DNA of 64,000 bases, taken from Vulcanisaeta souniana JCM 11219 (GTDB taxonomy: Archaea > Thermoproteota > Thermoprotei > Thermoproteales > Thermocladiaceae). The translations under genes were made by a program, and so were the position numbers. Below, piece by piece: positions 1-64,000 of this stretch; the first letter of the stretch is position 1, and each line of letters starts with the position of its first letter. The notes below the pieces were generated by a model. That model had not been told where the DNA came from, ran no database searches, and was given only the letters and a program-made list of their open reading frames with translations. Location of the stretch: positions 1,201,056 through 1,265,055 of the forward strand of contig NZ_AP026830.1 in the NCBI RefSeq assembly GCF_026000775.1, written 5' to 3'.

Positions 1-2
1 AC

Positions 3-947
3 TTAATATGTCATTGCTCTTACGGAGTTTCCCGTTAATTCAAGAACCTCAAGCCTATCTGTATTTAGGTAGGTCTTCAACGTATTTATGAAGACCTCAA
101 TGCCCTTCCCTGGACTGAAAAATGGCGACTTGTATTGGGCACCGGAGGCGTACTTATGCCCGCCACCACCGAGCCTTGCGGCCACCTGCGTGCAGTCATA
201 TGGACTGCTCCTATCAGCACCGCAGTAATACCTGAAGGTCCTCCTGTCCAGTCTGAGTAGTATGTTTACCATCTTGGCGCCCCTGTGCTGAAGTTCAATG
301 GTTAATTGCCTGTAGGATATACCGAGATTTACCGGGCTGTAGATATTAATTACCTCCCTAATTGGTATCCTACTGGCGATCTCAAGCATGAGCTTCTTAG
401 CCCTATAACCCCTATTCACAAGGTCACGTATTTTGACATTATTCAATGAGCCAAGCCCATTAACGGCTAGGCTCCTCACAATGTAGATCTTCTCATTATA
501 TGACGCAAACCTAACCGCCAAATCAAGCTTCTCAGCCTCATCACTTGTTACACTAGCTGTGTCCGTCTCTATGGCAACCTTAACCAAACTATTCGCCACA
601 GGATCGCCCTCTAAACCAAAGGCCTTCATGGCCATTAATGCAGAACAGGGGGCCTCTGGGTCGTAAAACTCAACCTTGGCACAGGGCTTGTTAGTCCTGT
701 GATGATCAGCCCTTATCAGGGCTTTGCCTGGGCATGGTAGATCTGCTACGAAGGTCCAGAAAAGGCGTTTAATCCACCAGGACCTATTGACCTCGCTCGG
801 TGCGGCAAGGACCACAACGCCGTTTGAATACTTCCTTAGGAATAAAGCTGCGCTCGTTATACCATCAACGTCACCACTATCACAAAGTGCCAATGGCCTA
901 TTACTCAGCTTAGCCCACAATGCCGATAAAAACCTCCTCATGAACAA
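3..947 (-). CDS. DHH-family phosphoesterase
   Basis: Probable DHH/DHHA1 phosphoesterase (RecJ/NrnA/GdpP superfamily) of 314 residues. The N-terminal metal site is visible as CDSGDVDG near residue 22 and the signature RADHH near residue 80. The C-terminal DHHA1 substrate-binding domain is marked by GGGGHKYASGA near residue 260. Archaeal members act on short oligonucleotides or single-stranded DNA; the exact substrate cannot be told from sequence. The stop codon is at the very left edge, so the gene is complete. The downstream ThiF-like gene runs the same way but has its own gap, so an operon is uncertain. Confidence 0.85.
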   Translation of the reverse strand: MFMRRFLSALWAKLSNRPLALCDSGDVDGITSAALFLRKYSNGVVVLAAPSEVNRSWWIKRLFWTFVADLPCPGKALIRADHHRTNKPCAKVEFYDPEAPCSALMAMKAFGLEGDPVANSLVKVAIETDTASVTSDEAEKLDLAVRFASYNEKIYIVRSLAVNGLGSLNNVKIRDLVNRGYRAKKLMLEIASRIPIREVINIYSPVNLGISYRQLTIELQHRGAKMVNILLRLDRRTFRYYCGADRSSPYDCTQVAARLGGGGHKYASGAQYKSPFFSPGKGIEVFINTLKTYLNTDRLEVLELTGNSVRAMTY

Positions 948-974
948 GTAATCGCTGATTAAATTTTCTTAAAA

Positions 975-1721
975 TTATTTTTCCTTAAGATATCTTGAAC
1001 AAACAGGGCAATTATCAACCCTACTAAGCTTTATCTCATCAATGACCCAATTCTTACCATCAATAATTAATAACTTATTAATGAGGGGCTCGCCTATCCC
1101 CGTTATCAACTTAATGACCTCGGTCGCCTCTATCGAAGCCACAACACCAACCACCGGACCAATAACGGGGCAGTAACCCACGCACTGAGGTAATGACCTG
1201 GCATGAACCAACTCAAAAAGGCAGGGAGTCCTACCCGGTATTATTGTCGATACTTGCCCGTACCAACCATTCACCGCGCCATGGACCAGGGGTTTCCTCA
1301 ACTTAACAATAGCCTCGTTAAGTACTTGCCTACCTAACCAATTATCAAGAGCGTCAACCACAACGTCCACGCCATCGAGAACCACCTCGGCATTCTCCTC
1401 CACCAATGCATCATTTACGGGCTTTATTTTAACTGTTGGATTAAGGGCATGGAGCCTACTGATTGCGACCTCAACCTTTGGCTTACCAACATCCTCCTCC
1501 CTATACAGTAATTGCCTGTGAAGATCCGTTACGCTGATGGTATCGTAATCGACTATCGTTAACTCACCAACACCAGCACCAGCAAGGTACATGGACACCA
1601 GTGAACCAAGGCCGCCAAGTCCAATCACGGCAACCCGAGCCCTCGATAATTTCTCCTGACCCTCCTTACCGATAACCGCGACTTGCCTTGAATACCTATC
1701 AATTAATTGTATGGAACTCAT
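975..1721 (-). CDS. ThiF/MoeB/HesA-family E1-like adenylyltransferase
   Basis: ATP-dependent activating enzyme that would adenylate the C-terminal glycine of a ubiquitin-like sulfur carrier (MoaD, ThiS or SAMP type). At 248 residues it matches the short ThiF/MoeB class without a rhodanese domain. Seen: the nucleotide-binding GLGGLGS at residues 34-40, the acidic end of the next strand (IVDYD) and the following DLHRQLLY segment, and two Cys pairs in the C-terminal half (CVGYC and CPVC) fitting the structural zinc. Which carrier it serves (molybdopterin, thiamine or tRNA thiolation) cannot be decided here. Confidence 0.85.
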   Translation of the reverse strand: MSSIQLIDRYSRQVAVIGKEGQEKLSRARVAVIGLGGLGSLVSMYLAGAGVGELTIVDYDTISVTDLHRQLLYREEDVGKPKVEVAISRLHALNPTVKIKPVNDALVEENAEVVLDGVDVVVDALDNWLGRQVLNEAIVKLRKPLVHGAVNGWYGQVSTIIPGRTPCLFELVHARSLPQCVGYCPVIGPVVGVVASIEATEVIKLITGIGEPLINKLLIIDGKNWVIDEIKLSRVDNCPVCSRYLKEK

Positions 1722-1774
1722 ACTAAAGTGACATAACTTATAAATTAATAAGAATTAGGTACTTCGTCAATGCC

Positions 1775-2932
1775 ATGAGGAGCGTCAGGTCGTCATTACC
1801 ATATTTGCCAATACTCATGATTAGGGTTGGCTCAGGAGCCAATACGTTCCTGATCTCTTACTTATCACCAGGTAATAACTTAATGATAGGCATAATACTT
1901 GCCTCATACCCGTTCGTGGAGGCCCTTAGCTCATTCATAGCAGGCTACATGGCTGATCGACTGGGCAGAAGACTAACGCTTATCCTTGGGTATACCTGGA
2001 TACTAATATTCATGGTAATGATATACCTGGCAATCACCCTGGTGAAAAACCCATTATTAACTGCAGTATTTAATGGCGTAATGGGCTTTGGAGCAGCCCT
2101 TGTCCTTGTATCAGCACTGGCCATGATAACAGACCTAACGGAAAGAAACCATAGGGGATTGGGCATGGGTATTTTCGACTTCATGAACATATTTGGTTAT
2201 GCACTGGGCTACATGATTGGATCCATCCTATACCAAGTAATGGGGAATTCCACCGCATTCATGGCATTACTGGCATTATTGTTAATATTCTACGTAGCCA
2301 TCATCAGCTACATAATCGAAACAAAACCCAGCGGTGGATCAGTATACCTAAATCCACTAAGGGGTGTTTCAAGGAAGGTAATACCGACGCTACCCATTTG
2401 GTTTTCAATAACCATGATACTTGGCGCCGCAATATACTCAGGCAGGGCAATAGGAAGTATTAAGGGCGTCATGCCTATACACGTGGGCGCCTTATTCCTA
2501 GGCGCGACGCTTGTGGTTGGCTTGGGCTCCGTATTCTTTGGGTACATGTCGGACAGGCTTGGTAGGTTGAGAATGATGAGCATCGGGGTTACCGGCGTGG
2601 CGATTGGGTTAATGATATTAGCGGCACTACTACTAATGGGTGTGAATCCCATAATTGCTGTTGCAGCGTCAGCGCCGTTCATCTTCATGGCATCTGCCGT
2701 GGTACCATCAATACTGGCATTAACCGGAGATGAGGCATTAATAAGCATGAGGGGTTCGGCAATGGGCCTATACAGCCTAGTACTCGGGTTCGGCATGGGG
2801 TTGGGCAGCATCCTGGGTAGTTACTCATACGTGAAGTTGGGACTCGGTGGGATAGCATTATTAGCCCTGTTGGTCTTCATAATGGCATTTATATTCTACG
2901 CGATACTTAGGGCGATCCTCCTCAAGAAATGA
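1775..2932 (+). CDS. Major facilitator superfamily transporter
   Basis: Polytopic transporter of 385 residues with about 11-12 hydrophobic helices. The MFS motif A is present after the second helix (GYMADRLGRR), and a degenerate repeat of it (GYMSDRLGRLR) opens the second half, giving the usual two six-helix bundles. The substrate is unknown. The gene diverges from the ThiF-like gene across a short gap holding an A/T-rich promoter region, and its last 11 bases overlap the tail of the convergent gene at 2922-3266. Confidence 0.8.
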   Translation: MRSVRSSLPYLPILMIRVGSGANTFLISYLSPGNNLMIGIILASYPFVEALSSFIAGYMADRLGRRLTLILGYTWILIFMVMIYLAITLVKNPLLTAVFNGVMGFGAALVLVSALAMITDLTERNHRGLGMGIFDFMNIFGYALGYMIGSILYQVMGNSTAFMALLALLLIFYVAIISYIIETKPSGGSVYLNPLRGVSRKVIPTLPIWFSITMILGAAIYSGRAIGSIKGVMPIHVGALFLGATLVVGLGSVFFGYMSDRLGRLRMMSIGVTGVAIGLMILAALLLMGVNPIIAVAASAPFIFMASAVVPSILALTGDEALISMRGSAMGLYSLVLGFGMGLGSILGSYSYVKLGLGGIALLALLVFIMAFIFYAILRAILLKK

Positions 2933-3266
2933 GTTGGTAACGAATGACCAATTGGGCATTACCATTCTTACCCCTAAACTCAATAATTGACGCGTTAACC
3001 TCCTCACGCAGTGTAATCGCCAGGGGAAAACCAAGGACCTTAAGCCTAGCCTTCACCGAACCAAGGACTGACCTAGGTAGCTTAAGCTCATCACCAAGCC
3101 TCTTAACGACATCCTCAACAACACAATCAGTGTAATCCTCACCACAACCCTCAAGCTCAGCCTCAATAACATCACCACCTACGTGCTCAACATACCTAAC
3201 AGCACCACCATCCAAAACCCACTCGCCATGGTAATCACCAAGCCTGACATCAACTATTGAAAACAC
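2922..3266 (-). CDS. Hypothetical protein, 114 aa
   Basis: I do not recognise the family. It is a soluble acidic protein with no membrane segment and a short Cys-containing stretch (EGCGEDYTDC) in the middle. It lies between the MFS gene, which it overlaps tail to tail by 11 bp, and the tRNA-Lys gene. Base composition is like the neighbouring host genes, so it is taken as a host gene rather than part of the integrated element. Confidence 0.6.
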   Translation of the reverse strand: MFSIVDVRLGDYHGEWVLDGGAVRYVEHVGGDVIEAELEGCGEDYTDCVVEDVVKRLGDELKLPRSVLGSVKARLKVLGFPLAITLREEVNASIIEFRGKNGNAQLVIRYQLIS

Positions 3267-3344
3267 GGAGTAAAATTAAAACAACGAAATTAAAAAACTA
3301 AGGTAACATAAAACCTTAAAAACACAAAACAAGAAATAGAGCAC

Positions 3345-3421
<77 letters not shown>

Positions 3422-3474
3422 CTTTCCCATTCAACCCCTCATCATAACGTGACCGAGTCATTCCCGATCCTCAT

Positions 3475-3525
3475 GTCAGTCATTCCTGGAAAACTTATAT
3501 ACGTGTTTTCCCAGTAACTACTGAC
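3475..3525. promoter_or_regulatory. Inverted repeat bracketing the integrase TATA box
   Basis: An imperfect inverted repeat of about 20 bp (left arm 3475-3494, right arm 3505-3525; outer part GTCAGT/ACTGAC, inner part GGAAAAC/GTTTTCC) surrounds the TATA-like CTTATATAC at 3494-3502. The integrase start lies at 3532. The position fits an operator for repression of the integrase. Confidence 0.55.
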
Positions 3526-3531
3526 AGGGCT

Positions 3532-4824
3532 ATGGTTGATTGTCAGTTAATCGACATCGAGCAAATCACGCCAGAGCAAAGGCGTGAAATAATCCTTTAT
3601 TTAATTAATAATAAGAATACTAAGCCTAGGGACCTTGGTGTCGACTCATCATACATCGGCAAGGTGAGACGTGGCGAGGTTAGGGTTGGCGATGGCTTAC
3701 TATGCCAAGCCCTCAAGTTCCTCGATGACCAGGAATTGGCGCTTTTGCTAAGGGGCATTGTCCCGGAGAGGAGGGCCAGCTTTGGCGATGTGGTTAGGGT
3801 AGTGGCTACCGCAAGGGTTGACCCAACCCTGAGGGAGTTCCTCCTGGGCTTGATCAAGGAGTACCTGGGTGACTACCTAACCGCGATACAGGGGATGTAC
3901 AGGGTTGGCGAGGGCGACATTGAGGAGTTCATCAGGGCCAAGCGTTTGAAGGGCTTGAGTGAGAAGACTATTCGTGACGAGGTCAAGTACATTAGGCGTG
4001 CACTGGCCGAGTTGGATTGGACCCTAACGCCAGAGGGCATTAGGGAGTACCTGGCTAGCCTTAGGGAGGATGGGGAGGACTACGTCCTCAAGCACACGAC
4101 CTACAGCCTCAAGTCACTCCTGAAGGAAGTCCTCAAGCCCAGGAACCCCAGCCTCTTCAGCATGCTCTATAACTCATTCACGGTATTCAAACCAAAGAAC
4201 CACAATAGGACTAAGCTACCCACACTTGAGGAGCTTAGGCAGGTACTCTCGAAAATCGAGAGCATTGAAGCAAAGACTTACTTCATAATCCTGGCGGAGA
4301 CTGGGCTTAGGCCAGGGGAGTCATTCCTCATTACAATGGATGATGTTGACCTTGAGCATGGCATGCTCAGGATTGGGAAAATCACTGAAACCAAGAGGGC
4401 ATTTGTAGCCTTTCTTAGGCCTGAAACGCTTGACTTCATTAAGAGTCAATACCTGCCAAGGCGTGACAAATTCGTGAGTGGAATAACCAAACCCATTGAA
4501 GCCAGTGGCTTATTCGGGGATGAGGTTATTGAGAGACTCAAAAGCAGGTTCCTACCATTTGACCAGGGTAGGCTTAGGCGTGAGATTAAGGAGGCTACCA
4601 GGCAAGTCCTTAATAGGGATTTCGAGCTTTATGAGCTTAGGAAATTCTTCGCCACCTGGATGATCTCGAGGGGAGTACCAGAGAGCATTGTTAACACGCT
4701 CCAAGGCAGGGCACCACCCTCGGAGTTCAGGGTCTTGATTGAGCATTACTGGTCACCAAGGCACGAGGAGCTTAGGCAGTGGTACCTAAGGCATGCGCCG
4801 TGCCTGCTATGTCGAGAAACTTGA
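3532..4824 (+). CDS. Tyrosine recombinase / integrase
   Basis: Catalyses site-specific integration and excision at tRNA-Lys. At 430 residues it has an N-terminal helical region (about 1-110) with a possible helix-turn-helix, a core-binding domain (about 120-210, with SEKTIRDEVKYIRRAL) and a catalytic domain. Catalytic candidates are Arg in GLRPGES (about residue 260), the YELRKFFATW box (about 366, the archaeal variant of HxxR) and a nucleophilic Tyr, most likely in EHYW (about 404). A further conserved Tyr lies in RQWYL near the C-terminus. The gene sits immediately inside attL and reads away from the tRNA. A degenerate copy of its 3' end is found at about 8.5 kb. Confidence 0.92.
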   Translation: MVDCQLIDIEQITPEQRREIILYLINNKNTKPRDLGVDSSYIGKVRRGEVRVGDGLLCQALKFLDDQELALLLRGIVPERRASFGDVVRVVATARVDPTLREFLLGLIKEYLGDYLTAIQGMYRVGEGDIEEFIRAKRLKGLSEKTIRDEVKYIRRALAELDWTLTPEGIREYLASLREDGEDYVLKHTTYSLKSLLKEVLKPRNPSLFSMLYNSFTVFKPKNHNRTKLPTLEELRQVLSKIESIEAKTYFIILAETGLRPGESFLITMDDVDLEHGMLRIGKITETKRAFVAFLRPETLDFIKSQYLPRRDKFVSGITKPIEASGLFGDEVIERLKSRFLPFDQGRLRREIKEATRQVLNRDFELYELRKFFATWMISRGVPESIVNTLQGRAPPSEFRVLIEHYWSPRHEELRQWYLRHAPCLLCRET

Positions 4825-5283
4825 AAGGTGGCAGAGAGCGAACAAGATGGAGTGAAGATTTCAATGGAGTATTGAAAGTTTAGCAATGGTTTTAACCTGT
4901 TTATTACAAAAATACTCCAGGAAAGGACTCCACCGAGTAACAAGCCCTAAGCATTATTAATCACAAAGGCATAGGAACCAAACACGCGCTGCCCTCGAGA
5001 AGTCAATCCCTCCCAAGGGGACCAGTAGCGCTAGCCACATCATGCTCACCAAAATGATCCTCTTTCAAAACACTGCCTCAGCAAGGGCAATAGTTTGGTC
5101 GTAATGTACAGCCTTTCTCCGCCGCGGATACTGACAATGAGGATTCACGGAAAATCGAAACATGACCGAGAGTTTCTACATGCATTATGTAAACTGACTA
5201 AGCATAACATTCATAAATCAACTAACGATTTACCAATGTAAGTGCCTGTGAATGGAGAGGTGAAGATGTGAAGGTGGTGAAGG
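4825..5283. other. Intergenic stretch between integrase and methylase
   Basis: About 460 bp with no convincing gene on either strand. It holds the left copy of the 15-bp repeat (5171-5185) and, at its right end, a purine-rich leader (GGAGAGGTGAAG and AAGGTGGTGAAGG) just before the methylase start, which looks like a Shine-Dalgarno region. Confidence 0.5.
5171..5185 (+). repeat. 15-bp direct repeat, left copy
   Basis: AGTTTCTACATGCAT occurs here and again at 8456-8470, flanking the methylase gene. It may mark the limits of a module inserted behind the integrase. Confidence 0.6.
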
Positions 5284-8200
5284 ATGAGTAGTGGTTTTGT
5301 TCATGAGGAGGAGGTTAATATTAGGCTTGCTGATGCACTGAATGAGTTGGGCCTTGACTGTAGGCCTGAGAGGGTTAGTGGTAGGCGTAGGCCAGACATC
5401 AGGTGCTTCCACAACGGCTTAATAATCGGCATTGAGGCATCCTACCAGGCGCCTGATGCCGAGGGCGATGCAAGGAATAGGGTTGACCAGGGGCTTGTCG
5501 ACTTAGCAATAGCCCTGCACTACCCAATTAGGTACCGTGATGTGGCTGGTAAGGAACTCGTGGAGCAAATCAAGAGGTCGCAATTCAACGTAAAAATCAT
5601 CGTACCCAAGTACGTTAAGATGGGCTCCTTGCTTCAGTTCATAATCCAGCAATTGGGGAGGAAGAAATTGTTGACCGAGTGGTTCGCCGTTGATATACCC
5701 ACATTAATTAATGTGATTAAACACGCGGTGGACTACTTAATTCAGGAGAGTGAGGTTGAGGAGGAATTGGAAAACACCATACAGGTAATTAATAATTTCG
5801 TTGATTCATTAAAAAACCGTGGGGTGTATGAGGGTATTTACGAGGTTATGTACAGGCTTTATGGAATGCAGAGCCCGAGGGATGAGGACCTAGTCCTAGC
5901 CCAGGCAGCACTATCATTACTACTAACGGCGACATTCTACGAGCACGTTAGGAACACTCACCCAAGGCTAGGGCCATTGAGTGTGTATGTGGAAAAATAC
6001 GGTGCAATTGAGGGCTTCAAGAGGGCTCTTGATGAATTACTGAAGATTGATTATAGGGAGGCCGTTAGATTGGCAAGGGAGATTCTCGATAGACTGCCGT
6101 CAAACGCTACTGGTAGGGTTAGGGATTTGATTGATAAGGGTGTTGGCATTGCTCAAAACAGGACGTTCCTTAGGCGCGATTTCGCAGGTAGGGTCTATCA
6201 CAGGATCACTGGGGATATTGCGACGAGGAAGGGCTTTGCAACGTTCTACACGCAGGTACCCGCCGCGTACCTACTCGCCACGTTAGCAATTAGGGCATTA
6301 CTGGGCCTTGAGGATGAAATCAAGAGGGCCATTGATGGGGTTGGCAATCCCGAGGAACTCATCCATAGGATTAAGGAAGTCAAGGTTGCAGACCTAGCCT
6401 GCGGTAGTGGCACACTCCTCACTGCGAGTTACTCGGCATTAATGAACGTGTTAACAGCCCTTAAGCATTATAGTGGGCTTGATCTTGACTTGAATGACTT
6501 GGGTAAGGCATTGATTGAGGAGGGCATCTACGGGGTTGATGCGCTTAAGTATGCTGCTCAAGTCACGGCGATAAACCTAGCCCTAATGAGCCCGGGCAAT
6601 ATCAGTAGGGAGAATATTCACACAATATACCTGGGCTACATACCCGAGAAGAACCAGCCATGGTTAGGCTCACTGGAGCTTTTAAACAATGGTAAGAGGG
6701 TTGGCGGTATACTCTCGTTTATAGAGGGCTACAGGATTGAGGGTATTGAGAAAGTATCGCTGGAGGGTAGTGAGGGTCAGTTCCAGTTGCCCGAGAGGTT
6801 CGACCTAATAATCATGAACCCACCATTCACGAGGGCCACGGGCAGAGTAAGTGAAGAGTTTGGTGAAGGTAGGGGACTATTCGGATTCATAACCGAGGAG
6901 AGGTATAGGGAGAGGTTGCTCAAGCGCTTCAACGAGGTTAGGAATAAGGTTAGGGAGGATTTAAGGGACATCGCCAAGGACCTCGCCACTAGGGAGAACC
7001 TACCCAGCATAATCAAGGAAATAATTAACGGTGAAAGAGATGAATTCAGGCAGTACCTAAGCATTGGTCAGGCGGGTGAGGGCCTCCTATTCCTATACTT
7101 GGCCTATAGGTACGTAAAGCCGGGCGGCGTGATAGCCTTCGTACTGCCTAGGAACGTCCTCTCTGGCGTCAGCTGGTTCCTAGCGAGGGCATTATTGGCC
7201 AGTAGGTTCCACGTTAAGTACGTCATAGTGAGTAGCGATACCAGCGATACCGAGGACGGTTACAACTTCAGTGAGGGTACAAGCCTGAGCGAGGCACTTA
7301 TAGTGGCTAGGAGGGTTGATAATCATGAGCCCAATGAGGAGACAAGGTTCATAGTACTCATGAGGAAACCAAAGGGCGTCATTGACGCAATGCTCCTCGC
7401 AGACAAATTACTAACTGGCAGTGACACTACCTACTACGGTGCCTCAGTAAGGGTTGTACCCAGGAATACTTTACTCAATACAATAATTAACTGGAATATT
7501 CACACAATACCTGATGAGGAATTACGAAACATAGTTGAGAGTATTATTAATAATGGCGCCATTAAACTATGCGATGTATCCGTAAAAATACCAATTACGT
7601 ACTTCAACGAACTAATAAGCGATATGGGCGTTAATAGAGGAGGTGATATAATTGAAGCCTTTAACCTACCGAAGAGAGGCACACGGGTTGACTGCAATGC
7701 ACTGCCAAGGAGCCCCATTCCCAATTCAGTACCCATGCTCTGCAGTGGTGAGGAGGAGTTGAGGATGACCATGCTCGTTAAGCCAAACGCATGGGTCGTG
7801 GGCAGTGGGCCCAGGGCTGAGAGAATAATCAAACTGAGGTCTAGGCTACTGGTCCCCGATAGGGTTAGGTGGAATACCTGGAGGGTCATTACTGTTTACG
7901 GCGATGAACCGTTAATAGCCAATAGGTTCTTCATGGTTAAGCTCAAGGACGAAAATGCGAGTAAAGAAAAAGCGTTAGTGACCTGGTTAAACACTACATT
8001 TGGATTATTGATAATATTGGCTAATAGGGAGGAGACCGAAGGAGCACTAACAAGGTTAAATATTGGTCAGTGGAGGGCGTTGCCGATACTTGATGTGAGC
8101 AGATTAAGCATTGATACGCTTAATGCAATAGCTAAAGTATTCGATACGTATGCGAATAAGGAGTTCAAGAGGATACCTGAGCAATACGGCGAGGATCCCG

Positions 8201-8331
8201 TCAGGTTGAGCTTCGACCTTGATTTCCTAAGGGCACTAAGCCCAGGAATTAATGAGGACGAGGTGAGGACGTGCTTAATTGACTTGTATAAGAGGTTGGG
8301 CACTGTGTTAAAAACGTGGATAGGCACATGA
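5284..8331 (+). CDS. Restriction-modification-like fusion: nuclease-like N-terminus plus N6-adenine DNA methyltransferase
   Basis: A 1015-residue protein. Residues 1-110 resemble a PD-(D/E)XK nuclease fold (RRRPDIRCFH then IGIEASY, with Asp and Glu spaced as in that family). The methyltransferase core follows: motif I VADLACGSGTL near residue 367 and motif IV IMNPPF near 508, the N6-adenine type. The C-terminal third should carry target recognition. The order nuclease, helical region, methyltransferase, target recognition is that of Type IIG enzymes, which cut and methylate with one chain; BREX- or DISARM-type methylases are alternatives. It stands alone between the integrase and an integrase pseudogene. 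It is probably led by a Shine-Dalgarno site, unlike the leaderless genes further right. Confidence 0.75.
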   Translation: MSSGFVHEEEVNIRLADALNELGLDCRPERVSGRRRPDIRCFHNGLIIGIEASYQAPDAEGDARNRVDQGLVDLAIALHYPIRYRDVAGKELVEQIKRSQFNVKIIVPKYVKMGSLLQFIIQQLGRKKLLTEWFAVDIPTLINVIKHAVDYLIQESEVEEELENTIQVINNFVDSLKNRGVYEGIYEVMYRLYGMQSPRDEDLVLAQAALSLLLTATFYEHVRNTHPRLGPLSVYVEKYGAIEGFKRALDELLKIDYREAVRLAREILDRLPSNATGRVRDLIDKGVGIAQNRTFLRRDFAGRVYHRITGDIATRKGFATFYTQVPAAYLLATLAIRALLGLEDEIKRAIDGVGNPEELIHRIKEVKVADLACGSGTLLTASYSALMNVLTALKHYSGLDLDLNDLGKALIEEGIYGVDALKYAAQVTAINLALMSPGNISRENIHTIYLGYIPEKNQPWLGSLELLNNGKRVGGILSFIEGYRIEGIEKVSLEGSEGQFQLPERFDLIIMNPPFTRATGRVSEEFGEGRGLFGFITEERYRERLLKRFNEVRNKVREDLRDIAKDLATRENLPSIIKEIINGERDEFRQYLSIGQAGEGLLFLYLAYRYVKPGGVIAFVLPRNVLSGVSWFLARALLASRFHVKYVIVSSDTSDTEDGYNFSEGTSLSEALIVARRVDNHEPNEETRFIVLMRKPKGVIDAMLLADKLLTGSDTTYYGASVRVVPRNTLLNTIINWNIHTIPDEELRNIVESIINNGAIKLCDVSVKIPITYFNELISDMGVNRGGDIIEAFNLPKRGTRVDCNALPRSPIPNSVPMLCSGEEELRMTMLVKPNAWVVGSGPRAERIIKLRSRLLVPDRVRWNTWRVITVYGDEPLIANRFFMVKLKDENASKEKALVTWLNTTFGLLIILANREETEGALTRLNIGQWRALPILDVSRLSIDTLNAIAKVFDTYANKEFKRIPEQYGEDPVRLSFDLDFLRALSPGINEDEVRTCLIDLYKRLGTVLKTWIGT

Positions 8332-8380
8332 GCGACCCAAACCAATGCTCCCCACGTTAACACCCTCCATGTTATCTACC

Positions 8381-8416
8381 TGACCTCCTCCCCGTCCTGA
8401 AGGGCGAGGCTTTAGG
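8381..8416 (+). repeat. Remnant of an IS200/IS605-type right end
   Basis: CCTCCCCGTCCTGAAGGGCGAGGC is split here as a hairpin with a TGAA loop, the kind of end hairpin seen after the TnpB gene at 43430-43460. No transposase gene is attached, so it is a solo end left by deletion or an old insertion. Confidence 0.5.
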
Positions 8417-8455
8417 TACATCAATGTAAATTCGTGCCAGCTAAATTCATCTAGT

Positions 8456-8470
8456 AGTTTCTACATGCAT
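8456..8470 (+). repeat. 15-bp direct repeat, right copy
   Basis: Second copy of AGTTTCTACATGCAT (first at 5171-5185). It ends right where the integrase pseudogene begins. Confidence 0.6.
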
Positions 8471-8479
8471 ACTCTGCGA

Positions 8480-8661
8480 CGAGCCACTGCCTGAATGACC
8501 AGGTCTTGGCCTCAGAACCACAGGGCTCACTCGGGTAAGGAAGCGGCTGCTGTGAGTTCGAACCTTTAGGAGGTTCTTCACCACATGGACGCAGAGTCCA
8601 TTCTGACCAGGCAGTGGTACCTCAAGCACTTGCTTGTGAATGTAGTTAGACTTATTTACTA
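8480..8661 (+). pseudogene. Degenerate 3' end of a second integrase gene
   Basis: Two blocks match the C-terminal part of the intact integrase in different reading frames. Near 8566-8590 the translation FRRFFTTW parallels LRKFFATW of the intact protein, with about 20 of 25 bases identical. Near 8601-8622 RQWYLKH parallels RQWYLRH. The stretch between the blocks is shortened, and stops interrupt all frames. It implies that an earlier related element, or a duplicate of this integrase, once ended here. Confidence 0.65.
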
Positions 8662-8679
8662 TTGAGAATTATTTACTTG

Positions 8680-9174
8680 ATGAGTAATAATGAGTTGGCT
8701 GAGGACTTGGTGCTCTTCATATTGGGTGAGACTGGTGGGCAACTTAGGGGTGCCACTAGGCTTCAGAAAATAGCCTTCCTAATAGTCATGGAGACTGGAG
8801 TAAAGGGTATAGAGTTTGAGCCAAGTGAGTATGGGCCATACTCACGCGATATAGCGAATGCAGTTAAGGAGCTCGAGAAGAGAGGCTTAATAGTGGTGAG
8901 GCATGAGGTAGTCCCCGAGTCTGATAAGGGTTATAGGGAGGTTTATGAATTGGCAAGTAGGGATGCCGCGAAACACGCCAAGGAAAGGCTCTTTGGTTGG
9001 CATGTCATAAGGAGGGGCATTGCCAGGGACATTGTTTGGCTGTGGAAGGACGCACCATTAATAGCGTTGATAGAGTACGTATACCGCAAGTACCCAGAAT
9101 ACGCAGCAAAGAGCCTAATTAAGGATAAGGTCGAGGATCTGGTTAAAGCCCTAAGTAGGATGTACTCATTATGA
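8680..9174 (+). CDS. YwgA/Panacea-like protein, putative regulator or antitoxin
   Basis: A 164-residue soluble protein starting at ATG 8680; an upstream TTG at 8662 would lie closer to the TATA-like CTTATTTA near 8650 and is less likely. Seen: the block RLQKIAFLI...F.P.EYGPYS..I...V..L.KRGLI, typical of small winged-helix-like proteins of the YwgA and Panacea (DUF4065, SocA-like) group. Some of those act as antitoxins or phage-associated regulators. Its stop overlaps the start of the membrane-protein gene by 4 bp (ATGA), so the two are translated together. Confidence 0.6.
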   Translation: MSNNELAEDLVLFILGETGGQLRGATRLQKIAFLIVMETGVKGIEFEPSEYGPYSRDIANAVKELEKRGLIVVRHEVVPESDKGYREVYELASRDAAKHAKERLFGWHVIRRGIARDIVWLWKDAPLIALIEYVYRKYPEYAAKSLIKDKVEDLVKALSRMYSL

Positions 9175-9770
9175 GTAGCGTCGACTACCTATTTAATTGG
9201 TTAATATCATTATTCGAAAAGATGCTTAGAAATGCCCTAGATGATGTTTACAATGCCTTCCTACAATACCTGAATATTGGCCTTCATTGGAGTAACTATA
9301 TTAGTGATGTAATGAGGAATAATCCACAGTTAATAACGACGGAGATAAATCAAATAGTAAACCTATTATTATTGGCACGCAATGATGTGGAGACTCAATA
9401 CCCATTAAGCGTGGTAAGGGGAACGGTGTTTTACCGTTATGAAGTGCTTATGAGTCTCCTGCCGCGCTTCCTTGACTTAATAATTGATGCCCACACGATG
9501 GTTGGCAATGCCCTGAGGAGGCTTAGGTTGATCTCGATAGGCGTAGTGGCCATGTTAATAATTGTGGTGCTATTCACCCCTGCCGTCACGATATACGTGC
9601 CACCATTTGCGGAAATCCACATGATCATATACATTGCATACATAGTGCTTCTTTACGTACTGGCATCATTACTCATATACTCACTGGTCTACGTAATACA
9701 CGTAACAGTTAGTGTTAGGAGGCGGCTCAAGGAATTATTAAATGTAATGAATGAGGTTGGGCTGCTGTGA
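9171..9770 (+). CDS. Two-span membrane protein coupled to the upstream regulator-like gene
   Basis: I do not recognise the family. Of 199 residues, about 1-115 are soluble and mostly helical. Two strong hydrophobic segments follow (about 121-142 and 147-172) and then a short basic tail. The ATGA overlap with 8680-9174 shows an operon. A soluble regulator-like protein next to a membrane protein, beside a restriction-like gene, would fit a toxin-antitoxin or abortive-infection pair, but that is inference from context only. Confidence 0.55.
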   Translation: MSSVDYLFNWLISLFEKMLRNALDDVYNAFLQYLNIGLHWSNYISDVMRNNPQLITTEINQIVNLLLLARNDVETQYPLSVVRGTVFYRYEVLMSLLPRFLDLIIDAHTMVGNALRRLRLISIGVVAMLIIVVLFTPAVTIYVPPFAEIHMIIYIAYIVLLYVLASLLIYSLVYVIHVTVSVRRRLKELLNVMNEVGLL

Positions 9771-9772
9771 TC

Positions 9773-10027
9773 CTACTCAATCCCAAGCCTCCTCAGGGTT
9801 TGCTTCGAGAACGCCCAGTATAGGTCTGCCTCATCGAAGCACTTCACCCTACCCCTATCCTCAATAGGCTTGGTGGCTCTAGTCAGGGCCCTCTCCCTCC
9901 TAGCCCTGGCTTGGTTAATGGCATTAGTCAATTGAGGCTCGACATCGTCGAGCCACCTCCTCAAGCCCTCGATATCGCCCCTAGCCAGGTAATCCCTGAC
10001 CGTTCTAATAATCGAGAGCCTATCCAT
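9773..10027 (-). CDS. Small charged hypothetical protein, 84 aa
   Basis: Family unknown. Basic and helical (many Arg and Glu), no membrane segment. The octamer TTAATTAG at 10049-10056 ends 22 nt from the start codon, the standard spacing for this element, so it has its own promoter. It ends 3 bp from the convergent membrane-protein gene. Confidence 0.6.
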   Translation of the reverse strand: MDRLSIIRTVRDYLARGDIEGLRRWLDDVEPQLTNAINQARARRERALTRATKPIEDRGRVKCFDEADLYWAFSKQTLRRLGIE

Positions 10028-10052
10028 CGCCTCATGGAGGCTCTGTTTTTAA

Positions 10053-10970
10053 TTAGGACTTCAGCCTGAAGAAGCCCCTCCCCTGCCTCGCTGATCTAGC
10101 GACCTCGTACTCATTCCTCGCTATAGCGAGGATAGTATCACGCCACTGCCTAAAGAACTTATCCTGCGGGACCTCGTACTTAACGGCTAAATCCTTCATG
10201 TAGTCAGTAATATAATGCACTGCAGGACTATAGGGTAGCACGCTAGTGCCCCTCATGGGGACTCCCCTAGCCTTCAACTCATTGGCAGTATTATCCCCAG
10301 GAAATGCCTGGTTCACAATTAGGAACACGTCAGGCTGGGCCAAGCCCAGTTGGGCACGCTGGTTAATCACGGCACTGACCAGGCCTAGGACCTCCATCGC
10401 CTCATCCTGATGCGTACTCCCAGCCTTGACCACCACATTCACGATCCTAGACATCATTAGGACAGCCCACGCGAGGGGCTTGAATATTGCCGATGGCACG
10501 TCAATGATGACAAGGCTCGGTTTGTGTATAAGGAGCTTGTTCACAATCAACTCGGCAATGTCATTATAGAGTGCCCAGCCCACCTGGTCTGGGTCATTAC
10601 TCATTCTCGAGAGTACGTATGAGAGCGCCCAGTCAATACGATGAGCCTCAATCGTGCCACTGGTGATCAGGGCTATCTGCTGGGTTAACTGTGGCGTGAT
10701 GTTAGGGCTGGAGTCCTGGTACGGGTAGTACCTGGCAGTAATGTAGTTCCAGAAGCCATTAGTCCCTAATGGCGGGACACCCAATAGCTTCGATAGGGTA
10801 CTATTCGCACCATAGGCTAGGTCAATGACTCCAATAGTCCCAAACCCACTCCCAGCCTCGCCCAAGGCGTAGGCAATATTAGCAGTAATAGTGCTAGTAC
10901 CCACGCCACCCTTCCCTCCGGCTAGATTCACGATTATCGGCACCTCAATTGGGATGGACTTGCCCTGCAC
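10053..10970 (-). CDS. ParA/MinD-family ATPase
   Basis: SIMIBI-class ATPase of 305 residues with the deviant Walker A GGKGGVGTS at residues 18-26, IGVIDLAYG (switch region) near 50 and a hydrophobic strand VIIDVPSA as Walker B. ParA proteins place and segregate plasmids or position secretion and pilus machinery at the membrane. A plasmid partition role is likely, but no ParB-like partner was recognised; the next-door 84-residue protein or the RHH proteins are candidates. Promoter octamer at 10993-11000, 23 nt from the ATG. Confidence 0.8.
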   Translation of the reverse strand: MQGKSIPIEVPIIVNLAGGKGGVGTSTITANIAYALGEAGSGFGTIGVIDLAYGANSTLSKLLGVPPLGTNGFWNYITARYYPYQDSSPNITPQLTQQIALITSGTIEAHRIDWALSYVLSRMSNDPDQVGWALYNDIAELIVNKLLIHKPSLVIIDVPSAIFKPLAWAVLMMSRIVNVVVKAGSTHQDEAMEVLGLVSAVINQRAQLGLAQPDVFLIVNQAFPGDNTANELKARGVPMRGTSVLPYSPAVHYITDYMKDLAVKYEVPQDKFFRQWRDTILAIARNEYEVARSARQGRGFFRLKS

Positions 10971-11066
10971 GAGTCGATTGCGGGGCTCGCCTTTAATTAG
11001 GATTAGAGGATGGTGAGGGAGGAAAAATTAATTTTGATTTTGAGTTTTTAAATCAAGATAGGCTAC

Positions 11067-11534
11067 CTAGCCAGTCACGTAGCCACTGTACACCTTACCA
11101 TTAGGCGATACTGCCTGTATCTGGTAGGCACTACCGAGACCGCACGAGCCAGTCAGGTCAATCGTGACTCCAGAGCCCGGGCTTATTACCTGCCTACCCC
11201 AACTCGTGAATGTACCACTGGCATTATACAGCGTCAGTGAACAGCCACTCGGTAGCGTGCCTGGTAGGGTTAGTAGCTTGTTACCACTCGTGTCGTAAAT
11301 ATTCACTGCAACCACGGTTATGGTACCACCACTGGCAGTCATTTGTACAGTCAAGCCCTGCGTCCCAACGAGGCTTGACGTCACCGTCAGCGTCCCAACA
11401 TTGGCTATAGTCTTTGACACCGGCCCATAGACTAGGAACACTACCACCAGCCCAATCACTAGCACTACTACCCCAACTATTATCCATAGCATGTTTCCTA
11501 TCTCGCCCGCTCTAGCCCTGTCCATACTGGTCAA
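11067..11534 (-). CDS. Pilin-like secreted protein, single N-terminal membrane helix
   Basis: 155 residues. A short basic leader (RARAG) is followed by EIGNMLWIIVG and a long hydrophobic helix, the layout of archaeal class III (type IV pilin) signal peptides cut after the Gly. The rest is Gly/Thr/Ser-rich beta structure like an Ig-type pilin head, with two Cys that could form a disulfide. It lies in the same block as a GspE/VirB11-type ATPase and a TadC-like membrane protein, so it may be the structural subunit of a pilus. Promoter octamer at 11554-11561. Confidence 0.6.
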   Translation of the reverse strand: MTSMDRARAGEIGNMLWIIVGVVVLVIGLVVVFLVYGPVSKTIANVGTLTVTSSLVGTQGLTVQMTASGGTITVVAVNIYDTSGNKLLTLPGTLPSGCSLTLYNASGTFTSWGRQVISPGSGVTIDLTGSCGLGSAYQIQAVSPNGKVYSGYVTG

Positions 11535-11557
11535 TGAACGAGCCAGGGGCTATTTAA

Positions 11558-12040
11558 TTAGCCCTTTAACCGTAGGCTCGTTATCACATTCCTCGCGTCA
11601 GTAACCGTGAAGGAGCCCCTTAGAGGCTCTAGGACTAGGGACATTCTAGAATAATCAATAACGACCTTCGAGAGGGACTCCCTCAACTCACTACTCCACT
11701 GCCTGGGGTCCTCTGTGACTAGTCTCGTGAAGGCTGTTAGGTACGCGATAGTGACTTCTGGCGCGACTCCAATCGATAGGCCCCACTTGATTGCCTCCTC
11801 AATACTCGACTCGGTGAAGAAGTGTAGGAGCCACTTGATGGCTTGCTCGCAGACACGCCTATTCTCCCTGCCACAATGCTTGGCTAGCCTCCCTGGGTTA
11901 GTCCTGGGTTGCTTGAGTCTTAGCCTCACGCTAGTCCTCTTTAGCCTACCCGAGGCTAGCATTCCAATGACTTGGTCAATACTAGCCGAGTACTGGCCCA
12001 CCAGGCGTAGCGCCTTCTCGTCAAGCTGGAGCCCACCCAC
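11558..12040 (-). CDS. Hypothetical helical protein, 160 aa
   Basis: Family unknown; soluble and helical with no recognisable motif. Promoter octamer TTAATTAG at 12062-12069 lies 22 nt from the ATG. Its 3' end covers the promoter octamer of the pilin-like gene downstream, a packing seen repeatedly in this element. Confidence 0.6.
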   Translation of the reverse strand: MGGLQLDEKALRLVGQYSASIDQVIGMLASGRLKRTSVRLRLKQPRTNPGRLAKHCGRENRRVCEQAIKWLLHFFTESSIEEAIKWGLSIGVAPEVTIAYLTAFTRLVTEDPRQWSSELRESLSKVVIDYSRMSLVLEPLRGSFTVTDARNVITSLRLKG

Positions 12041-12065
12041 GGGTGGGCTGGGGAGTTGGCTTTAA

Positions 12066-12356
12066 TTAGGATTGGGATTGAGTCCTCTGCCTAATGACCC
12101 TGACCCATGGGTTGTCCTCGAAGTCCAGTCCCTGGCTCTGGGGCTCTGTGGATTCTAGCCTCTGGGGTTCTGGAGTCACTAGCCTCTGAGGCTCTGGAGC
12201 ACTGGAGCCCAGTAGGCGCCTCAATGCCTCATTGACAATGTCACTCACGGTCCTACCCTCATTCCAAGCCCTCAACTTCAGGGCAATATAGAGGCCCGGC
12301 TCAATATAAACCCTCAGGGTCTTATAACCCAACCTCTTATAATTCCTACGAGTCAT
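12066..12356 (-). CDS. Ribbon-helix-helix DNA-binding protein (copy 1)
   Basis: About 96 residues from the internal ATG at 12356 (MTRRNYKR). A strand (KTLRVYIEP) is followed by two helices (LYIALKLRAWNEGR, then TVSDIVNEALRRLL), the MetJ/Arc layout used by plasmid repressors. The C-terminal half is a low-complexity Glu-Pro-Gln tail (PEPQRL repeats). It overlaps the upstream paralog by 11 bp, so it is translationally coupled. A longer start at 12392 is possible but lies deep inside the upstream gene. Confidence 0.7.
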   Translation of the reverse strand: MTRRNYKRLGYKTLRVYIEPGLYIALKLRAWNEGRTVSDIVNEALRRLLGSSAPEPQRLVTPEPQRLESTEPQSQGLDFEDNPWVRVIRQRTQSQS

Positions 12357-12507
12357 GACCACAACCCCTAAAGTACTCCTCCAAAGCCTCATTAATCATC
12401 CTACCACTAGACCTAGCCCTAAGGACTAGGGCTAGGTATAGAAGAGGCCTCACATAAACATGGACGGACTTATAACCATGCTCCCTATAACCACGACCCA
12501 CTGGCAT
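12346..12507 (-). CDS. Ribbon-helix-helix-like protein (copy 2, internally shortened)
   Basis: About 53 residues from ATG 12507, which overlaps the stop of the upstream gene by one base (TGATG). It aligns with its downstream neighbour along the whole RHH region: GYKSVHVYV matches GYKTLRVYI, and MINEALEEYF matches IVNEALRRLL. It lacks four residues (TVSD) at the turn between the two helices. This looks like a tandem duplicate in which one copy is decaying or has a changed function. Confidence 0.6.
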   Translation of the reverse strand: MPVGRGYREHGYKSVHVYVRPLLYLALVLRARSSGRMINEALEEYFRGCGHDS

Positions 12508-12779
12508 CACCTCGGGCACGCCAACGAGAGGCTCCCACTGGGAGCCAGGTAGGCTAGGCATGGACCGCACTCGTAGACGCCGGAATTATTCGTGGGCGTT
12601 ATGACATAACCCTGGGGGCACTCTAGAGTATTATTAATGATGGGTGGACTCCACGATCTAATGGATGACGCCCACGCCCTAGCCTGGCTCGTGCTGATGT
12701 AAATCATCATTAGGTATGCCAGCATTCCAATGGCTATCCCGAGGAAGACCAAGCCTACAATCAGGGCTAGGCTCGCCAC
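12507..12779 (-). CDS. Small single-span membrane protein, 90 aa
   Basis: One strong N-terminal hydrophobic helix (about residues 3-28), then an outside domain with N-glycosylation-like Asn-Ser/Thr sites and three Cys (CPQG, CGPC). Signal-anchored, pilin-like or minor surface subunit. Family unknown. It heads a coupled run with the two RHH genes. Promoter octamer at 12801-12808, 22 nt from the ATG. Confidence 0.6.
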   Translation of the reverse strand: MASLALIVGLVFLGIAIGMLAYLMMIYISTSQARAWASSIRSWSPPIINNTLECPQGYVITPTNNSGVYECGPCLAYLAPSGSLSLACPR

Positions 12780-12804
12780 GATTAGGCTAGGGGCTGGCTC
12801 TTAA

Positions 12805-13167
12805 TTAGGTTAGGACGCCCACTGGTGGGCTTGGGGCGTGGATAATGTAAATACAGTACCTATACGGGGCTGGCACAGTACCAGCCCCACACGCGTAGGG
12901 ACTCGGGGGCTTTAGAGCCTCCCCACTCGCGAGGACAATACCCTTGATTGGTGTGGGGGCGAAGGTCCAGACCACCTCCACGTAGTACTCATTACCCTGG
13001 GTGTGTAGTATAGCCACCATCGTCGTCTCGGTCCTAGTCATAGAGAGGACCCCAACAAGGCTCCCGCTAATCCCCCTCGCCAAGCCGATGAATAGTATGC
13101 CCAGGACCACGATGAGGGTTATACTAATGACCACCCATGGGATGAACTCACTAGCCATGCTAGTCAC
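12805..13167 (-). CDS. Single-span pilin-like protein, 120 aa
   Basis: A hydrophobic helix (about 9-32) follows a very short cytoplasmic start; the rest is beta-rich with two Cys, like a small surface or minor pilin subunit. Family unknown. It overlaps the upstream gene at 13164-13583 by 4 bp, so the pair is co-translated. It belongs to the pilus-like block 11-17 kb. Confidence 0.6.
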   Translation of the reverse strand: MTSMASEFIPWVVISITLIVVLGILFIGLARGISGSLVGVLSMTRTETTMVAILHTQGNEYYVEVVWTFAPTPIKGIVLASGEALKPPSPYACGAGTVPAPYRYCIYIIHAPSPPVGVLT

Positions 13168-13583
13168 CTACCCGTGGCATTCACTGCCCTGAGGAATGCC
13201 GTGAGTAGGGCATTATTCGCATTCACGGTATTATTGACTGCATAAAGCTCCCTAGCCACTTGACTCAATAGGGCATTATTCTGGACTAGCGTATTATTCA
13301 GGCTCTCGATTACAATGCCAGTCTGGTTAAGGGCGTAGGCGTTAGTCATGGTTACATTAGTCAAGTAACTAATGATGGTTAGGGTCCTATTCGCGAGTGT
13401 CGTATAATTCCTAGCCAGGGCATTGTACTGGCTAATACAATAGATTGTAGTGTACCTGTAGTACACTGCCATATTATAATTCGCAATGTTCGAGGCGAAG
13501 AATAATACCGCCAATACCCAACCCACTACGGCGATTCCAATTAGAACCCAAGCCCTGGCTCCATACAACTCCATACCAGCCAT
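13164..13583 (-). CDS. Single-span membrane protein with a coiled-coil ectodomain
   Basis: 139 residues: one N-terminal hydrophobic helix (about 11-33), then an alpha-helical outside region rich in Asn with at least seven Asn-X-Ser/Thr sites and heptad-like Leu spacing. That suggests an extended, glycosylated coiled coil. Family unknown. Octamer at 13600-13607; the second Met (13574) has spacing closer to the element's norm than the first. Confidence 0.6.
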   Translation of the reverse strand: MAGMELYGARAWVLIGIAVVGWVLAVLFFASNIANYNMAVYYRYTTIYCISQYNALARNYTTLANRTLTIISYLTNVTMTNAYALNQTGIVIESLNNTLVQNNALLSQVARELYAVNNTVNANNALLTAFLRAVNATGR

Positions 13584-13599
13584 GGAATTGGCCCTGCCT

Positions 13600-13869
13600 T
13601 TAATTAGCCCTAGCTCCAGCCCTAGCCATGGCTAGGGCCTTATTCGCGAGCCAAGTAATGTGCTTACAAGGCTTCCTATACTGGAAGGCTGGGCAGGTGC
13701 AGGAGCCAGTGATCCTAACCGCGGGCTCCCCACCTAGACTAGTCCATTCAATGAGGACCCTAGCCACGTACCACTTATTAGCATCAGCCTCACTCCTAAC
13801 CAAGCCCCTGGCATAAATGGCACTCCCATAGTCCCTAAGGGTTAATAGCCTAACCCAGTGCCTAGTCAT
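13600..13869 (-). CDS. SWIM zinc-finger protein, 89 aa
   Basis: The SWIM motif CxCxnCxH is plain: C57, C59, C68, H70 (CTCPAFQYRKPCKH). SWIM fingers bind DNA or protein partners and occur in many archaeal mobile elements. The likely promoter is AGTATTAAAT near 13895-13904. A TAATTAG box lies too close to the ATG to serve it. Confidence 0.75.
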   Translation of the reverse strand: MTRHWVRLLTLRDYGSAIYARGLVRSEADANKWYVARVLIEWTSLGGEPAVRITGSCTCPAFQYRKPCKHITWLANKALAMARAGARAN

Positions 13870-13886
13870 TCCTAATTATACTACTA

Positions 13887-15356
13887 CTACATTGATTTAA
13901 TACTAACGCCCTCGCTCAGGCACTCGATACTACCAGTATCGATAACGCACCTAGCCTCAGCCCACATCCTCCTGATCAGACTGTAGTCATCGGGGTTACT
14001 CGAGAGTTCACTGAGGAAGCCACTAAACACGCTGGGTAGTGGCCTGGTGAAGTCAGCCCTGGCTGGAGTGTGCACCTCCACGACCCTCTTATTCTCCATC
14101 CTCACTGCAATAATGAACTCACTAACCAAGTGACTAGCCCCCCTAATCCCAAGCCTCTCGAGCCTGTCAATAAGCTCCTCTAGGCTCCCGGCGTGTAGGT
14201 TGCTAACGCCACCGTGACCACTCGTGACAGCCCTAACCCAAGCCCTCGCGTCCCCAGGGCTTAGAATCTCATTCACGAAAACGAACTGGGCTCCAGTCCT
14301 CATTGCATCCGCAATGAGCTCAGCCTTCGTGATGGCACGGGCGCCAAGGCCAGTACTGGCTCGCGTGTTGAGGACTGCATAGGTCCTGTCGGGCAGGACC
14401 CTGAACTCATCAACATCCTGGACAGCCACAACCCTAACCCACGGTGGATACGTATTCATAATCGCCGACGTGAGTGTAGTCTTGCCACTACCCATTGGGC
14501 CATAGACGAGCACGCCCCTAGGCTCGCCATCCCTCGAGTAAGGCTTAACTCCTAGACTAGCCAATAATAACTTGCCAGCGGTCTCCACGTTAATGGAGCC
14601 ACCAGCAATCAACCGACCCAGGTGCCACGGCTTCGAGGGGTGCTTCCTAAATGCCACCACATAGCCCGAGACTGGCTCGGCATGCATTGTGACCCTAAGC
14701 CTCAACTCCCCGTCAGTAGCCATACCCCTCGGGTTAAAGGCGGTGACTGGGGTCCTAGTCCTCTCGCTAGCCTTATTAATAATATAGGCATTGAAGGTGA
14801 CTGGCTCCCCACCACCCACATCGCTAGTGAGGAGCCTGGGCTTCCTCCCCTCATTCTCCAATTGGCACTTGTTAGGCATTATGACGACTGGGTGGTAGGC
14901 ATCACCAAAGCCCCTAACCCTAGCGAAGACCATCGGCTCACCATCCACGCCTGGGGCATCAATGACCAGGTCCTGGAGTTCATCCCACGCCAGGAGTGGC
15001 GTTATTACAGAGTACTCCATGATGAACCTCCTGGCAATGGCAATAGCCTCACTAGTGAGGAGGCTCAAATCCACTCCCTTCGGGACTCTCGGTAATGCCT
15101 TTAGTATCAAGCGGGGATTCTTCTCGAGCCTACCCCACGTCAAGCCACTACTCAACCACTCGATGATTCTCGGCATATCGAGGCACTCCATGTACTCCGG
15201 GTAGTTGAGTACGTCATGCAGGTAGAACCTCGCGCCCTCCGGTTGCTCGATGTAGAGTATCTCCGTGGTCACGCCACTTGGCGTGACTATAGTACCCAGA
15301 CTGTTGAGTGCTGGCACTCCTGGATTATTGACTTTAAAATCGAATGCAGTATGCAC
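13887..15356 (-). CDS. GspE/VirB11-type secretion ATPase (FlaI/TadA/PilT superfamily)
   Basis: Hexameric motor ATPase of about 489 residues that would power assembly of a pilus or a secretion/conjugation channel. Seen: Walker A GPMGSGKTT near residue 285, the Asp box between Walker A and B, Walker B-like AQFVFVNEI, and the His box TSGHGGVSNLHAG. The octamer at 15379-15386 points to GTG 15356 as the start, 23 nt away; an ATG at 15368 would be only 11 nt away. It is immediately upstream-coupled to a TadC-like membrane gene, the classic pair of type IV pilus and Tad systems. Confidence 0.85.
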   Translation of the reverse strand: MHTAFDFKVNNPGVPALNSLGTIVTPSGVTTEILYIEQPEGARFYLHDVLNYPEYMECLDMPRIIEWLSSGLTWGRLEKNPRLILKALPRVPKGVDLSLLTSEAIAIARRFIMEYSVITPLLAWDELQDLVIDAPGVDGEPMVFARVRGFGDAYHPVVIMPNKCQLENEGRKPRLLTSDVGGGEPVTFNAYIINKASERTRTPVTAFNPRGMATDGELRLRVTMHAEPVSGYVVAFRKHPSKPWHLGRLIAGGSINVETAGKLLLASLGVKPYSRDGEPRGVLVYGPMGSGKTTLTSAIMNTYPPWVRVVAVQDVDEFRVLPDRTYAVLNTRASTGLGARAITKAELIADAMRTGAQFVFVNEILSPGDARAWVRAVTSGHGGVSNLHAGSLEELIDRLERLGIRGASHLVSEFIIAVRMENKRVVEVHTPARADFTRPLPSVFSGFLSELSSNPDDYSLIRRMWAEARCVIDTGSIECLSEGVSIKSM

Positions 15357-15391
15357 GATTCCCCGCATGCCCTAGCCCCTAATTAGAATGG

Positions 15392-16492
15392 CTAGAGTGG
15401 GAAGAATGAGTGTAGTAGGAACCAGGCTAGTAAGCCGAGGACCCCAGCCGTTAGGGCACCAGTCCTGTGGTCGAACATGGCGAAGCCACCAGCCATTCCA
15501 GAGCCGATTACCGCGTAGAAGGCCTGCAGTGGCATGCTGGATAGGGAGAACCCGGAGTACTGGCTAGCCGTGACCAGGGCCTGACTCGCCCCAGTGGACA
15601 CTATATTAGCCATTATGTACCACGTCAAGCCCCCACTGAAGCCCAGCCCAATGCCGAGCATCATGAGGGCGTAGATGAGCATTAGCCTCCTAGTCGTGTT
15701 GACGGCACTAATGTACAGTCCAACTAGGGTATTCGCCCAGGACACGTACTTCGGGGCGCCGAGGCTCCTGGCATCGAGCCAGAGGGGCTTGAGCCCGGCC
15801 TCTATTGGGCTCAACTCCCTTAGGGGCGTTGGGACTGGCTTCGTGAGTAACTCGTTAAAGCTCGTGATGACCCTCAAGCCAGCACTCGAGGCAAGCCTCC
15901 AGTCGCTAATGACCCTGGGCATTACCGTAATGCCATAAGCCAATAGCCCAATTGGAATCGCCAGGTTGGCAATGCCGGCTAGGGCAGTCACGATGCCGAG
16001 TCCCGTGGCAATAGCGATGCCTATAGCGTCTAGAATGCTGAAGCCCAGCCAGTGGTCCTTCGGGGCTAGGAACCAGAGGAGGAAGCCCACCATCCCCATT
16101 CCAAGGATGGTTAGGGGGCCGATTACGGTTAGTCCAATTCCAGTGAATACGATGAGGACTATGGCGATCATGGCAATTGCCTCCGCGAGGCTTGGCATTA
16201 GGTCAGCGTAGAGCCTCACGCTCTGGCTGACCATGTTCAGGAGCATTTGGAAGTAGGCATCCGTGCTTGCACCGCCCTCCATTGTCCTGGCGGTCCACAC
16301 TAGGCTAGCCCTTTTAACGGCTCTGGAAAAGGCTCTCCCTGGTGGGGCGTTGAGTATTACCTCCGCATACCTCTCGTACCTAGTGCCCCTAGTGGCCTCG
16401 AACCAGCCCATGATGGGTGCCTTGAGGGTGAACCTCAGGTCGTCAATGAGGCTCGTCATTGGGTCCTGGTAGATTGGGCTTAGCCTGGGCAT
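15392..16492 (-). CDS. TadC/FlaJ/GspF-like polytopic membrane protein
   Basis: 366 residues with hydrophobic helices in two groups around a soluble middle domain (about residues 195-260), the architecture of the inner-membrane platform of type IV pilus and Tad systems. Its start codon overlaps the stop of the upstream gene by one base (TAATG), and the ATPase gene follows after a gap of about 35 bp. Exact family membership is inferred from layout and neighbour. Confidence 0.7.
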   Translation of the reverse strand: MPRLSPIYQDPMTSLIDDLRFTLKAPIMGWFEATRGTRYERYAEVILNAPPGRAFSRAVKRASLVWTARTMEGGASTDAYFQMLLNMVSQSVRLYADLMPSLAEAIAMIAIVLIVFTGIGLTVIGPLTILGMGMVGFLLWFLAPKDHWLGFSILDAIGIAIATGLGIVTALAGIANLAIPIGLLAYGITVMPRVISDWRLASSAGLRVITSFNELLTKPVPTPLRELSPIEAGLKPLWLDARSLGAPKYVSWANTLVGLYISAVNTTRRLMLIYALMMLGIGLGFSGGLTWYIMANIVSTGASQALVTASQYSGFSLSSMPLQAFYAVIGSGMAGGFAMFDHRTGALTAGVLGLLAWFLLHSFFPL

Positions 16493-16854
16493 TACTTACC
16501 ACCGGTGGCTATGTCAATGAGTGGCCTAAGCCACTCGGGGCATGAGTCCCTAACGTCCCTGAGGAGTGCCGTCACGGCATCCTTATTACCCGCGTACTTC
16601 ATGATGTACTCGAGGGCAATGACCCTAGGGTCACTCGGTAGTAAGGACTTCACCACGTGGACTACCTCCTCAAGCGTGACTGCCGTCTTCACGTACTCCC
16701 TATCCTTAGCCTCACCAATTGCCAGTAATTGCGAGTAAATCCTATACCTAGTCACTATTTGGTCCCCACTAGCCTCTACATCCTGGGTTTGGGGCTGGCT
16801 AAGCTGGGGCTTAGCCTTGAGCAGGTCCCCAAAGCCCGGTTGCTTCTGGCTCAC
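16492..16854 (-). CDS. Hypothetical protein upstream of the TadC-like gene
   Basis: About 120 residues, family unknown. A Gln/Pro-rich N-terminal third (about 1-35) precedes a helical domain with no membrane segment. The octamer at 16876-16883 favours GTG 16854, 22 nt away, over GTG 16860. It overlaps the TadC-like gene by one base, so it is probably a cytosolic partner of the pilus or secretion platform. Confidence 0.55.
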   Translation of the reverse strand: MSQKQPGFGDLLKAKPQLSQPQTQDVEASGDQIVTRYRIYSQLLAIGEAKDREYVKTAVTLEEVVHVVKSLLPSDPRVIALEYIMKYAGNKDAVTALLRDVRDSCPEWLRPLIDIATGGK

Positions 16855-16918
16855 GGGCACGTGGGCTAAGCCCCTTTAATTAGCATGCCCTAATTAAGGG
16901 CTAGCCCCTTGGCTAGCC

Positions 16919-17542
16919 GTGGATTGGAGGGGAATCCTAGCCTCAATAAGGGGTGGGGAGGCTGGAGAGAGGGACTTGCGCTACCTCATTGCGAGGAATG
17001 CCCTGCCATTCATAATCAACGCCACTAAGCACCCTGGGTTATTCGTACTAACCCCAAAGCCCGGGGTCAAGCCCACGCCACTCATCGAGGGCTTCCTAAT
17101 GAGCCTCAGGCTAGCCCTCGATAGGATGGACCCAATAACCCTCGCTAGGCCATTCAACATCGTAGCCACCCTCGGGGAGTACAAAACCAGCGAGAGGACA
17201 GCCTACAAGCCGGAGGACGTGATCGAGGACGCTATCGAGAGGCTTGTACTACCAATCAAGCCGAGGAGGGTTAGGGCTAGGGTCAGGGCTCACGGTCTCG
17301 GGAATGGGGATGCCATGAGGAGCCTCGTGAGGGATGCCCTGGCGAGGCATGGTGTAATGCATAGCGGGAAGGCAAGCCTAGTCTTCAACGTGGAGGAGGT
17401 CTGGGTTGACCAGGTTAGGCTCTACATTGGCTTATTCCCCAAGTGGCTCCTCGTCCGTTACAAGTACATTGTGGTCCTCAGGAGGCTCAGGAGTGAGGGT
17501 GAGCGTGGTGGTGGTAGTAGTAGTGTGCCCAGGGCGTTCTAG
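16919..17542 (+). CDS. Hypothetical basic protein, 207 aa
   Basis: Family unknown. The middle third is very rich in Arg (PRRVRARVRAHG), suggesting nucleic acid binding. It begins with GTG at 16919, 22 nt from the octamer CTAATTAA at 16890-16897. The gene diverges from 16492-16854, with two separate octamers in a 64-bp gap. Confidence 0.55.
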   Translation: MDWRGILASIRGGEAGERDLRYLIARNALPFIINATKHPGLFVLTPKPGVKPTPLIEGFLMSLRLALDRMDPITLARPFNIVATLGEYKTSERTAYKPEDVIEDAIERLVLPIKPRRVRARVRAHGLGNGDAMRSLVRDALARHGVMHSGKASLVFNVEEVWVDQVRLYIGLFPKWLLVRYKYIVVLRRLRSEGERGGGSSSVPRAF

Positions 17543-17581
17543 GGCTAATTAGCTGGCTTTAATACCACAATCCCGACCCTC

Positions 17582-18439
17582 ATGGCTACCCAATCCCAAT
17601 CCCAACAAGCCCAGGCTATAAAGAGGATTAGCCTAGGCGTTGACTGGCTCGACTACGCGCTACAGGGTGGAGTGCCAAGGGGTAATTGGCTCCTAGTCAC
17701 TGGGGAGCCTGGTACTGGCAAGTCCATCCTCACGATACAATCCGCTGGGGCTAATGTGAATGCCATGCCAGTGGTCTACGTTTCAACAGAGACGAGGTTC
17801 AAGGATGTTGTCCTGCAGGCTAGCCAATTCGGCATCGACCTCGGCGATGCCGTGAGCCTAGCCGATGTCCTGGCTGGGAAGGTCAAGGACGCGAGGACTA
17901 ACCTAGTCGTGATAGACCTCTTCGGCCTGGCTAGGGAGTATAGGGAATTACTAAGGGCTGGCGAGGAGGAGGGTGGGAAAAGGAGGGCTCAATCGCCATT
18001 GAGTATGGAGGTCGTGATCTCGGCGATTGAGAGGGCTTACGAGGCCCTCGGCATTAGTGAGGAGGGTAAGATAACGAGGGATGTCCTAGTCATTATTGAC
18101 TCCCTAGCCCCCATGTGGGCTCATGCCCCAGCCATGGCCAGGCTCATTACGTACAGTCTAAGGCAGAGGCTGTATAGGAGTAATGTGACTGTGATTATGA
18201 CGAATCAATTCGCGCCGACGACTGGGGAGACCTTTGGTTTTGGTGCCGAGCATATTGCTGATGCCATAATCCACATGTGGATGGAGGAGCCTGAGGCTAG
18301 GAAGGGTATTGAGCGTTGGCTTATCATAAAGAAGGCTAGGCTCACTAATCACTATAGGAGGGCATTGAGGTATGAGATCGAGCCTGGCAGGGGGTTGGTA
18401 CTCCTCGAGCCCAGTATTGAGGAGTTGAAGTCCAGCTAA
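17582..18439 (+). CDS. RecA/RadA/KaiC-superfamily ATPase
   Basis: 285 residues. Walker A GEPGTGKS at 41-48, a first hydrophobic strand LVVIDL near 115, a strong Walker B VLVIIDSLAP near 170, and a motif ending in TNQ after it, as in RadA and KaiC-like proteins. It lacks the N-terminal helix-hairpin-helix domain of true RadA, so it is a RadB/KaiC-like paralog. A role in recombination or replication of the element is likely. Next to pilus genes, a FlaH-like regulatory role is an alternative. A GC hairpin follows the stop directly. Confidence 0.75.
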   Translation: MATQSQSQQAQAIKRISLGVDWLDYALQGGVPRGNWLLVTGEPGTGKSILTIQSAGANVNAMPVVYVSTETRFKDVVLQASQFGIDLGDAVSLADVLAGKVKDARTNLVVIDLFGLAREYRELLRAGEEEGGKRRAQSPLSMEVVISAIERAYEALGISEEGKITRDVLVIIDSLAPMWAHAPAMARLITYSLRQRLYRSNVTVIMTNQFAPTTGETFGFGAEHIADAIIHMWMEEPEARKGIERWLIIKKARLTNHYRRALRYEIEPGRGLVLLEPSIEELKSS

Positions 18440-18456
18440 CCCCGGCTTTGCCGGGG
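18440..18456. repeat. GC hairpin between convergent genes
   Basis: CCCCGGC-TTT-GCCGGGG, directly after the stop of the RecA-like gene and before the tail of the gene on the other strand. Member of the element-wide hairpin family. Confidence 0.8.
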
Positions 18457-18464
18457 CTTGAGTC

Positions 18465-18776
18465 TCACTCCTCGGTAACATCCTCAGGCTCCTCTTGCCT
18501 TGGAGCCGTGGTCTTCTCCCTCTTCTCCGTCTTTCCTTCAGTCCTCCTGGCACTCATCCAGAGTCCATTCTGAAGCCTAGCCTCGGCGAATGAGGCTAGG
18601 TAGCTACTAATGACTAGACTCTCCTCGATAGAGAGGGTCATGGTGATTTTGGTCCCATTCTTCTCCATACTTATGAAGAGCTTACCATCATTCTTATTAA
18701 TCCTCAACCTACTACCACCATGGTCAATTATAACGCTCCTACTAGCCTTCTTAGCCTTTGTACTCATGCGGGTCAA
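18465..18776 (-). CDS. Hypothetical protein, 103 aa
   Basis: Family unknown. A basic N-terminus, a beta-rich middle (IIDHGGSRLRINKNDGKLFI) and a helix, then a charged disordered tail of Lys, Glu and Pro. Could be a small DNA- or ssDNA-binding protein, but no motif proves it. It shares the octamer at 18795-18802 with the divergent Cas4-like gene. Confidence 0.55.
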   Translation of the reverse strand: MTRMSTKAKKASRSVIIDHGGSRLRINKNDGKLFISMEKNGTKITMTLSIEESLVISSYLASFAEARLQNGLWMSARRTEGKTEKREKTTAPRQEEPEDVTEE

Positions 18777-18794
18777 TTAATGAGCGCCCAGCCC

Positions 18795-18802
18795 CTAATT
18801 AG
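18795..18802. promoter_or_regulatory. Bidirectional promoter octamer CTAATTAG
   Basis: One palindromic octamer serves both the gene at 18465-18776 and the Cas4-like gene at 18820-19566, with starts about 18-19 nt away on each side. Confidence 0.6.
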
Positions 18803-18819
18803 CTGGAGCTGGGTTAGTA

Positions 18820-19566
18820 ATGGCGAGCCTAATGATAACTAGGATACCCAACTTGCCACCCTTAAAGGCCGTATTCGGGGTAGCCCGTAATGAATTACTA
18901 CCAAAGTACGTTAGTGACCTAACGGCTAGGATGGTTAGGGCTAGTGGGTACTTCATCGTGAGGAATGATAGGGAGCACGAGGAATGCATGCCGGGGCCCA
19001 GCATGGTTAATGACAAGTGCCCAATCGCCTCCGTCATAAGGTGTCGATTGGGGAGTATAGTTAGGAATGGTAATGACTTGATGGTCATTGCAATGGGCTT
19101 GGCGGTGCACGAGGCTTATATTAATACCATCATTGCCAATAATCCAGGCTGGGCAATCCAATACAATACCTACTACCAAACACTCATTAGGCATAACGAG
19201 GTGGAATTCACCATTGGCTTCAGCCCCGATATACTACTCGGCTATAATGGAGAGTGGCACCTCGTGGAAATAAAGAGTAGCCACCCAAGGCCGGAGCACG
19301 AGGCCCAGCTGGCTCTTTACTATTACTTACTAAGGGATTACTATCATATAGTCAGGGGCTGGCTCGTCGCGTATGATGCTGTAGTACCCTACTCCACAAG
19401 GGACCTGGAGGCCCTCGCTGGGCAGGGTCTTGACTACCTCTACACCGTGAGGCGTGTCCTGGATTCCTGGCGTGATGATAAGCCAGGCTTCATTGTTAGG
19501 GGTAGGTGCCCGTGCAAGTACGCGCCAGCATGCCCTGTCTGGACTGGCATAGTGGCTTATGCCTAG
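18820..19566 (+). CDS. Cas4/RecB-like PD-(D/E)XK nuclease
   Basis: 248 residues with the full RecB-family nuclease signature: H97 in GLAVHEA, D137 in GFSPD, E150 and K152 in LVEIKSS, and Q163 followed by LALYYYLL. Near the C-terminus Cys residues (GRCPCKYAPACPVW), with an earlier Cys at about 56, could hold an Fe-S cluster as in Cas4. No cas1 or cas2 is nearby, so this is the stand-alone type found in archaeal viruses and plasmids. There it probably processes DNA ends in replication or recombination, or interferes with CRISPR adaptation. Confidence 0.8.
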   Translation: MASLMITRIPNLPPLKAVFGVARNELLPKYVSDLTARMVRASGYFIVRNDREHEECMPGPSMVNDKCPIASVIRCRLGSIVRNGNDLMVIAMGLAVHEAYINTIIANNPGWAIQYNTYYQTLIRHNEVEFTIGFSPDILLGYNGEWHLVEIKSSHPRPEHEAQLALYYYLLRDYYHIVRGWLVAYDAVVPYSTRDLEALAGQGLDYLYTVRRVLDSWRDDKPGFIVRGRCPCKYAPACPVWTGIVAYA

Positions 19567-19567
19567 T

Positions 19568-19587
19568 CCCCTCGGCAATGCCGAGGG
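19568..19587. repeat. GC hairpin after the Cas4-like gene
   Basis: CCCTCGGC-AAT-GCCGAGGG follows the stop codon. A variant of the hairpin family in which the outer stem pairs co-vary (CTC/GAG in place of CCC/GGG). Confidence 0.75.
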
Positions 19588-19618
19588 TCTAATTAACCCC
19601 TACCCTCATTCTCATCCC

Positions 19619-19996
19619 ATGCCAAACCTCGCCGAGGTGGTTTACAAGGATGATGCTGGCTACATCATCATCAGCAACAAGCCAGAGGGGCTTGACGAGG
19701 ATATTGAAGCCATTGCCCGCATTCTAGGGACTACTGTCACGGAGGCTACCCTGGATGATGCTGTGAAGGTGCTTACCATGTATAGTCCCTTTAGGGCTTG
19801 GAGGGTTATCATCATCACCAGGTACCGTGATGGTACCCTAACCAGCTTTGTGGGCAGGCTCGGTGGCATTGCGGTTGGTGTTACGGAGAGGTACTTCTAC
19901 ATTATCTCAGTCCACGAGCGTTTGGTACTTAGGGTCGAGAGGGATGGTGATGTCATGCTCAGGCTACCAATGCCCGTGCCAGTGGCATTGGGCTAA
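19619..19996 (+). CDS. Hypothetical protein, 125 aa
   Basis: Family unknown; soluble, alternating strands and helices, with a Val/Ile-rich C-terminal sheet. The start at ATG 19619 is chosen because octamer CTAATTAA (19589-19596) lies 23 nt upstream; the longer open frame from 19559 would run through the hairpin and promoter. Confidence 0.55.
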   Translation: MPNLAEVVYKDDAGYIIISNKPEGLDEDIEAIARILGTTVTEATLDDAVKVLTMYSPFRAWRVIIITRYRDGTLTSFVGRLGGIAVGVTERYFYIISVHERLVLRVERDGDVMLRLPMPVPVALG

Positions 19997-20011
19997 TTAG
20001 AGGCTATACTC

Positions 20012-20299
20012 ATGACAGTCTGGACCCACATGAAGATCGAGTGCCCAGAATGGAGGATAAAAGAGAGGTTATTAAAAATAATAGAGTCAAAGTGTAAGAA
20101 GGTTGAGGGGTTTTTAGGAGTAGGAGAGGATTGCGTCATAATTGAAGCCGTTGATAATAAGGTTACTATAGATGGCATCAGAAGTGATAATCAAACGTGT
20201 GGCGGTCCTAACTGCCTTTTCTGGCATGCTGAATATGAATGCCCGACGATTGAGGAGATTGCCGAGGTTAAACCAAGCCCCGGCAATGCCGGGGCTTGA
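20012..20299 (+). CDS. Hypothetical Cys-rich protein with hairpin-encoded tail
   Basis: 95 residues, family unknown. Several Cys (ECPEW, SKCKK, DCV, TCGGPNC, ECP) suggest metal binding or disulfides. The last residues, SPGNAGA, are encoded by the GC hairpin at 20275-20297 and the stop follows at once. The octamer at 19993-20000 is 12 nt from this ATG and 30 nt from a second in-frame ATG at 20030, so the start is uncertain. Codon use is more A/T-rich than the neighbours, hinting at a recent arrival. Confidence 0.55.
   Translation: MTVWTHMKIECPEWRIKERLLKIIESKCKKVEGFLGVGEDCVIIEAVDNKVTIDGIRSDNQTCGGPNCLFWHAEYECPTIEEIAEVKPSPGNAGA
20275..20297. repeat. GC hairpin encoding a protein C-terminus
   Basis: AAGCCCCGGC-AAT-GCCGGGGCTT, a perfect palindrome around a 3-base loop. 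It encodes the tail of the 20012-20299 protein. Confidence 0.85.
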
Positions 20300-20396
20300 C
20301 TCCCTAGCAATTCCCCTCCTCCCACTTCCTCTTTGGTAGTGCATTACCGCCAGGATGGATTACTTATTAATACAAGCCACTAGAGACAAAACCAGT

Positions 20397-21230
20397 ATGG
20401 GACTACTAAGGACAATCGGGCTAGTAATCCTCGCAATCCTCATCCTAGCCCCAATAATCCTAGTCACAACATCAATAATCATAACCCTAACACACCAAGG
20501 AAACAACACGACAATCCAGCCACAATCACCACCACAACAACCCACGAGTGGCTTGGCAAAAATCACAAACAGCCCAGCGGGCCTGGGCTACACTGGACCA
20601 CCAACCACAGCCATCGCGGGCTACTATTGTATAAGCAATATACAACCACAAACATACTCAATACAATTGAATGCTCAATTGAGTAATGGCTACTGGATAC
20701 AGGATGTGTGGGCTATGCAACCCTCGGGCTTCACAGGCTTTATAACTGCTGTCTGGGTGCCTGGCACGTGCACCACAGAGGCTAATGGGATTGTCTGCAA
20801 CATGAACCCAACAATCTACGGCAATCCCTATACTGGAGCCACCTGCGCCTGGCTCGTAATAGCCATTAGGAATGGCATTGCCTACTTCGGGTATAGCCTG
20901 GATGGTGTTAATGTTGACTGGTACTATAGTTACCCAGTGGGTAATGTGACGATTGTCACCAATGCTGGTGATGTACTGACCAACCTAGTCCTCGCAGGAC
21001 CAGGCGCAAACCAATACTCCACCGATATCACCAGTGCCAATGTGGTCCTAGCCCTTTACTACTGGAATGGCACTGCCTGGCTCCCAGCCCCAAGCACAAC
21101 CCACGTGGGTGGGACCACAGAGTACGTTAGCAATGCATGGCTTTATTGGAATAATAATAAAGCCGTGGTCTCATGGCCACAGTCCATTAATGAGACTCCC
21201 AGCGTGCCAGCGCCTGGGTTCAAGCCGTGA
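20397..21230 (+). CDS. Membrane-anchored secreted protein, possibly thermopsin-like
   Basis: About 277 residues from ATG 20397; the TATA-like TATTAATA at 20367-20374 lies 22 nt upstream, so the longer frame from 20355 is not used. One N-terminal membrane helix, a Gln/Pro linker, then a beta-rich outside domain. The blocks YSIQLNAQLSNGYWIQDVW and YFGYSLDGVNVDWYYSYPVG resemble repeats of the thermopsin acid-protease family, but the protein is shorter than most and I cannot confirm active-site residues. It may instead be a lectin-like adhesin of the element's surface apparatus. Confidence 0.5.
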   Translation: MGLLRTIGLVILAILILAPIILVTTSIIITLTHQGNNTTIQPQSPPQQPTSGLAKITNSPAGLGYTGPPTTAIAGYYCISNIQPQTYSIQLNAQLSNGYWIQDVWAMQPSGFTGFITAVWVPGTCTTEANGIVCNMNPTIYGNPYTGATCAWLVIAIRNGIAYFGYSLDGVNVDWYYSYPVGNVTIVTNAGDVLTNLVLAGPGANQYSTDITSANVVLALYYWNGTAWLPAPSTTHVGGTTEYVSNAWLYWNNNKAVVSWPQSINETPSVPAPGFKP

Positions 21231-21316
21231 GGATTAGTGGGATTGAGGGAAAGAGGAGAGGGAAAGAAGAATGAAAAAGGGAATTTTGAATCTTTGGTTT
21301 TGAGGGGCTTACACCA

Positions 21317-22708
21317 TCACCACCCTAGGTTCACTGGCGTGGGTGTTGGGTAGACATTGGAGACCTCGTATGGTCCAAGGCCATTATAGCCAGTACTGTA
21401 CGGTGCATTGCTGATGATGTAGGTCTGCCCAGGCAGTACTTTCGTTGTTTGGTAGCTCCCGCTCGTGCCGTAGTTCTGCGATGCATCCCCAACCTGCTTG
21501 GCGTAGACTGCCGTATTATAGCCTGTTTTAGCGAGTTCGACTCCAGCGGTCTCCAGCCCATGGCCAATACCACTCGTTGTGTATCCAATGCCATACTCCA
21601 CGCCACTGGCTATGGCGTGGGTCAGGTACTCGACACCGCCAGTAATGTAGTCCCAAGCCTTCAGGAAGTAATTATTCGTATTCTGGGCATTATGCACGGC
21701 ATTATTCCAATCCTGCACTCCAGCATTATAAGTACTCTGGGCAGTACTCATTAGATCACTACCGGTGCCAACCATGCCTCTACCAAGACCGTACGTGGCT
21801 AGCCCACCGTAGTACAGTGAATCCCCAGCCACGTCAAGCACAAGCGCTGTCCCAAAGCCCCCCGTCTTCACGAGCACCGTGGGTAGGTCCAGGTTGGTAC
21901 TATACACTGGATACTTCACAATGGCAGTACTTGGTGTTGGTGGATTGTTACTGCCTCCACCACCGTATGAGAAGTATGCCGTTGGTGGCTGGCTCGGTAT
22001 TGTACTAGTAATATCCCGTGTTATGGTCTGTACACTCTGGCTCGTTGTAGTGAAGGAGCTAGTACTCGTACTAGTGCTGGAACTGCTGGTCCAACCCGTG
22101 ATTTGCGGGACTAGCTTGACTCCCACCTGTAGTCCAAAGCCCGTGTAGTTGAAGACTGCAGTGACTGCTGGAATATAGATGAAGTGACCCCACTTATTGC
22201 CATTATTACCATTGCCATGCCCCTCACGGGGCATTGTTGGCATTAGTAGGCTTGGGTTCAAGCCACAGAGTCCATTCTCGCACATTCCACTTGGCGTCAT
22301 CCATGTCATGAGGTATTGTACAGTGTATGTGATGATTGGGTAGTAGTACTTGGTTATCGTGTTGGTTATGGTGTTTGTTATGGTCACGGTCTTCGTGACC
22401 ACCTGCGTATTCACTGGCGTGGTTACTTGCCGTGGCGTGGTGGTGATGTGGTTGTTTATTGCATAGTAGGTGGCCTTGTAGCCGTTGCTTGTTGGGTCTA
22501 CATTGTAGACCGTGTCCCCAGTGACTGCATTATGCTTGACTATGGTTACACCGTTAGTCCCGGCGTATGCGGTTATTGAGTAGCCACCGTACAGGCTCCT
22601 CACGGTGGTTGCGAAGAATGCCATTGCGTGGTTGGCAATCAGTAGCGTGGCTATTACCAGTGCCATGGTTATTACCCCCATTATCCTGCCTAGGCTTTCA
22701 AGCCTCAT
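21317..22708 (-). CDS. Large secreted Ser/Thr-rich surface protein
   Basis: 463 residues, family unknown. An N-terminal signal-like hydrophobic segment (about 10-32), a Thr-rich region with alternating VTKTVTITNT-type beta repeats, a Ser/Thr linker (about 215-250) with many possible O-glycosylation sites, a Gly-rich stretch and a Tyr/Asn-rich C-terminal part. It could be an adhesin, fibre or pilus-tip protein. It shares a closely similar upstream region with the small membrane gene at 22799-23011. Confidence 0.6.
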   Translation of the reverse strand: MRLESLGRIMGVITMALVIATLLIANHAMAFFATTVRSLYGGYSITAYAGTNGVTIVKHNAVTGDTVYNVDPTSNGYKATYYAINNHITTTPRQVTTPVNTQVVTKTVTITNTITNTITKYYYPIITYTVQYLMTWMTPSGMCENGLCGLNPSLLMPTMPREGHGNGNNGNKWGHFIYIPAVTAVFNYTGFGLQVGVKLVPQITGWTSSSSTSTSTSSFTTTSQSVQTITRDITSTIPSQPPTAYFSYGGGGSNNPPTPSTAIVKYPVYSTNLDLPTVLVKTGGFGTALVLDVAGDSLYYGGLATYGLGRGMVGTGSDLMSTAQSTYNAGVQDWNNAVHNAQNTNNYFLKAWDYITGGVEYLTHAIASGVEYGIGYTTSGIGHGLETAGVELAKTGYNTAVYAKQVGDASQNYGTSGSYQTTKVLPGQTYIISNAPYSTGYNGLGPYEVSNVYPTPTPVNLGW

Positions 22709-22798
22709 GACTGGTCAGTTTCAATTTAATAAGCCGGCTAATTAGGCTTTCTATGGGAGAGGGGGATTGTTTTTGATTTTGATTCTTTATTTCGAGTG

Positions 22799-23011
22799 TC
22801 ACGCTGGGCAGTATATTGGCGGGCTGTGGATTGGGCATGGTGGCATTATTGGAGTGCCTGGTGGCTGTATGCCGACAATCATTGGCATGAAGCCGTGTGG
22901 TACTGGCTTCGGCATTATTGGCTTTCCACCTATTGGGAGTATTATCACTAGTGTTATCGTCATTACCACTAGTGCCAGTCCCATTAGCCACCATTTCTTG
23001 ACCGACCTCAT
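22799..23011 (-). CDS. Small membrane-anchored Pro/Met-rich protein, 70 aa
   Basis: A hydrophobic helix (about residues 8-27) and a C-terminal half rich in Pro, Met and Ile with two Cys. Family unknown. It is accepted as a gene because its upstream region (octamer at 23041-23048, start context TGACCAGTCATGAGG) is nearly a copy of that of the gene at 21317-22708. A larger open frame over the same bases in another frame is rejected. Confidence 0.5.
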   Translation of the reverse strand: MRSVKKWWLMGLALVVMTITLVIILPIGGKPIMPKPVPHGFMPMIVGIQPPGTPIMPPCPIHSPPIYCPA

Positions 23012-23182
23012 GACTGGTCACCCTCAATTCCATAAGCCCCCTAATTAGGCTTGCTTCGGCACGACACATGCAATAACAAGTGTTCAGGCTTGAATTCATC
23101 ATCACCACCACCAATAGTGGGGCGACCACCTATGGGCGGTTTCACCAAAGATCCGGGAGGTGGCTCTTCATCACGTGTCAGT

Positions 23183-23494
23183 CTACAGGCCTGGAGTGGC
23201 GCTCTTAATTAGTGCCACTAGCCACTCGAGTGGCTTCACGATAGTATTAAAACCCACGCCAGTGATAAAGCCAATAATCACTAGACTAGCCAGGAGCAGG
23301 CTTAATACGAGTAGGCCCCTCCACTCCCTCGCTAAAGCCATAATCACCAGTCCAAGGATTAGCGAGTCGACTAGGGCATATACCACGTGCCTAGCCCAGC
23401 CTGCTCCGGCTAGGGCTAGGGCTAGGAGTATTATCGTGGCTAGGAGCCAGGTGAATAGCCAGGCTACCCTCCCCGTGTTTGCCCGCCAAGCCAC
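23183..23494 (-). CDS. Small membrane protein, three spans
   Basis: 103 residues, almost entirely hydrophobic with three helices (about 10-30, 35-53, 58-80), starting with GTG 23494, 23 nt from octamer TTAATTAG at 23517-23524. Family unknown. Size and topology resemble VirB2/VirB3-like or holin-like proteins, but no motif distinguishes them. Confidence 0.55.
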   Translation of the reverse strand: MAWRANTGRVAWLFTWLLATIILLALALAGAGWARHVVYALVDSLILGLVIMALAREWRGLLVLSLLLASLVIIGFITGVGFNTIVKPLEWLVALIKSATPGL

Positions 23495-23514
23495 TACACG
23501 GTAGTGGCTTTGCC

Positions 23515-23800
23515 CCTTAATTAGCCCATGAGTGCCTCGATTAGAATCGTGGCTTAGACTACTACTAGTGTACTACGGGATTCTACCATTCTACCAATTC
23601 TACCGCGCCTCTCTAGACTCTAGACTCTAGCCCCATCGTGAATCCCCCACGATAAACCCATGATAAAGAGTTAAACTAAAACCCTCTAGAAGCCTGGTAG
23701 AATTGGTAGAATGGTAGAATACCGTGACTGGGTTGTAGAATGACTAATTGACTCTTTACAATGTTTAAGAGGCTTCATTCAATCCCCCATTCCCTCTCGA
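23515..23800. repeat. Palindromic iteron locus A
   Basis: A gene-free region with a 30-bp inverted repeat (23575-23604 and 23696-23725, one mismatch). Each arm holds three TTCTACC units. It is flanked on the left by a 45-bp block (23515-23559) and on the right by a block from 23763. Both blocks recur in the same orientation at locus B (43850-44150), whereas the roughly 200 bp between them is in the opposite orientation to locus B. The right block still reads LNEAS-stop, the tail of the replication helicase, so locus A is a duplicate of the helicase 3' end and its palindrome. Candidate replication origin or recombination site. Confidence 0.8.
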
Positions 23801-23805
23801 GCTCT

Positions 23806-23824
23806 GCCCCGCCTACGGCGGGGC
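23806..23824. repeat. GC hairpin after the HAD gene
   Basis: GCCCCGCC-TAC-GGCGGGGC at the end of the HAD-phosphatase gene; member of the hairpin family. Confidence 0.75.
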
Positions 23825-24537
23825 TATGCCAGGTCCACCGTGGGGCTAGTCCAATCGTACTCCCTCTTTCCAAACCTGACCCTCATGCTTAGTACATCGA
23901 TTAGGACGCTGGAGGGGGATTGTGGCGAGGCTCCTGGGCAATCCAGGGCATAAGCCCAGTACTCATCGCCAGCCAGTGCAATCCTCAGTATGCCGAATGG
24001 GCTACACTTACTCGCTAGTGTATCACCATCAACATCAAGCCTCACCCAGCCAATGCCATTAACACTTGCATTGTACTCCCTAATGCCATTATTGACCAGC
24101 CACAGCCTGGGAATTGAGGCGTTAAATGCCTTGAGGGCATTGGCAATGCTGTCTAGGACCGTTGGGTTGTCATCGAGTACATGATTGATCCTAACGCCAT
24201 GGGCAGTGAGCCATATTGCCACTCGAGCCTTCCAATACGACTCCTTGGCGTACTTCCAGGACTCGGGCTTGAGGTAGATGCCCTTGACATTCAGGCCCAG
24301 GCTCTCGAGCTGTGAGGTAGTGGTGCTACCCTGCCTCTCCCTAATCCTGCCACTGGCGATGTAGACTGGCTCATTCAAGCTCTTGATGAAGCCAATAACA
24401 TCCTGCTTGGGCTTGTCAAGGCTCATGTACTCCTCGCTTAGGTAGCAGTCCCAATCCAGCTTCTCGCCCTTCATGCACCTTTGCACTCGGGCAGTAGTAT
24501 CAAAGAGTGTGTCATCTAGGTCGGCGAGAATGGGCAT
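23824..24537 (-). CDS. HAD-superfamily phosphatase, possibly polynucleotide 3'-phosphatase type
   Basis: 237 residues from ATG 24537 (octamer 24559-24566, 22 nt away). HAD motif I ADLDDTLFDT is at residues 5-14 with the two catalytic Asp, motif II is IASGR near 95, and the late acidic motif is HVLDDNP. Similar stand-alone HAD domains with LDDNP act in nucleic-acid end repair or nucleotide dephosphorylation; the substrate here is unknown. The gene sits between palindromic loci A and C, so a role in replication of the element is possible. Confidence 0.7.
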   Translation of the reverse strand: MPILADLDDTLFDTTARVQRCMKGEKLDWDCYLSEEYMSLDKPKQDVIGFIKSLNEPVYIASGRIRERQGSTTTSQLESLGLNVKGIYLKPESWKYAKESYWKARVAIWLTAHGVRINHVLDDNPTVLDSIANALKAFNASIPRLWLVNNGIREYNASVNGIGWVRLDVDGDTLASKCSPFGILRIALAGDEYWAYALDCPGASPQSPSSVLIDVLSMRVRFGKREYDWTSPTVDLA

Positions 24538-24573
24538 GGGAAAGCCCACAATGTGGGCTTAATTAGCTAGCGT

Positions 24574-24829
24574 GAGTAGCAAGTCGAGTAGCAGTTAGTG
24601 AGCAGTCGAGTGGCAATCGTGTAGCAGGTCGTGTAGTTGACGATCGTGCAGAAACTGGGGAGGGGTATATACCCCCTACTCACTCTACGGTTAATGATAA
24701 CGGGAGCATCAATAATGATAACCGTGACGTGGAAAAAACTAGCATATCTACCCCCAGACTCTTCTCACGATCGTCAGCTACTCGACTTGCTACTCGGTTG
24801 CTACTTAGTTGCTACTCGGACTGCTACTC
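24574..24829. repeat. Inverted iteron array (locus C)
   Basis: A 430-bp gap between divergent genes. The left arm (24574-24648) and right arm (24766-24829) are inverted copies built from several units close to GAGTAGCAA/GTCGAGTAGC, and both end inward at GACGATCGTG. The centre holds a GGGGTATATACCCC palindrome (24662-24675) and two direct copies of TAATGATAAC. Short open frames here are judged artefacts of the repeats. Iterons, palindromes and an A/T-rich centre fit a replication origin. Confidence 0.7.
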
Positions 24830-24994
24830 TCGGTTCCCCTTGTTCAGTTCCGCATTTAAGGTCCTCGTCAATGTTAATATTGATTGCATTCGCAAGCATT
24901 CCCAAAACTCTGGACTCCCAGGCTCGATACCCTTCACTCGAGCAAAATCAACGGAAGTTCTGGCTAATTAGGCCGGGAATGGGCATGCTAGTGC

Positions 24995-25357
24995 ATGCCT
25001 CTTGACTGCCTCATCAACGCCCTCTACAATCTACTAATGAATACCAAGGGCACAGTGTGGCTATGGCCCTCTAGACTGGCTAGGTCCTGTGGTCACAGGA
25101 GATTGGCGAGCGAGTTCCTAAGGGCTCTAGCCCTAGTGGGCTTGGTGGAGGCTGTGGGGTACAGGACGAGGAGGAAGAGGCTGGTCTACATTACAACGCC
25201 AGAGCTAGTCCTGAGGACTAGGGGGATGGGGCTTGACGAGTTTAGGGTGTGGCTACTCGGGAGGATTGCTCAAGCCCCGGCAGTGCCGGGGCTCGCGAGG
25301 AACTCAATCACGTCACTCGGGGTCTTGGCAATTACAGCCCTACCGCCCTGGATGTAG
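24995..25357 (+). CDS. Winged-helix-like small protein, 120 aa
   Basis: Basic N-terminal domain with the pattern of a winged helix (VWLWPSRLARSCGHRRLASEFLRALALVGLVEAV, split as helices 1-3, then a basic wing RTRRKRLVYIT). Octamer at 24964-24971, 24 nt from the ATG. The reading frame continues through the GC hairpin at 25274-25292 and overlaps the tail of the convergent vWA gene by 88 bp. The last 30 residues are therefore probably not conserved. Likely regulator of this locus. Confidence 0.55.
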   Translation: MPLDCLINALYNLLMNTKGTVWLWPSRLARSCGHRRLASEFLRALALVGLVEAVGYRTRRKRLVYITTPELVLRTRGMGLDEFRVWLLGRIAQAPAVPGLARNSITSLGVLAITALPPWM

Positions 25358-26649
25358 GGCTTTACCCAGTCAAAGTACTCGGCCGGTTCTAGTATGATGA
25401 TTCTACTCCTCTCCATGACCCTCCTAGCCAGCTCTGGGTCAACATCAGGGTCGATGGCGTCGGTAATGATAATGGACTCCTCACTAAGGCTATTGGCAAG
25501 GGTAAGGGCATTGGCGATGCTAGTGCCACCATCAGGGGCTAGCCTCAATAATGGCTCAATGACGATTGAGCCACTACCTAGGTCATGAATCCTCGTGTCG
25601 AAGGCATAAACATGGACATCCTCATAAGCCAGCACTAGGCTTATGGCTACTGCCGTAGCCACACTAACCTTCTCAATCCTAGAGCCCGGCATAGGCTCGC
25701 CCATGCTCCCGCTCCTATCAATAACCACGTTGAACCTACGCCCACTAACCCTCTCAAAACCATAATGAATCGTGGCTAGCCTAAGAGCCCTGACGGGCTC
25801 TGGCATTATCAAGTCCTTCACGGTGAATTCACTAATCCTATTAGAGAGTGTATAACTACTCGGGTAGCCAACGCCGGTGATCCTACCCTCGCTTAATCGG
25901 CTAGTGAACTCGTCAATCAACTTAACCACGTTGTTGAGGACCCTAGCCATCCTCCTCAACTCCTCGGGGCTTCCGAGGAGCGTGTCTGATGCCTCGAGAC
26001 CCTTGGAGTGACTCGGCATTAACTGGGCATTCGGGTACCTAGCCCTTAGTGAGGAAAGGGCATTCTCGAACTCGGCACGAGCCTGGACAGCCTCAAGCAC
26101 GTTCTTGGCAATAGCCCGCACTAGTAATTGGATTGCGGCCCTCTGTGTTTGGTTTAGGTTGGCTGGGGCCATTAGGAGGGCCTTGACGCTCAATTGCCTA
26201 CCCCTCGTGCCAGTATTGGCTAGGTTATTCATGCCCATTTTGGCGACTTCACGCCACTCCTCATCCCTCATGAACTCCCTCATGTTCCTGAGGACCAGCC
26301 TCAGGAACCAGACGCCAGTGTAGAAGCTTAGTGACTGGCTACCAGTCGTGTACGCCCTAATAACCCTCAATTCCCTACTCCTCCTATACTCATCCATTAT
26401 CACATGCCATAACAATTCTGGCCTCTCCCTATACCTAAGCACCTCAATGCTTAGATCATGAATACCATAGGCATCCGAAGCCATAAAGAGCTTGGGCCAC
26501 ATGTTACTCCCATCCCTGTACTTGCCTACAAAGTACTCAATCATCCCCTCAAGAATGTCAAAGGGTGGTGGGGTGACCCACCTAATGTACCCGTACTTCT
26601 CTATCGTACCCTTCTCATTACCATTATTGCCACTATCCCCAGGGGGCAT
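25270..26649 (-). CDS. von Willebrand factor A-domain protein (MoxR partner)
   Basis: 459 residues. The C-terminal third carries a vWA domain with MIDAS motif DRSGSMGE near residue 313 and later Thr/Asp positions (DGGTSIANAL, ITDAIDPD). The N-terminal part is helical, like CoxE/YehP-type proteins that work with MoxR AAA+ ATPases. A MoxR-type ATPase is encoded at 34176-35333 on the same element. Such pairs remodel or activate protein complexes. The C-terminal SPGTAGA is hairpin-encoded. Octamer at 26672-26679, 23 nt from the ATG. Confidence 0.8.
   Translation of the reverse strand: MPPGDSGNNGNEKGTIEKYGYIRWVTPPPFDILEGMIEYFVGKYRDGSNMWPKLFMASDAYGIHDLSIEVLRYRERPELLWHVIMDEYRRSRELRVIRAYTTGSQSLSFYTGVWFLRLVLRNMREFMRDEEWREVAKMGMNNLANTGTRGRQLSVKALLMAPANLNQTQRAAIQLLVRAIAKNVLEAVQARAEFENALSSLRARYPNAQLMPSHSKGLEASDTLLGSPEELRRMARVLNNVVKLIDEFTSRLSEGRITGVGYPSSYTLSNRISEFTVKDLIMPEPVRALRLATIHYGFERVSGRRFNVVIDRSGSMGEPMPGSRIEKVSVATAVAISLVLAYEDVHVYAFDTRIHDLGSGSIVIEPLLRLAPDGGTSIANALTLANSLSEESIIITDAIDPDVDPELARRVMERSRIIILEPAEYFDWVKPYIQGGRAVIAKTPSDVIEFLASPGTAGA
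25274..25292. repeat. GC hairpin encoding the vWA protein tail
   Basis: GCCCCGGC-AGT-GCCGGGGC; translated on the minus strand as PGTAGA just before the stop. Confidence 0.85.
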
Positions 26650-26667
26650 GGGATTGCGGTTTTAGAA

Positions 26668-26683
26668 CCAGCTAATTAGCTGG
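26668..26683. promoter_or_regulatory. Symmetric bidirectional promoter
   Basis: A perfect 16-bp palindrome, CCAGCTAATTAGCTGG, with the octamer at its centre. The start codons of the vWA gene and of 26702-26968 are each exactly 23 nt from the octamer edges. Confidence 0.75.
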
Positions 26684-26701
26684 CTCGCCAGGGCGAGCCT
26701 G

Positions 26702-26968
26702 ATGCTCCCAATACCACTGGTATTACCACACGTGGGGATTGCAATAATAATGGACCCAGGCGGGAACACCTGGGTATTAAGCATTAATGGCGTGGTAATC
26801 AACGGTAACGAGAGTACAATCCTACCACTACCACTGGGCGTGGAGGTAGCCTTTGGAGGCTACCCAAGGCCTGGGGAGGCCTGCACTATTGGTCCTCATT
26901 ACGCCATCATAAAAAGCGTGACCGTCTTCAGCATCCACTGCAGCAGGACTAGCCAGGCACTACCCTAA
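26702..26968 (+). CDS. Hypothetical beta-rich protein, 88 aa
   Basis: Family unknown; mostly short strands (WVLSINGVVINGN), two Cys, no clear membrane helix. Start supported by the symmetric promoter at 26668-26683. Confidence 0.5.
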   Translation: MLPIPLVLPHVGIAIIMDPGGNTWVLSINGVVINGNESTILPLPLGVEVAFGGYPRPGEACTIGPHYAIIKSVTVFSIHCSRTSQALP

Positions 26969-26997
26969 CTAATTAACTGGCTCTTGACTGCCAACCC

Positions 26998-27228
26998 ATG
27001 CCCACCGACATTGTTAAAATCAATGGTAAGGAATACGCGATAGTCTATGCCATTATTAATGGTGATATTATAATCTTTGATGTTGGTGAGGTGCACTACG
27101 CGCCTGGCGAGTCGTACATTATACCCACCACCCCAGGGGAGGTTAGGCTCGCCCTCAGTGAGTGGCGTAGGAGGCTTGTTGGCTTGAGGGATGGCTTGAA
27201 GCCAGCGCCCCGGCATTGCCGGGGCTAA
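26998..27228 (+). CDS. Hypothetical small protein, 76 aa
   Basis: Family unknown; a small beta-rich fold (VKINGKEYAIVYAIINGDIIIFDVG) followed by a helix. Octamer CTAATTAA at 26969-26976, 22 nt from the ATG. The last residues (PAPRHCRG) are read from the GC hairpin in a different frame from the PGNAGA type, and the stop TAA follows the hairpin immediately. Confidence 0.5.
   Translation: MPTDIVKINGKEYAIVYAIINGDIIIFDVGEVHYAPGESYIIPTTPGEVRLALSEWRRRLVGLRDGLKPAPRHCRG
27207..27225. repeat. GC hairpin at the end of a small gene
   Basis: GCCCCGGC-ATT-GCCGGGGC, inside the last codons of 26998-27228 and followed directly by its stop codon. Confidence 0.85.
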
Positions 27229-27277
27229 TTAATTGCTAGCCTTAATCATGCAATCACTGGCGATTAGCCCCGCCTAA

Positions 27278-27505
27278 TTAGTGGGGCTTGTCATACACGA
27301 TCCAGTGCGAGTCAGTGAATTCCACAATGCCAGCCCTCCCAAGCCTTTTAACGAGGCTCGTAATGAGCCTCCTAGCCACCTCGGTATCGCCGTTAGCGTA
27401 CTCCATGGCGAACCTCGCGATCTCGTACTTGGGAATCACGTTAATCCTACCCCTAACAAAACGCCTCTTGAAGTTAGTGTAGAAGCCCAGGTAGTCAATG
27501 GGCAC
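27278..27505 (-). CDS. Small winged-helix-like protein, 75 aa
   Basis: Layout of helices (EIARFAMEYANGDTEVARRL, LVKRLGRAGIVEF) and a final strand (HWIVYDK) fits a winged-helix DNA-binding domain. Family not identified. Octamer 27526-27533 lies 21 nt from the ATG and doubles as the stop region of the nucS gene. Confidence 0.5.
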   Translation of the reverse strand: MPIDYLGFYTNFKRRFVRGRINVIPKYEIARFAMEYANGDTEVARRLITSLVKRLGRAGIVEFTDSHWIVYDKPH

Positions 27506-27525
27506 GAGCGTGACTCACACCCACC

Positions 27526-28215
27526 CTAATTAGCCCCGGCGGTGCCGGGGCTTAAATCACTCGGGTCCAGGGTAACTAGTTGGAAGCCATACTCCCTAGC
27601 AAGCCTCCTGGCACCACTCGTGAAGCAGGGAGCCACTAGAATACCACCAGCATTGAGGGCATCCGCATAACGCCTCAACTGGCTCACTGCATGTAGGTCA
27701 GCGCACTGCCTCTTTACCTCAATGACGATTTTACGCCCGCTGGCGTCCTCCGCGAGGATATCGGCAATCCCATGGCCTGGGATCTCGTACTCCACGCTAA
27801 TGACCCTGCCCCCTGGAATGATCCTCTGGATATTCCTCACAATCCACTCCTTGACGTCCTCGTGAGTCCCAGTTAGCCTGAAGGCTCCCTCGCTTGGCAT
27901 GCCCCAGCATGCCCACTCTATACCATAGACAACCACCCTAATGACCTCCCTAGGCCTCTGCCTAGTGGAGTAAATGATGAGCTTGCCATCACTAGTCTCC
28001 GTCACGCTGATTCTGGAGCCTGGTGGTTGCCAGTTCATGGGTTGGTAGCCCTGGTCAGTGTGGATTAGTAGTGTGCCATCGGGCTTGATTATGATGAGCC
28101 TCCAAGCCCTACCAGCCCTCGAGACTGCCCTACCATCATAACTCACCTCAGAATCAGCGTATAGGACTATGACACTCCTGCCTATTTGACTGCGCCAATT
28201 ACCACCGCAGGGCAT
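27526..28215 (-). CDS. nucS: NucS/EndoMS-type endonuclease
   Basis: 229 residues. The C-terminal PD-(D/E)XK domain shows D152 in GIADIL, E167 and K169 in VIEVKR, and the highly characteristic ADLHAVSQLRRY directly after. The N-terminal part is the beta-rich DNA-binding domain. NucS (EndoMS) cuts both strands at mismatches or branched DNA and works with the sliding clamp. It is usually a chromosomal repair gene, so a copy on a mobile element is notable. The last residues SPGTAGAN are encoded by a GC hairpin and replace the expected C-terminal clamp-binding tail. Promoter GTAATTAG at 28236-28243, 21 nt away. Confidence 0.88.
   Translation of the reverse strand: MPCGGNWRSQIGRSVIVLYADSEVSYDGRAVSRAGRAWRLIIIKPDGTLLIHTDQGYQPMNWQPPGSRISVTETSDGKLIIYSTRQRPREVIRVVVYGIEWACWGMPSEGAFRLTGTHEDVKEWIVRNIQRIIPGGRVISVEYEIPGHGIADILAEDASGRKIVIEVKRQCADLHAVSQLRRYADALNAGGILVAPCFTSGARRLAREYGFQLVTLDPSDLSPGTAGAN
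27533..27551. repeat. GC hairpin encoding the NucS tail
   Basis: GCCCCGGC-GGT-GCCGGGGC, translated on the minus strand as PGTAGA. It abuts the octamer promoter of the next gene. Confidence 0.85.
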
Positions 28216-28239
28216 GCCCCGTCCTCGCGAGGCTCGTAA

Positions 28240-29136
28240 TTAGGTAATCACATCCAGGACCCTGAAGGCTCCAGCGTCCACGAGCCTCGCGAGGTAGTAG
28301 GCAATCGCGAGGGATAGGGAGTAGGCAACATCAAGCAGTGCGTCCCAGACGAAGGCGTGGAAGGCACTGATTGGCGAGCCACCAATCAGGTTGAAGGTGG
28401 TGGCCAGCGTGTTCCCAACCATTGCCAGGTAGTCTTGGAGTAGGCAGGTTGGCAAATTGGCTAGTGTGGACTGGAGTGGGTTGCAGGGGAAGTTGATGAC
28501 TACGACCTGGACGTAGGGTAGCTCCATTAGGACCATGCCCAGCATTACCGGGAGTGTTATGGCTAGTACCATGTACGTCATTGTAATGCTCGAGCCGATA
28601 CTCCTCGTACTCCTCGGCACAATGAGGCTCGCCGTGACTGCCCACAAGCCGTACTTAGTCATGTACTCGGTGAATAGGGTCATGACGTAGAGTACTGCCA
28701 AGTCTGCAATGAACCACTCGAAGGAGAGCCACTGGAGGCTCGTAATCCTCTCCATGAAGCCCGCCAAGGCCGATAGGAAGCCCAGCCTAAAGCCAAACGC
28801 CTCTATCGTGCCCAGGGCTTTTAGGGTGTAGACTATTGCCCAGAAGACTGCCCAGGATGTGGTGGACTCTGTGAGTAGGCTCTGGATGTAGGGGCTTGAG
28901 GGCTTGACTACGGGGATTCCGAAGGATGAGGCGATGGACTGGCTTATGACACCCGCATTCTGGAGTACTGCCACCACGCTAATGATTACAATCCACGCTA
29001 TAGCGTATGACCAGATTGCCTCCCACACTTCAGCCCTCTTTTGTGGTGGCGTGTAGTTGACCTTGATTATTAGGTAAGCCACTTCTGCAGTGGCTATTCC
29101 AGCAACCGTGTACCACCAGTTGTAGGACACGAGCAT
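28240..29136 (-). CDS. Polytopic membrane protein, candidate VirB6/TrbL-like channel component
   Basis: About 298 residues with some seven or eight hydrophobic helices and two Cys in an outside loop (FPCNPLQSTLANLPTC). No diagnostic motif. Size, topology and the company of VirB4-like and VirB11-like ATPases suggest the inner-membrane channel of a conjugation-type apparatus, as in archaeal Ced/Ted-like systems; this is inference. The octamer at 29152-29159 favours ATG 29136 or GTG 29130 over ATG 29148, which is too close. Confidence 0.6.
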   Translation of the reverse strand: MLVSYNWWYTVAGIATAEVAYLIIKVNYTPPQKRAEVWEAIWSYAIAWIVIISVVAVLQNAGVISQSIASSFGIPVVKPSSPYIQSLLTESTTSWAVFWAIVYTLKALGTIEAFGFRLGFLSALAGFMERITSLQWLSFEWFIADLAVLYVMTLFTEYMTKYGLWAVTASLIVPRSTRSIGSSITMTYMVLAITLPVMLGMVLMELPYVQVVVINFPCNPLQSTLANLPTCLLQDYLAMVGNTLATTFNLIGGSPISAFHAFVWDALLDVAYSLSLAIAYYLARLVDAGAFRVLDVIT

Positions 29137-29162
29137 CACCACACTCATGCTCTAATTAGGAG

Positions 29163-29186
29163 TCTGACCTCCTCCCCGCCCTAAAG
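29163..29186 (+). repeat. Truncated IS200/IS605-type end
   Basis: CTGACCTCCTCCCCGCCCTAAAGG matches the solo end at 8384-8402 and the TnpB right end at 43430; the second half of the hairpin is missing. It overlaps the 3' end of 29181-29453. Confidence 0.4.
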
Positions 29187-29453
29187 GTAGATGAGGCACC
29201 TCTTCATCCTGCTCTTGCCACACTCGTAGCCTGTGATCCTACCAGCCCGCTTGAACTCCTCAAGCACCTCCTCTATCCTACCCATCATCCCACTCACCGA
29301 GTATGCTGATACCCTGTAGCCCCTCATCCCCAGGAACCGCGTGAAGTCCCTAGTCGTTATCTTGACCACGCTGGCATTCCTAACATTCGCCAGGTAATCA
29401 TTCCTATGCTCCAGCACGTACCTAATGAACTCCCTGAGTAAAACCCTATACAC
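29181..29453 (-). CDS. Small DNA-binding-like protein, 90 aa (paralog of 43473-43829)
   Basis: Helical with a conserved block FIRYVLEHRNDYLANVR then KITTRDFTRFLGMRG. The second half of this block matches KFSTRDFHKWLVSRG of the gene at 43473-43829, with the same spacing to an upstream helix. Probably a winged-helix regulator family of this element. The stop lies at the edge of an IS-end remnant, so the C-terminus may be altered. Confidence 0.55.
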   Translation of the reverse strand: MYRVLLREFIRYVLEHRNDYLANVRNASVVKITTRDFTRFLGMRGYRVSAYSVSGMMGRIEEVLEEFKRAGRITGYECGKSRMKRCLIYL

Positions 29454-29500
29454 GCGTGAGGCACCCTCACGCCCTAATTAGAATACCATTAGCCCTGCTA

Positions 29501-30853
29501 ATGGTGAATCCACTAGGTTACCTACTAGCCACCACCCTCGCTGGCACTGCACTAGCCACCCTAGCACTCAGGAATAGGAGCCTTGGCGACTGGGCACCAT
29601 TCATCGCCTACACCATAATACTATCACTCCTACTCCCACTCGTGCCGAGGAGCCTACCACCACCACCAGTAAGCCAGCTGGAGCCAGTGAGCATGGGCAT
29701 TTCAATCATTGCCCTAACCCTAAAGCTAATCTATGGAATAGCCTCCTCAATACCAGGAGGCTCTGTACTAAATATGCTGGACTTCATTGCCGACGTGTTG
29801 GTCAGCATTATAAACACTGCCTGGGCATTATTGGCAATATACACGGTGGGTTACTACGCCTGGCTCTACCTCCCAATCATCCTCGGCGTGAGTATGATAA
29901 TGGCAATCCACGATGCCCAGACTGCCCTACTCACTGCCTACATTGGGGTTGCCCTCTCCATAATCGCGGGCGTGCTAGCCCCAATCATTAGCGTGATTGG
30001 GGCATTGGCAGTAATGAGCGTGAGCCCGCCACTGGGCTTCGCGTTAGTCACCTCAACCCCAAGCCCAGCCCTCGTGGTGACTAGCCAGGGCTTCGGCTTC
30101 ACGCCCTTTATAATACCACTATACTCGCCAAGCCTAGGCGTGGACCAAGCCTACTGGCTGTGGCTGAAAATGAATTATACATATTATACTATTAGTACTG
30201 GCCCAGTGACTCTAGTTAGTGCTAGGCTAGAGCCAGTGCTGGGGTCAATAACCTGTGGTAACGCCACGTGTGGCGCGTATTATGGCGTGAGTGGCGTGGA
30301 CCTCGGGAATGGTACTGTCATTACCCTGGTTAGCGAGCCAAGCCGAATATGGCTCTGGGGTAGTGGCTTTAGTGTTAATACAACCCTCGTGAGGGTTGGG
30401 AATGAGTCAATCATGGGCTGTAATGCCACGGTAAAGCCCAGTCACTGGCTCGAGCCAGTGGGCCTTAAGGCCACTAGTGACCTCGCCCAATTAGCGAGTC
30501 TAACTGGCGTGAATTATACACTCCCAAGCCCCACGCCAGTGGGGTATAGGGAGCTAGCCATTAATGTGACACCGGGGAGCCTCGTGATTAATGGTACAGT
30601 GAGGCGGGTGGCATGCCTAGTGAGGCTCTATGGCGTAGTGAATAACACGTGGGTTGGGAGTACCCCATTGGGTTACTCACCCACCCTCGCCAGCTACCTC
30701 GAGTACGCCTATGCCATTTATAATGCCATTGCTGGGGAGAGTGGTGTTGTTGATAGGCTCCTCGCGAGCCTATTCACCCTAATTACCGTGGGGAGCCTCG
30801 GGCTCATTGCCTGGGACTACTTCGTATCCTGGCTTAGGAGGCTATTGGGCTGA
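29501..30853 (+). CDS. Membrane protein with large glycosylated ectodomain
   Basis: About 450 residues from ATG 29501 (octamer 29474-29481, 20 nt away; the longer frame from 29456 starts upstream of the promoter). Five to six N-terminal membrane helices (to about residue 180), then an outside domain (about 195-405) with many Asn-X-Ser/Thr sites and Cys pairs, then a C-terminal membrane helix and a short basic tail. Family unknown; plausible as a large channel or mating-pair component of the conjugation-like apparatus. Confidence 0.6.
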   Translation: MVNPLGYLLATTLAGTALATLALRNRSLGDWAPFIAYTIILSLLLPLVPRSLPPPPVSQLEPVSMGISIIALTLKLIYGIASSIPGGSVLNMLDFIADVLVSIINTAWALLAIYTVGYYAWLYLPIILGVSMIMAIHDAQTALLTAYIGVALSIIAGVLAPIISVIGALAVMSVSPPLGFALVTSTPSPALVVTSQGFGFTPFIIPLYSPSLGVDQAYWLWLKMNYTYYTISTGPVTLVSARLEPVLGSITCGNATCGAYYGVSGVDLGNGTVITLVSEPSRIWLWGSGFSVNTTLVRVGNESIMGCNATVKPSHWLEPVGLKATSDLAQLASLTGVNYTLPSPTPVGYRELAINVTPGSLVINGTVRRVACLVRLYGVVNNTWVGSTPLGYSPTLASYLEYAYAIYNAIAGESGVVDRLLASLFTLITVGSLGLIAWDYFVSWLRRLLG

Positions 30854-30892
30854 CGGGCATACTAATTAATACACCAACAAGCCCCAACCCAC

Positions 30893-31447
30893 GTGGGGTA
30901 CCAGACGGGCAGGGGCATTGCGGGCGTGTTCGAGGCAGTCCTGAATGCCGAGGAGGCAATGGTCATAAGCCCATGGATTGATGGGCAGTACGCGGGGAGG
31001 CTCCTCGAGAGGGTTAGGAACGGCAGGGCTAGAGTCATAACCAGCATTGACGAGGATAACGACTTCTACAGGCTATTGAGGCAACCAATGGCTAGCATCA
31101 AGTGGAGCCTCTTCATTCCTGGCCTGGTCCTAGTCATCCTGAGCCCAGCCCTTGGGCTCTTCTTCCCAATACCCCTGGGTATTGGCTTATTCCTAATACT
31201 CAAGTCCCTCAAGCCAAGGCATAGCCGGCTAGGGCTGGCTAATGTTAGGGTCAGCCCACGCATTGGGGAGGAGGGCTTCATACACATTAAACTCTACATC
31301 GCCGGTGACAGGGCATGGATTGGGAGTGCAAACATGACCCCCTCGGCGGTTCACAGGAATATCGAGGTCCTAGTCCCGATAGACGTGAATTTGGCTAGGA
31401 GGATTTTCGAGGACGCGTGGTCTAGGGCAAGGCCCTTGACGGGCTAA
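30893..31447 (+). CDS. Phospholipase D-like nuclease with inserted membrane helices
   Basis: 184 residues from GTG 30893 (octamer 30862-30869, 24 nt away). One HKD motif is clear: H131 and K133 in HIKLYIAGDRAWIGSANMT, with GSAN completing the site. Single-motif PLD proteins such as Nuc dimerise to form the active site, and many are plasmid-borne endonucleases. Unusually, two hydrophobic helices (about residues 71-106) interrupt the domain between the N-terminal half and the HKD half, which would tether the catalytic part to the membrane. Confidence 0.8.
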   Translation: MGYQTGRGIAGVFEAVLNAEEAMVISPWIDGQYAGRLLERVRNGRARVITSIDEDNDFYRLLRQPMASIKWSLFIPGLVLVILSPALGLFFPIPLGIGLFLILKSLKPRHSRLGLANVRVSPRIGEEGFIHIKLYIAGDRAWIGSANMTPSAVHRNIEVLVPIDVNLARRIFEDAWSRARPLTG

Positions 31448-31478
31448 TTAGGAGCCTTCAGGCTAAACCCCGACCCCT

Positions 31479-32360
31479 ATGGCTGGGGAATTAATGATTA
31501 GGGTAAAGGACTTGGGCATTAGGAGGGTCTTTGATGAGTACCCACCGAGGCTCCTCACTGGCTATGGCGTTGTTAGGGTTAACCCCAGGGCCTGGAGGCA
31601 GTTGCGAAGGTGGGTTGGTGGTGACGTGATTGCCAACCACGCTAAAGCCAGGCCAGACTTACTCGCCTGGCTCAGGCCCTGGGGTGGCATGTGGCTCTAT
31701 AGGGTGGCTACCGACGCGTATGTTGACTACCCACCCTCTCGGGTCATTGAGGCTGTTAGGAGGTTACTACCCAATGCAGAACCCGTGAAGTTGGGTAGTC
31801 TTTTCGGGAAGCCGGAGTATGTCGAGTATGGCGCCAAGTACGCTGAAAGCGTACTTGGTTATGAGGCTAGTGATGGCGTGGTAAAGGGCATTTGGGTTAG
31901 GGCTGGGGATGACGGCTATACAGCAATTCGCATTCGCCCATTCCTAGGCTTCAAGAGGGAGATATCGGCAGTAATCCTGCCGAATAGGGTTAGTAGGAGG
32001 CTTCATGTGGAGCGTGAGTCGAGGATTGAGGAGAGGCTTAGGGTTGATATTGACGCCTCAGTAGCCACACTGAGGGCATTCGACATTAGCGAGCTCGTGA
32101 AGTATAGTATACCATTCACTGTGGTGAATAATATCGCCAGGAGGGTCAGGAGCTTCACGCACCACTGGCGTGTGGCTAGGGCATTAATTGGCAGTGATAA
32201 TGCCTACGCCCTGGCAATAGCCCTGGGGAGGGCATTAGTGAGTAGTTCAGGCGAGTCTAGGGAGAGGATTGCGAGGCTCCTGGAGCAGTTAACGAGTGAC
32301 CCAATGAGGTTCGTCAGGGCTTATAGTGAGGCTTCAAGCGTGCCCACACAGGAGGATTAA
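31479..32360 (+). CDS. Hypothetical protein, 293 aa
   Basis: Family unknown; soluble, basic, with a beta-rich middle and helical C-terminal third. Size and element context could fit a replication-associated or DUF932-like plasmid protein, but I see no decisive motif. Octamer at 31444-31451. Its stop TAA shares bases with the stop of the convergent gene at 32357. Confidence 0.5.
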   Translation: MAGELMIRVKDLGIRRVFDEYPPRLLTGYGVVRVNPRAWRQLRRWVGGDVIANHAKARPDLLAWLRPWGGMWLYRVATDAYVDYPPSRVIEAVRRLLPNAEPVKLGSLFGKPEYVEYGAKYAESVLGYEASDGVVKGIWVRAGDDGYTAIRIRPFLGFKREISAVILPNRVSRRLHVERESRIEERLRVDIDASVATLRAFDISELVKYSIPFTVVNNIARRVRSFTHHWRVARALIGSDNAYALAIALGRALVSSSGESRERIARLLEQLTSDPMRFVRAYSEASSVPTQED

Positions 32361-32635
32361 TCCCCGGCATTGCCGGGGATTCCAATCCTAATATTGAATG
32401 CACCTAACTCCCTGAGTAATTTAATCGCGCTTGTATTACCGAATTCTGTTATTACCTCTATAATGGAGCCATTATAGTGAATCACGAGCCCACGCTCGGG
32501 CATCATTATGATGCCCTCCTCGAATTCACTACCCTCATTTGCAATGTACGCCTCGTCATTCTCGTTAATTAGCCTCTTGAGGGGTGTGATGTCCTTTATG
32601 CTATTAATCTCGGCTTTAATCTTTAGAAGGGGCAT
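32357..32635 (-). CDS. Hypothetical small protein with hairpin-encoded tail, 92 aa
   Basis: Family unknown. A small alpha/beta protein (PLLKIKAEINSIKDITPLKR..., ends GIPGNAGD). The tail is encoded by the hairpin at 32361-32379. The octamer at 32658-32665 is shared with the divergent 42-residue gene, 23 nt away on this side. Confidence 0.5.
   Translation of the reverse strand: MPLLKIKAEINSIKDITPLKRLINENDEAYIANEGSEFEEGIIMMPERGLVIHYNGSIIEVITEFGNTSAIKLLRELGAFNIRIGIPGNAGD
32361..32379. repeat. GC hairpin encoding a protein tail
   Basis: TCCCCGGC-ATT-GCCGGGGA, translated on the minus strand as PGNAG, lying between two convergent genes. Confidence 0.8.
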
Positions 32636-32657
32636 GAATACCCTGGAGTGGTAGCCC

Positions 32658-32665
32658 CTAATTAG
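32658..32665. promoter_or_regulatory. Bidirectional promoter octamer CTAATTAG
   Basis: Serves 32357-32635 (23 nt) and 32687-32815 (22 nt). The symmetry is the main support for the very small gene on the plus strand. Confidence 0.65.
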
Positions 32666-32686
32666 GCTTGTTGGGAGTACTAGCTG

Positions 32687-32815
32687 ATGAATTGCGAGTT
32701 GAGGCTGGAAATGGCTAGACTAGTACTGAGGGATTTCCTCGAGAAGTGGGGTAGTGGTGATTGGGAGGGTGTGGAGCAGGCTCTCGAGGCGCTCGCGAGG
32801 ATTCTACTGGGGTAA
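32687..32815 (+). CDS. Very small helical protein, 42 aa
   Basis: Open frame of 42 codons (begins MNCELRLEMARL, ends ARILLG) predicted to form one or two amphipathic helices. It has the element's standard promoter at the standard distance (22 nt) and a GC hairpin right after the stop, so it has both boundary signals of genuine genes here. Function unknown; a small regulator or antitoxin-like peptide is possible. Confidence 0.5.
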   Translation: MNCELRLEMARLVLRDFLEKWGSGDWEGVEQALEALARILLG

Positions 32816-32818
32816 GGA

Positions 32819-32835
32819 GCGGGGCACTGCCCCGC
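32819..32835. repeat. GC hairpin after the 42-aa gene
   Basis: GCGGGGC-ACT-GCCCCGC; same architecture as the others with a different stem. Confidence 0.7.
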
Positions 32836-32847
32836 CTGGTGGGATCA

Positions 32848-33075
32848 TCACGGGGACTCAGGGTGCAGGAACTCGATTAGTACGTGGGTGGTAGCCCATA
32901 AGCCTATTACAATCATTGCAATTGGGGTATCATGAATAGCTAAATAATAGACTGCAGTCAATGAATATTCCAGCGTCACGAGTCCATGCATTTGACTTTT
33001 CGACAATCTATAAAATGGGTTCTTAACAAAGCGCTTGATATGCATGGCTAGCTTGTTGTCCTCACCAGCCCACAT
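32848..33075 (-). CDS. Small membrane-associated protein, 75 aa
   Basis: Family unknown. A basic N-terminal part (KRFVKNPFYRLSKSQ) and two hydrophobic stretches (about 33-46 and 50-66) that could be one hairpin in the membrane. Octamer at 33104-33111, 29 nt from the ATG, longer than the usual spacing. Base composition is more A/T-rich than its neighbours. Confidence 0.45.
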   Translation of the reverse strand: MWAGEDNKLAMHIKRFVKNPFYRLSKSQMHGLVTLEYSLTAVYYLAIHDTPIAMIVIGLWATTHVLIEFLHPESP

Positions 33076-33114
33076 GTGGGCTCGGTGCTAGGTAATAAGC
33101 CACCTAATTAGCCC

Positions 33115-33555
33115 TTACACGAAGAACCTAGCCAGGACATACTGGAGTAAACCCTCAACACCAAGGGAGGAAACCAAACCATCGAGAACCCAAACCCAAG
33201 CCCTGTAAAGACTTTGACTCGAACCCACGCACTCCAAGCCACCAAGCCTGGCACTGCCAGGCTTGTAAAGCCTCAATAGCCTCCTCGGCTCCCTGGGCAC
33301 TAGCACTAGGACTACCTCATTGCCAGCCACCACCAGCACCACCTCCATGACCTCCTCAACCCCCGAGGCACCCACTACCCTGGCTATGGACTCGGGGTCC
33401 AGGCTTGGCCTTAGGATTAGCCAGGCAATACCCGTGACAGGCTCACTAACGAGAGCCTCCACACTCTTGTAGCGTGCCAGTACAATGCACCAGTAGGGTA
33501 GGAATCCCTCGTCAGAGGGCTTTAGGTAGGCATTAAGGCCGATTAATACCCGCAT
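33115..33555 (-). CDS. Hypothetical protein, 147 aa
   Basis: Family unknown. Starts at ATG 33555 (MRVLIGLNAYLK); the longer frame to 33681 would run through the promoter (GTAATTAG at 33584-33591) and the divergent gene. Alternating hydrophobic strands (VLVVAGNEVVLVLVP) suggest an alpha/beta fold. An internal GC hairpin (about 33244-33264) encodes KPGSARL, a rare case of the hairpin inside a coding region. Confidence 0.5.
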   Translation of the reverse strand: MRVLIGLNAYLKPSDEGFLPYWCIVLARYKSVEALVSEPVTGIAWLILRPSLDPESIARVVGASGVEEVMEVVLVVAGNEVVLVLVPREPRRLLRLYKPGSARLGGLECVGSSQSLYRAWVWVLDGLVSSLGVEGLLQYVLARFFV

Positions 33556-33598
33556 TCTGGGGATACTTATTAATATGGGGCCTGTAATTAGGACTGGT

Positions 33599-33778
33599 AT
33601 GGCGTGGGAATTCGGGAAGGACTGGAGGGATATCGTGCTAGAATTACTCCTACTAGCCCCAGTAATCCTAATCCTACTCACCCAACTCCAGCCTGGGCTA
33701 GCCCAATGGCTTAATCAAGCCCTAGCCTCACTGCTAGGGCACTTTCGGGTGGTAATCCTACACGCCCCGCTAGCCTAA
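33599..33778 (+). CDS. Very small single-span membrane protein, 59 aa
   Basis: Begins at ATG 33599, 23 nt from TATA-like TATTAATA at 33568-33575. One hydrophobic helix (about 14-31) followed by an amphipathic tail. Family unknown; size fits a pilin-like or channel accessory peptide. It ends at the promoter of the ring-nuclease gene. Confidence 0.4.
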   Translation: MAWEFGKDWRDIVLELLLLAPVILILLTQLQPGLAQWLNQALASLLGHFRVVILHAPLA

Positions 33779-33812
33779 TTAAGCCCAACCCCTCCAAGGG
33801 GCTTGACCCCAT

Positions 33813-34145
33813 ATGACTGAAATCCTACTCCTCAACGCCCTACCACTTAATGCCATCTCCCAAGGCGAGGTTGTGATTAAAGCCAGGAGAATTAGCCCCG
33901 AGGAGGCTAGAAGGATCATCGAGGGGAAGCAATTAAGGAGTTTTATTGGACACGAGGCAACGGCAAATGCCCTTTCAATACTCCTTGGTGTTAATGTCCC
34001 TACAAACAGGGCGAATGCCACGTTGACAAAAGGAAGCGAGGCATTAATCATCGTTCTAGTTCAGAGGCTACCCGAAGGACAAGTAATTAGGAGCGTTGAA
34101 GAAGTATTGAGGTTCTTCCAATTATGGCATGTAAAGGTTGAGTGA
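33813..34145 (+). CDS. DUF1874 / AcrIII-1-type viral ring nuclease (anti-CRISPR)
   Basis: 110 residues with the family layout: LLNALPLNAI at the start, the block FIGHEATANALSILLG, then VPTNRANATL and QRLPEGQVI. The His in IGHEAT is residue 47, the same number as the catalytic His of the rudivirus SIRV1 gp29 enzyme. Known members rapidly degrade cyclic tetra-adenylate, switching off type III CRISPR defence. This gene should therefore shield the element from a type III CRISPR system of its hosts. Promoter CTAATTAA at 33775-33782; a GC hairpin follows the stop. Confidence 0.88.
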   Translation: MTEILLLNALPLNAISQGEVVIKARRISPEEARRIIEGKQLRSFIGHEATANALSILLGVNVPTNRANATLTKGSEALIIVLVQRLPEGQVIRSVEEVLRFFQLWHVKVE

Positions 34146-34166
34146 ACCCCGCCTAGTGGCGGGGTT
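34145..34166. repeat. GC hairpin after the ring-nuclease gene
   Basis: AACCCCGCC-TAGT-GGCGGGGTT, at the stop codon of 33813-34145 and facing the tail of the convergent MoxR gene. Confidence 0.75.
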
Positions 34167-34175
34167 TGGTGATTA

Positions 34176-35333
34176 TTAACTCCTAGCCCTTGCTAGCCTC
34201 CCGGCATTCTCCTCCGCCCTCTTACTGAGCCACGAGACACGCCACTCTAGAAAGTCCACTAGGAATGAGTACCACCTCTGGTACCTCAAGACATCAGCAA
34301 TATCATTGATAGTATTCTCGTAACCAGCCAAGTCCATTGGCTCCATGGCTAGCACCTTAGCCTCGTACCTCATGAAGACCCTCACGGCACTCACTAGAGC
34401 CATGAAGTCGTTCCTAGCCATCTTGAGGCTCTCCCTTACAGAGTCCTCTGGACTAGCCCTATACTCCTCAGGCAATTGTAGGCTGGAGCCAATGACCCAG
34501 GGCATTACGAGGAATGCCGTGTACGTGGTACAACCCTTCTGCTCCGCTGGGCAGTCAAGCAAAGCCATTAGGCTGGCAATGACCCTGGGTAGCTTTGTGA
34601 ATAGGGTCCTATCGCTAATCTTGACCCCGAACTCCCTAAGCCCAGCAATCCCCTGGGTAATTAACAAGTACTCGTCAGTGAACCCATCACTCCCCAAAAT
34701 CTCCAACGCCCTAGTCCTCAACTCCCCAAGCTCCTGGGGAGTTATAATACCACTGGGTGTCTCCTGAGAGTCATTACTAACCCTAAGTGCCTCACCGTAG
34801 AATTCTGGACTCACGTAATCAACGCTGGCCTTGATTGGGAACCTATCCGCAAAGGCCATTAACTCAGGCGATTGTGGTATATAATTCGAGGCCCCGTAAA
34901 TCGCGAATGCCCTGATCGGCATTACCTCCCCAGTGAATGGGTCGTAGATGAGGCGCTCGTTGAGCATACTGTTGAGGGCATTAAGTAGGAATGACGGTGC
35001 ATTAAAGACCTCATCGAGGTATATGACATCAGCACTAATGATTGGCGACCAATTCCTAACCAAACGCCCATCCTGGAGTGCCCTTACATTATACGGACCA
35101 AAGACCTCCACGTCAGTCATGTACTTGTGGAGCTGTATGATGTACGCCTTGGCATTAACCATCCTCGCGAGGCTCGTTATCAAGAGCGTCTTTCCAGTGC
35201 CTGGTGGCCCCACTAGTAGTACTGGCTCCCCATGTATTAGTCCGCTCAAGCTCGCGAGGCCAGCCTCATGCTGGCCTGGGAGGCGTCTAAAGAGCCATCG
35301 GTATGCGAGTCTAACACCCGGTGCACCGGGCAT
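34176..35333 (-). CDS. MoxR-type AAA+ ATPase
   Basis: 385 residues from ATG 35333, 23 nt from octamer TTAATTAG (35356-35363); the longer frame to 35372 begins beyond the promoter. Walker A VGPPGTGKT at 41-49, Walker B VIYLDEVFNAP near 104, sensor 1 YGASNY, and MoxR-like features (FADRFPIK). MoxR ATPases act as chaperones or activators together with vWA proteins; the likely partner is the vWA protein at 25270-26649, about 7.5 kb away. Such pairs activate metalloenzymes, virus-defence or secretion complexes; the target here is unknown. Confidence 0.85.
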   Translation of the reverse strand: MPGAPGVRLAYRWLFRRLPGQHEAGLASLSGLIHGEPVLLVGPPGTGKTLLITSLARMVNAKAYIIQLHKYMTDVEVFGPYNVRALQDGRLVRNWSPIISADVIYLDEVFNAPSFLLNALNSMLNERLIYDPFTGEVMPIRAFAIYGASNYIPQSPELMAFADRFPIKASVDYVSPEFYGEALRVSNDSQETPSGIITPQELGELRTRALEILGSDGFTDEYLLITQGIAGLREFGVKISDRTLFTKLPRVIASLMALLDCPAEQKGCTTYTAFLVMPWVIGSSLQLPEEYRASPEDSVRESLKMARNDFMALVSAVRVFMRYEAKVLAMEPMDLAGYENTINDIADVLRYQRWYSFLVDFLEWRVSWLSKRAEENAGRLARARS

Positions 35334-35405
35334 GGTGGAGTTGGCATGCCAGGGCTTAATTAGCCCTAGCATACTAATTTAAATACGGGCGTATAATACA
35401 CTCGT

Positions 35406-35798
35406 ATGACTAATCACGCGATTAATAATGCCAGCCCCGGCAATGCCGGGGCTAGGTATGGAATCGTGAGGGTGAAGGCAATAATTGATACTAGCCAGGG
35501 GATTCCAGAGGCTAGGGGCTTCATTTACGATCCAAGAAGGGGTGATTGGGTCGAGATTAGCGAGGATGATGCGGGCTATATTCAGGATAATGGCGTGTTG
35601 ATTGGCGGTGGATTCACGTGGCACGGCGTGATTGGATTGTACGCAGTGCCCAGGGAGAGGCTGGGCAGGTTCAGGAGGTACGTTGTCGAGTGGATTAGTG
35701 AATTACCGAAGAGGCCACTCATTGTTGATGAGGGTGTTAGGGTTAGGGTCTCGAGGGATGAGTTTGGGAATACTCATGCTTTTATTGAGAAGTTGTAG
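35406..35798 (+). CDS. Hypothetical protein with a hairpin-encoded N-terminus
   Basis: 130 residues, family unknown. Start ATG 35406 fits TATA-like TTAAATA at 35379-35385 (21 nt). Residues 10-16 (SPGNAGA) come from the GC hairpin at 35433-35453, normally found at gene ends, so either the hairpin moved into the 5' end or the true start lies after it. The rest is alpha/beta with an RGFIYDPRRGDWVEI block. Confidence 0.5.
   Translation: MTNHAINNASPGNAGARYGIVRVKAIIDTSQGIPEARGFIYDPRRGDWVEISEDDAGYIQDNGVLIGGGFTWHGVIGLYAVPRERLGRFRRYVVEWISELPKRPLIVDEGVRVRVSRDEFGNTHAFIEKL
35433..35453. repeat. GC hairpin in the 5' end of a gene
   Basis: AGCCCCGGC-AAT-GCCGGGGCT, 27 nt after the presumed start codon of 35406-35798; the only family member found near a 5' end. 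Confidence 0.8.
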
Positions 35799-35846
35799 GA
35801 ATTTTAAGGACCCCTGTGGGGTCCTCCCCTGCCCTCCCGGGGTGGG

Positions 35847-36242
35847 TCACTGGGCAGGGATTGCGGTCAGCGTAGACAGTACGTAGTCGTGAAGGTACTG
35901 AAGCATTGGGTCATTTGTCTCTATGATGTCCCCTGGCGTTGGCTCAAACCTCACTTCAATAACCGATCGGATTGTCTGTGCTATCTTTCCATCAACGAGC
36001 ATTTCAATACTCTTACCCGGCATTCTCACGAGCAATTGGGCCTCCCTATAGAGTCTTCCTACCATAACGCCATTTTTGAAGACTGGTACTGATTGCGCGT
36101 ACTTCCTTCCCTTGAAGACTTTTATTACTAACCCATCATTATAGAGGACCTCAACGTAACTCACGTGCACACCCTCATCAGTGACACCATAACCCTTGAT
36201 TATTTTGACACCCCCTATCCTATTCAAAGTAGGACCCACCAT
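35847..36242 (-). CDS. Hypothetical beta-rich protein, 131 aa
   Basis: Family unknown; repeating strands (VSYVEVLYNDGLVIKVF, QLLVRMPGKSIEMLVDG) suggest a barrel or sandwich. Octamer at 36273-36280, 31 nt from the ATG. No membrane segment. Confidence 0.5.
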   Translation of the reverse strand: MVGPTLNRIGGVKIIKGYGVTDEGVHVSYVEVLYNDGLVIKVFKGRKYAQSVPVFKNGVMVGRLYREAQLLVRMPGKSIEMLVDGKIAQTIRSVIEVRFEPTPGDIIETNDPMLQYLHDYVLSTLTAIPAQ

Positions 36243-36317
36243 GTGGGTCTAAGGTAACGAGGTAGAAACCCCCTAATTAGCTCTAGAGGGCGAGGCATAA
36301 GTCTAATTAAGGGGGCT

Positions 36318-37001
36318 TCATGATTTCGACTCGAGGTAGCCAGCCCCAGCCTGACCAGTGAGGGCGGGGCTGGCGAAAACATCACTAACGAGGCTAGAGG
36401 CATTCTCAAGAATCATCCAAACAGTAGCGAGGATCACCCTAGCCCGACCCAAGTCAAGCCCACTCGAGAGTACACCATCCAGTGAAGCACTAATCACCCC
36501 AAGCCCATCCCCCAGCCCCTTGATACGGCTGGTCATGAACCTAGCGAACTCGGGGCTCGAGAGGAGCCCGCGAATTACATTGAGGACGGACTTCACAATG
36601 TCAATGTCGAATTTGAAAGCCCTGGCGAGGGAGAGGATGCTCGCCAGATCGTAGGCTTCCCTTCTCCTCCCATTCCTCATGAGCTCTATAGCCAGGCCCC
36701 AAAGCCTCTTCCAGTACTCCCCCTCCCTAGCGAGTGCCAGTAGTCCCGCGAGGGTTGGCTCGCACCACACTCTATTCCTACCCTGCGAGCCCCTACGGCA
36801 CCTAATCCACCCCAAGCCCTGGCAGAACTCCATCCTATCGAGAACCTTATCAAACCTCGAGGTACCCACACCGAGCTCCCTCCTAACATCATCAAAACTA
36901 ACCCTAACACCAAGGAGCCAAGCCCTGAATAGCCTATAAAGGACCTCGTAATGAAGCCTCTTGGTCTCCGCATCCAACTCTTCAATATTACAATAGACCA
37001 T
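36318..37001 (-). CDS. Hypothetical helical protein with winged-helix-like N-terminus, 227 aa
   Basis: Residues about 15-90 read as helices and a basic wing (FDDVRRELGVGTSRFDKVLDR, then RCRRGSQGRNRVW), suggesting DNA binding. The C-terminal part is a long helical domain. It follows the membrane gene at 37012 by 10 bp, so the two are probably one transcript, and may regulate or assist it. Family unknown. Confidence 0.5.
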   Translation of the reverse strand: MVYCNIEELDAETKRLHYEVLYRLFRAWLLGVRVSFDDVRRELGVGTSRFDKVLDRMEFCQGLGWIRCRRGSQGRNRVWCEPTLAGLLALAREGEYWKRLWGLAIELMRNGRRREAYDLASILSLARAFKFDIDIVKSVLNVIRGLLSSPEFARFMTSRIKGLGDGLGVISASLDGVLSSGLDLGRARVILATVWMILENASSLVSDVFASPALTGQAGAGYLESKS

Positions 37002-37011
37002 ATGGTATCAC

Positions 37012-37398
37012 CTAGCCAGTGAAGACGTAGTGGAACATTGTTATGATGGGCTGTATGAACAAGTCCCTGAACAAGTCCCAGGCAGTAAAGCCCAGGCTAG
37101 CCCCAGCCTGGGTGGCTAGGTAGAGTAGTATGAAGTAGATGATCCAGACCACAGCGAATACCGCGAGGATCACCTTCGCGTTCCCCTCCACCCAGTCGAC
37201 AATAGCCTCCAGCGCCCTACCCCTCATGCCTGGGGTTGCGCCTAGGAAGTACCTCATGGCGTAGAGGAGTAGGCCAATGAAGGATAGCCAGAAGGCTAGG
37301 GCGAAGAGGAAGAGGAGTGCATTCACTACGGGATTGATCATGCTTAGTAACTGGCTGATCACTGGTGGTAATCCAGCCTGTAGTACCACACTGGTCAT
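37012..37398 (-). CDS. Small membrane protein, two to three spans
   Basis: About 128 residues from ATG 37398 (26 nt from octamer 37424-37431; ATG 37413 is too close). Hydrophobic helices at about 18-47 and 72-97 and a final amphipathic segment. Family unknown. Position among VirB4-like and channel-like genes suggests a component of the same membrane apparatus. Confidence 0.5.
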   Translation of the reverse strand: MTSVVLQAGLPPVISQLLSMINPVVNALLFLFALAFWLSFIGLLLYAMRYFLGATPGMRGRALEAIVDWVEGNAKVILAVFAVVWIIYFILLYLATQAGASLGFTAWDLFRDLFIQPIITMFHYVFTG

Positions 37399-37423
37399 AC
37401 TAGCCAATTCCATGGCTAGACAC

Positions 37424-37798
37424 TTAATTAGTAATCCTAACCCTCAAGCCAAGCCTCCCAGCCAAATCCACAATCCTCAAGCCAGTACTAGCCTCGAAGA
37501 GCCTCGCATCATCGAGGCTAATACAATACTCGCCATCACCACCGGGAGCGAGTAACTGCCTAAAGGCCTCTATGGGGTCCCTCCTTATGAGGACTGACTT
37601 CTTACTAACCCAGTGGACAGCGAGCCCCATTAATTGGCATGCCCTAATGAAGCACTGCATGGTGGCCTTCTCCCCAAGGAACATCCTCAACTCACTCCTC
37701 GAGACCTTCCACCCAGCCTCCGGGTGCCTAATGTTAGCGAGGAATCTAGGCTCGCTAGTAACACGCCTCACGAAGTCGAGGTACACCCCACAAACCAC
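37424..37798 (-). CDS. Hypothetical DNA-binding-like protein, 124 aa
   Basis: The start is placed at GTG 37798, 23 nt from octamer TTAATTAG at 37821-37828; the longer frame to 37942 runs into the VirB4-like gene. The pattern FVRRVTSEPRFLANIR...VSRSELRMFLGEKATM resembles the helix-turn-helix part of the 29181 and 43473 proteins. Function not known. Confidence 0.5.
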   Translation of the reverse strand: MVCGVYLDFVRRVTSEPRFLANIRHPEAGWKVSRSELRMFLGEKATMQCFIRACQLMGLAVHWVSKKSVLIRRDPIEAFRQLLAPGGDGEYCISLDDARLFEASTGLRIVDLAGRLGLRVRITN

Positions 37799-37824
37799 GC
37801 TCTCAAGTGGGAGCACGGTATTAA

Positions 37825-39885
37825 TTAGGCTAGGACCAAATCCTCGAGCCTCACGTAAACGTGCCTTGGGGTTGGAGGCACGTAGAGCACACCCATGGAG
37901 TAACCACCAAGCACCCTGGGCGTTAATGACTTCCTCAACCACTCGTAATCACTAGCCGATAAGCCGAAGTACGGCTTGACCTCCTCAACATACGCATCGG
38001 GGCCAGCCAGGACTAGGCCCCAGCCAATATTCTGGATCATGCTGGGTGGGGCATCACGCACCGACTGCGTGGCGAACCAGAGTGCCAGGCCCCTTTTCCT
38101 CCCAGCCCTGATTAATTGCCAAATAGCCCTGGAGCCCAGGACTAGGTAGGCCTCATCGGCAATGAGGACATTAGTCACCAACTCGCTGGGTGACTTCCTG
38201 GCTAGGAATGCCCTGAATGCCTCTGTAATGAGTAACTCCATTACTAGGGCCACGTACCTATCATCCTGCCTGAGGGTACGCCCGCTATCCCTATCAGTGA
38301 ATTTAATGACGACATTATACTCAAGCAGTTCATCGAGGCTCACCAGTTGACTCGGTAGTAAGCCCCTTACAATGCGCCAGTACCTCGCGTACTGGCTATT
38401 ATTGACTAGCCACTCTAGCGCCCACGCCAAGCCCTGGTATGGCATGCTGTAGAGCCTGTAGATAGCCTCATCCTCAACACCAAACGCGTGCCTGAATGCC
38501 TCCGCAACATCACTAGCCTTGACCACTGGCTCCTCGTGATTGGGGGCTAGAAAGTCAATGTAGGCATCACCAGCGTAGAGGCAGTGGAAGCCGAGTTTGG
38601 CTAGGACTTGGCAGTACTCGTCCTCGGGGTCCAGGATTAGGAACCTAATGCCCGAGTTATTACTAACGAGCCTGTGAATGAGGCTCATTGTAGTCTTAGT
38701 CTTACCCATCCCAGTGGGGCCAACAATTAGGCCGTGACTCGAGGGTAGGGCATCGAAGTCCAGGTGGACTGGATTATTATACCTATCAATCCCAACCTCG
38801 ATGACTGCACGCCCAAGCCCACTGGTGACCTGGGCACCATGCAAAATGGGCATGACTGTGATGTCCCTGGTGAGGGCTGGGAGTCTCGGTGGCCAGAGCC
38901 AGTTAATGGGCCTCCCAATCCTCGTGTTCGGGATTGGGTTATAATCCGCATCAAGCCAGATGCTGATCCTATACGTACGCTCGCCATTATTTAGCCTTTG
39001 GATTGTATTCCAAAGCCTCTCACTCCTGACCTCGTACCTACCCCTCACTCGCGTCACAGCCTTTTCACGAAATGATGCGTAAGCCCTCTCCAGGGCACCC
39101 CTAAGCACTGGGTCCTCCCTAACCACAATACCCCAAGCCGGGAGCTGGGCAATACTCATCGCGTAAGTATAGGCATCATTATTAGTATACATTGAATAGA
39201 GTAAGTCCGTACCCGCGAGGCTAGCCCTGAACCTAATGGGGCTCCTAACAATCGAGAGCCCCTTAACACCCCTCACGAAGCCGATTGCGAAGCCCGCTAG
39301 GGCTACTACACCATAGTACCAATTGTGGGCTAGTGGCGCCCCGGTGAGTAGGAGTAGTGGAATGCCGAGGAATAGCCAGTACATGGGCACTGGCTCTATC
39401 ACGCCGATTAACTGCTCCATAACATTCTGGGGTAGCTCCTCAAGCCTGAAGTACTGCATTAGTAGGGGCTTGACCCCCTCGAACTCGCCCCTATCCATGT
39501 ACCCAACCCTCAATACCTTGAGGGTTTGACCACCAAGCCTAAGCTTGAAGAAGCCCAGCTCGAGGCTAGCCAGGCTAAGCCTATTGAGGAGCTCGGCGAG
39601 TACGTCAATGACCCTAACCCCACTCGTGGAAATATCCTCAAGAGGCTCGAATTTATAGAACTCGAGCCACACTCCATCAGCCCTCTTTATAGCCCTCCTA
39701 AAGGCGCCGGCAACCTCGATTTTGGGGGCCAGGGAGTCCCCGTAGACGAGGCTCAGTAGCCACTGGGCCCAGTCTGGGATTAGGGCTAGGCTAATGCCCA
39801 GTAGTGGGGCTAGGGGCTTGTAGGCAATCGCCGAGACTAGTAGGGTAATTACTAGTACCCTCCTCGCTAGTCCAACGTCAACCAT
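37825..39885 (-). CDS. VirB4/TraE-like membrane-associated ATPase
   Basis: 686 residues. Three to four N-terminal hydrophobic helices (about 8-45 and 165-205) precede a VirB4-type body. Walker A GPTGMGKTKTT is near residue 392 and Walker B NVLIADEAYLVLG near 573, followed by RKRGLALWFATQSV, typical of VirB4/HerA ATPases. VirB4 proteins energise pilus assembly and DNA transport in conjugation, and archaeal relatives include CedB. Promoter TCTAATTACC at about 39906-39915. It overlaps the upstream HerA-like gene by 8 bp. Confidence 0.82.
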   Translation of the reverse strand: MVDVGLARRVLVITLLVSAIAYKPLAPLLGISLALIPDWAQWLLSLVYGDSLAPKIEVAGAFRRAIKRADGVWLEFYKFEPLEDISTSGVRVIDVLAELLNRLSLASLELGFFKLRLGGQTLKVLRVGYMDRGEFEGVKPLLMQYFRLEELPQNVMEQLIGVIEPVPMYWLFLGIPLLLLTGAPLAHNWYYGVVALAGFAIGFVRGVKGLSIVRSPIRFRASLAGTDLLYSMYTNNDAYTYAMSIAQLPAWGIVVREDPVLRGALERAYASFREKAVTRVRGRYEVRSERLWNTIQRLNNGERTYRISIWLDADYNPIPNTRIGRPINWLWPPRLPALTRDITVMPILHGAQVTSGLGRAVIEVGIDRYNNPVHLDFDALPSSHGLIVGPTGMGKTKTTMSLIHRLVSNNSGIRFLILDPEDEYCQVLAKLGFHCLYAGDAYIDFLAPNHEEPVVKASDVAEAFRHAFGVEDEAIYRLYSMPYQGLAWALEWLVNNSQYARYWRIVRGLLPSQLVSLDELLEYNVVIKFTDRDSGRTLRQDDRYVALVMELLITEAFRAFLARKSPSELVTNVLIADEAYLVLGSRAIWQLIRAGRKRGLALWFATQSVRDAPPSMIQNIGWGLVLAGPDAYVEEVKPYFGLSASDYEWLRKSLTPRVLGGYSMGVLYVPPTPRHVYVRLEDLVLA

Positions 39886-41038
39886 TACCCGCCATTACCT
39901 GCCTCTGGTAATTAGACATGCAGTCCCAGAGCTCTGGGTAGTCACTCAAGTCCCTAATCCTATCAACCCACTTACCAGCAACCCTCGCCTTGTAGTAAAT
40001 ATAACGCCTCTTAATGGAATCCTCGAGGTTAGCCCTCGAGAGGCACTCGAACCAGTCGACACCACGCCTTTTCAAGGCGTTAAGACTCCTCACGTCAACG
40101 TCCACGAAGTCCCTGAGTACAGGCTCCTCATCAGCCCTCGAGACCCTAGCCAGCCTAGCCAACTCGGGGTCAGTGACGTAGACCTCAACCAACGCCTTCC
40201 TCGGGGTTGAGGACCTCCTAAAGTCGACAATCACCTTGAACACATCCATCATCCTCTCTGGGATAGCCCTGGCATTCTGGGTGATGGCAATAAAGAGAAA
40301 ACCATAATTACGGGCAATACGAACAGCCTCCTCCAGTGGGCTAATACCCTCTACACCAGCGAAGTACTGCGCCTCGTCGACAACCACGAAACGCCAGTCG
40401 CCAGCCTCAACCTCGCGCCTGGCCATTATGGTCAAGAGTGTAGTCACGTAGAGGAGCACCTGCTTCAGACTAAAGCCCCTGAGTCTAATGCCCAATTGGG
40501 CATTCAGTTTGCCATCGAGCCAATCCCCTAGTACTGGGTGGGTCCTCCTCGCGAAGAGTATATTATTCGCGAGCTCATTAAGCCTACGCCTCGCGCCCCT
40601 GAGCGCCGCCAGCTCGTCAGCATTCCTGAAGTAGCCAGGTCCCTCTGTAAAGAGCCACTGGAGGGCGTGGGGTATACTATACTCGGGCCCCTCCTCACCC
40701 TCCCCACTGGAGATTGCGGACTCCTCGAATGCCGTGAGGAGGACCTCCTCCATTGCCGGGCTCATGGCGTTAGCATAACCGTAGGCGACTAGAATCACCT
40801 TAGCCAGTGCGTCAATGAAGTCCTGGGGCTTCACGAACTCGAGTGGGTTTACTGGGTAAACCCCGTAGTAATCCACGAAGCCCCTGTAATTACCCACGTA
40901 ATCAAAGACTAGGGCTGGCTTCCTATTCTGGGCTAGGGCTATTCTGACTAGGCTCGTCTTCCCAGCCCCTGGACGCCCGATAACGAGCGTGTGAGCCTCA
41001 TTCCTAACCGCAATGTCCAATAAATCCCCAGGCTTCAT
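39878..41038 (-). CDS. HerA/VirD4-like P-loop ATPase
   Basis: 386 residues. Walker A IGRPGAGKTSL at about 21-31, Walker B FVVVDEAQYF near residue 218, then FLFIAITQNARAIPE, the order seen in HerA/FtsK and VirD4 coupling proteins. There is no membrane helix. With the VirB4-like gene just downstream (8-bp overlap) it probably delivers DNA to the transfer channel or resolves DNA ends. The start overlaps the stop of the upstream gene by one base. Confidence 0.78.
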   Translation of the reverse strand: MKPGDLLDIAVRNEAHTLVIGRPGAGKTSLVRIALAQNRKPALVFDYVGNYRGFVDYYGVYPVNPLEFVKPQDFIDALAKVILVAYGYANAMSPAMEEVLLTAFEESAISSGEGEEGPEYSIPHALQWLFTEGPGYFRNADELAALRGARRRLNELANNILFARRTHPVLGDWLDGKLNAQLGIRLRGFSLKQVLLYVTTLLTIMARREVEAGDWRFVVVDEAQYFAGVEGISPLEEAVRIARNYGFLFIAITQNARAIPERMMDVFKVIVDFRRSSTPRKALVEVYVTDPELARLARVSRADEEPVLRDFVDVDVRSLNALKRRGVDWFECLSRANLEDSIKRRYIYYKARVAGKWVDRIRDLSDYPELWDCMSNYQRQVMAGNG

Positions 41039-41484
41039 TACCTCACCATTATATTGGACAGTCCCAGTTTATTCAGGACTGAGTTTATGACCAGCGCCGA
41101 TGCCTGGCACGCCCTGCACTTGAAGCCTCCAATCCAGCAGGGCTTGAGGAGTCTAGCCAGTCTTATTGTCTTCCCATCCTCGTGGGCGAGCCACACGAGG
41201 ACTGGCCTCGAGTAATGAGCCTCGTAGTCCATGTGGCTCAAGCCAAGCTTGATTGGGTCCGTAATGGGCTTCCTGAGCCTGTAGGCAATGAGCATGTACC
41301 CGGCTTGGACTGCATCGACTAGTTCACTAATCACGGTCTCCGAGTCACTGAGGAGCCCATAGGGGCAGTTTAGGGCTTGGATTGTGGCGTTTACTACAGT
41401 ATCACTATCGTGAACATCCGCACTCCCGCGCATTATGACTAGGAATCCCCCATCGGTTGGGAGGTACTTTACCCCAATGCCCAT
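41038..41484 (-). CDS. Hypothetical protein, 148 aa
   Basis: Family unknown. Starts at ATG 41484, exactly 23 nt from the octamer at 41507-41514. Three Cys in CWIGGFKCRACQ could bind a metal. First gene of the operon that continues with the HerA-like and VirB4-like ATPases, so probably a cytosolic transfer accessory. Confidence 0.55.
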   Translation of the reverse strand: MGIGVKYLPTDGGFLVIMRGSADVHDSDTVVNATIQALNCPYGLLSDSETVISELVDAVQAGYMLIAYRLRKPITDPIKLGLSHMDYEAHYSRPVLVWLAHEDGKTIRLARLLKPCWIGGFKCRACQASALVINSVLNKLGLSNIMVR

Positions 41485-41506
41485 TATCGCGGACCCGCTA
41501 ATTGGG

Positions 41507-41514
41507 CTAATTAG
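41507..41514. promoter_or_regulatory. Symmetric bidirectional promoter octamer CTAATTAG
   Basis: Start codons at 41484 (minus) and 41537 (plus) are each 23 nt from the octamer edge. It drives the conjugation-type ATPase operon on one side and an AbrB-like regulator on the other. Confidence 0.75.
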
Positions 41515-41536
41515 GATTGGCCGTAACCCGGAATTA

Positions 41537-41854
41537 ATGGTCAGGAGGGGTGCAAGGGGCTTTAACGTGACGAGCATGCCCTACGAGGCTAGGGTCTACA
41601 TTAATAATCAAGTCCTAGTACCAGCCAGCTTGAGTAGGGCACTGGGCATTAATCATTATAGGAATGCCATCATCACGATAGAGTACAATGGCTTTAGGAC
41701 TCAATTTAGGGTGAAGCTCCTTAGGACTAGGAATACTGACTCGAGGCAGTTCACGATTCCGAGGAGTGTTAGGGAGGCTTATGGGATTAAGCCCCTCGAT
41801 ACCGTGAGGGTGGTTAGTATTGAGCCAGGCAATGGCGAGAAGGCTACTGGGTAG
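41537..41854 (+). CDS. AbrB/SpoVT-like DNA-binding protein, tandem domains
   Basis: 105 residues with two beta-alpha-beta units: ARVYINNQVLVPASLSRALG and later SRQFTIPRSVREAYGIKPLD followed by TVRVVSIEP. The second is a clear AbrB swapped-hairpin signature. It is expressed from the promoter shared with the transfer-ATPase operon, so it is a good candidate for that operon's regulator. Confidence 0.7.
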   Translation: MVRRGARGFNVTSMPYEARVYINNQVLVPASLSRALGINHYRNAIITIEYNGFRTQFRVKLLRTRNTDSRQFTIPRSVREAYGIKPLDTVRVVSIEPGNGEKATG

Positions 41855-42003
41855 CCTCCTCATCAGCCTAGCCATCATCCACAATGGCAGGGTCATTGAG
41901 CGTTATGGTAGCGAGTACGCTGGGTACATCGACCTCCTGAACATTGCCGATGACTATAATGCCGACGTGGTCTTGATAATGAGGGATAGGGCTGTCATTC
42001 TGA
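41832..42003 (+). pseudogene. Small gene interrupted by the TnpB insertion
   Basis: The frame from ATG 41832 encodes about 57 residues (MARRLLGSLLISL..., ending VVLIMRDRAVILT) before the insertion. Joining the bases left of the insertion (ending CTGAC) to those right of it (TTTTTTGTGA) would give ...AVILTFL-stop, and a GC hairpin (43477-43493) follows, just like other gene ends here. The original protein was therefore about 59 residues. As it stands, the frame reads on into the insertion end. Family unknown. Confidence 0.55.
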
Positions 42004-42170
42004 CGGCTCCCCGCCCTTCAGGGCGGGGGTTCTTCCCCTGGGGCTTCCCTCACACTTCAGGCGCCCCTCACCGGGGAGGCATCAGTGCTCAGTCCCCGCC
42101 GTCAGCTGCGGGCGGTAGGTAGCTCATCGTCTGTTAGACTCGCTACCTACCAACTCTAAGAATAATAAGA

Positions 42171-42196
42171 ACCACAAAGTTTTTAAATTTTGTGGT
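42171..42196. promoter_or_regulatory. Inverted repeat around the promoter of the AbrB-tnpB pair (copy 1)
   Basis: ACCACAAA (42171-42178) and TTTGTGGT (42189-42196) bracket the TATA-like TTTTTAAAT; the mini-gene starts at 42210. The position fits an autoregulatory operator. Confidence 0.5.
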
Positions 42197-42209
42197 CTTC
42201 ATTTAACAT

Positions 42210-42359
42210 ATGGGTGTGGAATTAGTTTTTAGAGGAAGAATCGCAAGCCATGGGAAAGGCAGGTACATAATAACTATCCCTAAGGAGTTTTCAGAAAAGG
42301 CGAGGGAACTCTACGAAAAAAATGAGGAGGTGATAATAATTGTCGCAAAGGAAGGTTGA
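42210..42359 (+). CDS. AbrB-like mini-protein preceding tnpB (copy 1), 49 aa
   Basis: Open frame of 49 codons: MGVELVFRGRIASHGKGRYI, then ITIPKEFSEKARELYEK and EEVIIIVAKEG. It is a single AbrB/SpoVT swapped-hairpin unit. It overlaps the tnpB start by 20 bp in a different frame, and its last codons contain the GGAGGTGAT ribosome-binding site of tnpB. A homologous mini-gene precedes the second TnpB gene at the same place. Probably a repressor or expression coupler of TnpB. Confidence 0.75.
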   Translation: MGVELVFRGRIASHGKGRYIITIPKEFSEKARELYEKNEEVIIIVAKEG

Positions 42360-43461
42360 AGAGGGGTTTAGGATCCTAACACTAGAGGCAAATGTCGACA
42401 GAGAGGTTATAGAGTTTATTAGGCAATATCAAGTGCTAGCCTCCCACCTGTATTGGGCTAAAAGGCTGGGGATTCAGCCTTCAGATGCTGTTATGCAAAG
42501 AGTAAAAGAGGGTATAAAGAGCTACTGGAGGTGGCAGATAATTAACGAGAAAGACCCAATATACTTGTTTAAAGGCATCGAGAAGACTCCCATGCCATAT
42601 TCCGTTGTTCTTAAGCTACCATTAGTAGACGCTTTGCATGAGAACAAGGGTGCTTTCATAAGAGATGGGAAACTAGTGCTAAGATTAAATAAAAAGGTGG
42701 AAATAACAATTCCACCTCGTGCCTTAGAGTGGCTGAACAAGAGGTTAGCTGAGAAGCCGGACAGGAAAACTGTAAGGGTGTTCGAAAGAGGTGGGAAACT
42801 AGTGGCACAGATAGTGTTGCATAAAAAGAACGAGGTAGTTCCTCCTAAAAACCCACTCCTCGTGGTTGTCGACCTTAACAGTTCACATGGAATTGTGGTG
42901 CATTATTGGGATGGGAAACTGATTAAGACGGAGAAATACAGACCGCCTAATAGGGCTGGGGGATGGATTACTGTTAAGCGTCTGATGGAAATCAGGGATA
43001 ACCTGTATAATCAGGGGTGTATAACGCAAGCTCAGATAAACAAGTACTCGGCTATAATTAGGAGGACGTTAAGCGGGAGTGTGAAAAGTTGGGTTCAGCA
43101 GACCGTGGATAGGATTGTCATGAGGGTTAGGAGGATTGCCAGGAGGCATGGTAAGGATCCCTTAGTATTAATTGATATTCCAGATGACGAGGGCTTAAGA
43201 GGAACGAGGCTGCAGAGGACGTTACTATCGTTTGCAAAACATTTGGAGAATATACTATCATGGTATGGCATTTATTGGGAAGAGAAGAGGCTATACAGTA
43301 CGATTTGCCCTAATTGCGGGGGTAAGCTCAGGCTAAGGAAGGCTACGAGGCGTATGAGGATAATGGAGTGCCCTAAATGCAGGTTTGAGGGAGAAAGAGA
43401 CATCATACCACTACACTGGGCATTAAAATACCTCCCCGCCATGAATGGCGAGGCTTCCTAA
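42340..43461 (+). CDS. tnpB: TnpB-family RNA-guided nuclease (IS200/IS605), with zinc ribbon
   Basis: 373 residues from TTG 42340, preceded by GGAGGTGAT. The RuvC-like domain shows VVVDLNSSHG near 174 (first Asp) and LIDIPDDEG near 282 where the catalytic Glu is expected. The C-terminal zinc ribbon CPNCGGKL...CPKC lies near 322-346, followed by Asp in GERDIIPLHWAL. The middle acidic residue is not in the usual (F/I)E context, so activity is uncertain. The last residues (YLPAMNGEAS) are encoded by the right-end hairpin. Confidence 0.8.
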   Translation: MSQRKVEEGFRILTLEANVDREVIEFIRQYQVLASHLYWAKRLGIQPSDAVMQRVKEGIKSYWRWQIINEKDPIYLFKGIEKTPMPYSVVLKLPLVDALHENKGAFIRDGKLVLRLNKKVEITIPPRALEWLNKRLAEKPDRKTVRVFERGGKLVAQIVLHKKNEVVPPKNPLLVVVDLNSSHGIVVHYWDGKLIKTEKYRPPNRAGGWITVKRLMEIRDNLYNQGCITQAQINKYSAIIRRTLSGSVKSWVQQTVDRIVMRVRRIARRHGKDPLVLIDIPDDEGLRGTRLQRTLLSFAKHLENILSWYGIYWEEKRLYSTICPNCGGKLRLRKATRRMRIMECPKCRFEGERDIIPLHWALKYLPAMNGEAS

Positions 43462-43472
43462 CTTTTTTGTGA

Positions 43473-43829
43473 CTAGGCCCGAGGCACTCGGGCTCGGTCT
43501 CCTAAGCCTCGAGAGGCTTGGTGAGGCATTCCTTGAGGAGCCCTTTGAGGTTGAGTCCATCTAGCAATGTAGTAATGAGTCACGGCACCGTGGCTCCTAG
43601 CCACCAGCCTCAAGCCCAGCCTCTCGAGGGCTCCTGGCAAGTACATGGCCAGCCTGAGGGACGCACTGACCTTGCCTGGCATAGCCAAGCCCCTCGAAAC
43701 GAGCCACTTGTGGAAGTCCCTCGTGCTGAACTTGAAGATGCCGTCACGCTTGATGTTAACCCTATAATGCGGGTTATCAACGACCTCCTCCCTCAAGAAC
43801 TCGATGACCAGCTCGTACCAGTCAAGCAC
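43473..43829 (-). CDS. Small DNA-binding-like protein, 118 aa (paralog of 29181-29453)
   Basis: GTG 43829 is chosen because it is 23 nt from octamer TTAATTAG at 43852-43859; ATG 43835 is 17 nt away. Helical N-terminal domain with KFSTRDFHKWLVSRG, shared with the 29181 protein, then VSASLRLAMYLPGALERLGLRLV and a strand. The C-terminal tail (QRAPQGMPHQASRG) is low-complexity and partly encoded by a hairpin (43477-43493). It lies beside palindrome locus B and the replication helicase, so it may bind the origin. Confidence 0.55.
   Translation of the reverse strand: MLDWYELVIEFLREEVVDNPHYRVNIKRDGIFKFSTRDFHKWLVSRGLAMPGKVSASLRLAMYLPGALERLGLRLVARSHGAVTHYYIARWTQPQRAPQGMPHQASRGLGDRARVPRA
43477..43493. 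repeat. GC hairpin separated from its gene by the TnpB insertion
   Basis: GCCCGAG-GCA-CTCGGGC, directly after the FL-stop codons that belong to the interrupted gene at 41832; also covers the last codons of the minus-strand gene. Confidence 0.65.
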
Positions 43830-43849
43830 GCCCATGCAGTGGCTCCCCG

Positions 43850-44150
43850 CCTTAATTAGCCCATGAACTCCTCGATAAGAATCGAGAATTAGACAATGTA
43901 AAGAGTTATTTAGGCATTCTACAACCTAGTCACGGGATTCTACTGTTCTACTGATTCTACTGCGCCTTTTAGGGGTATTAGTTAAATTCTTATTGTAAGC
44001 CACGTTCAATTCCCCTATTTCAATTCCCCATAAGCCCACGATAGCCAGAAAAACTGGCACTCTCTTAGAGTGCAGTAGAATCAGTAGAACAGTAGAATCC
44101 CGTAGTACACTAGTAGTAGTTTAAGACGCCTCATTCAACTCCCCATTACT
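43850..44150. repeat. Palindromic iteron locus B
   Basis: A perfect 32-bp inverted repeat (43932-43963 and 44072-44103), each arm with three TTCTACT units, enclosing about 108 bp. The left flank (43850-43894) and the right flank (from 44119) match locus A in direct orientation. The core between them, including single-copy side sequences such as TACTACTAGTGTACT, matches locus A only as its reverse complement. It lies immediately behind the replication helicase, whose last codons form the right flank. Likely origin of replication or site-specific recombination site. Confidence 0.85.
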
Positions 44151-46373
44151 CCCCGAGGCTTCTCGTGAAGCCTCATCCCCCTCAACGAAGACCCTAAGGA
44201 ACTCATCCAAGTCCAAGACATAATACCGCCTGCCCCTATACGGCGTACCCGTTTTACCCAACCACTGCCTCCAACCGCCGGGGACTACACCGAGGGCGTT
44301 AGCCCTCACGTAGACCTTGACCCTACCCTCACTGAGTGCCCTAGCTATTGAACTCGGCACCCTGGGGCTCGTCAGGAAGTCCTCGTTAGGACCAACACCG
44401 AGGAGTTTCAAGACCCTCTCCTGTATCGCAGTGGTCTCATCAGCGTACCTAGCCCCGTGAAGTTCAACACCGCTTTGTGGCGAGTTATTCAGTAATGCAT
44501 CAACCACGTCCATCCACGACCTCACCTGGATGCCCAATTTCCTGGCGAATTCGTATGATGCATTCCTAAACTCCTCCGCGTCATCCTCCAGTAACTGGGG
44601 CTTCTCAACCTCGTACTCACTCCTAACATTCTCGAGAGCCTTAACATAATCCTCAATCACGACCCTCTCATTATCAGCCCTCGCGTACTCGCGGGCGAGG
44701 GCCACCATGATCTTCACGGCTAGGTCAATCAGGTCACTCGAGCTCATGAGCTCGCTCTTGTACTTCCTAAACACATTATTTACTGCCCCCATGATGGGCT
44801 TCACTACCGGTAAATCATCAAATGCTGTTGGGTCCACCGACTCGTGACTCCAATTAATGACTAGAACCCTCCTGGCGAGGGCAACGTCACTCGTGTTGGA
44901 GATTGCCTCGTGTAGAAAGGCTGGGAATGTCACATTCGTGTTCACGATCACGCCCCTCATGTTCACGAACCTGGCCCCAATTCCAAGCCCATACTTCGAT
45001 GCGTGAATCCCAATCGTACCCATACCCACGGCAGTGGCTATGATCATCCCAGCATTCTCCCGAAGGCTCTTGAGGTCCTGCTCATCGAGTATTAGGGGCA
45101 ATCTGTGGAGGCTTACGAGGTTTCGAAACTGAGTGTCCCTCTTGACTGGACCCTTGATGACGACGTACTCATTAATACCACCAACCCCGAGGAGCGGGGT
45201 TAGTACGTACTCCACAAGCGTCGTCTTACCCTCACCACCCCTCCCATAATTCCAAACCACGAAGTCCACGAATGTCTTGTTATGCTTCCTCACGATTGGA
45301 CTCACGATCTTTGCTATTAATAGGGCAATATTCGCCAGGGCCCTCACTCGATTCTCCTCGGGGTAGTACTTCACGACCCACTCGTAAGCCTTTACGAGAC
45401 CCTCCACGCCGTAATCATTCAAATCAAGCTCCCCGTACGGGTCCACAATACCATCATCGGTAATCCCAGGCATCAGATACCCCTTCATCCTCTTGGCCAA
45501 CGCCTCGATGGCGAGTTGTACCTCCCTATCCAATCGCTCGATAATAAAGCCCCTATTCTTGAGTGCATTTGCAAAGTCGTTAATATCACTCGAGACGATA
45601 ATGAGCCTATCATTTATGTAGACAGTGTAGAATTCCTGCCCAAGGAATTCATCATGAATAATCCTAACATCAGCGGGCAATCTCGCGAGGAACACCCTCT
45701 CCAACCCACCCCTCCTCTCCCTCTCCAGCCACAGCTCGACCTGCCCATTATTGACCTCTCGTATAGTGAGGGACTCGAGGCAGTACTCCTCATTACCCAC
45801 GAGCCATTTGAGACATTGTACCTGCCTGAAGGGACTCACGAGCCTCCTCAATAGATTCGCCAACTCCACCGCCAAGCCCTCGCCAATTCCAAGGATAGAC
45901 TTGATATCATTCAAGTCATCAGCGTGGACAGTACCCTCACGCCACTCGCCAGTCGTGGGGTTGAATAGGCAGGCGTGAACTAAGTCACCGGCCTCCTGCC
46001 TCGCACGGACTATGTAATCCCCGAGCCTAGCCTCAGTCTCGCCACAAAGCTTTAGGCAGATTTGACTCGCGAGGGCGAGCCTCGTACCATGCACCACACC
46101 CTGTATGGGACTATTAATAGTATTCATTAGTGGGCAATCAACATCCTTGTACGCGAGGATGTACGTGCCATTGTCAGTCTCAACCCTGACGGGGTCGCCA
46201 AGCGTGGTTAATTCCTTATTAATATTAATTATAATAACCTTACCACGAGCCGTGACAGTATCATTCACTAGAATCCCCACATCCTCGAGAATCTCCCTAG
46301 CCTCCTCCTCACTCTCCACACCCGCAATGAGTACGCCAATCCTAGCCTCACTCCCCGCCAGCACCATCACCAC
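44121..46373 (-). CDS. Replicative helicase/primase-like protein (SF3/D5-like)
   Basis: 750 residues. Residues 1 to about 330 carry no clear motif and could hold a primase-like domain. The helicase core has Walker A WNYGRGGEGKTT near 374-386, Walker B LPLILDEQD, and a motif ending VIVNTN that matches SF3 motif C with its sensor Asn. A winged-helix-like DNA-binding part follows (GGWRQWLGKTGTPYRGRRYYVLD). Such proteins initiate replication of viruses and plasmids. It overlaps the upstream gene by 26 bp. Its 3' end merges into palindrome locus B, and a short copy of its last codons remains at locus A. Confidence 0.75.
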   Translation of the reverse strand: MVMVLAGSEARIGVLIAGVESEEEAREILEDVGILVNDTVTARGKVIIININKELTTLGDPVRVETDNGTYILAYKDVDCPLMNTINSPIQGVVHGTRLALASQICLKLCGETEARLGDYIVRARQEAGDLVHACLFNPTTGEWREGTVHADDLNDIKSILGIGEGLAVELANLLRRLVSPFRQVQCLKWLVGNEEYCLESLTIREVNNGQVELWLERERRGGLERVFLARLPADVRIIHDEFLGQEFYTVYINDRLIIVSSDINDFANALKNRGFIIERLDREVQLAIEALAKRMKGYLMPGITDDGIVDPYGELDLNDYGVEGLVKAYEWVVKYYPEENRVRALANIALLIAKIVSPIVRKHNKTFVDFVVWNYGRGGEGKTTLVEYVLTPLLGVGGINEYVVIKGPVKRDTQFRNLVSLHRLPLILDEQDLKSLRENAGMIIATAVGMGTIGIHASKYGLGIGARFVNMRGVIVNTNVTFPAFLHEAISNTSDVALARRVLVINWSHESVDPTAFDDLPVVKPIMGAVNNVFRKYKSELMSSSDLIDLAVKIMVALAREYARADNERVVIEDYVKALENVRSEYEVEKPQLLEDDAEEFRNASYEFARKLGIQVRSWMDVVDALLNNSPQSGVELHGARYADETTAIQERVLKLLGVGPNEDFLTSPRVPSSIARALSEGRVKVYVRANALGVVPGGWRQWLGKTGTPYRGRRYYVLDLDEFLRVFVEGDEASREASGSNGELNEAS

Positions 46374-46998
46374 CCCTCGTGATCCTCCTCAATGCCTTGC
46401 ACGGGTCCTTCACGAGTCGTACCTTAGAATTCGTGAGGAGGAAAGCCCACTCACGATACACAACCGTAAGGCTCGACTCATTCATGCAGACCTCCCTATC
46501 CCTCAATTCCCCAATGCACGTGGAGTAGACATCCAGGATCGTCCTCACGGCAGTCCTGAGGTCCTCCTTCACGGAATCGGGCAATTGCATATATGTAATC
46601 GATCTTAAAACATAATCCTTATCCTCGATGACTTGCCTCGTGAACTTCAAGGACCCGCACCACGAGGCTAGGAATTGTAGTTGAGCCACGTCTCGTGGGT
46701 CCACGGCAATGATCCACGAGGAATTCGATCCATCACCACCGAGGGCGAGGATGAGGAAGCCCCTTGCGGTGAGGTACCTGGTCACGTCATTTAGCTTCAA
46801 TTCCTGGCAGTCCTTGTCAATGCTCCCGAGCCATTTTCGGAGCTGGGGTGTCTTGATGTGGTAGAATTGGTAATTGAATTTATTGTATTTGAATTTCTCG
46901 AGGAGATCGTTGAATAAATTCTCATGCCTCACGAGGCATGGTGGGGGTGTATGTACTGTTTGCTTATCCCCCTCGGGGAGTATCAGTATCTCTGTCAC
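46348..46998 (-). CDS. Hypothetical protein upstream of the replication helicase
   Basis: About 216 residues from GTG 46998, chosen because the TATA-like TTTAAATA (reverse of 47021-47028) lies about 23 nt upstream; ATG 47019 would touch the TATA box. A basic helical middle (FKYNKFNYQFYHIKTPQLRKWL) and a NDVTRYLTARGF block resemble the small DNA-binding proteins of this element. Co-translated with the helicase; perhaps an origin-binding or primase accessory. The presumed start codon abuts the operator palindrome. Confidence 0.55.
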   Translation of the reverse strand: MTEILILPEGDKQTVHTPPPCLVRHENLFNDLLEKFKYNKFNYQFYHIKTPQLRKWLGSIDKDCQELKLNDVTRYLTARGFLILALGGDGSNSSWIIAVDPRDVAQLQFLASWCGSLKFTRQVIEDKDYVLRSITYMQLPDSVKEDLRTAVRTILDVYSTCIGELRDREVCMNESSLTVVYREWAFLLTNSKVRLVKDPCKALRRITRGGDGAGGE

Positions 46999-47018
46999 TG
47001 TCTGTTCCAGAACAGACA
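46999..47018. promoter_or_regulatory. Operator-like palindrome TGTCTGTTC-CA-GAACAGACA
   Basis: Perfect 9-bp arms with a 2-bp spacer, placed between the TATA box at 47021-47028 and the start of the replication operon. A divergent winged-helix gene begins on the other side, making it the likely repressor. Confidence 0.7.
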
Positions 47019-47082
47019 CTTATTTAAACCTAACTCCTCCGTGGACAGTACAGTTTTTGAATCAGTTAAAGAGGCAGTAATT

Positions 47083-47400
47083 ATGCCCGCGGGTATTAAT
47101 AATGAGGCTTGGAATGAGATTGGGTTGGCCGGCTTGAAGGTAATCATGGGGCTCGCCCTAGTCGGTGGTGTGGGTGGTTGGGTGGATATCGTGAGGCCCA
47201 CGCGGATTGGCAGGGGCACCTGGGAGAGGGCTAGGGAAGTCCTCGTGAGGTATGGACTAGCGATTGAGGAGCAACGGGGTAGGGAGGTTCAACTGCGACT
47301 CACGGAAAGGGGCTGGGCAGTGGCTAAATTATTATTCGAGATTGACTCAATACTCTCAAGCTCCTCTATGCCCAGTACCACAACCTCATCACCCGGCTGA
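47083..47400 (+). CDS. Winged-helix transcription regulator
   Basis: 105 residues from ATG 47083; a GTG at 47041 closer to the TATA box is an alternative start. Helices (GLKVIMGLALVGG, RIGRGTWERAREVLVRYGLA) and a wing (EEQRGREVQLRLTERG) form a MarR/PadR-like winged helix. It diverges from the replication operon across the operator palindrome at 46999-47018, so it probably represses its own and that operon's transcription. Its 3' end overlaps the convergent AbrB-like gene by 112 bp. Confidence 0.65.
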   Translation: MPAGINNEAWNEIGLAGLKVIMGLALVGGVGGWVDIVRPTRIGRGTWERAREVLVRYGLAIEEQRGREVQLRLTERGWAVAKLLFEIDSILSSSSMPSTTTSSPG

Positions 47401-47606
47401 ATGCCGTAAGCCCGCGCCAATGGCGCGGGCAATCTAACGGTGATTGTCTTCCCATCCTTAAAAGTCCTCGCCACGAACTTAACAACCTCGCCAGTGCGAG
47501 GTAGGAGTATCATCACCCTGACAGGGGAGCTACTCTTAACGTGAGTACCGAGGCTTATTAGAAGCCTCCTCGAGACCCTCACCAGCCTTAACCGACTTGT
47601 CATCAT
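47289..47606 (-). CDS. AbrB/SpoVT-like regulator
   Basis: 105 residues with an AbrB signature in the second half: RTFKDGKTITVRLPAPLARAY then GIQPGDEVVVLGIEELE. Octamer CTAATTAG at 47627-47634 gives 21-24 nt to the tandem ATGs at 47606 and 47603. The N-terminal part is basic. The tail overlaps the convergent winged-helix gene and is Ser-rich. Confidence 0.65.
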   Translation of the reverse strand: MMTSRLRLVRVSRRLLISLGTHVKSSSPVRVMILLPRTGEVVKFVARTFKDGKTITVRLPAPLARAYGIQPGDEVVVLGIEELESIESISNNNLATAQPLSVSRS

Positions 47607-47616
47607 TGCCTGGATA

Positions 47617-47784
47617 TTACCTCCTGCTAATTAGCTCGCCACAGACAAGCCTCCTAACCTCCTCGAGAGAACCCTCGTAATACACGTCACTACCGACCTC
47701 AATGTATATGTCCCTACCGGGCACCCTGTAGAGCTCCACGACCGCATTTCCGCAGTTAATCACAACCCTCTCAAGCCTCCCCAT
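47617..47784 (-). CDS. Very small hypothetical protein, 55 aa
   Basis: Open frame of 55 codons (MGRLERVVINCGNAVVELYR, then VPGRDIYIEVGSDVYYEG, ending GELISRR). Predicted small beta sheet plus helix. Octamer TTAATTAG at 47807-47814 is 23 nt from the ATG. Its codons for ELIS contain the octamer promoter of the next gene. Function unknown, possibly a regulator. Confidence 0.55.
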   Translation of the reverse strand: MGRLERVVINCGNAVVELYRVPGRDIYIEVGSDVYYEGSLEEVRRLVCGELISRR

Positions 47785-47853
47785 TCAGTACTAAAACCCA
47801 GCAGGCTTAATTAGTCTCTCAATACAGGCAAGCGCTTACCCGCTAGGGTGAAA

Positions 47854-47883
47854 GTTTCGCCCCGCCACTGGCGGGGCAGAAAC
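47854..47883. terminator. Long hairpin behind tnpB copy 2
   Basis: GTTTCGCCCCGCC-ACT-GGCGGGGC-A-GAAAC, a nearly perfect 13-bp stem. It lies 16 bp past the tnpB stop and could be the right end of the insertion unit, a transcript-end structure, or part of the guide RNA. Confidence 0.6.
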
Positions 47884-47898
47884 AATGTTCAGGGTCGT

Positions 47899-48972
47899 TT
47901 ATGGCTGGTTTAGTCCTTTCAGGGCTATTAGATATGCTGATGCCGTGTGTCTGTCTAATCCATACTTCTTCATTATTTCATCATGTTCTCTAGAATTTGA
48001 TGTACCCTTTGGACTTACTAGGTACACTTTGAAACCGTACTTCATAGCCATAACCACGCCATGCCGTAACAATTCTCCTTTTGCAAATCTTGCTATCTTG
48101 CGATTTGCAATTCTATTCCTGCCAAAAACTCTCTTTTTAACGGCAAACAAATTCTCAAAGACAACAACACCAACACCATGATAGTAGGCATACCTAAGCA
48201 ATTTCGAGAGTGCTTCAAGCCTCCTCGTCTTGGCTTTGTTTCTTGGGAATCCATGGGATGTCACCTCCGGGAACCACGCAGTCCCGGTGTCCCTTATCCT
48301 CCCGCACTTATCGACTATCACCATGTTTATCCTATCGCTGTTCAAGTCGAATCCCGCAACAAGGCTTCCCCCAGCCCCTCCCTTCCTAAAGAACTTTAGG
48401 TATAGCTCTAACGGCACAGAGAGGTGCAGATATATCCTACCATCCCTAAACACTACTCTAGCCCCATAGCTAACCCTCTTCTGCCTAGCAAGCTCCACCA
48501 GTTCTGCAACTAGCGGTAAGTACTCTCTGCCGAATAAAGCTTTGAAGGTGAGCCATGAGCTATCGTAGGGATACTTAATCTTGACTACACCTACAGACTC
48601 TAACCTAATGTTTCGGTTTCCAAGCCTAGATGCTTCACCATCGCTTACAATGAAAAGCCTCTTTATCTTGATATGCCTTGGATTGCCATTGCTATATTCA
48701 CATCCTTCTACAATTGCCTTTGCAACCTTGTACGCTGAGTCACCATAAGCCTTGTTAAGCATTGACCTGAGTTCCCTGAGGATAGAGTTAGCATCTATGC
48801 CTTTGGCTATCATTCTTGTGGCGTAAAGTACCGCTTTCTTGAAATCATATGCCAGCCTAACTAACTTCATGTAGTCCTCCGACGAAATGGGGACTAGTCT
48901 ACCGATAACGGTAACATACTTTATAAGTGGTGTTGCATCAACCACATCATCACTCATCTGGTACTGTGACAC
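47899..48972 (-). CDS. tnpB: TnpB-family nuclease without zinc ribbon (copy 2)
   Basis: 357 residues from GTG 48972 with leader GAGGTGATAATAC, nearly the same start context as copy 1. The RuvC triad is visible: Asp in AGFDLNSD near 212, Glu in VVVFENL near 272, Asp in YGLDRHTASAYLIAL near 347. The CxxC...CxxC zinc ribbon normally found between the last two residues is absent: SPKGTSNSREHDEIMKK stands there instead. The conserved triad suggests it may still cut DNA. No TnpA. Confidence 0.8.
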   Translation of the reverse strand: MSQYQMSDDVVDATPLIKYVTVIGRLVPISSEDYMKLVRLAYDFKKAVLYATRMIAKGIDANSILRELRSMLNKAYGDSAYKVAKAIVEGCEYSNGNPRHIKIKRLFIVSDGEASRLGNRNIRLESVGVVKIKYPYDSSWLTFKALFGREYLPLVAELVELARQKRVSYGARVVFRDGRIYLHLSVPLELYLKFFRKGGAGGSLVAGFDLNSDRINMVIVDKCGRIRDTGTAWFPEVTSHGFPRNKAKTRRLEALSKLLRYAYYHGVGVVVFENLFAVKKRVFGRNRIANRKIARFAKGELLRHGVVMAMKYGFKVYLVSPKGTSNSREHDEIMKKYGLDRHTASAYLIALKGLNQP

Positions 48973-49096
48973 GTATTATCACCTCTCTCCTATGTAGATG
49001 TTGCATCTTCGAGCTGAGCCCCTTCGGAATGTATATACACAATAGTCCGTGGCTCGTTTTCGAAATCCTAGCGTGAAACACGTATTCTTCAGGCAT
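48950..49096 (-). CDS. AbrB-like mini-protein preceding tnpB (copy 2), 48 aa
   Basis: Open frame of 48 codons: MPEEYVFHARISKTSHGLLC, then IYIPKGLSSKMQHLHRR and EVIIRVTVPDE. It aligns with the mini-protein at 42210-42359 (SHG, I-IPK, FS/LS, EVII in register). It overlaps the tnpB start by 23 bp. Its conservation of arrangement despite strong divergence from copy 1 is good evidence that it is a real gene. Confidence 0.72.
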   Translation of the reverse strand: MPEEYVFHARISKTSHGLLCIYIPKGLSSKMQHLHRREVIIRVTVPDE

Positions 49097-49122
49097 AGTT
49101 CTCTACACCACGAAAAATTACT

Positions 49123-49148
49123 ACAGAAAAACTTATAAACTCTTCTGT
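49123..49148. promoter_or_regulatory. Inverted repeat around the promoter of the AbrB-tnpB pair (copy 2)
   Basis: ACAGAA (49123-49128) and TTCTGT (49143-49148) bracket CTTATAAAC. Same layout as at 42171-42196 but with a different arm sequence. Confidence 0.45.
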
Positions 49149-49277
49149 AAAAAGTGATATTATAGCAGGGATGAACTCGATGAACTAGGTGAGGGGGACC
49201 GTGGCATGAACCGCTCTTCGCCGATGGGAGCACAGCTCCCGCAGGCGGGGGGCAGGGGATTGAGGAGCCGTGATGAA
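49149..49277. other. GC-rich outer end of tnpB unit 2
   Basis: No gene. GC-rich folded sequence (for example GGGAGCACAGCTCCC at about 49226-49240) that resembles the left end of unit 1 and the solo sequence at 50015-50150. Taken as the left end of the insertion unit; the exact edge is not defined. Confidence 0.4.
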
Positions 49278-49332
49278 CCCGAGGGTGGTGGTTTGGGGTG
49301 GTTCATGGTCGTTTGTGGACACCACCCTCGGG
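49278..49332. terminator. Hairpin CCCGAGGGTGGTG / CACCACCCTCGGG
   Basis: Perfect 13-bp arms (49278-49290 and 49320-49332) with a 29-bp loop, directly after the stop of the minus-strand gene at 49340-49705. Probably a transcript-end structure. Confidence 0.5.
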
Positions 49333-49339
49333 CGAACGG

Positions 49340-49705
49340 CTACTCAAGCACGCTTATCGTGGCGATTACCTGCCTATCCTCCCGCCAGTACTCCTCCACA
49401 ATCCTATTCAGCTTCTTCGGCAGGTAAATCACCCTAGCCCCGTGGTACGTACCCACCCTGGCGATGAATGAGGCCCTCCTCCCGCCATCCAGAATAAGTG
49501 TGGTGTTAACGAGCACGCCGGCCAATGCATTTAGGATTTGGTCGAAGCCCTCGATTGGTCTCGCTATGTATTGGCTACCATTCTTCACAAACCTCATTAT
49601 CACGACCTGGCCCCCCTCCCTCAGCGCCTCCCTAAGCAACACGGCATCCACGCCCCACTGGGGTAGAGCGTGGTAATTAGCTTCTCGTGGGACGGGAACG
49701 AGCAT
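49340..49705 (-). CDS. AbrB-like hypothetical protein, 121 aa
   Basis: Last gene before attR. The C-terminal part (SFIARVGTYHGARVIYLPKKLNRIVEEY then QVIATISVLE) has the strand-helix-strand pattern of AbrB/SpoVT domains; the N-terminal part is alpha/beta without a known motif. Its position at the element end opposite the integrase could suit an excision or integration regulator, but this is only positional. Confidence 0.5.
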   Translation of the reverse strand: MLVPVPREANYHALPQWGVDAVLLREALREGGQVVIMRFVKNGSQYIARPIEGFDQILNALAGVLVNTTLILDGGRRASFIARVGTYHGARVIYLPKKLNRIVEEYWREDRQVIATISVLE

Positions 49706-49805
49706 GTATAACTGAAAAAAGACATAATAGGAAATCAGCTATGTAATGGCACGAGCGTGAACTCCATTCTCGATTATACGCTTGTATCATTCTCGATTTT
49801 GTGGT

Positions 49806-49850
49806 CTTTTAACCCGTAGGTCGTGGGTTCGAATCCCACCGGGCCCGCCA
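49806..49850 (+). repeat. Right attachment repeat (attR)
   Basis: Identical over 45 bp to 3377-3421. It has only the 3' half of a tRNA (no acceptor 5' strand or D arm upstream), so it is not a tRNA gene. Marks the right border of the integrated element. Confidence 0.95.
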
Positions 49851-50237
49851 GTCCTGCGTTCTATCTCTTCTAACAGCGCTGTGGTTCGTTATTTCATGCC
49901 GCAGGAAATTTATGTGCAATCCTATATTGGATTTGCAACATGTTAATTGTAAACTTTATATCTCAGTAGGATCCAAGTGACATTAGGATTATGATTGATG
50001 TCTATGTTACGCATCCTTAAGTTAGCGGGGTAGGAACCCGCAGGCACTGAGGAGCTCCCTGCCCTCTATCCGTGGTAAAAACCATGGGCAGTGCGGATTT
50101 GTGAAACGGGAAGTCTCGCCCTTCAGGACTGGGTAGTTCACAATTTGACGATTTTATTTCCTGGAGTTAACCCGAGGAATTAGAAGGAAGTGCTTGTTTA
50201 GGCTCCGTTTTATTAATGCCCAGTTTATTGGCACTGA
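49851..50237. other. Host intergenic region with an IS200/IS605-like solo end
   Basis: No gene. From about 50015 to 50150 it holds GC-rich folded sequence (GCGGGGTAGGAACCCGC; CTCGCCCTTCAGGAC; ends GGGTAGTTCAC) that resembles ends of TnpB units. TTCAC-like ends are usual for this IS family. The last 80 bp before 50238 would contain the helicase promoter. Confidence 0.45.
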
Positions 50238-51332
50238 ATGAATGAGGTATTTGACGAACTAAAAGAAGAACTTAGGAAAGCCCTTTTAGATGTTGGATTT
50301 GAGAAGCCCACGGAAATCCAGAGCTTGGTGATTCCCAAGGCTTTGAAGGGCATTGATGTTGCCATGCAGGCTCGAACAGGTAGCGGTAAGACCGCGGCCT
50401 ACCTACTGCCCATTATGAATTCCATGGTTGGTAAGGTTACGGAATCCTTAGTCATCGTGCCAACCCGCGAATTAGCACTCCAGGTTGCTTCGCAATTTAC
50501 CTACTTCAATAAGTACCTTGGGTTTAAGCATGCCGTTGTTTATGGCGGTGTGCCTTATGATGGACAAATAAGTTCTGTAAGGGATGCGTCCCTTGTTGTG
50601 GCGACTCCCGGCCGATTGCTGGATCTGGTGAGGAAGTCCTACATTGATTTGGGTCGTGTTGATTACTTCGTTATTGATGAGGTGGATAGGATGATGGATA
50701 TGGGGTTTATAGATGATGTTCGTGTTATATCAAGTCTAGCGCACAATAGAAGACAGACCTATGCTGCCACTGCAACTCTGCCCAGGGAAATCTATGAATT
50801 ATTGCGTAGTATTATGAGGAACCCTGTCTTTCTAAGGACGGGTAACCACGAGTATGAGTTGCCGCTTGTGGACCAGGTCGTGTACTTGATTAATGGTTTT
50901 TGGAGGGAGAAGTATGGTGTCATGACGAAGGAGTTAGCAGGTAAATCCATAGTCTTTGCAAATACTAGGGAGAGAGCATATAGATTACACAGGCAGTTGT
51001 CCCGGGATTACTATGCATTGTTGCTTCATGGTGGCATGAAACAATACATGAGGGAGAAGGTGTTGGGGAGGTTTAGGGATGCTGATGGGGATGCCGTCTT
51101 GGTAACTACGGATTTAGCCTCCAGGGGTTTAGACATAATTGATGTGGAGCTAATAATTAATTTCGATGTGCCAAGCAATCCGGAAACGTACATTCACAGG
51201 ATAGGAAGGACCGCGAGACTTGATAGGAAGGGGCGCGCGGTGACTCTGGCCACGAAGAGTGAGTTGCAGGTAATAAATGCTGCGGCTAATCTCAGTGGTT
51301 CTCGGTATAAATTAATGGTTTTAAACGAGTAG
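50238..51332 (+). CDS. DEAD-box RNA helicase
   Basis: 364 residues with the motif series of the family: Q motif (FEKPTEIQS), motif I ARTGSGKT, motif Ia PTRELA, motif II DEVD (a variant of DEAD), motif III as ATA, motif IV-V region (IVFANTRERA, TTDLASRGLDI) and motif VI HRIGRTAR. Little sequence lies outside the two RecA-like domains. Role in RNA unwinding, ribosome assembly or decay. First intact host gene right of attR. Confidence 0.9.
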   Translation: MNEVFDELKEELRKALLDVGFEKPTEIQSLVIPKALKGIDVAMQARTGSGKTAAYLLPIMNSMVGKVTESLVIVPTRELALQVASQFTYFNKYLGFKHAVVYGGVPYDGQISSVRDASLVVATPGRLLDLVRKSYIDLGRVDYFVIDEVDRMMDMGFIDDVRVISSLAHNRRQTYAATATLPREIYELLRSIMRNPVFLRTGNHEYELPLVDQVVYLINGFWREKYGVMTKELAGKSIVFANTRERAYRLHRQLSRDYYALLLHGGMKQYMREKVLGRFRDADGDAVLVTTDLASRGLDIIDVELIINFDVPSNPETYIHRIGRTARLDRKGRAVTLATKSELQVINAAANLSGSRYKLMVLNE

Positions 51333-51346
51333 ATTAATGCCTAAAA

Positions 51347-53227
51347 TCACTCAAACTTCTGCGGTGGTATTACATCACCGTACTTGCTCCTTACATCAAG
51401 CAGTCTTTGTCGCTGTTCCTCGAGTACCTCGAAGAACCTCCTCGGCATCGTAGGTATTTCCGAGTATATCTTCCAAACCCTGTCTATCTTCTCGAGTAGC
51501 TTACCAGTCCTTATCGCGAATTGCTTCGTGTAGTCCTCAAGCCTATACTCCCTATTGAGCACCTCCCTGAATAGAACCTTTAGGTCCTCATACCTCGGTA
51601 TATAGCCTATGGGTGTTGTTATAGCGTTAAGTTCATTATGGATCCTTCTCTCCATCCACTGGAGCCAAACCCTCTTGTCCTCCTTACTGTTTAGGAACCT
51701 GCCCTGTTCATCCCTAAGGAAGTAATTAACGCCAAATATCTTAGGAGGTCTCGTGAGGCTCCCACCAAACTTTAGGTAATTCGTTATGTAGACTCCGAGG
51801 TCCACGGATAGGAAGTCAAGATTAGCCATTGGGTTGAATTCCCTCTCGCCGGGCTTACCAATCACGGCAGCCGTCCTCTCAGACTCCAGCGATGCGGCTA
51901 TTGTGACCACGCCATGCTCCCAATTAAAGGACTCGAAAACTGGCACCAGCGTATCCGGGTCCCTACCTCCAAATATTATTCCGCCAACGACAACGCCGTT
52001 TGGATCATCATAAGCAGGGTCTAGGTTCTTGAATGCCTTTAGTGATACCGTGAACCTGGCGTTGGGGTGCGATGGCGGTACTGGATTACCCTTCTCGTCT
52101 GTTTTGCCCTTCCACCACTTGCCAGTGTAGTTAATGCCTCTCTCAGGCTCTGGTTTGCCCATGCCGTTCCAATAAACTTCACCATTCTCCGTAACCAATA
52201 TGTTCGAGAATATTATCTCATTGGGTTTGGTTAGTACCTCATAAATTAATGGATCATCAGCTGGGTTTATACCCTCAATGATCCCAAAAACACCCACCTC
52301 AGGGTTAACTGCCTTAACCTCGCCGTTAAAGTTCCTTAGGAACGCAAGATCATCCCCGAGTAACCTGCCAATCATTGCTGTTGATGTCTTGCCTGAATAT
52401 GATGGGAATGCACCGGTGAAGTACGTAACTCTACCTCTCGGTCCCTCAACGCCTATTAGGAACATGTGCTCGCTGAGCCAGCCCTCCTCCATAGCCCTCT
52501 TAATCGTGAGCCTAAGGGCTAATTTCTTGAGGCCAATGCTGTTACCACCGTATTGCGTGTTTACTGAGTACACGGTCTCGCCAGGGAGATCTATGTATAT
52601 CCTCCTTTGTTTAATGTTCTTGCTTTGCTTCATTTCATTCAATTCGCCTTGGGAATGAAGGAACCTAAGGAACCTAGCCCTCTCACCTTGCTTGACAAAT
52701 TCGTCGTAAGCAATCCTATAGAGTATGTTCTCGTTATGCATTACGTAGTAGGAATCCGTTATTTGAACAGCTAATATACTGAATGGCGAGCCCTTGGGGC
52801 CCAATGAGTAAAAGCCCACCAGCATTTCCCTACCCTTCATTATGCCATCAAGTAACGAGAATATCTCCCTCAGTCCCTCATCACGATCCTTAGTCCTTAC
52901 GAACGGCAACTTCTGACCACCAGGTAGTAATATGGCTGTGTCATCACGTGCCCTGGCCTGGTCATAAGGGCTATCAAAATGCACAGTGTGCCCGGGAGTC
53001 TTCAGTGGTATTTCCTCGCCAGTCTCTATGGCCTTCCTCCTAATGTAATCAAGGTCCTCGGGACTCCCTGTTGATATAAATACCGAACTTGGCTTGCAGA
53101 GATCTATCGCCCAAGTTATGAACTTGTATAATTCGGGATTCCTTATGCTCATTAATCTACGGTACGTTTCATCACTTAACTTACTACGGAGAACCCGATT
53201 AACCTCATCTGGGTTATTCGGATCCAT
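51347..53227 (-). CDS. pckG: Phosphoenolpyruvate carboxykinase, GTP type
   Basis: 626 residues, the usual length for the GTP-dependent enzyme. It interconverts oxaloacetate and phosphoenolpyruvate in gluconeogenesis. Seen: the P-loop FPSYSGKTSTAM near residue 270 (family kinase-1 motif), the YGGNSIGLKKLALR substrate block before it, and the downstream GGIIFGGRDPDT motif that positions nucleotide and metal. It converges with the helicase gene across 14 bp. Confidence 0.92.
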   Translation of the reverse strand: MDPNNPDEVNRVLRSKLSDETYRRLMSIRNPELYKFITWAIDLCKPSSVFISTGSPEDLDYIRRKAIETGEEIPLKTPGHTVHFDSPYDQARARDDTAILLPGGQKLPFVRTKDRDEGLREIFSLLDGIMKGREMLVGFYSLGPKGSPFSILAVQITDSYYVMHNENILYRIAYDEFVKQGERARFLRFLHSQGELNEMKQSKNIKQRRIYIDLPGETVYSVNTQYGGNSIGLKKLALRLTIKRAMEEGWLSEHMFLIGVEGPRGRVTYFTGAFPSYSGKTSTAMIGRLLGDDLAFLRNFNGEVKAVNPEVGVFGIIEGINPADDPLIYEVLTKPNEIIFSNILVTENGEVYWNGMGKPEPERGINYTGKWWKGKTDEKGNPVPPSHPNARFTVSLKAFKNLDPAYDDPNGVVVGGIIFGGRDPDTLVPVFESFNWEHGVVTIAASLESERTAAVIGKPGEREFNPMANLDFLSVDLGVYITNYLKFGGSLTRPPKIFGVNYFLRDEQGRFLNSKEDKRVWLQWMERRIHNELNAITTPIGYIPRYEDLKVLFREVLNREYRLEDYTKQFAIRTGKLLEKIDRVWKIYSEIPTMPRRFFEVLEEQRQRLLDVRSKYGDVIPPQKFE

Positions 53228-53785
53228 TAGACCTAGTTATTTCCTAGCCCTTATAACTATTTCTCTATAAATATCCATATTGGAAATACTGGGTGGACTT
53301 ATTTAACCCATGGGGCAACTATGCACCATGTAATACTAGGTATACCTTGAATTACCAATGTCGTTTTGCTACATTTACCAGCAATGTCGATTGCATTATC
53401 AATAAATAACATCAAAATAATTCACAGCACATTAATTTAATGGTAACTACGTATCATAAGCACAGGACAAGCACAACTCAGTAAAAACCGTGGGCTATAC
53501 GCTTATGCACTACCATGTAGGGCAGGCCTTGCTCCTTCTATAGGTGAGGTTTTGATTTTTGTCTTTGGGGTTTTGTGGTATGTGGGTTTGCTGGGTATGT
53601 TGTGTACTTAAGTGGGGGTGGATTACCCAGGTGGGGCCTAGGTCAAGGGGGTAATGGGCCGGAGGCCTTGGCCAATGACCCACCGCCAGACGGGTAAAAT
53701 AACCAAAGACCACTGACAATTAAGATGAAGACAACGAACCAACCCCAAGAACAAGGAAGAGGCCGGAAACCAAATTGTTGGGGTG
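53228..53785. other. Intergenic region of about 560 bp
   Basis: No supported gene. The first 290 bp are A/T-rich. A G/C-rich folded segment sits at about 53612-53694 and is listed separately. The right 90 bp lead to the end of the membrane-protein gene. Confidence 0.5.
53612..53694. ncRNA. Candidate structured RNA, strand unknown
   Basis: G/C-rich island in an A/T-rich spacer, with nested complementary segments: GGTGG with CCACC, ATTACCC (53622-53628) with GGGTAAT (53649-53655), and GGCCTAGG and GGCCGGAGGCC that fold locally. In hyperthermophile genomes such islands often mark RNA genes. It does not show the conserved blocks of SRP RNA or RNase P RNA that I would expect, so its class is unknown. 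Confidence 0.3.
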
Positions 53786-54679
53786 TTAATATAGGTAGCC
53801 AAAGATTATGAGCAGGCATGCCAATGCCAATGACTCAATGAGCAACCTAATGCCTATTTTCCTAATTCTATTTCTTAAATCACCCATTCCCAACTTACCC
53901 TCTTTAATGGCAAGGAATGCCCTTACAGTGGGTTCGACAAGCACCACTAGAGATAATAACCCACTGCCTACGTATAATACATAGACCAGGGCTGGTAATC
54001 CAATGAACCACAGTACTGACGAATAGTAAGGCCTTATACCCTGCCTAAAGGGTAACTTACTTTCAACATATAATGCAGAAAATGCATGATAAATAATCCA
54101 CACGATCGACAGTGCTATAGCCCTGACCGTCAACTCACCACCCATGAGGACATACCAAGCTATGTATGATGAGGCAATCAGCGTTGTCCCAGACACGTTG
54201 GCAATCACTGACCTGCCATTACCACGTAGCACCTCAATTATGAATAATAGTAATGGTACAGTGGGTATCAATAACCAGGGACCTAGGTAAATTAGGAGCG
54301 CAGCGTATGGAAGGACATTCACTAGGAATAGTAGGTAATCACGTGATCTCGCCCTGGCTATTAGACTCAGGTGAACCCTTGTAAGGCTCATAATATTAAG
54401 TGCAGCCAGTCCAGTCACTAGGATGACTCGAATAATGTTGATTCCATGCCCCTCAGTCATCATTACCGAAATAAGGGACAGAAAGTAGTTAGTTACTAAT
54501 AATGATAAAGCACCAGTATCTACATGTACAACCCTGCCCACTAACCTACCACTCATTAAGGTCAACCAATACAAACCCGGGTTAAGTATTTTGATCGTTA
54601 CACGCCCCAATAAAGTGCACAACACCTGTAACGAATAAAAAGTAATAAAATACCAAATTACAGCAGGGTTTAACCTCAA
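53786..54679 (-). CDS. Polytopic membrane protein, possibly YwiC-like
   Basis: 297 residues with about nine hydrophobic helices in three clusters. The arrangement and a FSALYVESKLPFR-type segment after a helix recall the YwiC-like family, whose function is poorly known. Substrate and role cannot be told. Host gene by position. Confidence 0.55.
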   Translation of the reverse strand: MRLNPAVIWYFITFYSLQVLCTLLGRVTIKILNPGLYWLTLMSGRLVGRVVHVDTGALSLLVTNYFLSLISVMMTEGHGINIIRVILVTGLAALNIMSLTRVHLSLIARARSRDYLLFLVNVLPYAALLIYLGPWLLIPTVPLLLFIIEVLRGNGRSVIANVSGTTLIASSYIAWYVLMGGELTVRAIALSIVWIIYHAFSALYVESKLPFRQGIRPYYSSVLWFIGLPALVYVLYVGSGLLSLVVLVEPTVRAFLAIKEGKLGMGDLRNRIRKIGIRLLIESLALACLLIIFGYLY

Positions 54680-54805
54680 CCTAAATGATCCACAAAACTT
54701 GTCCTACTTCAAGCTTGGTATTTTTGAAACTGCGGAGGAATTCAGCGCCTTATTGCGTTAAAACCGAAACTAAGGGGCATCGTAGAACCGATTGCTACCT
54801 TAACC

Positions 54806-55129
54806 ATGAGAGAAACATTTATTTATACCGAAATTAAATTATTAATTGAAATGATAAGAGAGACAATAACCATAAAGAGGGCGTTGTGGCTCGCCTTGAA
54901 GAAACAACTAATTGGCGATTATGGCAATTTAGACTTTAATTGCGAAGCATTATTGCTTGAGGACCCAAAGATACACATTGTTGCCTGTGCTGATGGCGAT
55001 AACGTAAACCTAACAATAACATTTAATCCATTAGAGATAGCACTTGACCTTAAGAAATCGCGGGAAAATGCAAAGAGAATACACGAGATCGCAGATCTAG
55101 GCAAAAAGATAAATGTGCCCCTTAAGTGA
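54806..55129 (+). CDS. Hypothetical protein, 107 aa
   Basis: Family unknown. Basic helical N-terminus, one Cys pair (FNCEALL, IVACADG), a short sheet, then a charged helix. No membrane segment. Possibly a small host protein; codon use is A/T-rich. Confidence 0.45.
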   Translation: MRETFIYTEIKLLIEMIRETITIKRALWLALKKQLIGDYGNLDFNCEALLLEDPKIHIVACADGDNVNLTITFNPLEIALDLKKSRENAKRIHEIADLGKKINVPLK

Positions 55130-55199
55130 ATTAATTAACGTGATGAGATAGTGAATACTGATTTTTATACGGTGATGCGCTTCCAGGCTCCTGATAAAA

Positions 55200-56807
55200 C
55201 TAGCCAATTAACATCAGCGATTGTGAATGAATTGACGAAGCAATTACCGAATCAACACTCATTAATTTCCTGAATACCTTGGGAATGTTCTCAATGACAT
55301 CAACAGGGGTTATATGATAACCCAATTCCTTAACCGTCAAGTCACCAGCAAGCCCAGTTATGAAAGCTCCTATCGCCGCCGCCTCAAGTGGATCCTGAAC
55401 CTTAACCATTAATGCTGAGACAACCCCAGTAAGCACATCACCGGTGCCGCCAACGGTCATTCCAGGATTACCAGTGAAATTAACCTTGTACCTCTGCCCA
55501 TCAGTTATCACATCAACATTCCCCTTAAGAAGCACAACACCGCCTCTTAGTATTGACTTGACCGTGTCACGAACCACGGTGGCTCTCGACCATGGTTTTT
55601 CCTCGGTAACGTCAACGCCTGTTAACCACTTAAATTCACCTGCGTGGGGCGTCACAACCACATTCTTAGTGATCAAGTCCTGTCTCCTCAACTCCCCAAT
55701 GGCCTTAATGGCATCTGCATCAATAACTACCCTCTTACCAATACCCACAGCCCTAGACACCAGTTCAACAACTGCCTTCATAGTCTCCTCCCTAAGCCCA
55801 AGCCCCGGGCCAATGGCTATCACGTGAGACTTACCCACTTGCTCCATTATCTGGTCTATGTGATTAAGCGCCAGGTAATCACCATCGAGCGGCATGGCGA
55901 TTATACTAGGGTCGTGTGCCCTGATGTCCCTAGCCACATCCCTAGGGGCCATTACTATTGACAAATCGACGCCAGTCCTAAGCGCAGCCTTCGCCGCCAG
56001 GTAAATGGCACCTGTGAACTCCCTGGACCCACCAATAAAGAGAATACGCCCATTATCACCCTTCTTGGAATCAGCCCTCCTGGCATAATTTAGGTAATAC
56101 AAATCACCAGGACCAACTACATGCTCCACCTCCTCAGGAACACCTATGTCGGCCACCATTAATTCACCGACATATTGATTAACACCCTCCTTGATAAGGC
56201 CTGTTTTTGGCCTATGCATTGTTACCGTAACATGCGCCTTGACTGCAATATCCCTAACCTCACCCGTGTCGGGGTCTAACCCACTGGGTATGTCAACAGC
56301 TACCTTATAAGCCGATGACTTATTAATTAGCTCAATAGCCGTTGCCTGGGGCTCCCTTAGGATACCCCTGATCCCAGTCCCTATTATTGCGTCGATTATC
56401 ACCTCAGCCCATGGATGAAAAAGTTCCTGGCTAGCCAATAATTCATACTGCGTTGGCGCCTCAATGATATCAATATTAATACCCTTAAGGATGCCCAGGT
56501 TATCCGTAACAAGTTCCTCCCTAGCATCGCTAATGCGACCAAGAAGCACCACCTTAACATCCCTACTCCATGAATGCAAGTACCTGGCTGCAACAAGCCC
56601 ATCGCCACCATTATCACCCAGGCCAGCAACAACAAGTACTCTCCTCGCGCTTGGGTATTTCTCAAGAACCACGGTGGCTACGGACCTACCCGCGTTCTCC
56701 ATAAGGATATGCCTATCAATGCCCATGTAAACCGCGTTTCTATCAATAACTCTCATTTCGAGCGTGGTAATGGCGCCTGACGACCAATTCCTAAAGTCAA
56801 TGGACAT
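55200..56807 (-). CDS. nnr: Bifunctional NAD(P)HX epimerase / dehydratase
   Basis: 535 residues in two domains. The N-terminal epimerase (YjeF_N/NnrE, about 1-220) has GLGDNGGDGLVAARYL and the Asp in VDIPSGLDPDTG. The C-terminal dehydratase (NnrD, about 230-520) has GSREFTGAIYLAAKAALRTG, IGPGLG, VIDADA, VTPHAGEF and GNPGMTVGGTGDVL, a ribokinase-like fold. Together they repair hydrated NADH and NADPH, which form quickly at high temperature. Confidence 0.92.
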   Translation of the reverse strand: MSIDFRNWSSGAITTLEMRVIDRNAVYMGIDRHILMENAGRSVATVVLEKYPSARRVLVVAGLGDNGGDGLVAARYLHSWSRDVKVVLLGRISDAREELVTDNLGILKGINIDIIEAPTQYELLASQELFHPWAEVIIDAIIGTGIRGILREPQATAIELINKSSAYKVAVDIPSGLDPDTGEVRDIAVKAHVTVTMHRPKTGLIKEGVNQYVGELMVADIGVPEEVEHVVGPGDLYYLNYARRADSKKGDNGRILFIGGSREFTGAIYLAAKAALRTGVDLSIVMAPRDVARDIRAHDPSIIAMPLDGDYLALNHIDQIMEQVGKSHVIAIGPGLGLREETMKAVVELVSRAVGIGKRVVIDADAIKAIGELRRQDLITKNVVVTPHAGEFKWLTGVDVTEEKPWSRATVVRDTVKSILRGGVVLLKGNVDVITDGQRYKVNFTGNPGMTVGGTGDVLTGVVSALMVKVQDPLEAAAIGAFITGLAGDLTVKELGYHITPVDVIENIPKVFRKLMSVDSVIASSIHSQSLMLIG

Positions 56808-57010
56808 ACCCAGAATTACCGTATAACGCCTTTAAAACGCTTTCGTATAATGCACACAATGGGACATAAATGATCATGGCACTGGATTACTTAGGTCAAT
56901 CAGCGTTTATGAAAATAAAACCATACCCGTGAGGAATCCTCCAGTAATGCTTTGCGGCGAATCAATAATTAAATTTGAGACAACTTAGGCATTAATGTCG
57001 GTGTAGATAT

Positions 57011-57631
57011 ATGATTAGGGTAGCGATACTGGACGTCGATGGAGTTCTCACGTACTTCAGGTCAGCATGGCAGCACCTACATAAGGTACTTGGTACTGAT
57101 AACTGGGCATTGATCAATAGAGCTGCCTATAGTTCAGGGCTTATTAACTACAGGGATTGGGCGCTCACTGATGCGCTTCTCTGGATTGGCGTACCGAGGA
57201 CTTGGATCGAGATCCCAATAACGCTTAGGAAAGGTGCAGTTGAATTGCTGAGGTTTTTGAGAGATAATGGAATTAGAATCATTGCCGTAAGCGGCGGATT
57301 AAACTACACAGGTATCCCCATTAAGAACTATGTTGATTACTTCATTAGCAACGAATTAATATTTAACGAGGATAATACCCTGCTTTCTGTTAGGGTTAAT
57401 GTCGAGAATAAGGACTTCATTAATGAACTAATTACAGGAATGGGCATTAGTTGGGATGATACCATGGCTATCGGTGACAGCGATATGGATATACCAATGC
57501 TCAGAAGAGCTAGGTACTCAATAGCCTACAACCCTGTTAGTGAGGAAGTTGCTAACATAGCACGTATTGTAATAAACTCAGACACCCTCTATCCACTTAT
57601 TGATGTCACAAAGGCAATACTAGGAATGTAG
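57011..57631 (+). CDS. HAD-superfamily phosphatase, phosphoserine-phosphatase-like
   Basis: 206 residues. HAD motif I LDVDGVLT at 7-14, motif II VSGG near 97, a Lys before motif III, and motif III MAIGDSDMDIPML near 155-167. The layout matches the HAD subfamily IB of phosphoserine phosphatases and relatives; the substrate is not certain. Confidence 0.8.
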   Translation: MIRVAILDVDGVLTYFRSAWQHLHKVLGTDNWALINRAAYSSGLINYRDWALTDALLWIGVPRTWIEIPITLRKGAVELLRFLRDNGIRIIAVSGGLNYTGIPIKNYVDYFISNELIFNEDNTLLSVRVNVENKDFINELITGMGISWDDTMAIGDSDMDIPMLRRARYSIAYNPVSEEVANIARIVINSDTLYPLIDVTKAILGM

Positions 57632-57700
57632 GTGTATACGTAAAGTAAACGTATACATCATACAATAATGTATTAATACTAGATTGCCCTATGCTTATTC

Positions 57701-58966
57701 ATGCCCGACACAACAATAGAGGATTTAGGAATCAGGAAAATATTTAATTCAAGGGGGGAGGAGACAGTTGAAGTCGAGACCTACCTAACAGACGGATATG
57801 GCAGGGCAGCAGCACCTGCGGGTGCCTCAAGGGGCTCACATGAAGTTGTTTATTTCCCTAATGATAATGTTGACCTTGCAATAAGCACGTTCGAGAAATC
57901 CGTGGCACCAGACCTAATGGGACTCGATGCATCAATACAGGGCGAGGTGGATACCAGGCTTGAGGAGATCGACGGTACAGAGAACTTCTCTAGAATCGGC
58001 GGTGCGGTAGCCATAGCCACCTCAATGGCTGTAGCCAGGGCTGTCGCGAATGCCCTAGAAATACCACTATATCAGCACCTGGGCGGTGCCAACACTAGGG
58101 ATTTACCATACCCACTAGGTAATGTTATTGGTGGCGGCAAGCACAGCCGTGGTCTTGGCCCTGACATTCAGGAGTTCCTGGTCGTATCATACGGAGCCCA
58201 GGACATTTACACGGCTATTAAGGCAAACATTGAAGTCCATAGAACCGTCTTTAAGGAATTGGTTAAGGCTGACCCAGCATTCACGGGCGGTCGTAATGAT
58301 GAAGGAGCTTGGTCAGCCAGGATCTCCACAAGCACGGCTTTAGATATCCTGAGCAAGGCTGCTAAGGAGGTCAGTAGTAAGTTGGGTTTTGAAATTGGTA
58401 TTGGTGTTGATATGGCTGCATCAACACTATGGAATGGCGAGAAGTATGTATACACGAATGAGGGGATCTCAAGGACGCCAAAGGAGCAGCTTGAGTTTGT
58501 TAAGGGATTGATTGAGAAGTATGGGCTTGTCTATGTTGAGGATCCATTCCATGAGGAGGACTTCCGATCCTTTGCGGAATTGACGGATTCCGTCGGCGAT
58601 AAATGCCTAGTTGTTGGTGATGACCTATTCACGACTAATCCATCTAGATTATCAAGGGGTATTAAGGAGGGTGCCGCAAACGCCATAATAGTAAAGCCTG
58701 ACCAAATAGGCACCTTGTCAAGGGCCTGGGAGGCCGTTAGGCTGGCGGTGTCCAACGGCTATACACCAGTGGTGTCCCACAGGTCCGGTGATACTGAGTA
58801 TGATACACTGGCCCATATAGCTGTTGGCTTTGGAGCACCAATAATTAAGAGCGGCGTCCTGGGTGGCGAGAGGATTACCAAACTCAATGAGTTAATTAGA
58901 ATCCAGGACTACATGGGGAGGGCAGCAAGGATGAATCAATTGCTTGCTCAAAGGTTTAGGCATTGA
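57701..58966 (+). CDS. eno: Enolase
   Basis: 421 residues, full length. Converts 2-phosphoglycerate to phosphoenolpyruvate. Seen: N-terminal IFNSRGEETVEVE, the phosphate-loop PAGASRGSHE, metal-binding Asp/Glu in GVDMAAS, VEDPFHEED and VGDDLFTTN, the catalytic Lys in AIIVKPDQIGT, and SHRSGDTE. It lies in a glycolysis and translation neighbourhood with rps2 directly downstream, an order common in archaea. Confidence 0.95.
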   Translation: MPDTTIEDLGIRKIFNSRGEETVEVETYLTDGYGRAAAPAGASRGSHEVVYFPNDNVDLAISTFEKSVAPDLMGLDASIQGEVDTRLEEIDGTENFSRIGGAVAIATSMAVARAVANALEIPLYQHLGGANTRDLPYPLGNVIGGGKHSRGLGPDIQEFLVVSYGAQDIYTAIKANIEVHRTVFKELVKADPAFTGGRNDEGAWSARISTSTALDILSKAAKEVSSKLGFEIGIGVDMAASTLWNGEKYVYTNEGISRTPKEQLEFVKGLIEKYGLVYVEDPFHEEDFRSFAELTDSVGDKCLVVGDDLFTTNPSRLSRGIKEGAANAIIVKPDQIGTLSRAWEAVRLAVSNGYTPVVSHRSGDTEYDTLAHIAVGFGAPIIKSGVLGGERITKLNELIRIQDYMGRAARMNQLLAQRFRH

Positions 58967-59034
58967 ACCATTGGCTTCACACTTAGTGCCGATGGTGAAA
59001 TACTTATTAATCTAAACTTTCTTCGTAATTTACA

Positions 59035-59712
59035 ATGGGTGAGGAACGTAAGGAAGTGCGTGATGAAGGATTAGCACCAGTACCTGCACAGGAGGAATTA
59101 TTAATGGCTATTGAGAAATACCTAGCTGCCGGTGTTAGACTTGGCACAAGGGTATCCAATGCGTACCTGCAAAGGAGAGGGTTCGTGTTCTCTGTTAGGC
59201 CTGATGGACTTAGAATCCTTAATCTAAGGAAGATCGATGAGAGAATTAGGATTGCTGCCAAGATGATCACAATGTATGACCCGGAGAGGGTCGTTGCCTA
59301 TTCAGCAAAACCCTATGGCTTCAAGCCGGTGGAGATGTTCTGTAAATTTGTTAAGTGCAAGGCAATAACCGGCAGGTTCATACCTGGTACATTCACGAAT
59401 CCGAACCTCAACCACTACATAGAGACCGACCTACTGATATCCACGGACCCAAAGGCTGATACTCAGGCAATAGAGGAGGCGGCTAGAATGGGTATTCCAG
59501 TCATAGCTCTCGTGGATACAGATACGCCGATATCATACGTAGACCTAATAATACCATGCAACAACAAGGGAAGAAGGAGTCTAGCCCTGATCTACTGGTT
59601 ATTGACTAGGCAAGTACTTAGGATTAGGGGTGAGCTGAAGGAGAATGAGGATCTTCCAGTGCAGCCAGAGGAATTCGAGGTTAAGGCATCAATTGAGGGA
59701 GTTTCTCAATAA
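59035..59712 (+). CDS. rps2: Small-subunit ribosomal protein uS2
   Basis: 225 residues. Archaeal-type S2 with LGTRVSNAYLQRRGFVFSVRPDGL near the start, RFIPGTFTNPN and IPVIALVDTDTPISYVDLIIPCNNKGRRS, the family's conserved core. It follows enolase by about 70 bp in the same direction. Confidence 0.95.
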   Translation: MGEERKEVRDEGLAPVPAQEELLMAIEKYLAAGVRLGTRVSNAYLQRRGFVFSVRPDGLRILNLRKIDERIRIAAKMITMYDPERVVAYSAKPYGFKPVEMFCKFVKCKAITGRFIPGTFTNPNLNHYIETDLLISTDPKADTQAIEEAARMGIPVIALVDTDTPISYVDLIIPCNNKGRRSLALIYWLLTRQVLRIRGELKENEDLPVQPEEFEVKASIEGVSQ

Positions 59713-59848
59713 TCTTCTCTGCAAATACCCAAGCATAAGGGTAGAAGCAGTAGTCATACAATAAAGGTAAAACAATGGCCGCATTTTGACTCAATCGTAG
59801 GTCCAGTAGTAAGTGTTTTTACTCACTAAGTTTAGTGCTTATTTTTGT

Positions 59849-60709
59849 ATGGCTCGTGTACGTAAACCAGCGGTTGCTGGCGCCTTTTATGAGGCGGATA
59901 GGGATAGGTTAGTTAAGCAGATTGAATGGGCAATAAGCCATCAATTAGGTCCTGGCCAATTAACTAAGCAACCCCGTGATGGGTATAAGGCCGTGCCAAT
60001 AGTTATTGTTCCACATGCTGGTTACGTTTATTCAGGCCCCATAGCTGCAATGTCCTTTGCCGAGATCTACAGGTTTCATAATCCAAGGACCTTCATACTA
60101 ATAGGCCCTAATCACTATGGCATTGGTGCATCGGTGGCCATATACCCCGAGGGTGCTTGGGAAACTCCGCTTGGCGCACTTGAGGTTGATTCCGAGGTAG
60201 CTAAGGACTTAATGAGCAAGGTTAAGTACCTGGAACCCGATGTGTATGCCTTCACCCAGGAGCATTCACTTGAGGTTCAATTACCCTTTATTCAATACAT
60301 ATTTGGTAATAACGTTAAGATAGTACCAATAATAATTTGGAGACAGACTAAGGAAGTTGCCAGGGATCTCGGTAATGCAATAGCCGATATAATATCAAGC
60401 CATGAACCTGGCTCCATAGTCTATGTGGCCTCCAGCGACTGGAATCACTATGAACCCCATGAAATAACCACCGAGAAGGACATGAGGGCCATAGATCCTG
60501 TACTTAGGCTCGATGATGATTCATTCCTTGATGTTATTGAGCGTTATGACGTATCTGCCTGTGGATATGGCGCAATTGCCACTGCCATAGTTGCCGCTAA
60601 GAAGCTCGGTGTTAAGAACGTGGTTTTATTAAGGCATGCCACGTCAGGTGATACAAGCGGTTACACCCTTGAAACAGTGGGTTACGCCTCAATAGCATTT
60701 TTTCTCTAA
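59849..60709 (+). CDS. Memo-family protein (COG1355)
   Basis: 286 residues from ATG 59849 (MARVRKPAVAGAFYEADRD); the longer frame from 59813 has only weak extra residues. Conserved His and Asp in VPHAGYVYSGPIAA, GPNHYG, TQEHSLEVQLPF and ASSDWNHY, then CGYGAI. These are the hallmarks of the Memo/MEMO1 dioxygenase-like family. The function in archaea is not established. Confidence 0.88.
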   Translation: MARVRKPAVAGAFYEADRDRLVKQIEWAISHQLGPGQLTKQPRDGYKAVPIVIVPHAGYVYSGPIAAMSFAEIYRFHNPRTFILIGPNHYGIGASVAIYPEGAWETPLGALEVDSEVAKDLMSKVKYLEPDVYAFTQEHSLEVQLPFIQYIFGNNVKIVPIIIWRQTKEVARDLGNAIADIISSHEPGSIVYVASSDWNHYEPHEITTEKDMRAIDPVLRLDDDSFLDVIERYDVSACGYGAIATAIVAAKKLGVKNVVLLRHATSGDTSGYTLETVGYASIAFFL

Positions 60710-60774
60710 CCCCGTTATTAATTAATCAAAATACTTAATTCCTTTATTTCCCTAGGTTTTCCCTCAGTGATTGT

Positions 60775-61035
60775 ATGAGTGCCCTAAGGATATTCTTCGA
60801 GGTATTATTGATAATAGTAGCCCTTGCCCTAATCTATACAATAGTCGAGCCGTTTAAGGCAGAGTTAAAGACTTATATATTTAGTATTGGTAATGAACAG
60901 GCAAGCGAGTTACTGTATATGGTGGGCTATATAATTTATAAGCTGGGTTACCTGTCATATATGTTATTAAAAACCATAGCATTATATTCTTACCAGGCAA
61001 TACAGTATTTATTAAGCAATCCAGGATTTAAGTAA
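60775..61035 (+). CDS. Small membrane protein, 86 aa
   Basis: Family unknown. One clear N-terminal hydrophobic helix (about 5-25) and a second, Tyr-rich membrane-active stretch (about 45-75). Same direction as the Memo gene, 65 bp behind it. Confidence 0.5.
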   Translation: MSALRIFFEVLLIIVALALIYTIVEPFKAELKTYIFSIGNEQASELLYMVGYIIYKLGYLSYMLLKTIALYSYQAIQYLLSNPGFK

Positions 61036-61130
61036 ATTCTAGTATTATTAAGTGAATTGCGCATGTCAATCATTTTCTCTTTATATGAAAAAGAGAAAGA
61101 TTTAAATAGAAAGTAGATAAAATAAAGAGC

Positions 61131-61496
61131 TTGATGAGTATCATACAGCCGAAGGAGGTAAAAACCTGGAAGGATGAATTAAAGGAGGTCCTTACGAGGC
61201 ACGTTAGGGACCCATTTAAGGACAAGATTGATGAGTACCTGGGGTTCCTCGATATACTCTATGATAAATGGTGGAACGGTGACATTAAGACCAGGGAATA
61301 CTACGCATACCACATGGCCCTCCTCATGGCTAAGTCCGACAAGCCTAACGTGATCAAGGCCAAGCTCAATAGTTACTATGCTTACCTGGTCTACAAGGGC
61401 TACGTATCGGCTTACAGGCTAATGAAGGATAAGTACGTGGCTGGCGGTGAATCAATATACACCTGGCTACGAGCATATAGAAAGATAATAGGTTAA
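61131..61496 (+). CDS. Hypothetical helical protein, 121 aa
   Basis: Family unknown; soluble, basic, rich in Tyr, Trp and Lys (YDKWWNGDIKTREYYAYHMALL). TATA-like TTTAAATA lies about 30 bp upstream. Probably a lineage-specific host gene. Confidence 0.5.
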   Translation: MMSIIQPKEVKTWKDELKEVLTRHVRDPFKDKIDEYLGFLDILYDKWWNGDIKTREYYAYHMALLMAKSDKPNVIKAKLNSYYAYLVYKGYVSAYRLMKDKYVAGGESIYTWLRAYRKIIG

Positions 61497-61605
61497 GCAA
61501 GCATAAGAGGATATAGCATTTGGTAGTCAGTCATTAAAATTAGAAGGTTAGGCTGTGGAGGCTTGCTCCAAGGCTTGTGTGTCCAAGTCGTTCCTCCTTT
61601 TTCTC

Positions 61606-61790
61606 AACTAAGCGGATGATCTACCATGGCCAGCAGTTTCGCTAATGCATTGGCTATTTTCTGGGTCTTCTTGTTATTGCCTTCGTTATCATAGTTCATC
61701 TCGAGGATTTTTCTTAACAATCTCAGTTATGCCCTTGATCTAGCTCCTGTGGCCAATGGCCTTTAACGACCACTTAACCTTCACGTTGCT
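61606..61790 (-). pseudogene. Decayed gene fragment, family unknown
   Basis: Read on the minus strand, NVKVKWSLKAIGHRS-stop-IKGITEIVKK continues after a one-base shift in an A run into ILEMNYDNEGNNKKTQKIAN and ALAKLLAMVDHPLS-stop. One in-frame TAG and one frameshift break what looks like the C-terminal 60 residues of a protein. The rest of the 348-bp gap (61497-61844) holds nothing I can identify. Confidence 0.4.
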
Positions 61791-61844
61791 TAATTAGGGC
61801 TTATGCTGCCTATGTTGGTTAGCGAACTACTTGGATGATGGTAA

Positions 61845-62390
61845 CTAAAGGCTACCCTTATTTTGCAATACGCTATATACGTACTTATACACCAAATCAA
61901 CTACTTGATCAGCATCTATGTATGTGGTGTCGATGACTAGGTCGAATGGTGATAGGTCATTTATATCAATTCCATATATAGTCAGGTATCTCCTTCTGTT
62001 TGATTCCTCGCGAATCCTTATTTCACTAATTGCTTCAGTTGCTGGCTTACCATCCCTAGCTGATAACCTCTGAGCCCTAACCTTGGTATCGGCCTTTAGG
62101 TAAATACGTACATCAGCTAGGTCCCTAAGCAACCAGGCGGCTAAGTGGCCTTCAATCACAACATTGCCCTTCCTAGCCTCCCTTATGGATTCCTCATCAA
62201 CGGCCTTATCAATACTGAAGTCCGATTCAGCAATTCTATGAAGCTCCACGAGAGACACGTTCCTCTCAACAGCGATTTTTCTAAACAACTCACCAATTGA
62301 TACAAACCGATAATTCAATTTACTGGCTAGTTTCCTCGCAACCGTAGTCTTACCACTCGCGGCTTGTCCACTTACAGCAACAACGCCCAT
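61845..62390 (-). CDS. cmk: Cytidylate kinase
   Basis: 181 residues from ATG 62390 (MGVVAVSGQAASGKTTVAR); the longer frame overlaps the L34e gene. Walker A GQAASGKTT at 8-16, then LIDA-type helices, an Arg-rich lid region (RAQRLSARDG, RIREESNRRRYLTIYG) and the CMP-binding Asp near DINDLSPFDLVIDT. Archaeal cmk commonly sits next to ribosomal protein L34e, as here. Confidence 0.9.
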   Translation of the reverse strand: MGVVAVSGQAASGKTTVARKLASKLNYRFVSIGELFRKIAVERNVSLVELHRIAESDFSIDKAVDEESIREARKGNVVIEGHLAAWLLRDLADVRIYLKADTKVRAQRLSARDGKPATEAISEIRIREESNRRRYLTIYGIDINDLSPFDLVIDTTYIDADQVVDLVYKYVYSVLQNKGSL

Positions 62391-62401
62391 TGAGGTCACA
62401 T

Positions 62402-62662
62402 CTATGAAAGCCTTACCGCAATCCTCAAGGCCAGCGCCAAGCATCTATGGCAAATATAACCACCATAGGGTCTTGAAATCGTTGAGCCAGACACATGCTC
62501 AGTCTTAATTCTAGTCTCATTAATGCCATTCAATGGCCTACCACAAATGGCGCACCTAGGTTTTGACGCGAATCTCTTGTCATAGTGTACCACACGTCGA
62601 CCACCAGGCGTCTTCTTGGAGATCCTCCTCAATCTCCTGGATCTCAATGCTGGTCTTGGCAT
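62402..62662 (-). CDS. rpl34e: Large-subunit ribosomal protein eL34
   Basis: 86 residues: PRPALRSRRLRRISKKTPGGR at the start, then two zinc-binding Cys pairs (CAICGRPLNG and CHRCLALA). Typical archaeal L34e. The gene precedes cmk by 11 bp, consistent with one transcript. Confidence 0.93.
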   Translation of the reverse strand: MPRPALRSRRLRRISKKTPGGRRVVHYDKRFASKPRCAICGRPLNGINETRIKTEHVSGSTISRPYGGYICHRCLALALRIAVRLS

Positions 62663-62697
62663 AATTGTTTCGTCAATACACCATGGGTTTTTAATTT

Positions 62698-63765
62698 TTA
62701 CTTAGCATCAACATACCTATGGGTCTCAGGGCCAGGCCTGGCAATGCCTAGGGACAGGTATTTATTCAATTCGTCATTACTTAGTACGATCACGTGGGAC
62801 TTCCTAAGGGCTAATTCCACCTCCTTCTCTGTGGCATTGACCCAATTGATTCGGGTAATCATGGACTTGGTCACGGCTAAGAGAACACCGTTCTCACCAC
62901 GGATCCTGTACGCCGCCCTCTGAAGTTCATAAAGTAACCTATTTACCCTGTCCTTCTTGGACATTGCCATCACCACAGCGTTCTCAATGCTTCCGGTCTC
63001 GAATATGGTCATTAGCACAATCTCAATTACCTTATTTATCCTATCGGGGACACCTATTATCGAGCCTCTCAACTCTATCCTACACCTGGGCACGTTAAGG
63101 CCCAGCGCCCCATATAACCTCCCAGTTTCGCCCTTAACGCGTCTTTCCTTATCGACAATACCGCCAATGATAAATGTGGAGAACCCCGTGATCATAGTCT
63201 CATTAAGTATACAATCGCCCTCCGGGTCAAGCATAACAGCGTCCCCCTTTATGTCTGGGCCATAACTCCTAATAATCACCCTGTGGTTGAATCCTTTGGT
63301 AAACCTATTAAGGCTATCCAGGAACTCGCTGGGTGCATTTGTTAACTCCAGGTTGGTGTCCCAGAGGTACCTCCGTACTGTACTTATTGAGGCGAGTACC
63401 TGTTCCACAAGTTCATTCTTCTCGGATTTAGTGTGTTCGTCCCAGAGGGATAGGTCGATTATGAAGTGGGGCTTCCTGGGTATATCCATTAGCAAATCCA
63501 GTGATGCAATGCAGTCACTTGGTTTGGTTATACGCGCATCGCATGGTATTGCCCCCATTGAGGATAGTGATAATACCTCGAGGTCATTGAACCTTGAAGT
63601 AGTCGTGTTACCGAAACCACCGAAGCATAATGCATACCTACCCAGTAGTAGATTTACCGCTATGCACTGCGGTAGGTAGTAATTGCACTTAAGTCCACGT
63701 GGTATGCACAACCTACGTATTCCTAAGCCTCTTAGTAATTCCAGTAATTGCTTGCCGAGTATCAT
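62698..63765 (-). CDS. trm10: Trm10-family tRNA (position 9) N1-methyltransferase
   Basis: 355 residues. A SPOUT methyltransferase domain occupies about 100-260: FIIDLSLWDEHTKSEKNELVEQ, VMLDPEGDCI, and the SAM-binding knot region FIIGGIVDKERRVKG followed by GVPDRINKVIEIVL. In archaea Trm10 methylates A9 and/or G9 of tRNAs at N1. The flanking N- and C-terminal extensions are typical of the archaeal type. Confidence 0.82.
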   Translation of the reverse strand: MILGKQLLELLRGLGIRRLCIPRGLKCNYYLPQCIAVNLLLGRYALCFGGFGNTTTSRFNDLEVLSLSSMGAIPCDARITKPSDCIASLDLLMDIPRKPHFIIDLSLWDEHTKSEKNELVEQVLASISTVRRYLWDTNLELTNAPSEFLDSLNRFTKGFNHRVIIRSYGPDIKGDAVMLDPEGDCILNETMITGFSTFIIGGIVDKERRVKGETGRLYGALGLNVPRCRIELRGSIIGVPDRINKVIEIVLMTIFETGSIENAVVMAMSKKDRVNRLLYELQRAAYRIRGENGVLLAVTKSMITRINWVNATEKEVELALRKSHVIVLSNDELNKYLSLGIARPGPETHRYVDAK

Positions 63766-63823
63766 TACGTCCGGGAGTAATTAATGAAATTAATTTAAGG
63801 GTTTAAACCCTTGTTGATATACC

Positions 63824-64000
63824 GTGGGCACTGAATTACCCCTGTGCGATAACCACGCGCATACAAATCCAGTTAGTGGTATTGGACCAAGGGAATTGGC
63901 CAGGAGATTTCGTAAAGAGGGCGGCAAGTTCATAGTCATAGTGGCCCTCCTAACCTGGAGCCTTGGACTAACGCCTGGCGACCTTGATAGCGTTAGGAAG
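63824..64000 (+). CDS. TatD-related metal-dependent hydrolase, 5' part
   Basis: The first 59 codons from GTG 63824; the gene runs off the window. CDNHAHTNP is the DxHxH metal-binding start of the TatD/amidohydrolase-like fold, followed by RFRKEGGKFIVIVALLTWS. Function beyond the family cannot be stated from this fragment. It diverges from trm10. Confidence 0.65.
   Translation, partial: MGTELPLCDNHAHTNPVSGIGPRELARRFRKEGGKFIVIVALLTWSLGLTPGDLDSVRK

What the first reader, a model, noticed from the sequence alone, without database searches (positions are those of the whole stretch)
23515..44150. Two iteron palindromes whose cores are inverted between direct-orientation flanks
Loci A (23515-23800) and B (43850-44150) share left flanks of 45 bp and right flanks in the same orientation, yet the ~200-bp core between them is reverse-complemented. 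Examples: TACTACTAGTGTACT lies left of the palindrome in A and right of it in B; the GGTTGTAGAATG...ACTCTTTACA block lies right in A and left in B. Break points fall at TTAGAC and GTTTAA, themselves weakly inverted. This implies site-specific inversion or replication-linked flipping of an origin-like module.
Basis: seen in the sequence. Interest (0 to 1): 0.88.

Follow-up and report, generated by a model that had tools for sequence, protein, structure and literature searches.

The report
Archaeal plasmid origin that flips orientation
A plasmid built into a heat-loving archaeon's chromosome carries two copies of what looks like its replication start site, and the whole ~200-base module is reversed in one copy; two relatives also differ from each other in its orientation, so the site seems to have turned around more than once.

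Summary
Cores A (23560-23762) and B (43895-44118) match as reverse complements (36/40 and 35/40 at the two ends, against 15/40 and 10/40 direct), while the flanks match directly (38/46 and 25/30). The switch falls within a few bases of TTAGAC and GTTTAA. The modules lie in a 46.5-kb integrated plasmid-like element in tRNA-Lys of a Vulcanisaeta-group archaeon. B sits directly behind a rep gene (putative helicase initiator), whose stop codon overlaps the GTTTAA repeat; beside A the right flank reads in frame as a relic of the rep C-terminus. Two other Vulcanisaeta species carry one module each behind rep, in opposite orientations to each other. Site patterns in the four cores reject the one tree that allows a single flip (2 sites against 19 and 13), so at least two inversions occurred at the same boundary. 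Best explanation: a symmetric iteron origin of the SaPI/SCC 'downstream of rep' layout, occasionally inverted between short terminal inverted repeats (11 bp, perfect, in one relative) by a hairpin or template-switch event. A programmed recombinase switch is not excluded but has no positive evidence. Origin function and flipping in living cells are inferred.

The parts
3377..3421 (+). attL: 3' half of tRNA-Lys(ttt), 45-bp direct repeat
   Evidence: tRNA; exact 45-bp repeat
49806..49850 (+). attR: second copy of the 45-bp tRNA-Lys segment; element spans 3377-49850
   Evidence: synteny with relative G004 stops at 3426 and resumes at 50199
3532..4824 (+). tyrosine integrase of the element
   Evidence: PF00589 E=1.4e-10, PF16795 E=2.1e-8
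23503..23559 (+). left (distal) flank of A, ends TTAGAC
   Evidence: 57 nt, 81% identical in direct orientation to 43838-43894
23554..23559 (+). left boundary repeat of A, TTAGAC
   Evidence: switch from direct to reverse-complement homology
23560..23762 (-). core A, 203 bp, reversed relative to core B
   Evidence: model R1 hit on - strand, 219 bits
23575..23612 (+). iteron arm 1 of A (3x TTCTAC)
   Evidence: inverted repeat I3
23688..23725 (+). iteron arm 2 of A (3x GTAGAA); a lone fourth iteron at 23735
   Evidence: inverted repeat I3
23763..23768 (+). right boundary repeat of A, GTTTAA, overlapping the relic rep stop codon
23763..23798 (-). relic of a rep C-terminus, in frame as ...NGGLNEAS-stop
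   Evidence: read from the sequence; DNA similarity to B 23.0 against shuffle maximum 13.5
43838..43894 (+). left (distal) flank of B, ends TTAGAC
43895..44118 (+). core B, 224 bp
   Evidence: model R1 hit on + strand, 230 bits
43932..43963 (+). iteron arm 1 of B (3x TTCTAC); lone iteron at 43917
   Evidence: inverted repeat I5, 100% complementary over 32 nt
44072..44103 (+). iteron arm 2 of B (3x GTAGAA)
   Evidence: inverted repeat I5
44119..44124 (+). right boundary repeat of B, GTTTAA, overlapping the rep stop codon (TCT TAA AC on the - strand)
44121..46373 (-). rep gene, 750 aa: putative P-loop replication helicase (Walker A GRGGEGKTT, LILDEQ, TNVxF)
   Evidence: motifs read; homologues beside the same module in G002 and G009
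46348..47019 (-). overlapping upstream ORF, possibly the primase part (no family match)
   Evidence: no hit in Pfam, PHROGs or NCBIfam; the G009 Rep has an N-terminal Prim-Pol domain

Best explanation
A and B are replication-origin modules of a 46.5-kb integrated plasmid. Each has two inverted arrays of three TTCTAC iterons around a central loop, plus two unlike outer ends; the Rep encoded next to B is expected to bind the iterons and open the loop. Because the arrays are symmetric, the origin should work either way round. The whole core is bounded by short terminal inverted repeats (CTTAAAC...GTTTAAG; 11 bp, CTTAAACTTTG, in G002) placed at the rep stop codon and at the distal flank. The core has been inverted between these repeats at least twice, most likely when the palindrome was extruded as a hairpin/cruciform or copied by template switching during replication. 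A is a duplicated origin whose rep is gone except for its last codons. Shown: the two-sided inversion between A and B, both orientations relative to rep among relatives, at least two events, and the boundary repeats. Inferred: origin function, the hairpin route, and that flips are neutral.
For: Sharp two-sided switch of homology (statistics). B lies directly behind rep; G002 (Vulcanisaeta sp. JCM 16159) and G009 (V. distributa JCM 11217) each hold one module directly behind the homologous rep. Orientation: in B and G002 the GTGTAC end adjoins the rep stop; in A and G009 the TGTAAAG end does. Site patterns: AB|G2G9 19, AG2|BG9 13, AG9|BG2 2; only the last tree would need a single flip. G002 has a perfect 11-bp terminal inverted repeat that forms the base of its predicted hairpin (z -9.8). 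Iteron arms covary: 8 of 38 pairs with two-sided changes, 94.7% paired against 28-45% when slid. The more distant Rep of G021 also has an inverted iteron array (TTCTCC) just downstream. Outer ends about 15-50 bp outside the arms move with the core, so recombination between the arms alone cannot be the cause.
Against: Only four modules are known. In the window the boundary repeat is just 6 bp with one mismatch, and in G009 it is degraded. The two leading splits (19 and 13) conflict, so exchange between origins also occurred. For G002 against G009 the far side of the inversion rests on a short shared motif. No experimental evidence of origin activity or of flipping. Rep is assigned by motifs and context: profile comparison with DUF927/Cch helicases gave nothing beyond the P-loop and the structure model was poor.
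Confidence: 0.62

Rival explanations
1. A programmed site-specific inversion: a tyrosine recombinase (the element's integrase or a host Xer-like enzyme) flips the core at the short terminal inverted repeats, as in a phase switch.
For: Conservative, near base-exact junctions; recurrent flips at the same place; the element has a tyrosine integrase; archaeal tyrosine recombinases are reported to catalyse inversions (PMC8371274).
Against: The integrase's own site is the tRNA-Lys segment, unrelated to CTTAAAC. The repeats are 6-11 bp, shorter than a dif site (two 11-nt arms and a 6-nt spacer). No second recombinase was found among the proteins scanned. No gene or promoter is obviously switched.
Confidence: 0.15
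2. Cassette exchange: co-resident plasmids swapped whole origin cores by homologous recombination, and one core went in the other way round; the inversion is a by-product of shuffling.
For: The arms of A are like G002 (36/36 left arm) while its outer right end is like B (22/23), so cores are mosaics.
Against: A core entering in reverse needs crossovers in the 6-11 bp end repeats anyway; the arms are inside the breakpoints and cannot mediate it.
Confidence: 0.15
3. A and B are not origins but paired protein-binding or regulatory palindromes (for example conjugation or partition sites) that happen to sit by rep.
For: No origin assay; A has no intact rep beside it; the element also has ParA-like and conjugation-like ATPases.
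Against: Always directly downstream of rep in three species, the position of SaPI origins (PMC7581432); the iteron arrangement matches arrays found beside bacterial primase-helicase genes.
Confidence: 0.08

Closest known systems
SaPI / SCCmec origins (iterons directly downstream of the Rep or Cch helicase gene; PMC7581432)
   Same: Short iterons directly after the stop codon of a helicase initiator in an integrated mobile element.
   Different: Archaeal host, no detectable DUF927 or D5 family match for Rep, and the whole origin found in both orientations.
Small hairpin-associated inversions of chloroplast genomes (review PMC12371153; Kelchner and Wendel 1996 cited there)
   Same: Inversions linked to hairpin structures; a recurrent case is cited in that review (Catalano et al. 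2009).
   Different: Those are typically 4-50 bp; here the whole 200-bp origin core, itself holding a palindrome, is turned.
Phase-variable invertible switches (fim-type, recalled from general knowledge)
   Same: Short inverted repeats around a few hundred bp.
   Different: No dedicated recombinase or switched promoter found.
Hairpin flip/flop of parvovirus termini (recalled from general knowledge)
   Same: A palindromic replication origin found in two orientations between fixed flanks.
   Different: Here the module is internal to an integrated, presumably circular, element, with no evidence of hairpin ends.

Membership tests
Iteron origin downstream of a self-loading Rep helicase (SaPI/SCC layout) | Repeated short binding motifs | tested here: met
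   3+3 inverted TTCTAC iterons in all four modules apart from a one-base change in G009; an extra single iteron in A, B and G002
Iteron origin downstream of a self-loading Rep helicase (SaPI/SCC layout) | Located directly downstream of the initiator helicase gene | tested here: met
   B, G002, G009; stop codon overlaps the boundary repeat
Iteron origin downstream of a self-loading Rep helicase (SaPI/SCC layout) | Initiator belongs to the DUF927/Cch or D5/Primase_Cterm families | tested here: not met
   No Pfam match for the window Rep; hhalign to DUF927+HTH_56 proteins probability 0.6%, P-loop only. It works like one; it is not filed as a member.
Iteron origin downstream of a self-loading Rep helicase (SaPI/SCC layout) | Rep binds the iterons and replication starts there | not testable with these tools
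   needs binding and replication assays
Prim-Pol/helicase replication proteins of archaeal plasmids | N-terminal Prim-Pol domain | tested here: inconclusive
   Present in the G009 homologue (PF09250, 5.3e-8); not detected in the window Rep or its upstream ORF
Site-specific invertible element | Inverted repeats at the ends | tested here: met
   CTTAAAC/GTTTAAG, 11 bp perfect in G002
Site-specific invertible element | Dedicated recombinase | tested here: inconclusive
   Only the tRNA-directed integrase found; no other recombinase in the scanned proteins; small ORFs not all scanned
Site-specific invertible element | Both orientations within one population | not testable with these tools
   no reads available

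The most novel reading that the evidence does not exclude
The origin is actively turned over during replication in each plasmid lineage, by hairpin resolution or by a recombinase acting on the CTTAAAC repeats, so that both orientations coexist in a population as a flip/flop origin of an archaeal plasmid.
Probability: 0.13. Interest if true: 0.78.

Novelty: new variant of a known kind. Interest (0 to 1): 0.52.

Why it matters
Replication origins of archaeal plasmids, above all in the Thermoproteales, are little known. This defines a concrete candidate origin and initiator pair in three Vulcanisaeta species and shows that a palindromic origin can be inverted as a unit at a fixed boundary more than once. 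That makes the question of how short inverted repeats around an origin recombine directly testable with long reads and a simple plasmid assay.

Tried and rejected
Searches for more copies: none in IMG/VR by pattern or by Rep, none in plasmid or phage records by Rep, and in 81 class genomes only the four known modules plus one weak match (G064, E=0.037) that was not followed up. Recombination between the iteron arms was rejected because the breakpoints lie outside the arms. Inversion of the 20-kb segment between A and B was rejected because flanks L and R are direct in both. Assembly duplication was rejected because A and B differ by about 20-30%. Rep structure prediction was too poor to search with (pLDDT 47). 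PDB sequence searches gave nothing useful. G039 Rep homologue: no iteron palindrome found nearby.

Full report
Observation. Aligning 23500-23820 with 43840-44160 shows three blocks: left flanks in direct orientation, cores in reverse complement, right flanks in direct orientation. The change is sharp. At the left edge of A the direct match is 38/46 outside and 15/40 inside, while the reverse-complement match is 17/46 outside and 36/40 inside; the right edge behaves the same way, 25/30 direct outside and 35/40 reverse complement inside. The edges are TTAGAC and GTTTAA, which stay with the flanks in both copies. All core scores far exceed shuffled controls. The genome holds just these two copies.

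Setting. A 45-bp exact repeat of the tRNA-Lys 3' half at 3377-3421 and 49806-49850, a tyrosine integrase at 3532-4824 and a synteny break in a complete relative define an integrated element of about 46.5 kb. It carries VirB11-like and VirB4/HerA-like ATPases, a ParA-like protein, a Cas4-like protein and a NucS-like nuclease.

What the modules are. B lies directly behind a 750-aa ORF with a P-loop (GRGGEGKTT), LILDEQ and TNVxF motifs, read here as a replication helicase. Homologues in G002 and G009 have the same module directly behind them; the G009 protein has a Prim-Pol domain. The rep stop codon TAA overlaps the CTTAAA(C) boundary in all three. Beside A the same reading frame gives NGGLNEAS-stop against NGELNEAS-stop of the intact rep, so A looks like an origin left behind when its rep was lost. 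The arms covary across the four sequences. A distant Rep in G021 is followed by its own palindromic array with a TTCTCC motif. Origins directly downstream of a helicase initiator are known from SaPIs and proposed for SCCmec (PMC7581432). Origin function here is therefore likely but not shown.

The flips. Written with the TGTAAAG end on the left, all four cores align end to end. Relative to rep, B and G002 have one orientation, A and G009 the other. Informative sites favour AB|G2G9 (19) or AG2|BG9 (13) and nearly exclude AG9|BG2 (2). Only the last tree would allow one inversion, so at least two happened. The A/B case is two-sided. In G002/G009 the rep side is clear (proximal flanks score 30 against a shuffle maximum of 16), while the far side shares only a short GTTTAAG-S-CACGG motif. 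G002 keeps a perfect 11-bp inverted repeat at the two ends, which forms the base of its predicted hairpin. This is a plausible substrate for inversion by hairpin extrusion or template switching. Recombination within the iteron arms cannot explain it, because the non-palindromic outer ends turn with the core.

Mechanism and rivals. I favour rare, neutral inversion of a symmetric origin through its terminal repeats. A dedicated recombinase is possible; the junctions would fit, but the repeats are short, the only recombinase found has a tRNA target, and nothing obvious is switched. Core exchange between plasmids clearly contributed, since arms and ends of A have different nearest relatives.

Novelty. 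The origin layout is known in bacteria; an iteron origin in both orientations at a fixed boundary beside rep was not found in the papers searched, which is a limited search. I rate it a new variant of a known kind.

Noticed in passing
L072, L075, L082, L100 (DUF927 + HTH_56), L090 (VapE), L099 (DUF5906), L047 (DnaG-type primase), L060 (Toprim): In bacterial and phage contigs the same iteron spacing (GTAGAA-N3-GTAGAA-N2-GTAGAA), often as inverted arrays, sits beside primase or Cch-type helicase genes: the same GTAGAA word as in these archaeal modules.
   Followed up: partly
L030:10539-10700: The G021 Rep homologue is followed by an inverted array with TTCTCC instead of TTCTAC, suggesting a changed binding specificity.
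   Followed up: partly
window 3377-49850: 46.5-kb element integrated in tRNA-Lys, with VirB11-like and VirB4/HerA-like ATPases, ParA-like protein and a 1015-aa putative methyltransferase/restriction protein at 5284-8331; it may be conjugative.
   Followed up: partly
window 42340-43461 and 47899-48972: Two TnpB-like ORFs in the element; no TnpA was noticed beside them.
   Followed up: no
window 34176-35372 and 25270-26649: MoxR-type ATPase and a weak VWA-domain protein in the same element.
   Followed up: no
window 20269-20296, 25266-25293, 27199-27226, 35426-35453 and others: Recurrent short hairpin AGCCCCGGCANTGCCGGGGCT at gene ends, probably terminators or a small repeat family (family D1).
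   Followed up: no
L016:9304-9860 and L029:690-2900: The rep genes of both JCM draft genomes are split by frame changes near the 3' end; it could be sequencing error or decay.
   Followed up: no
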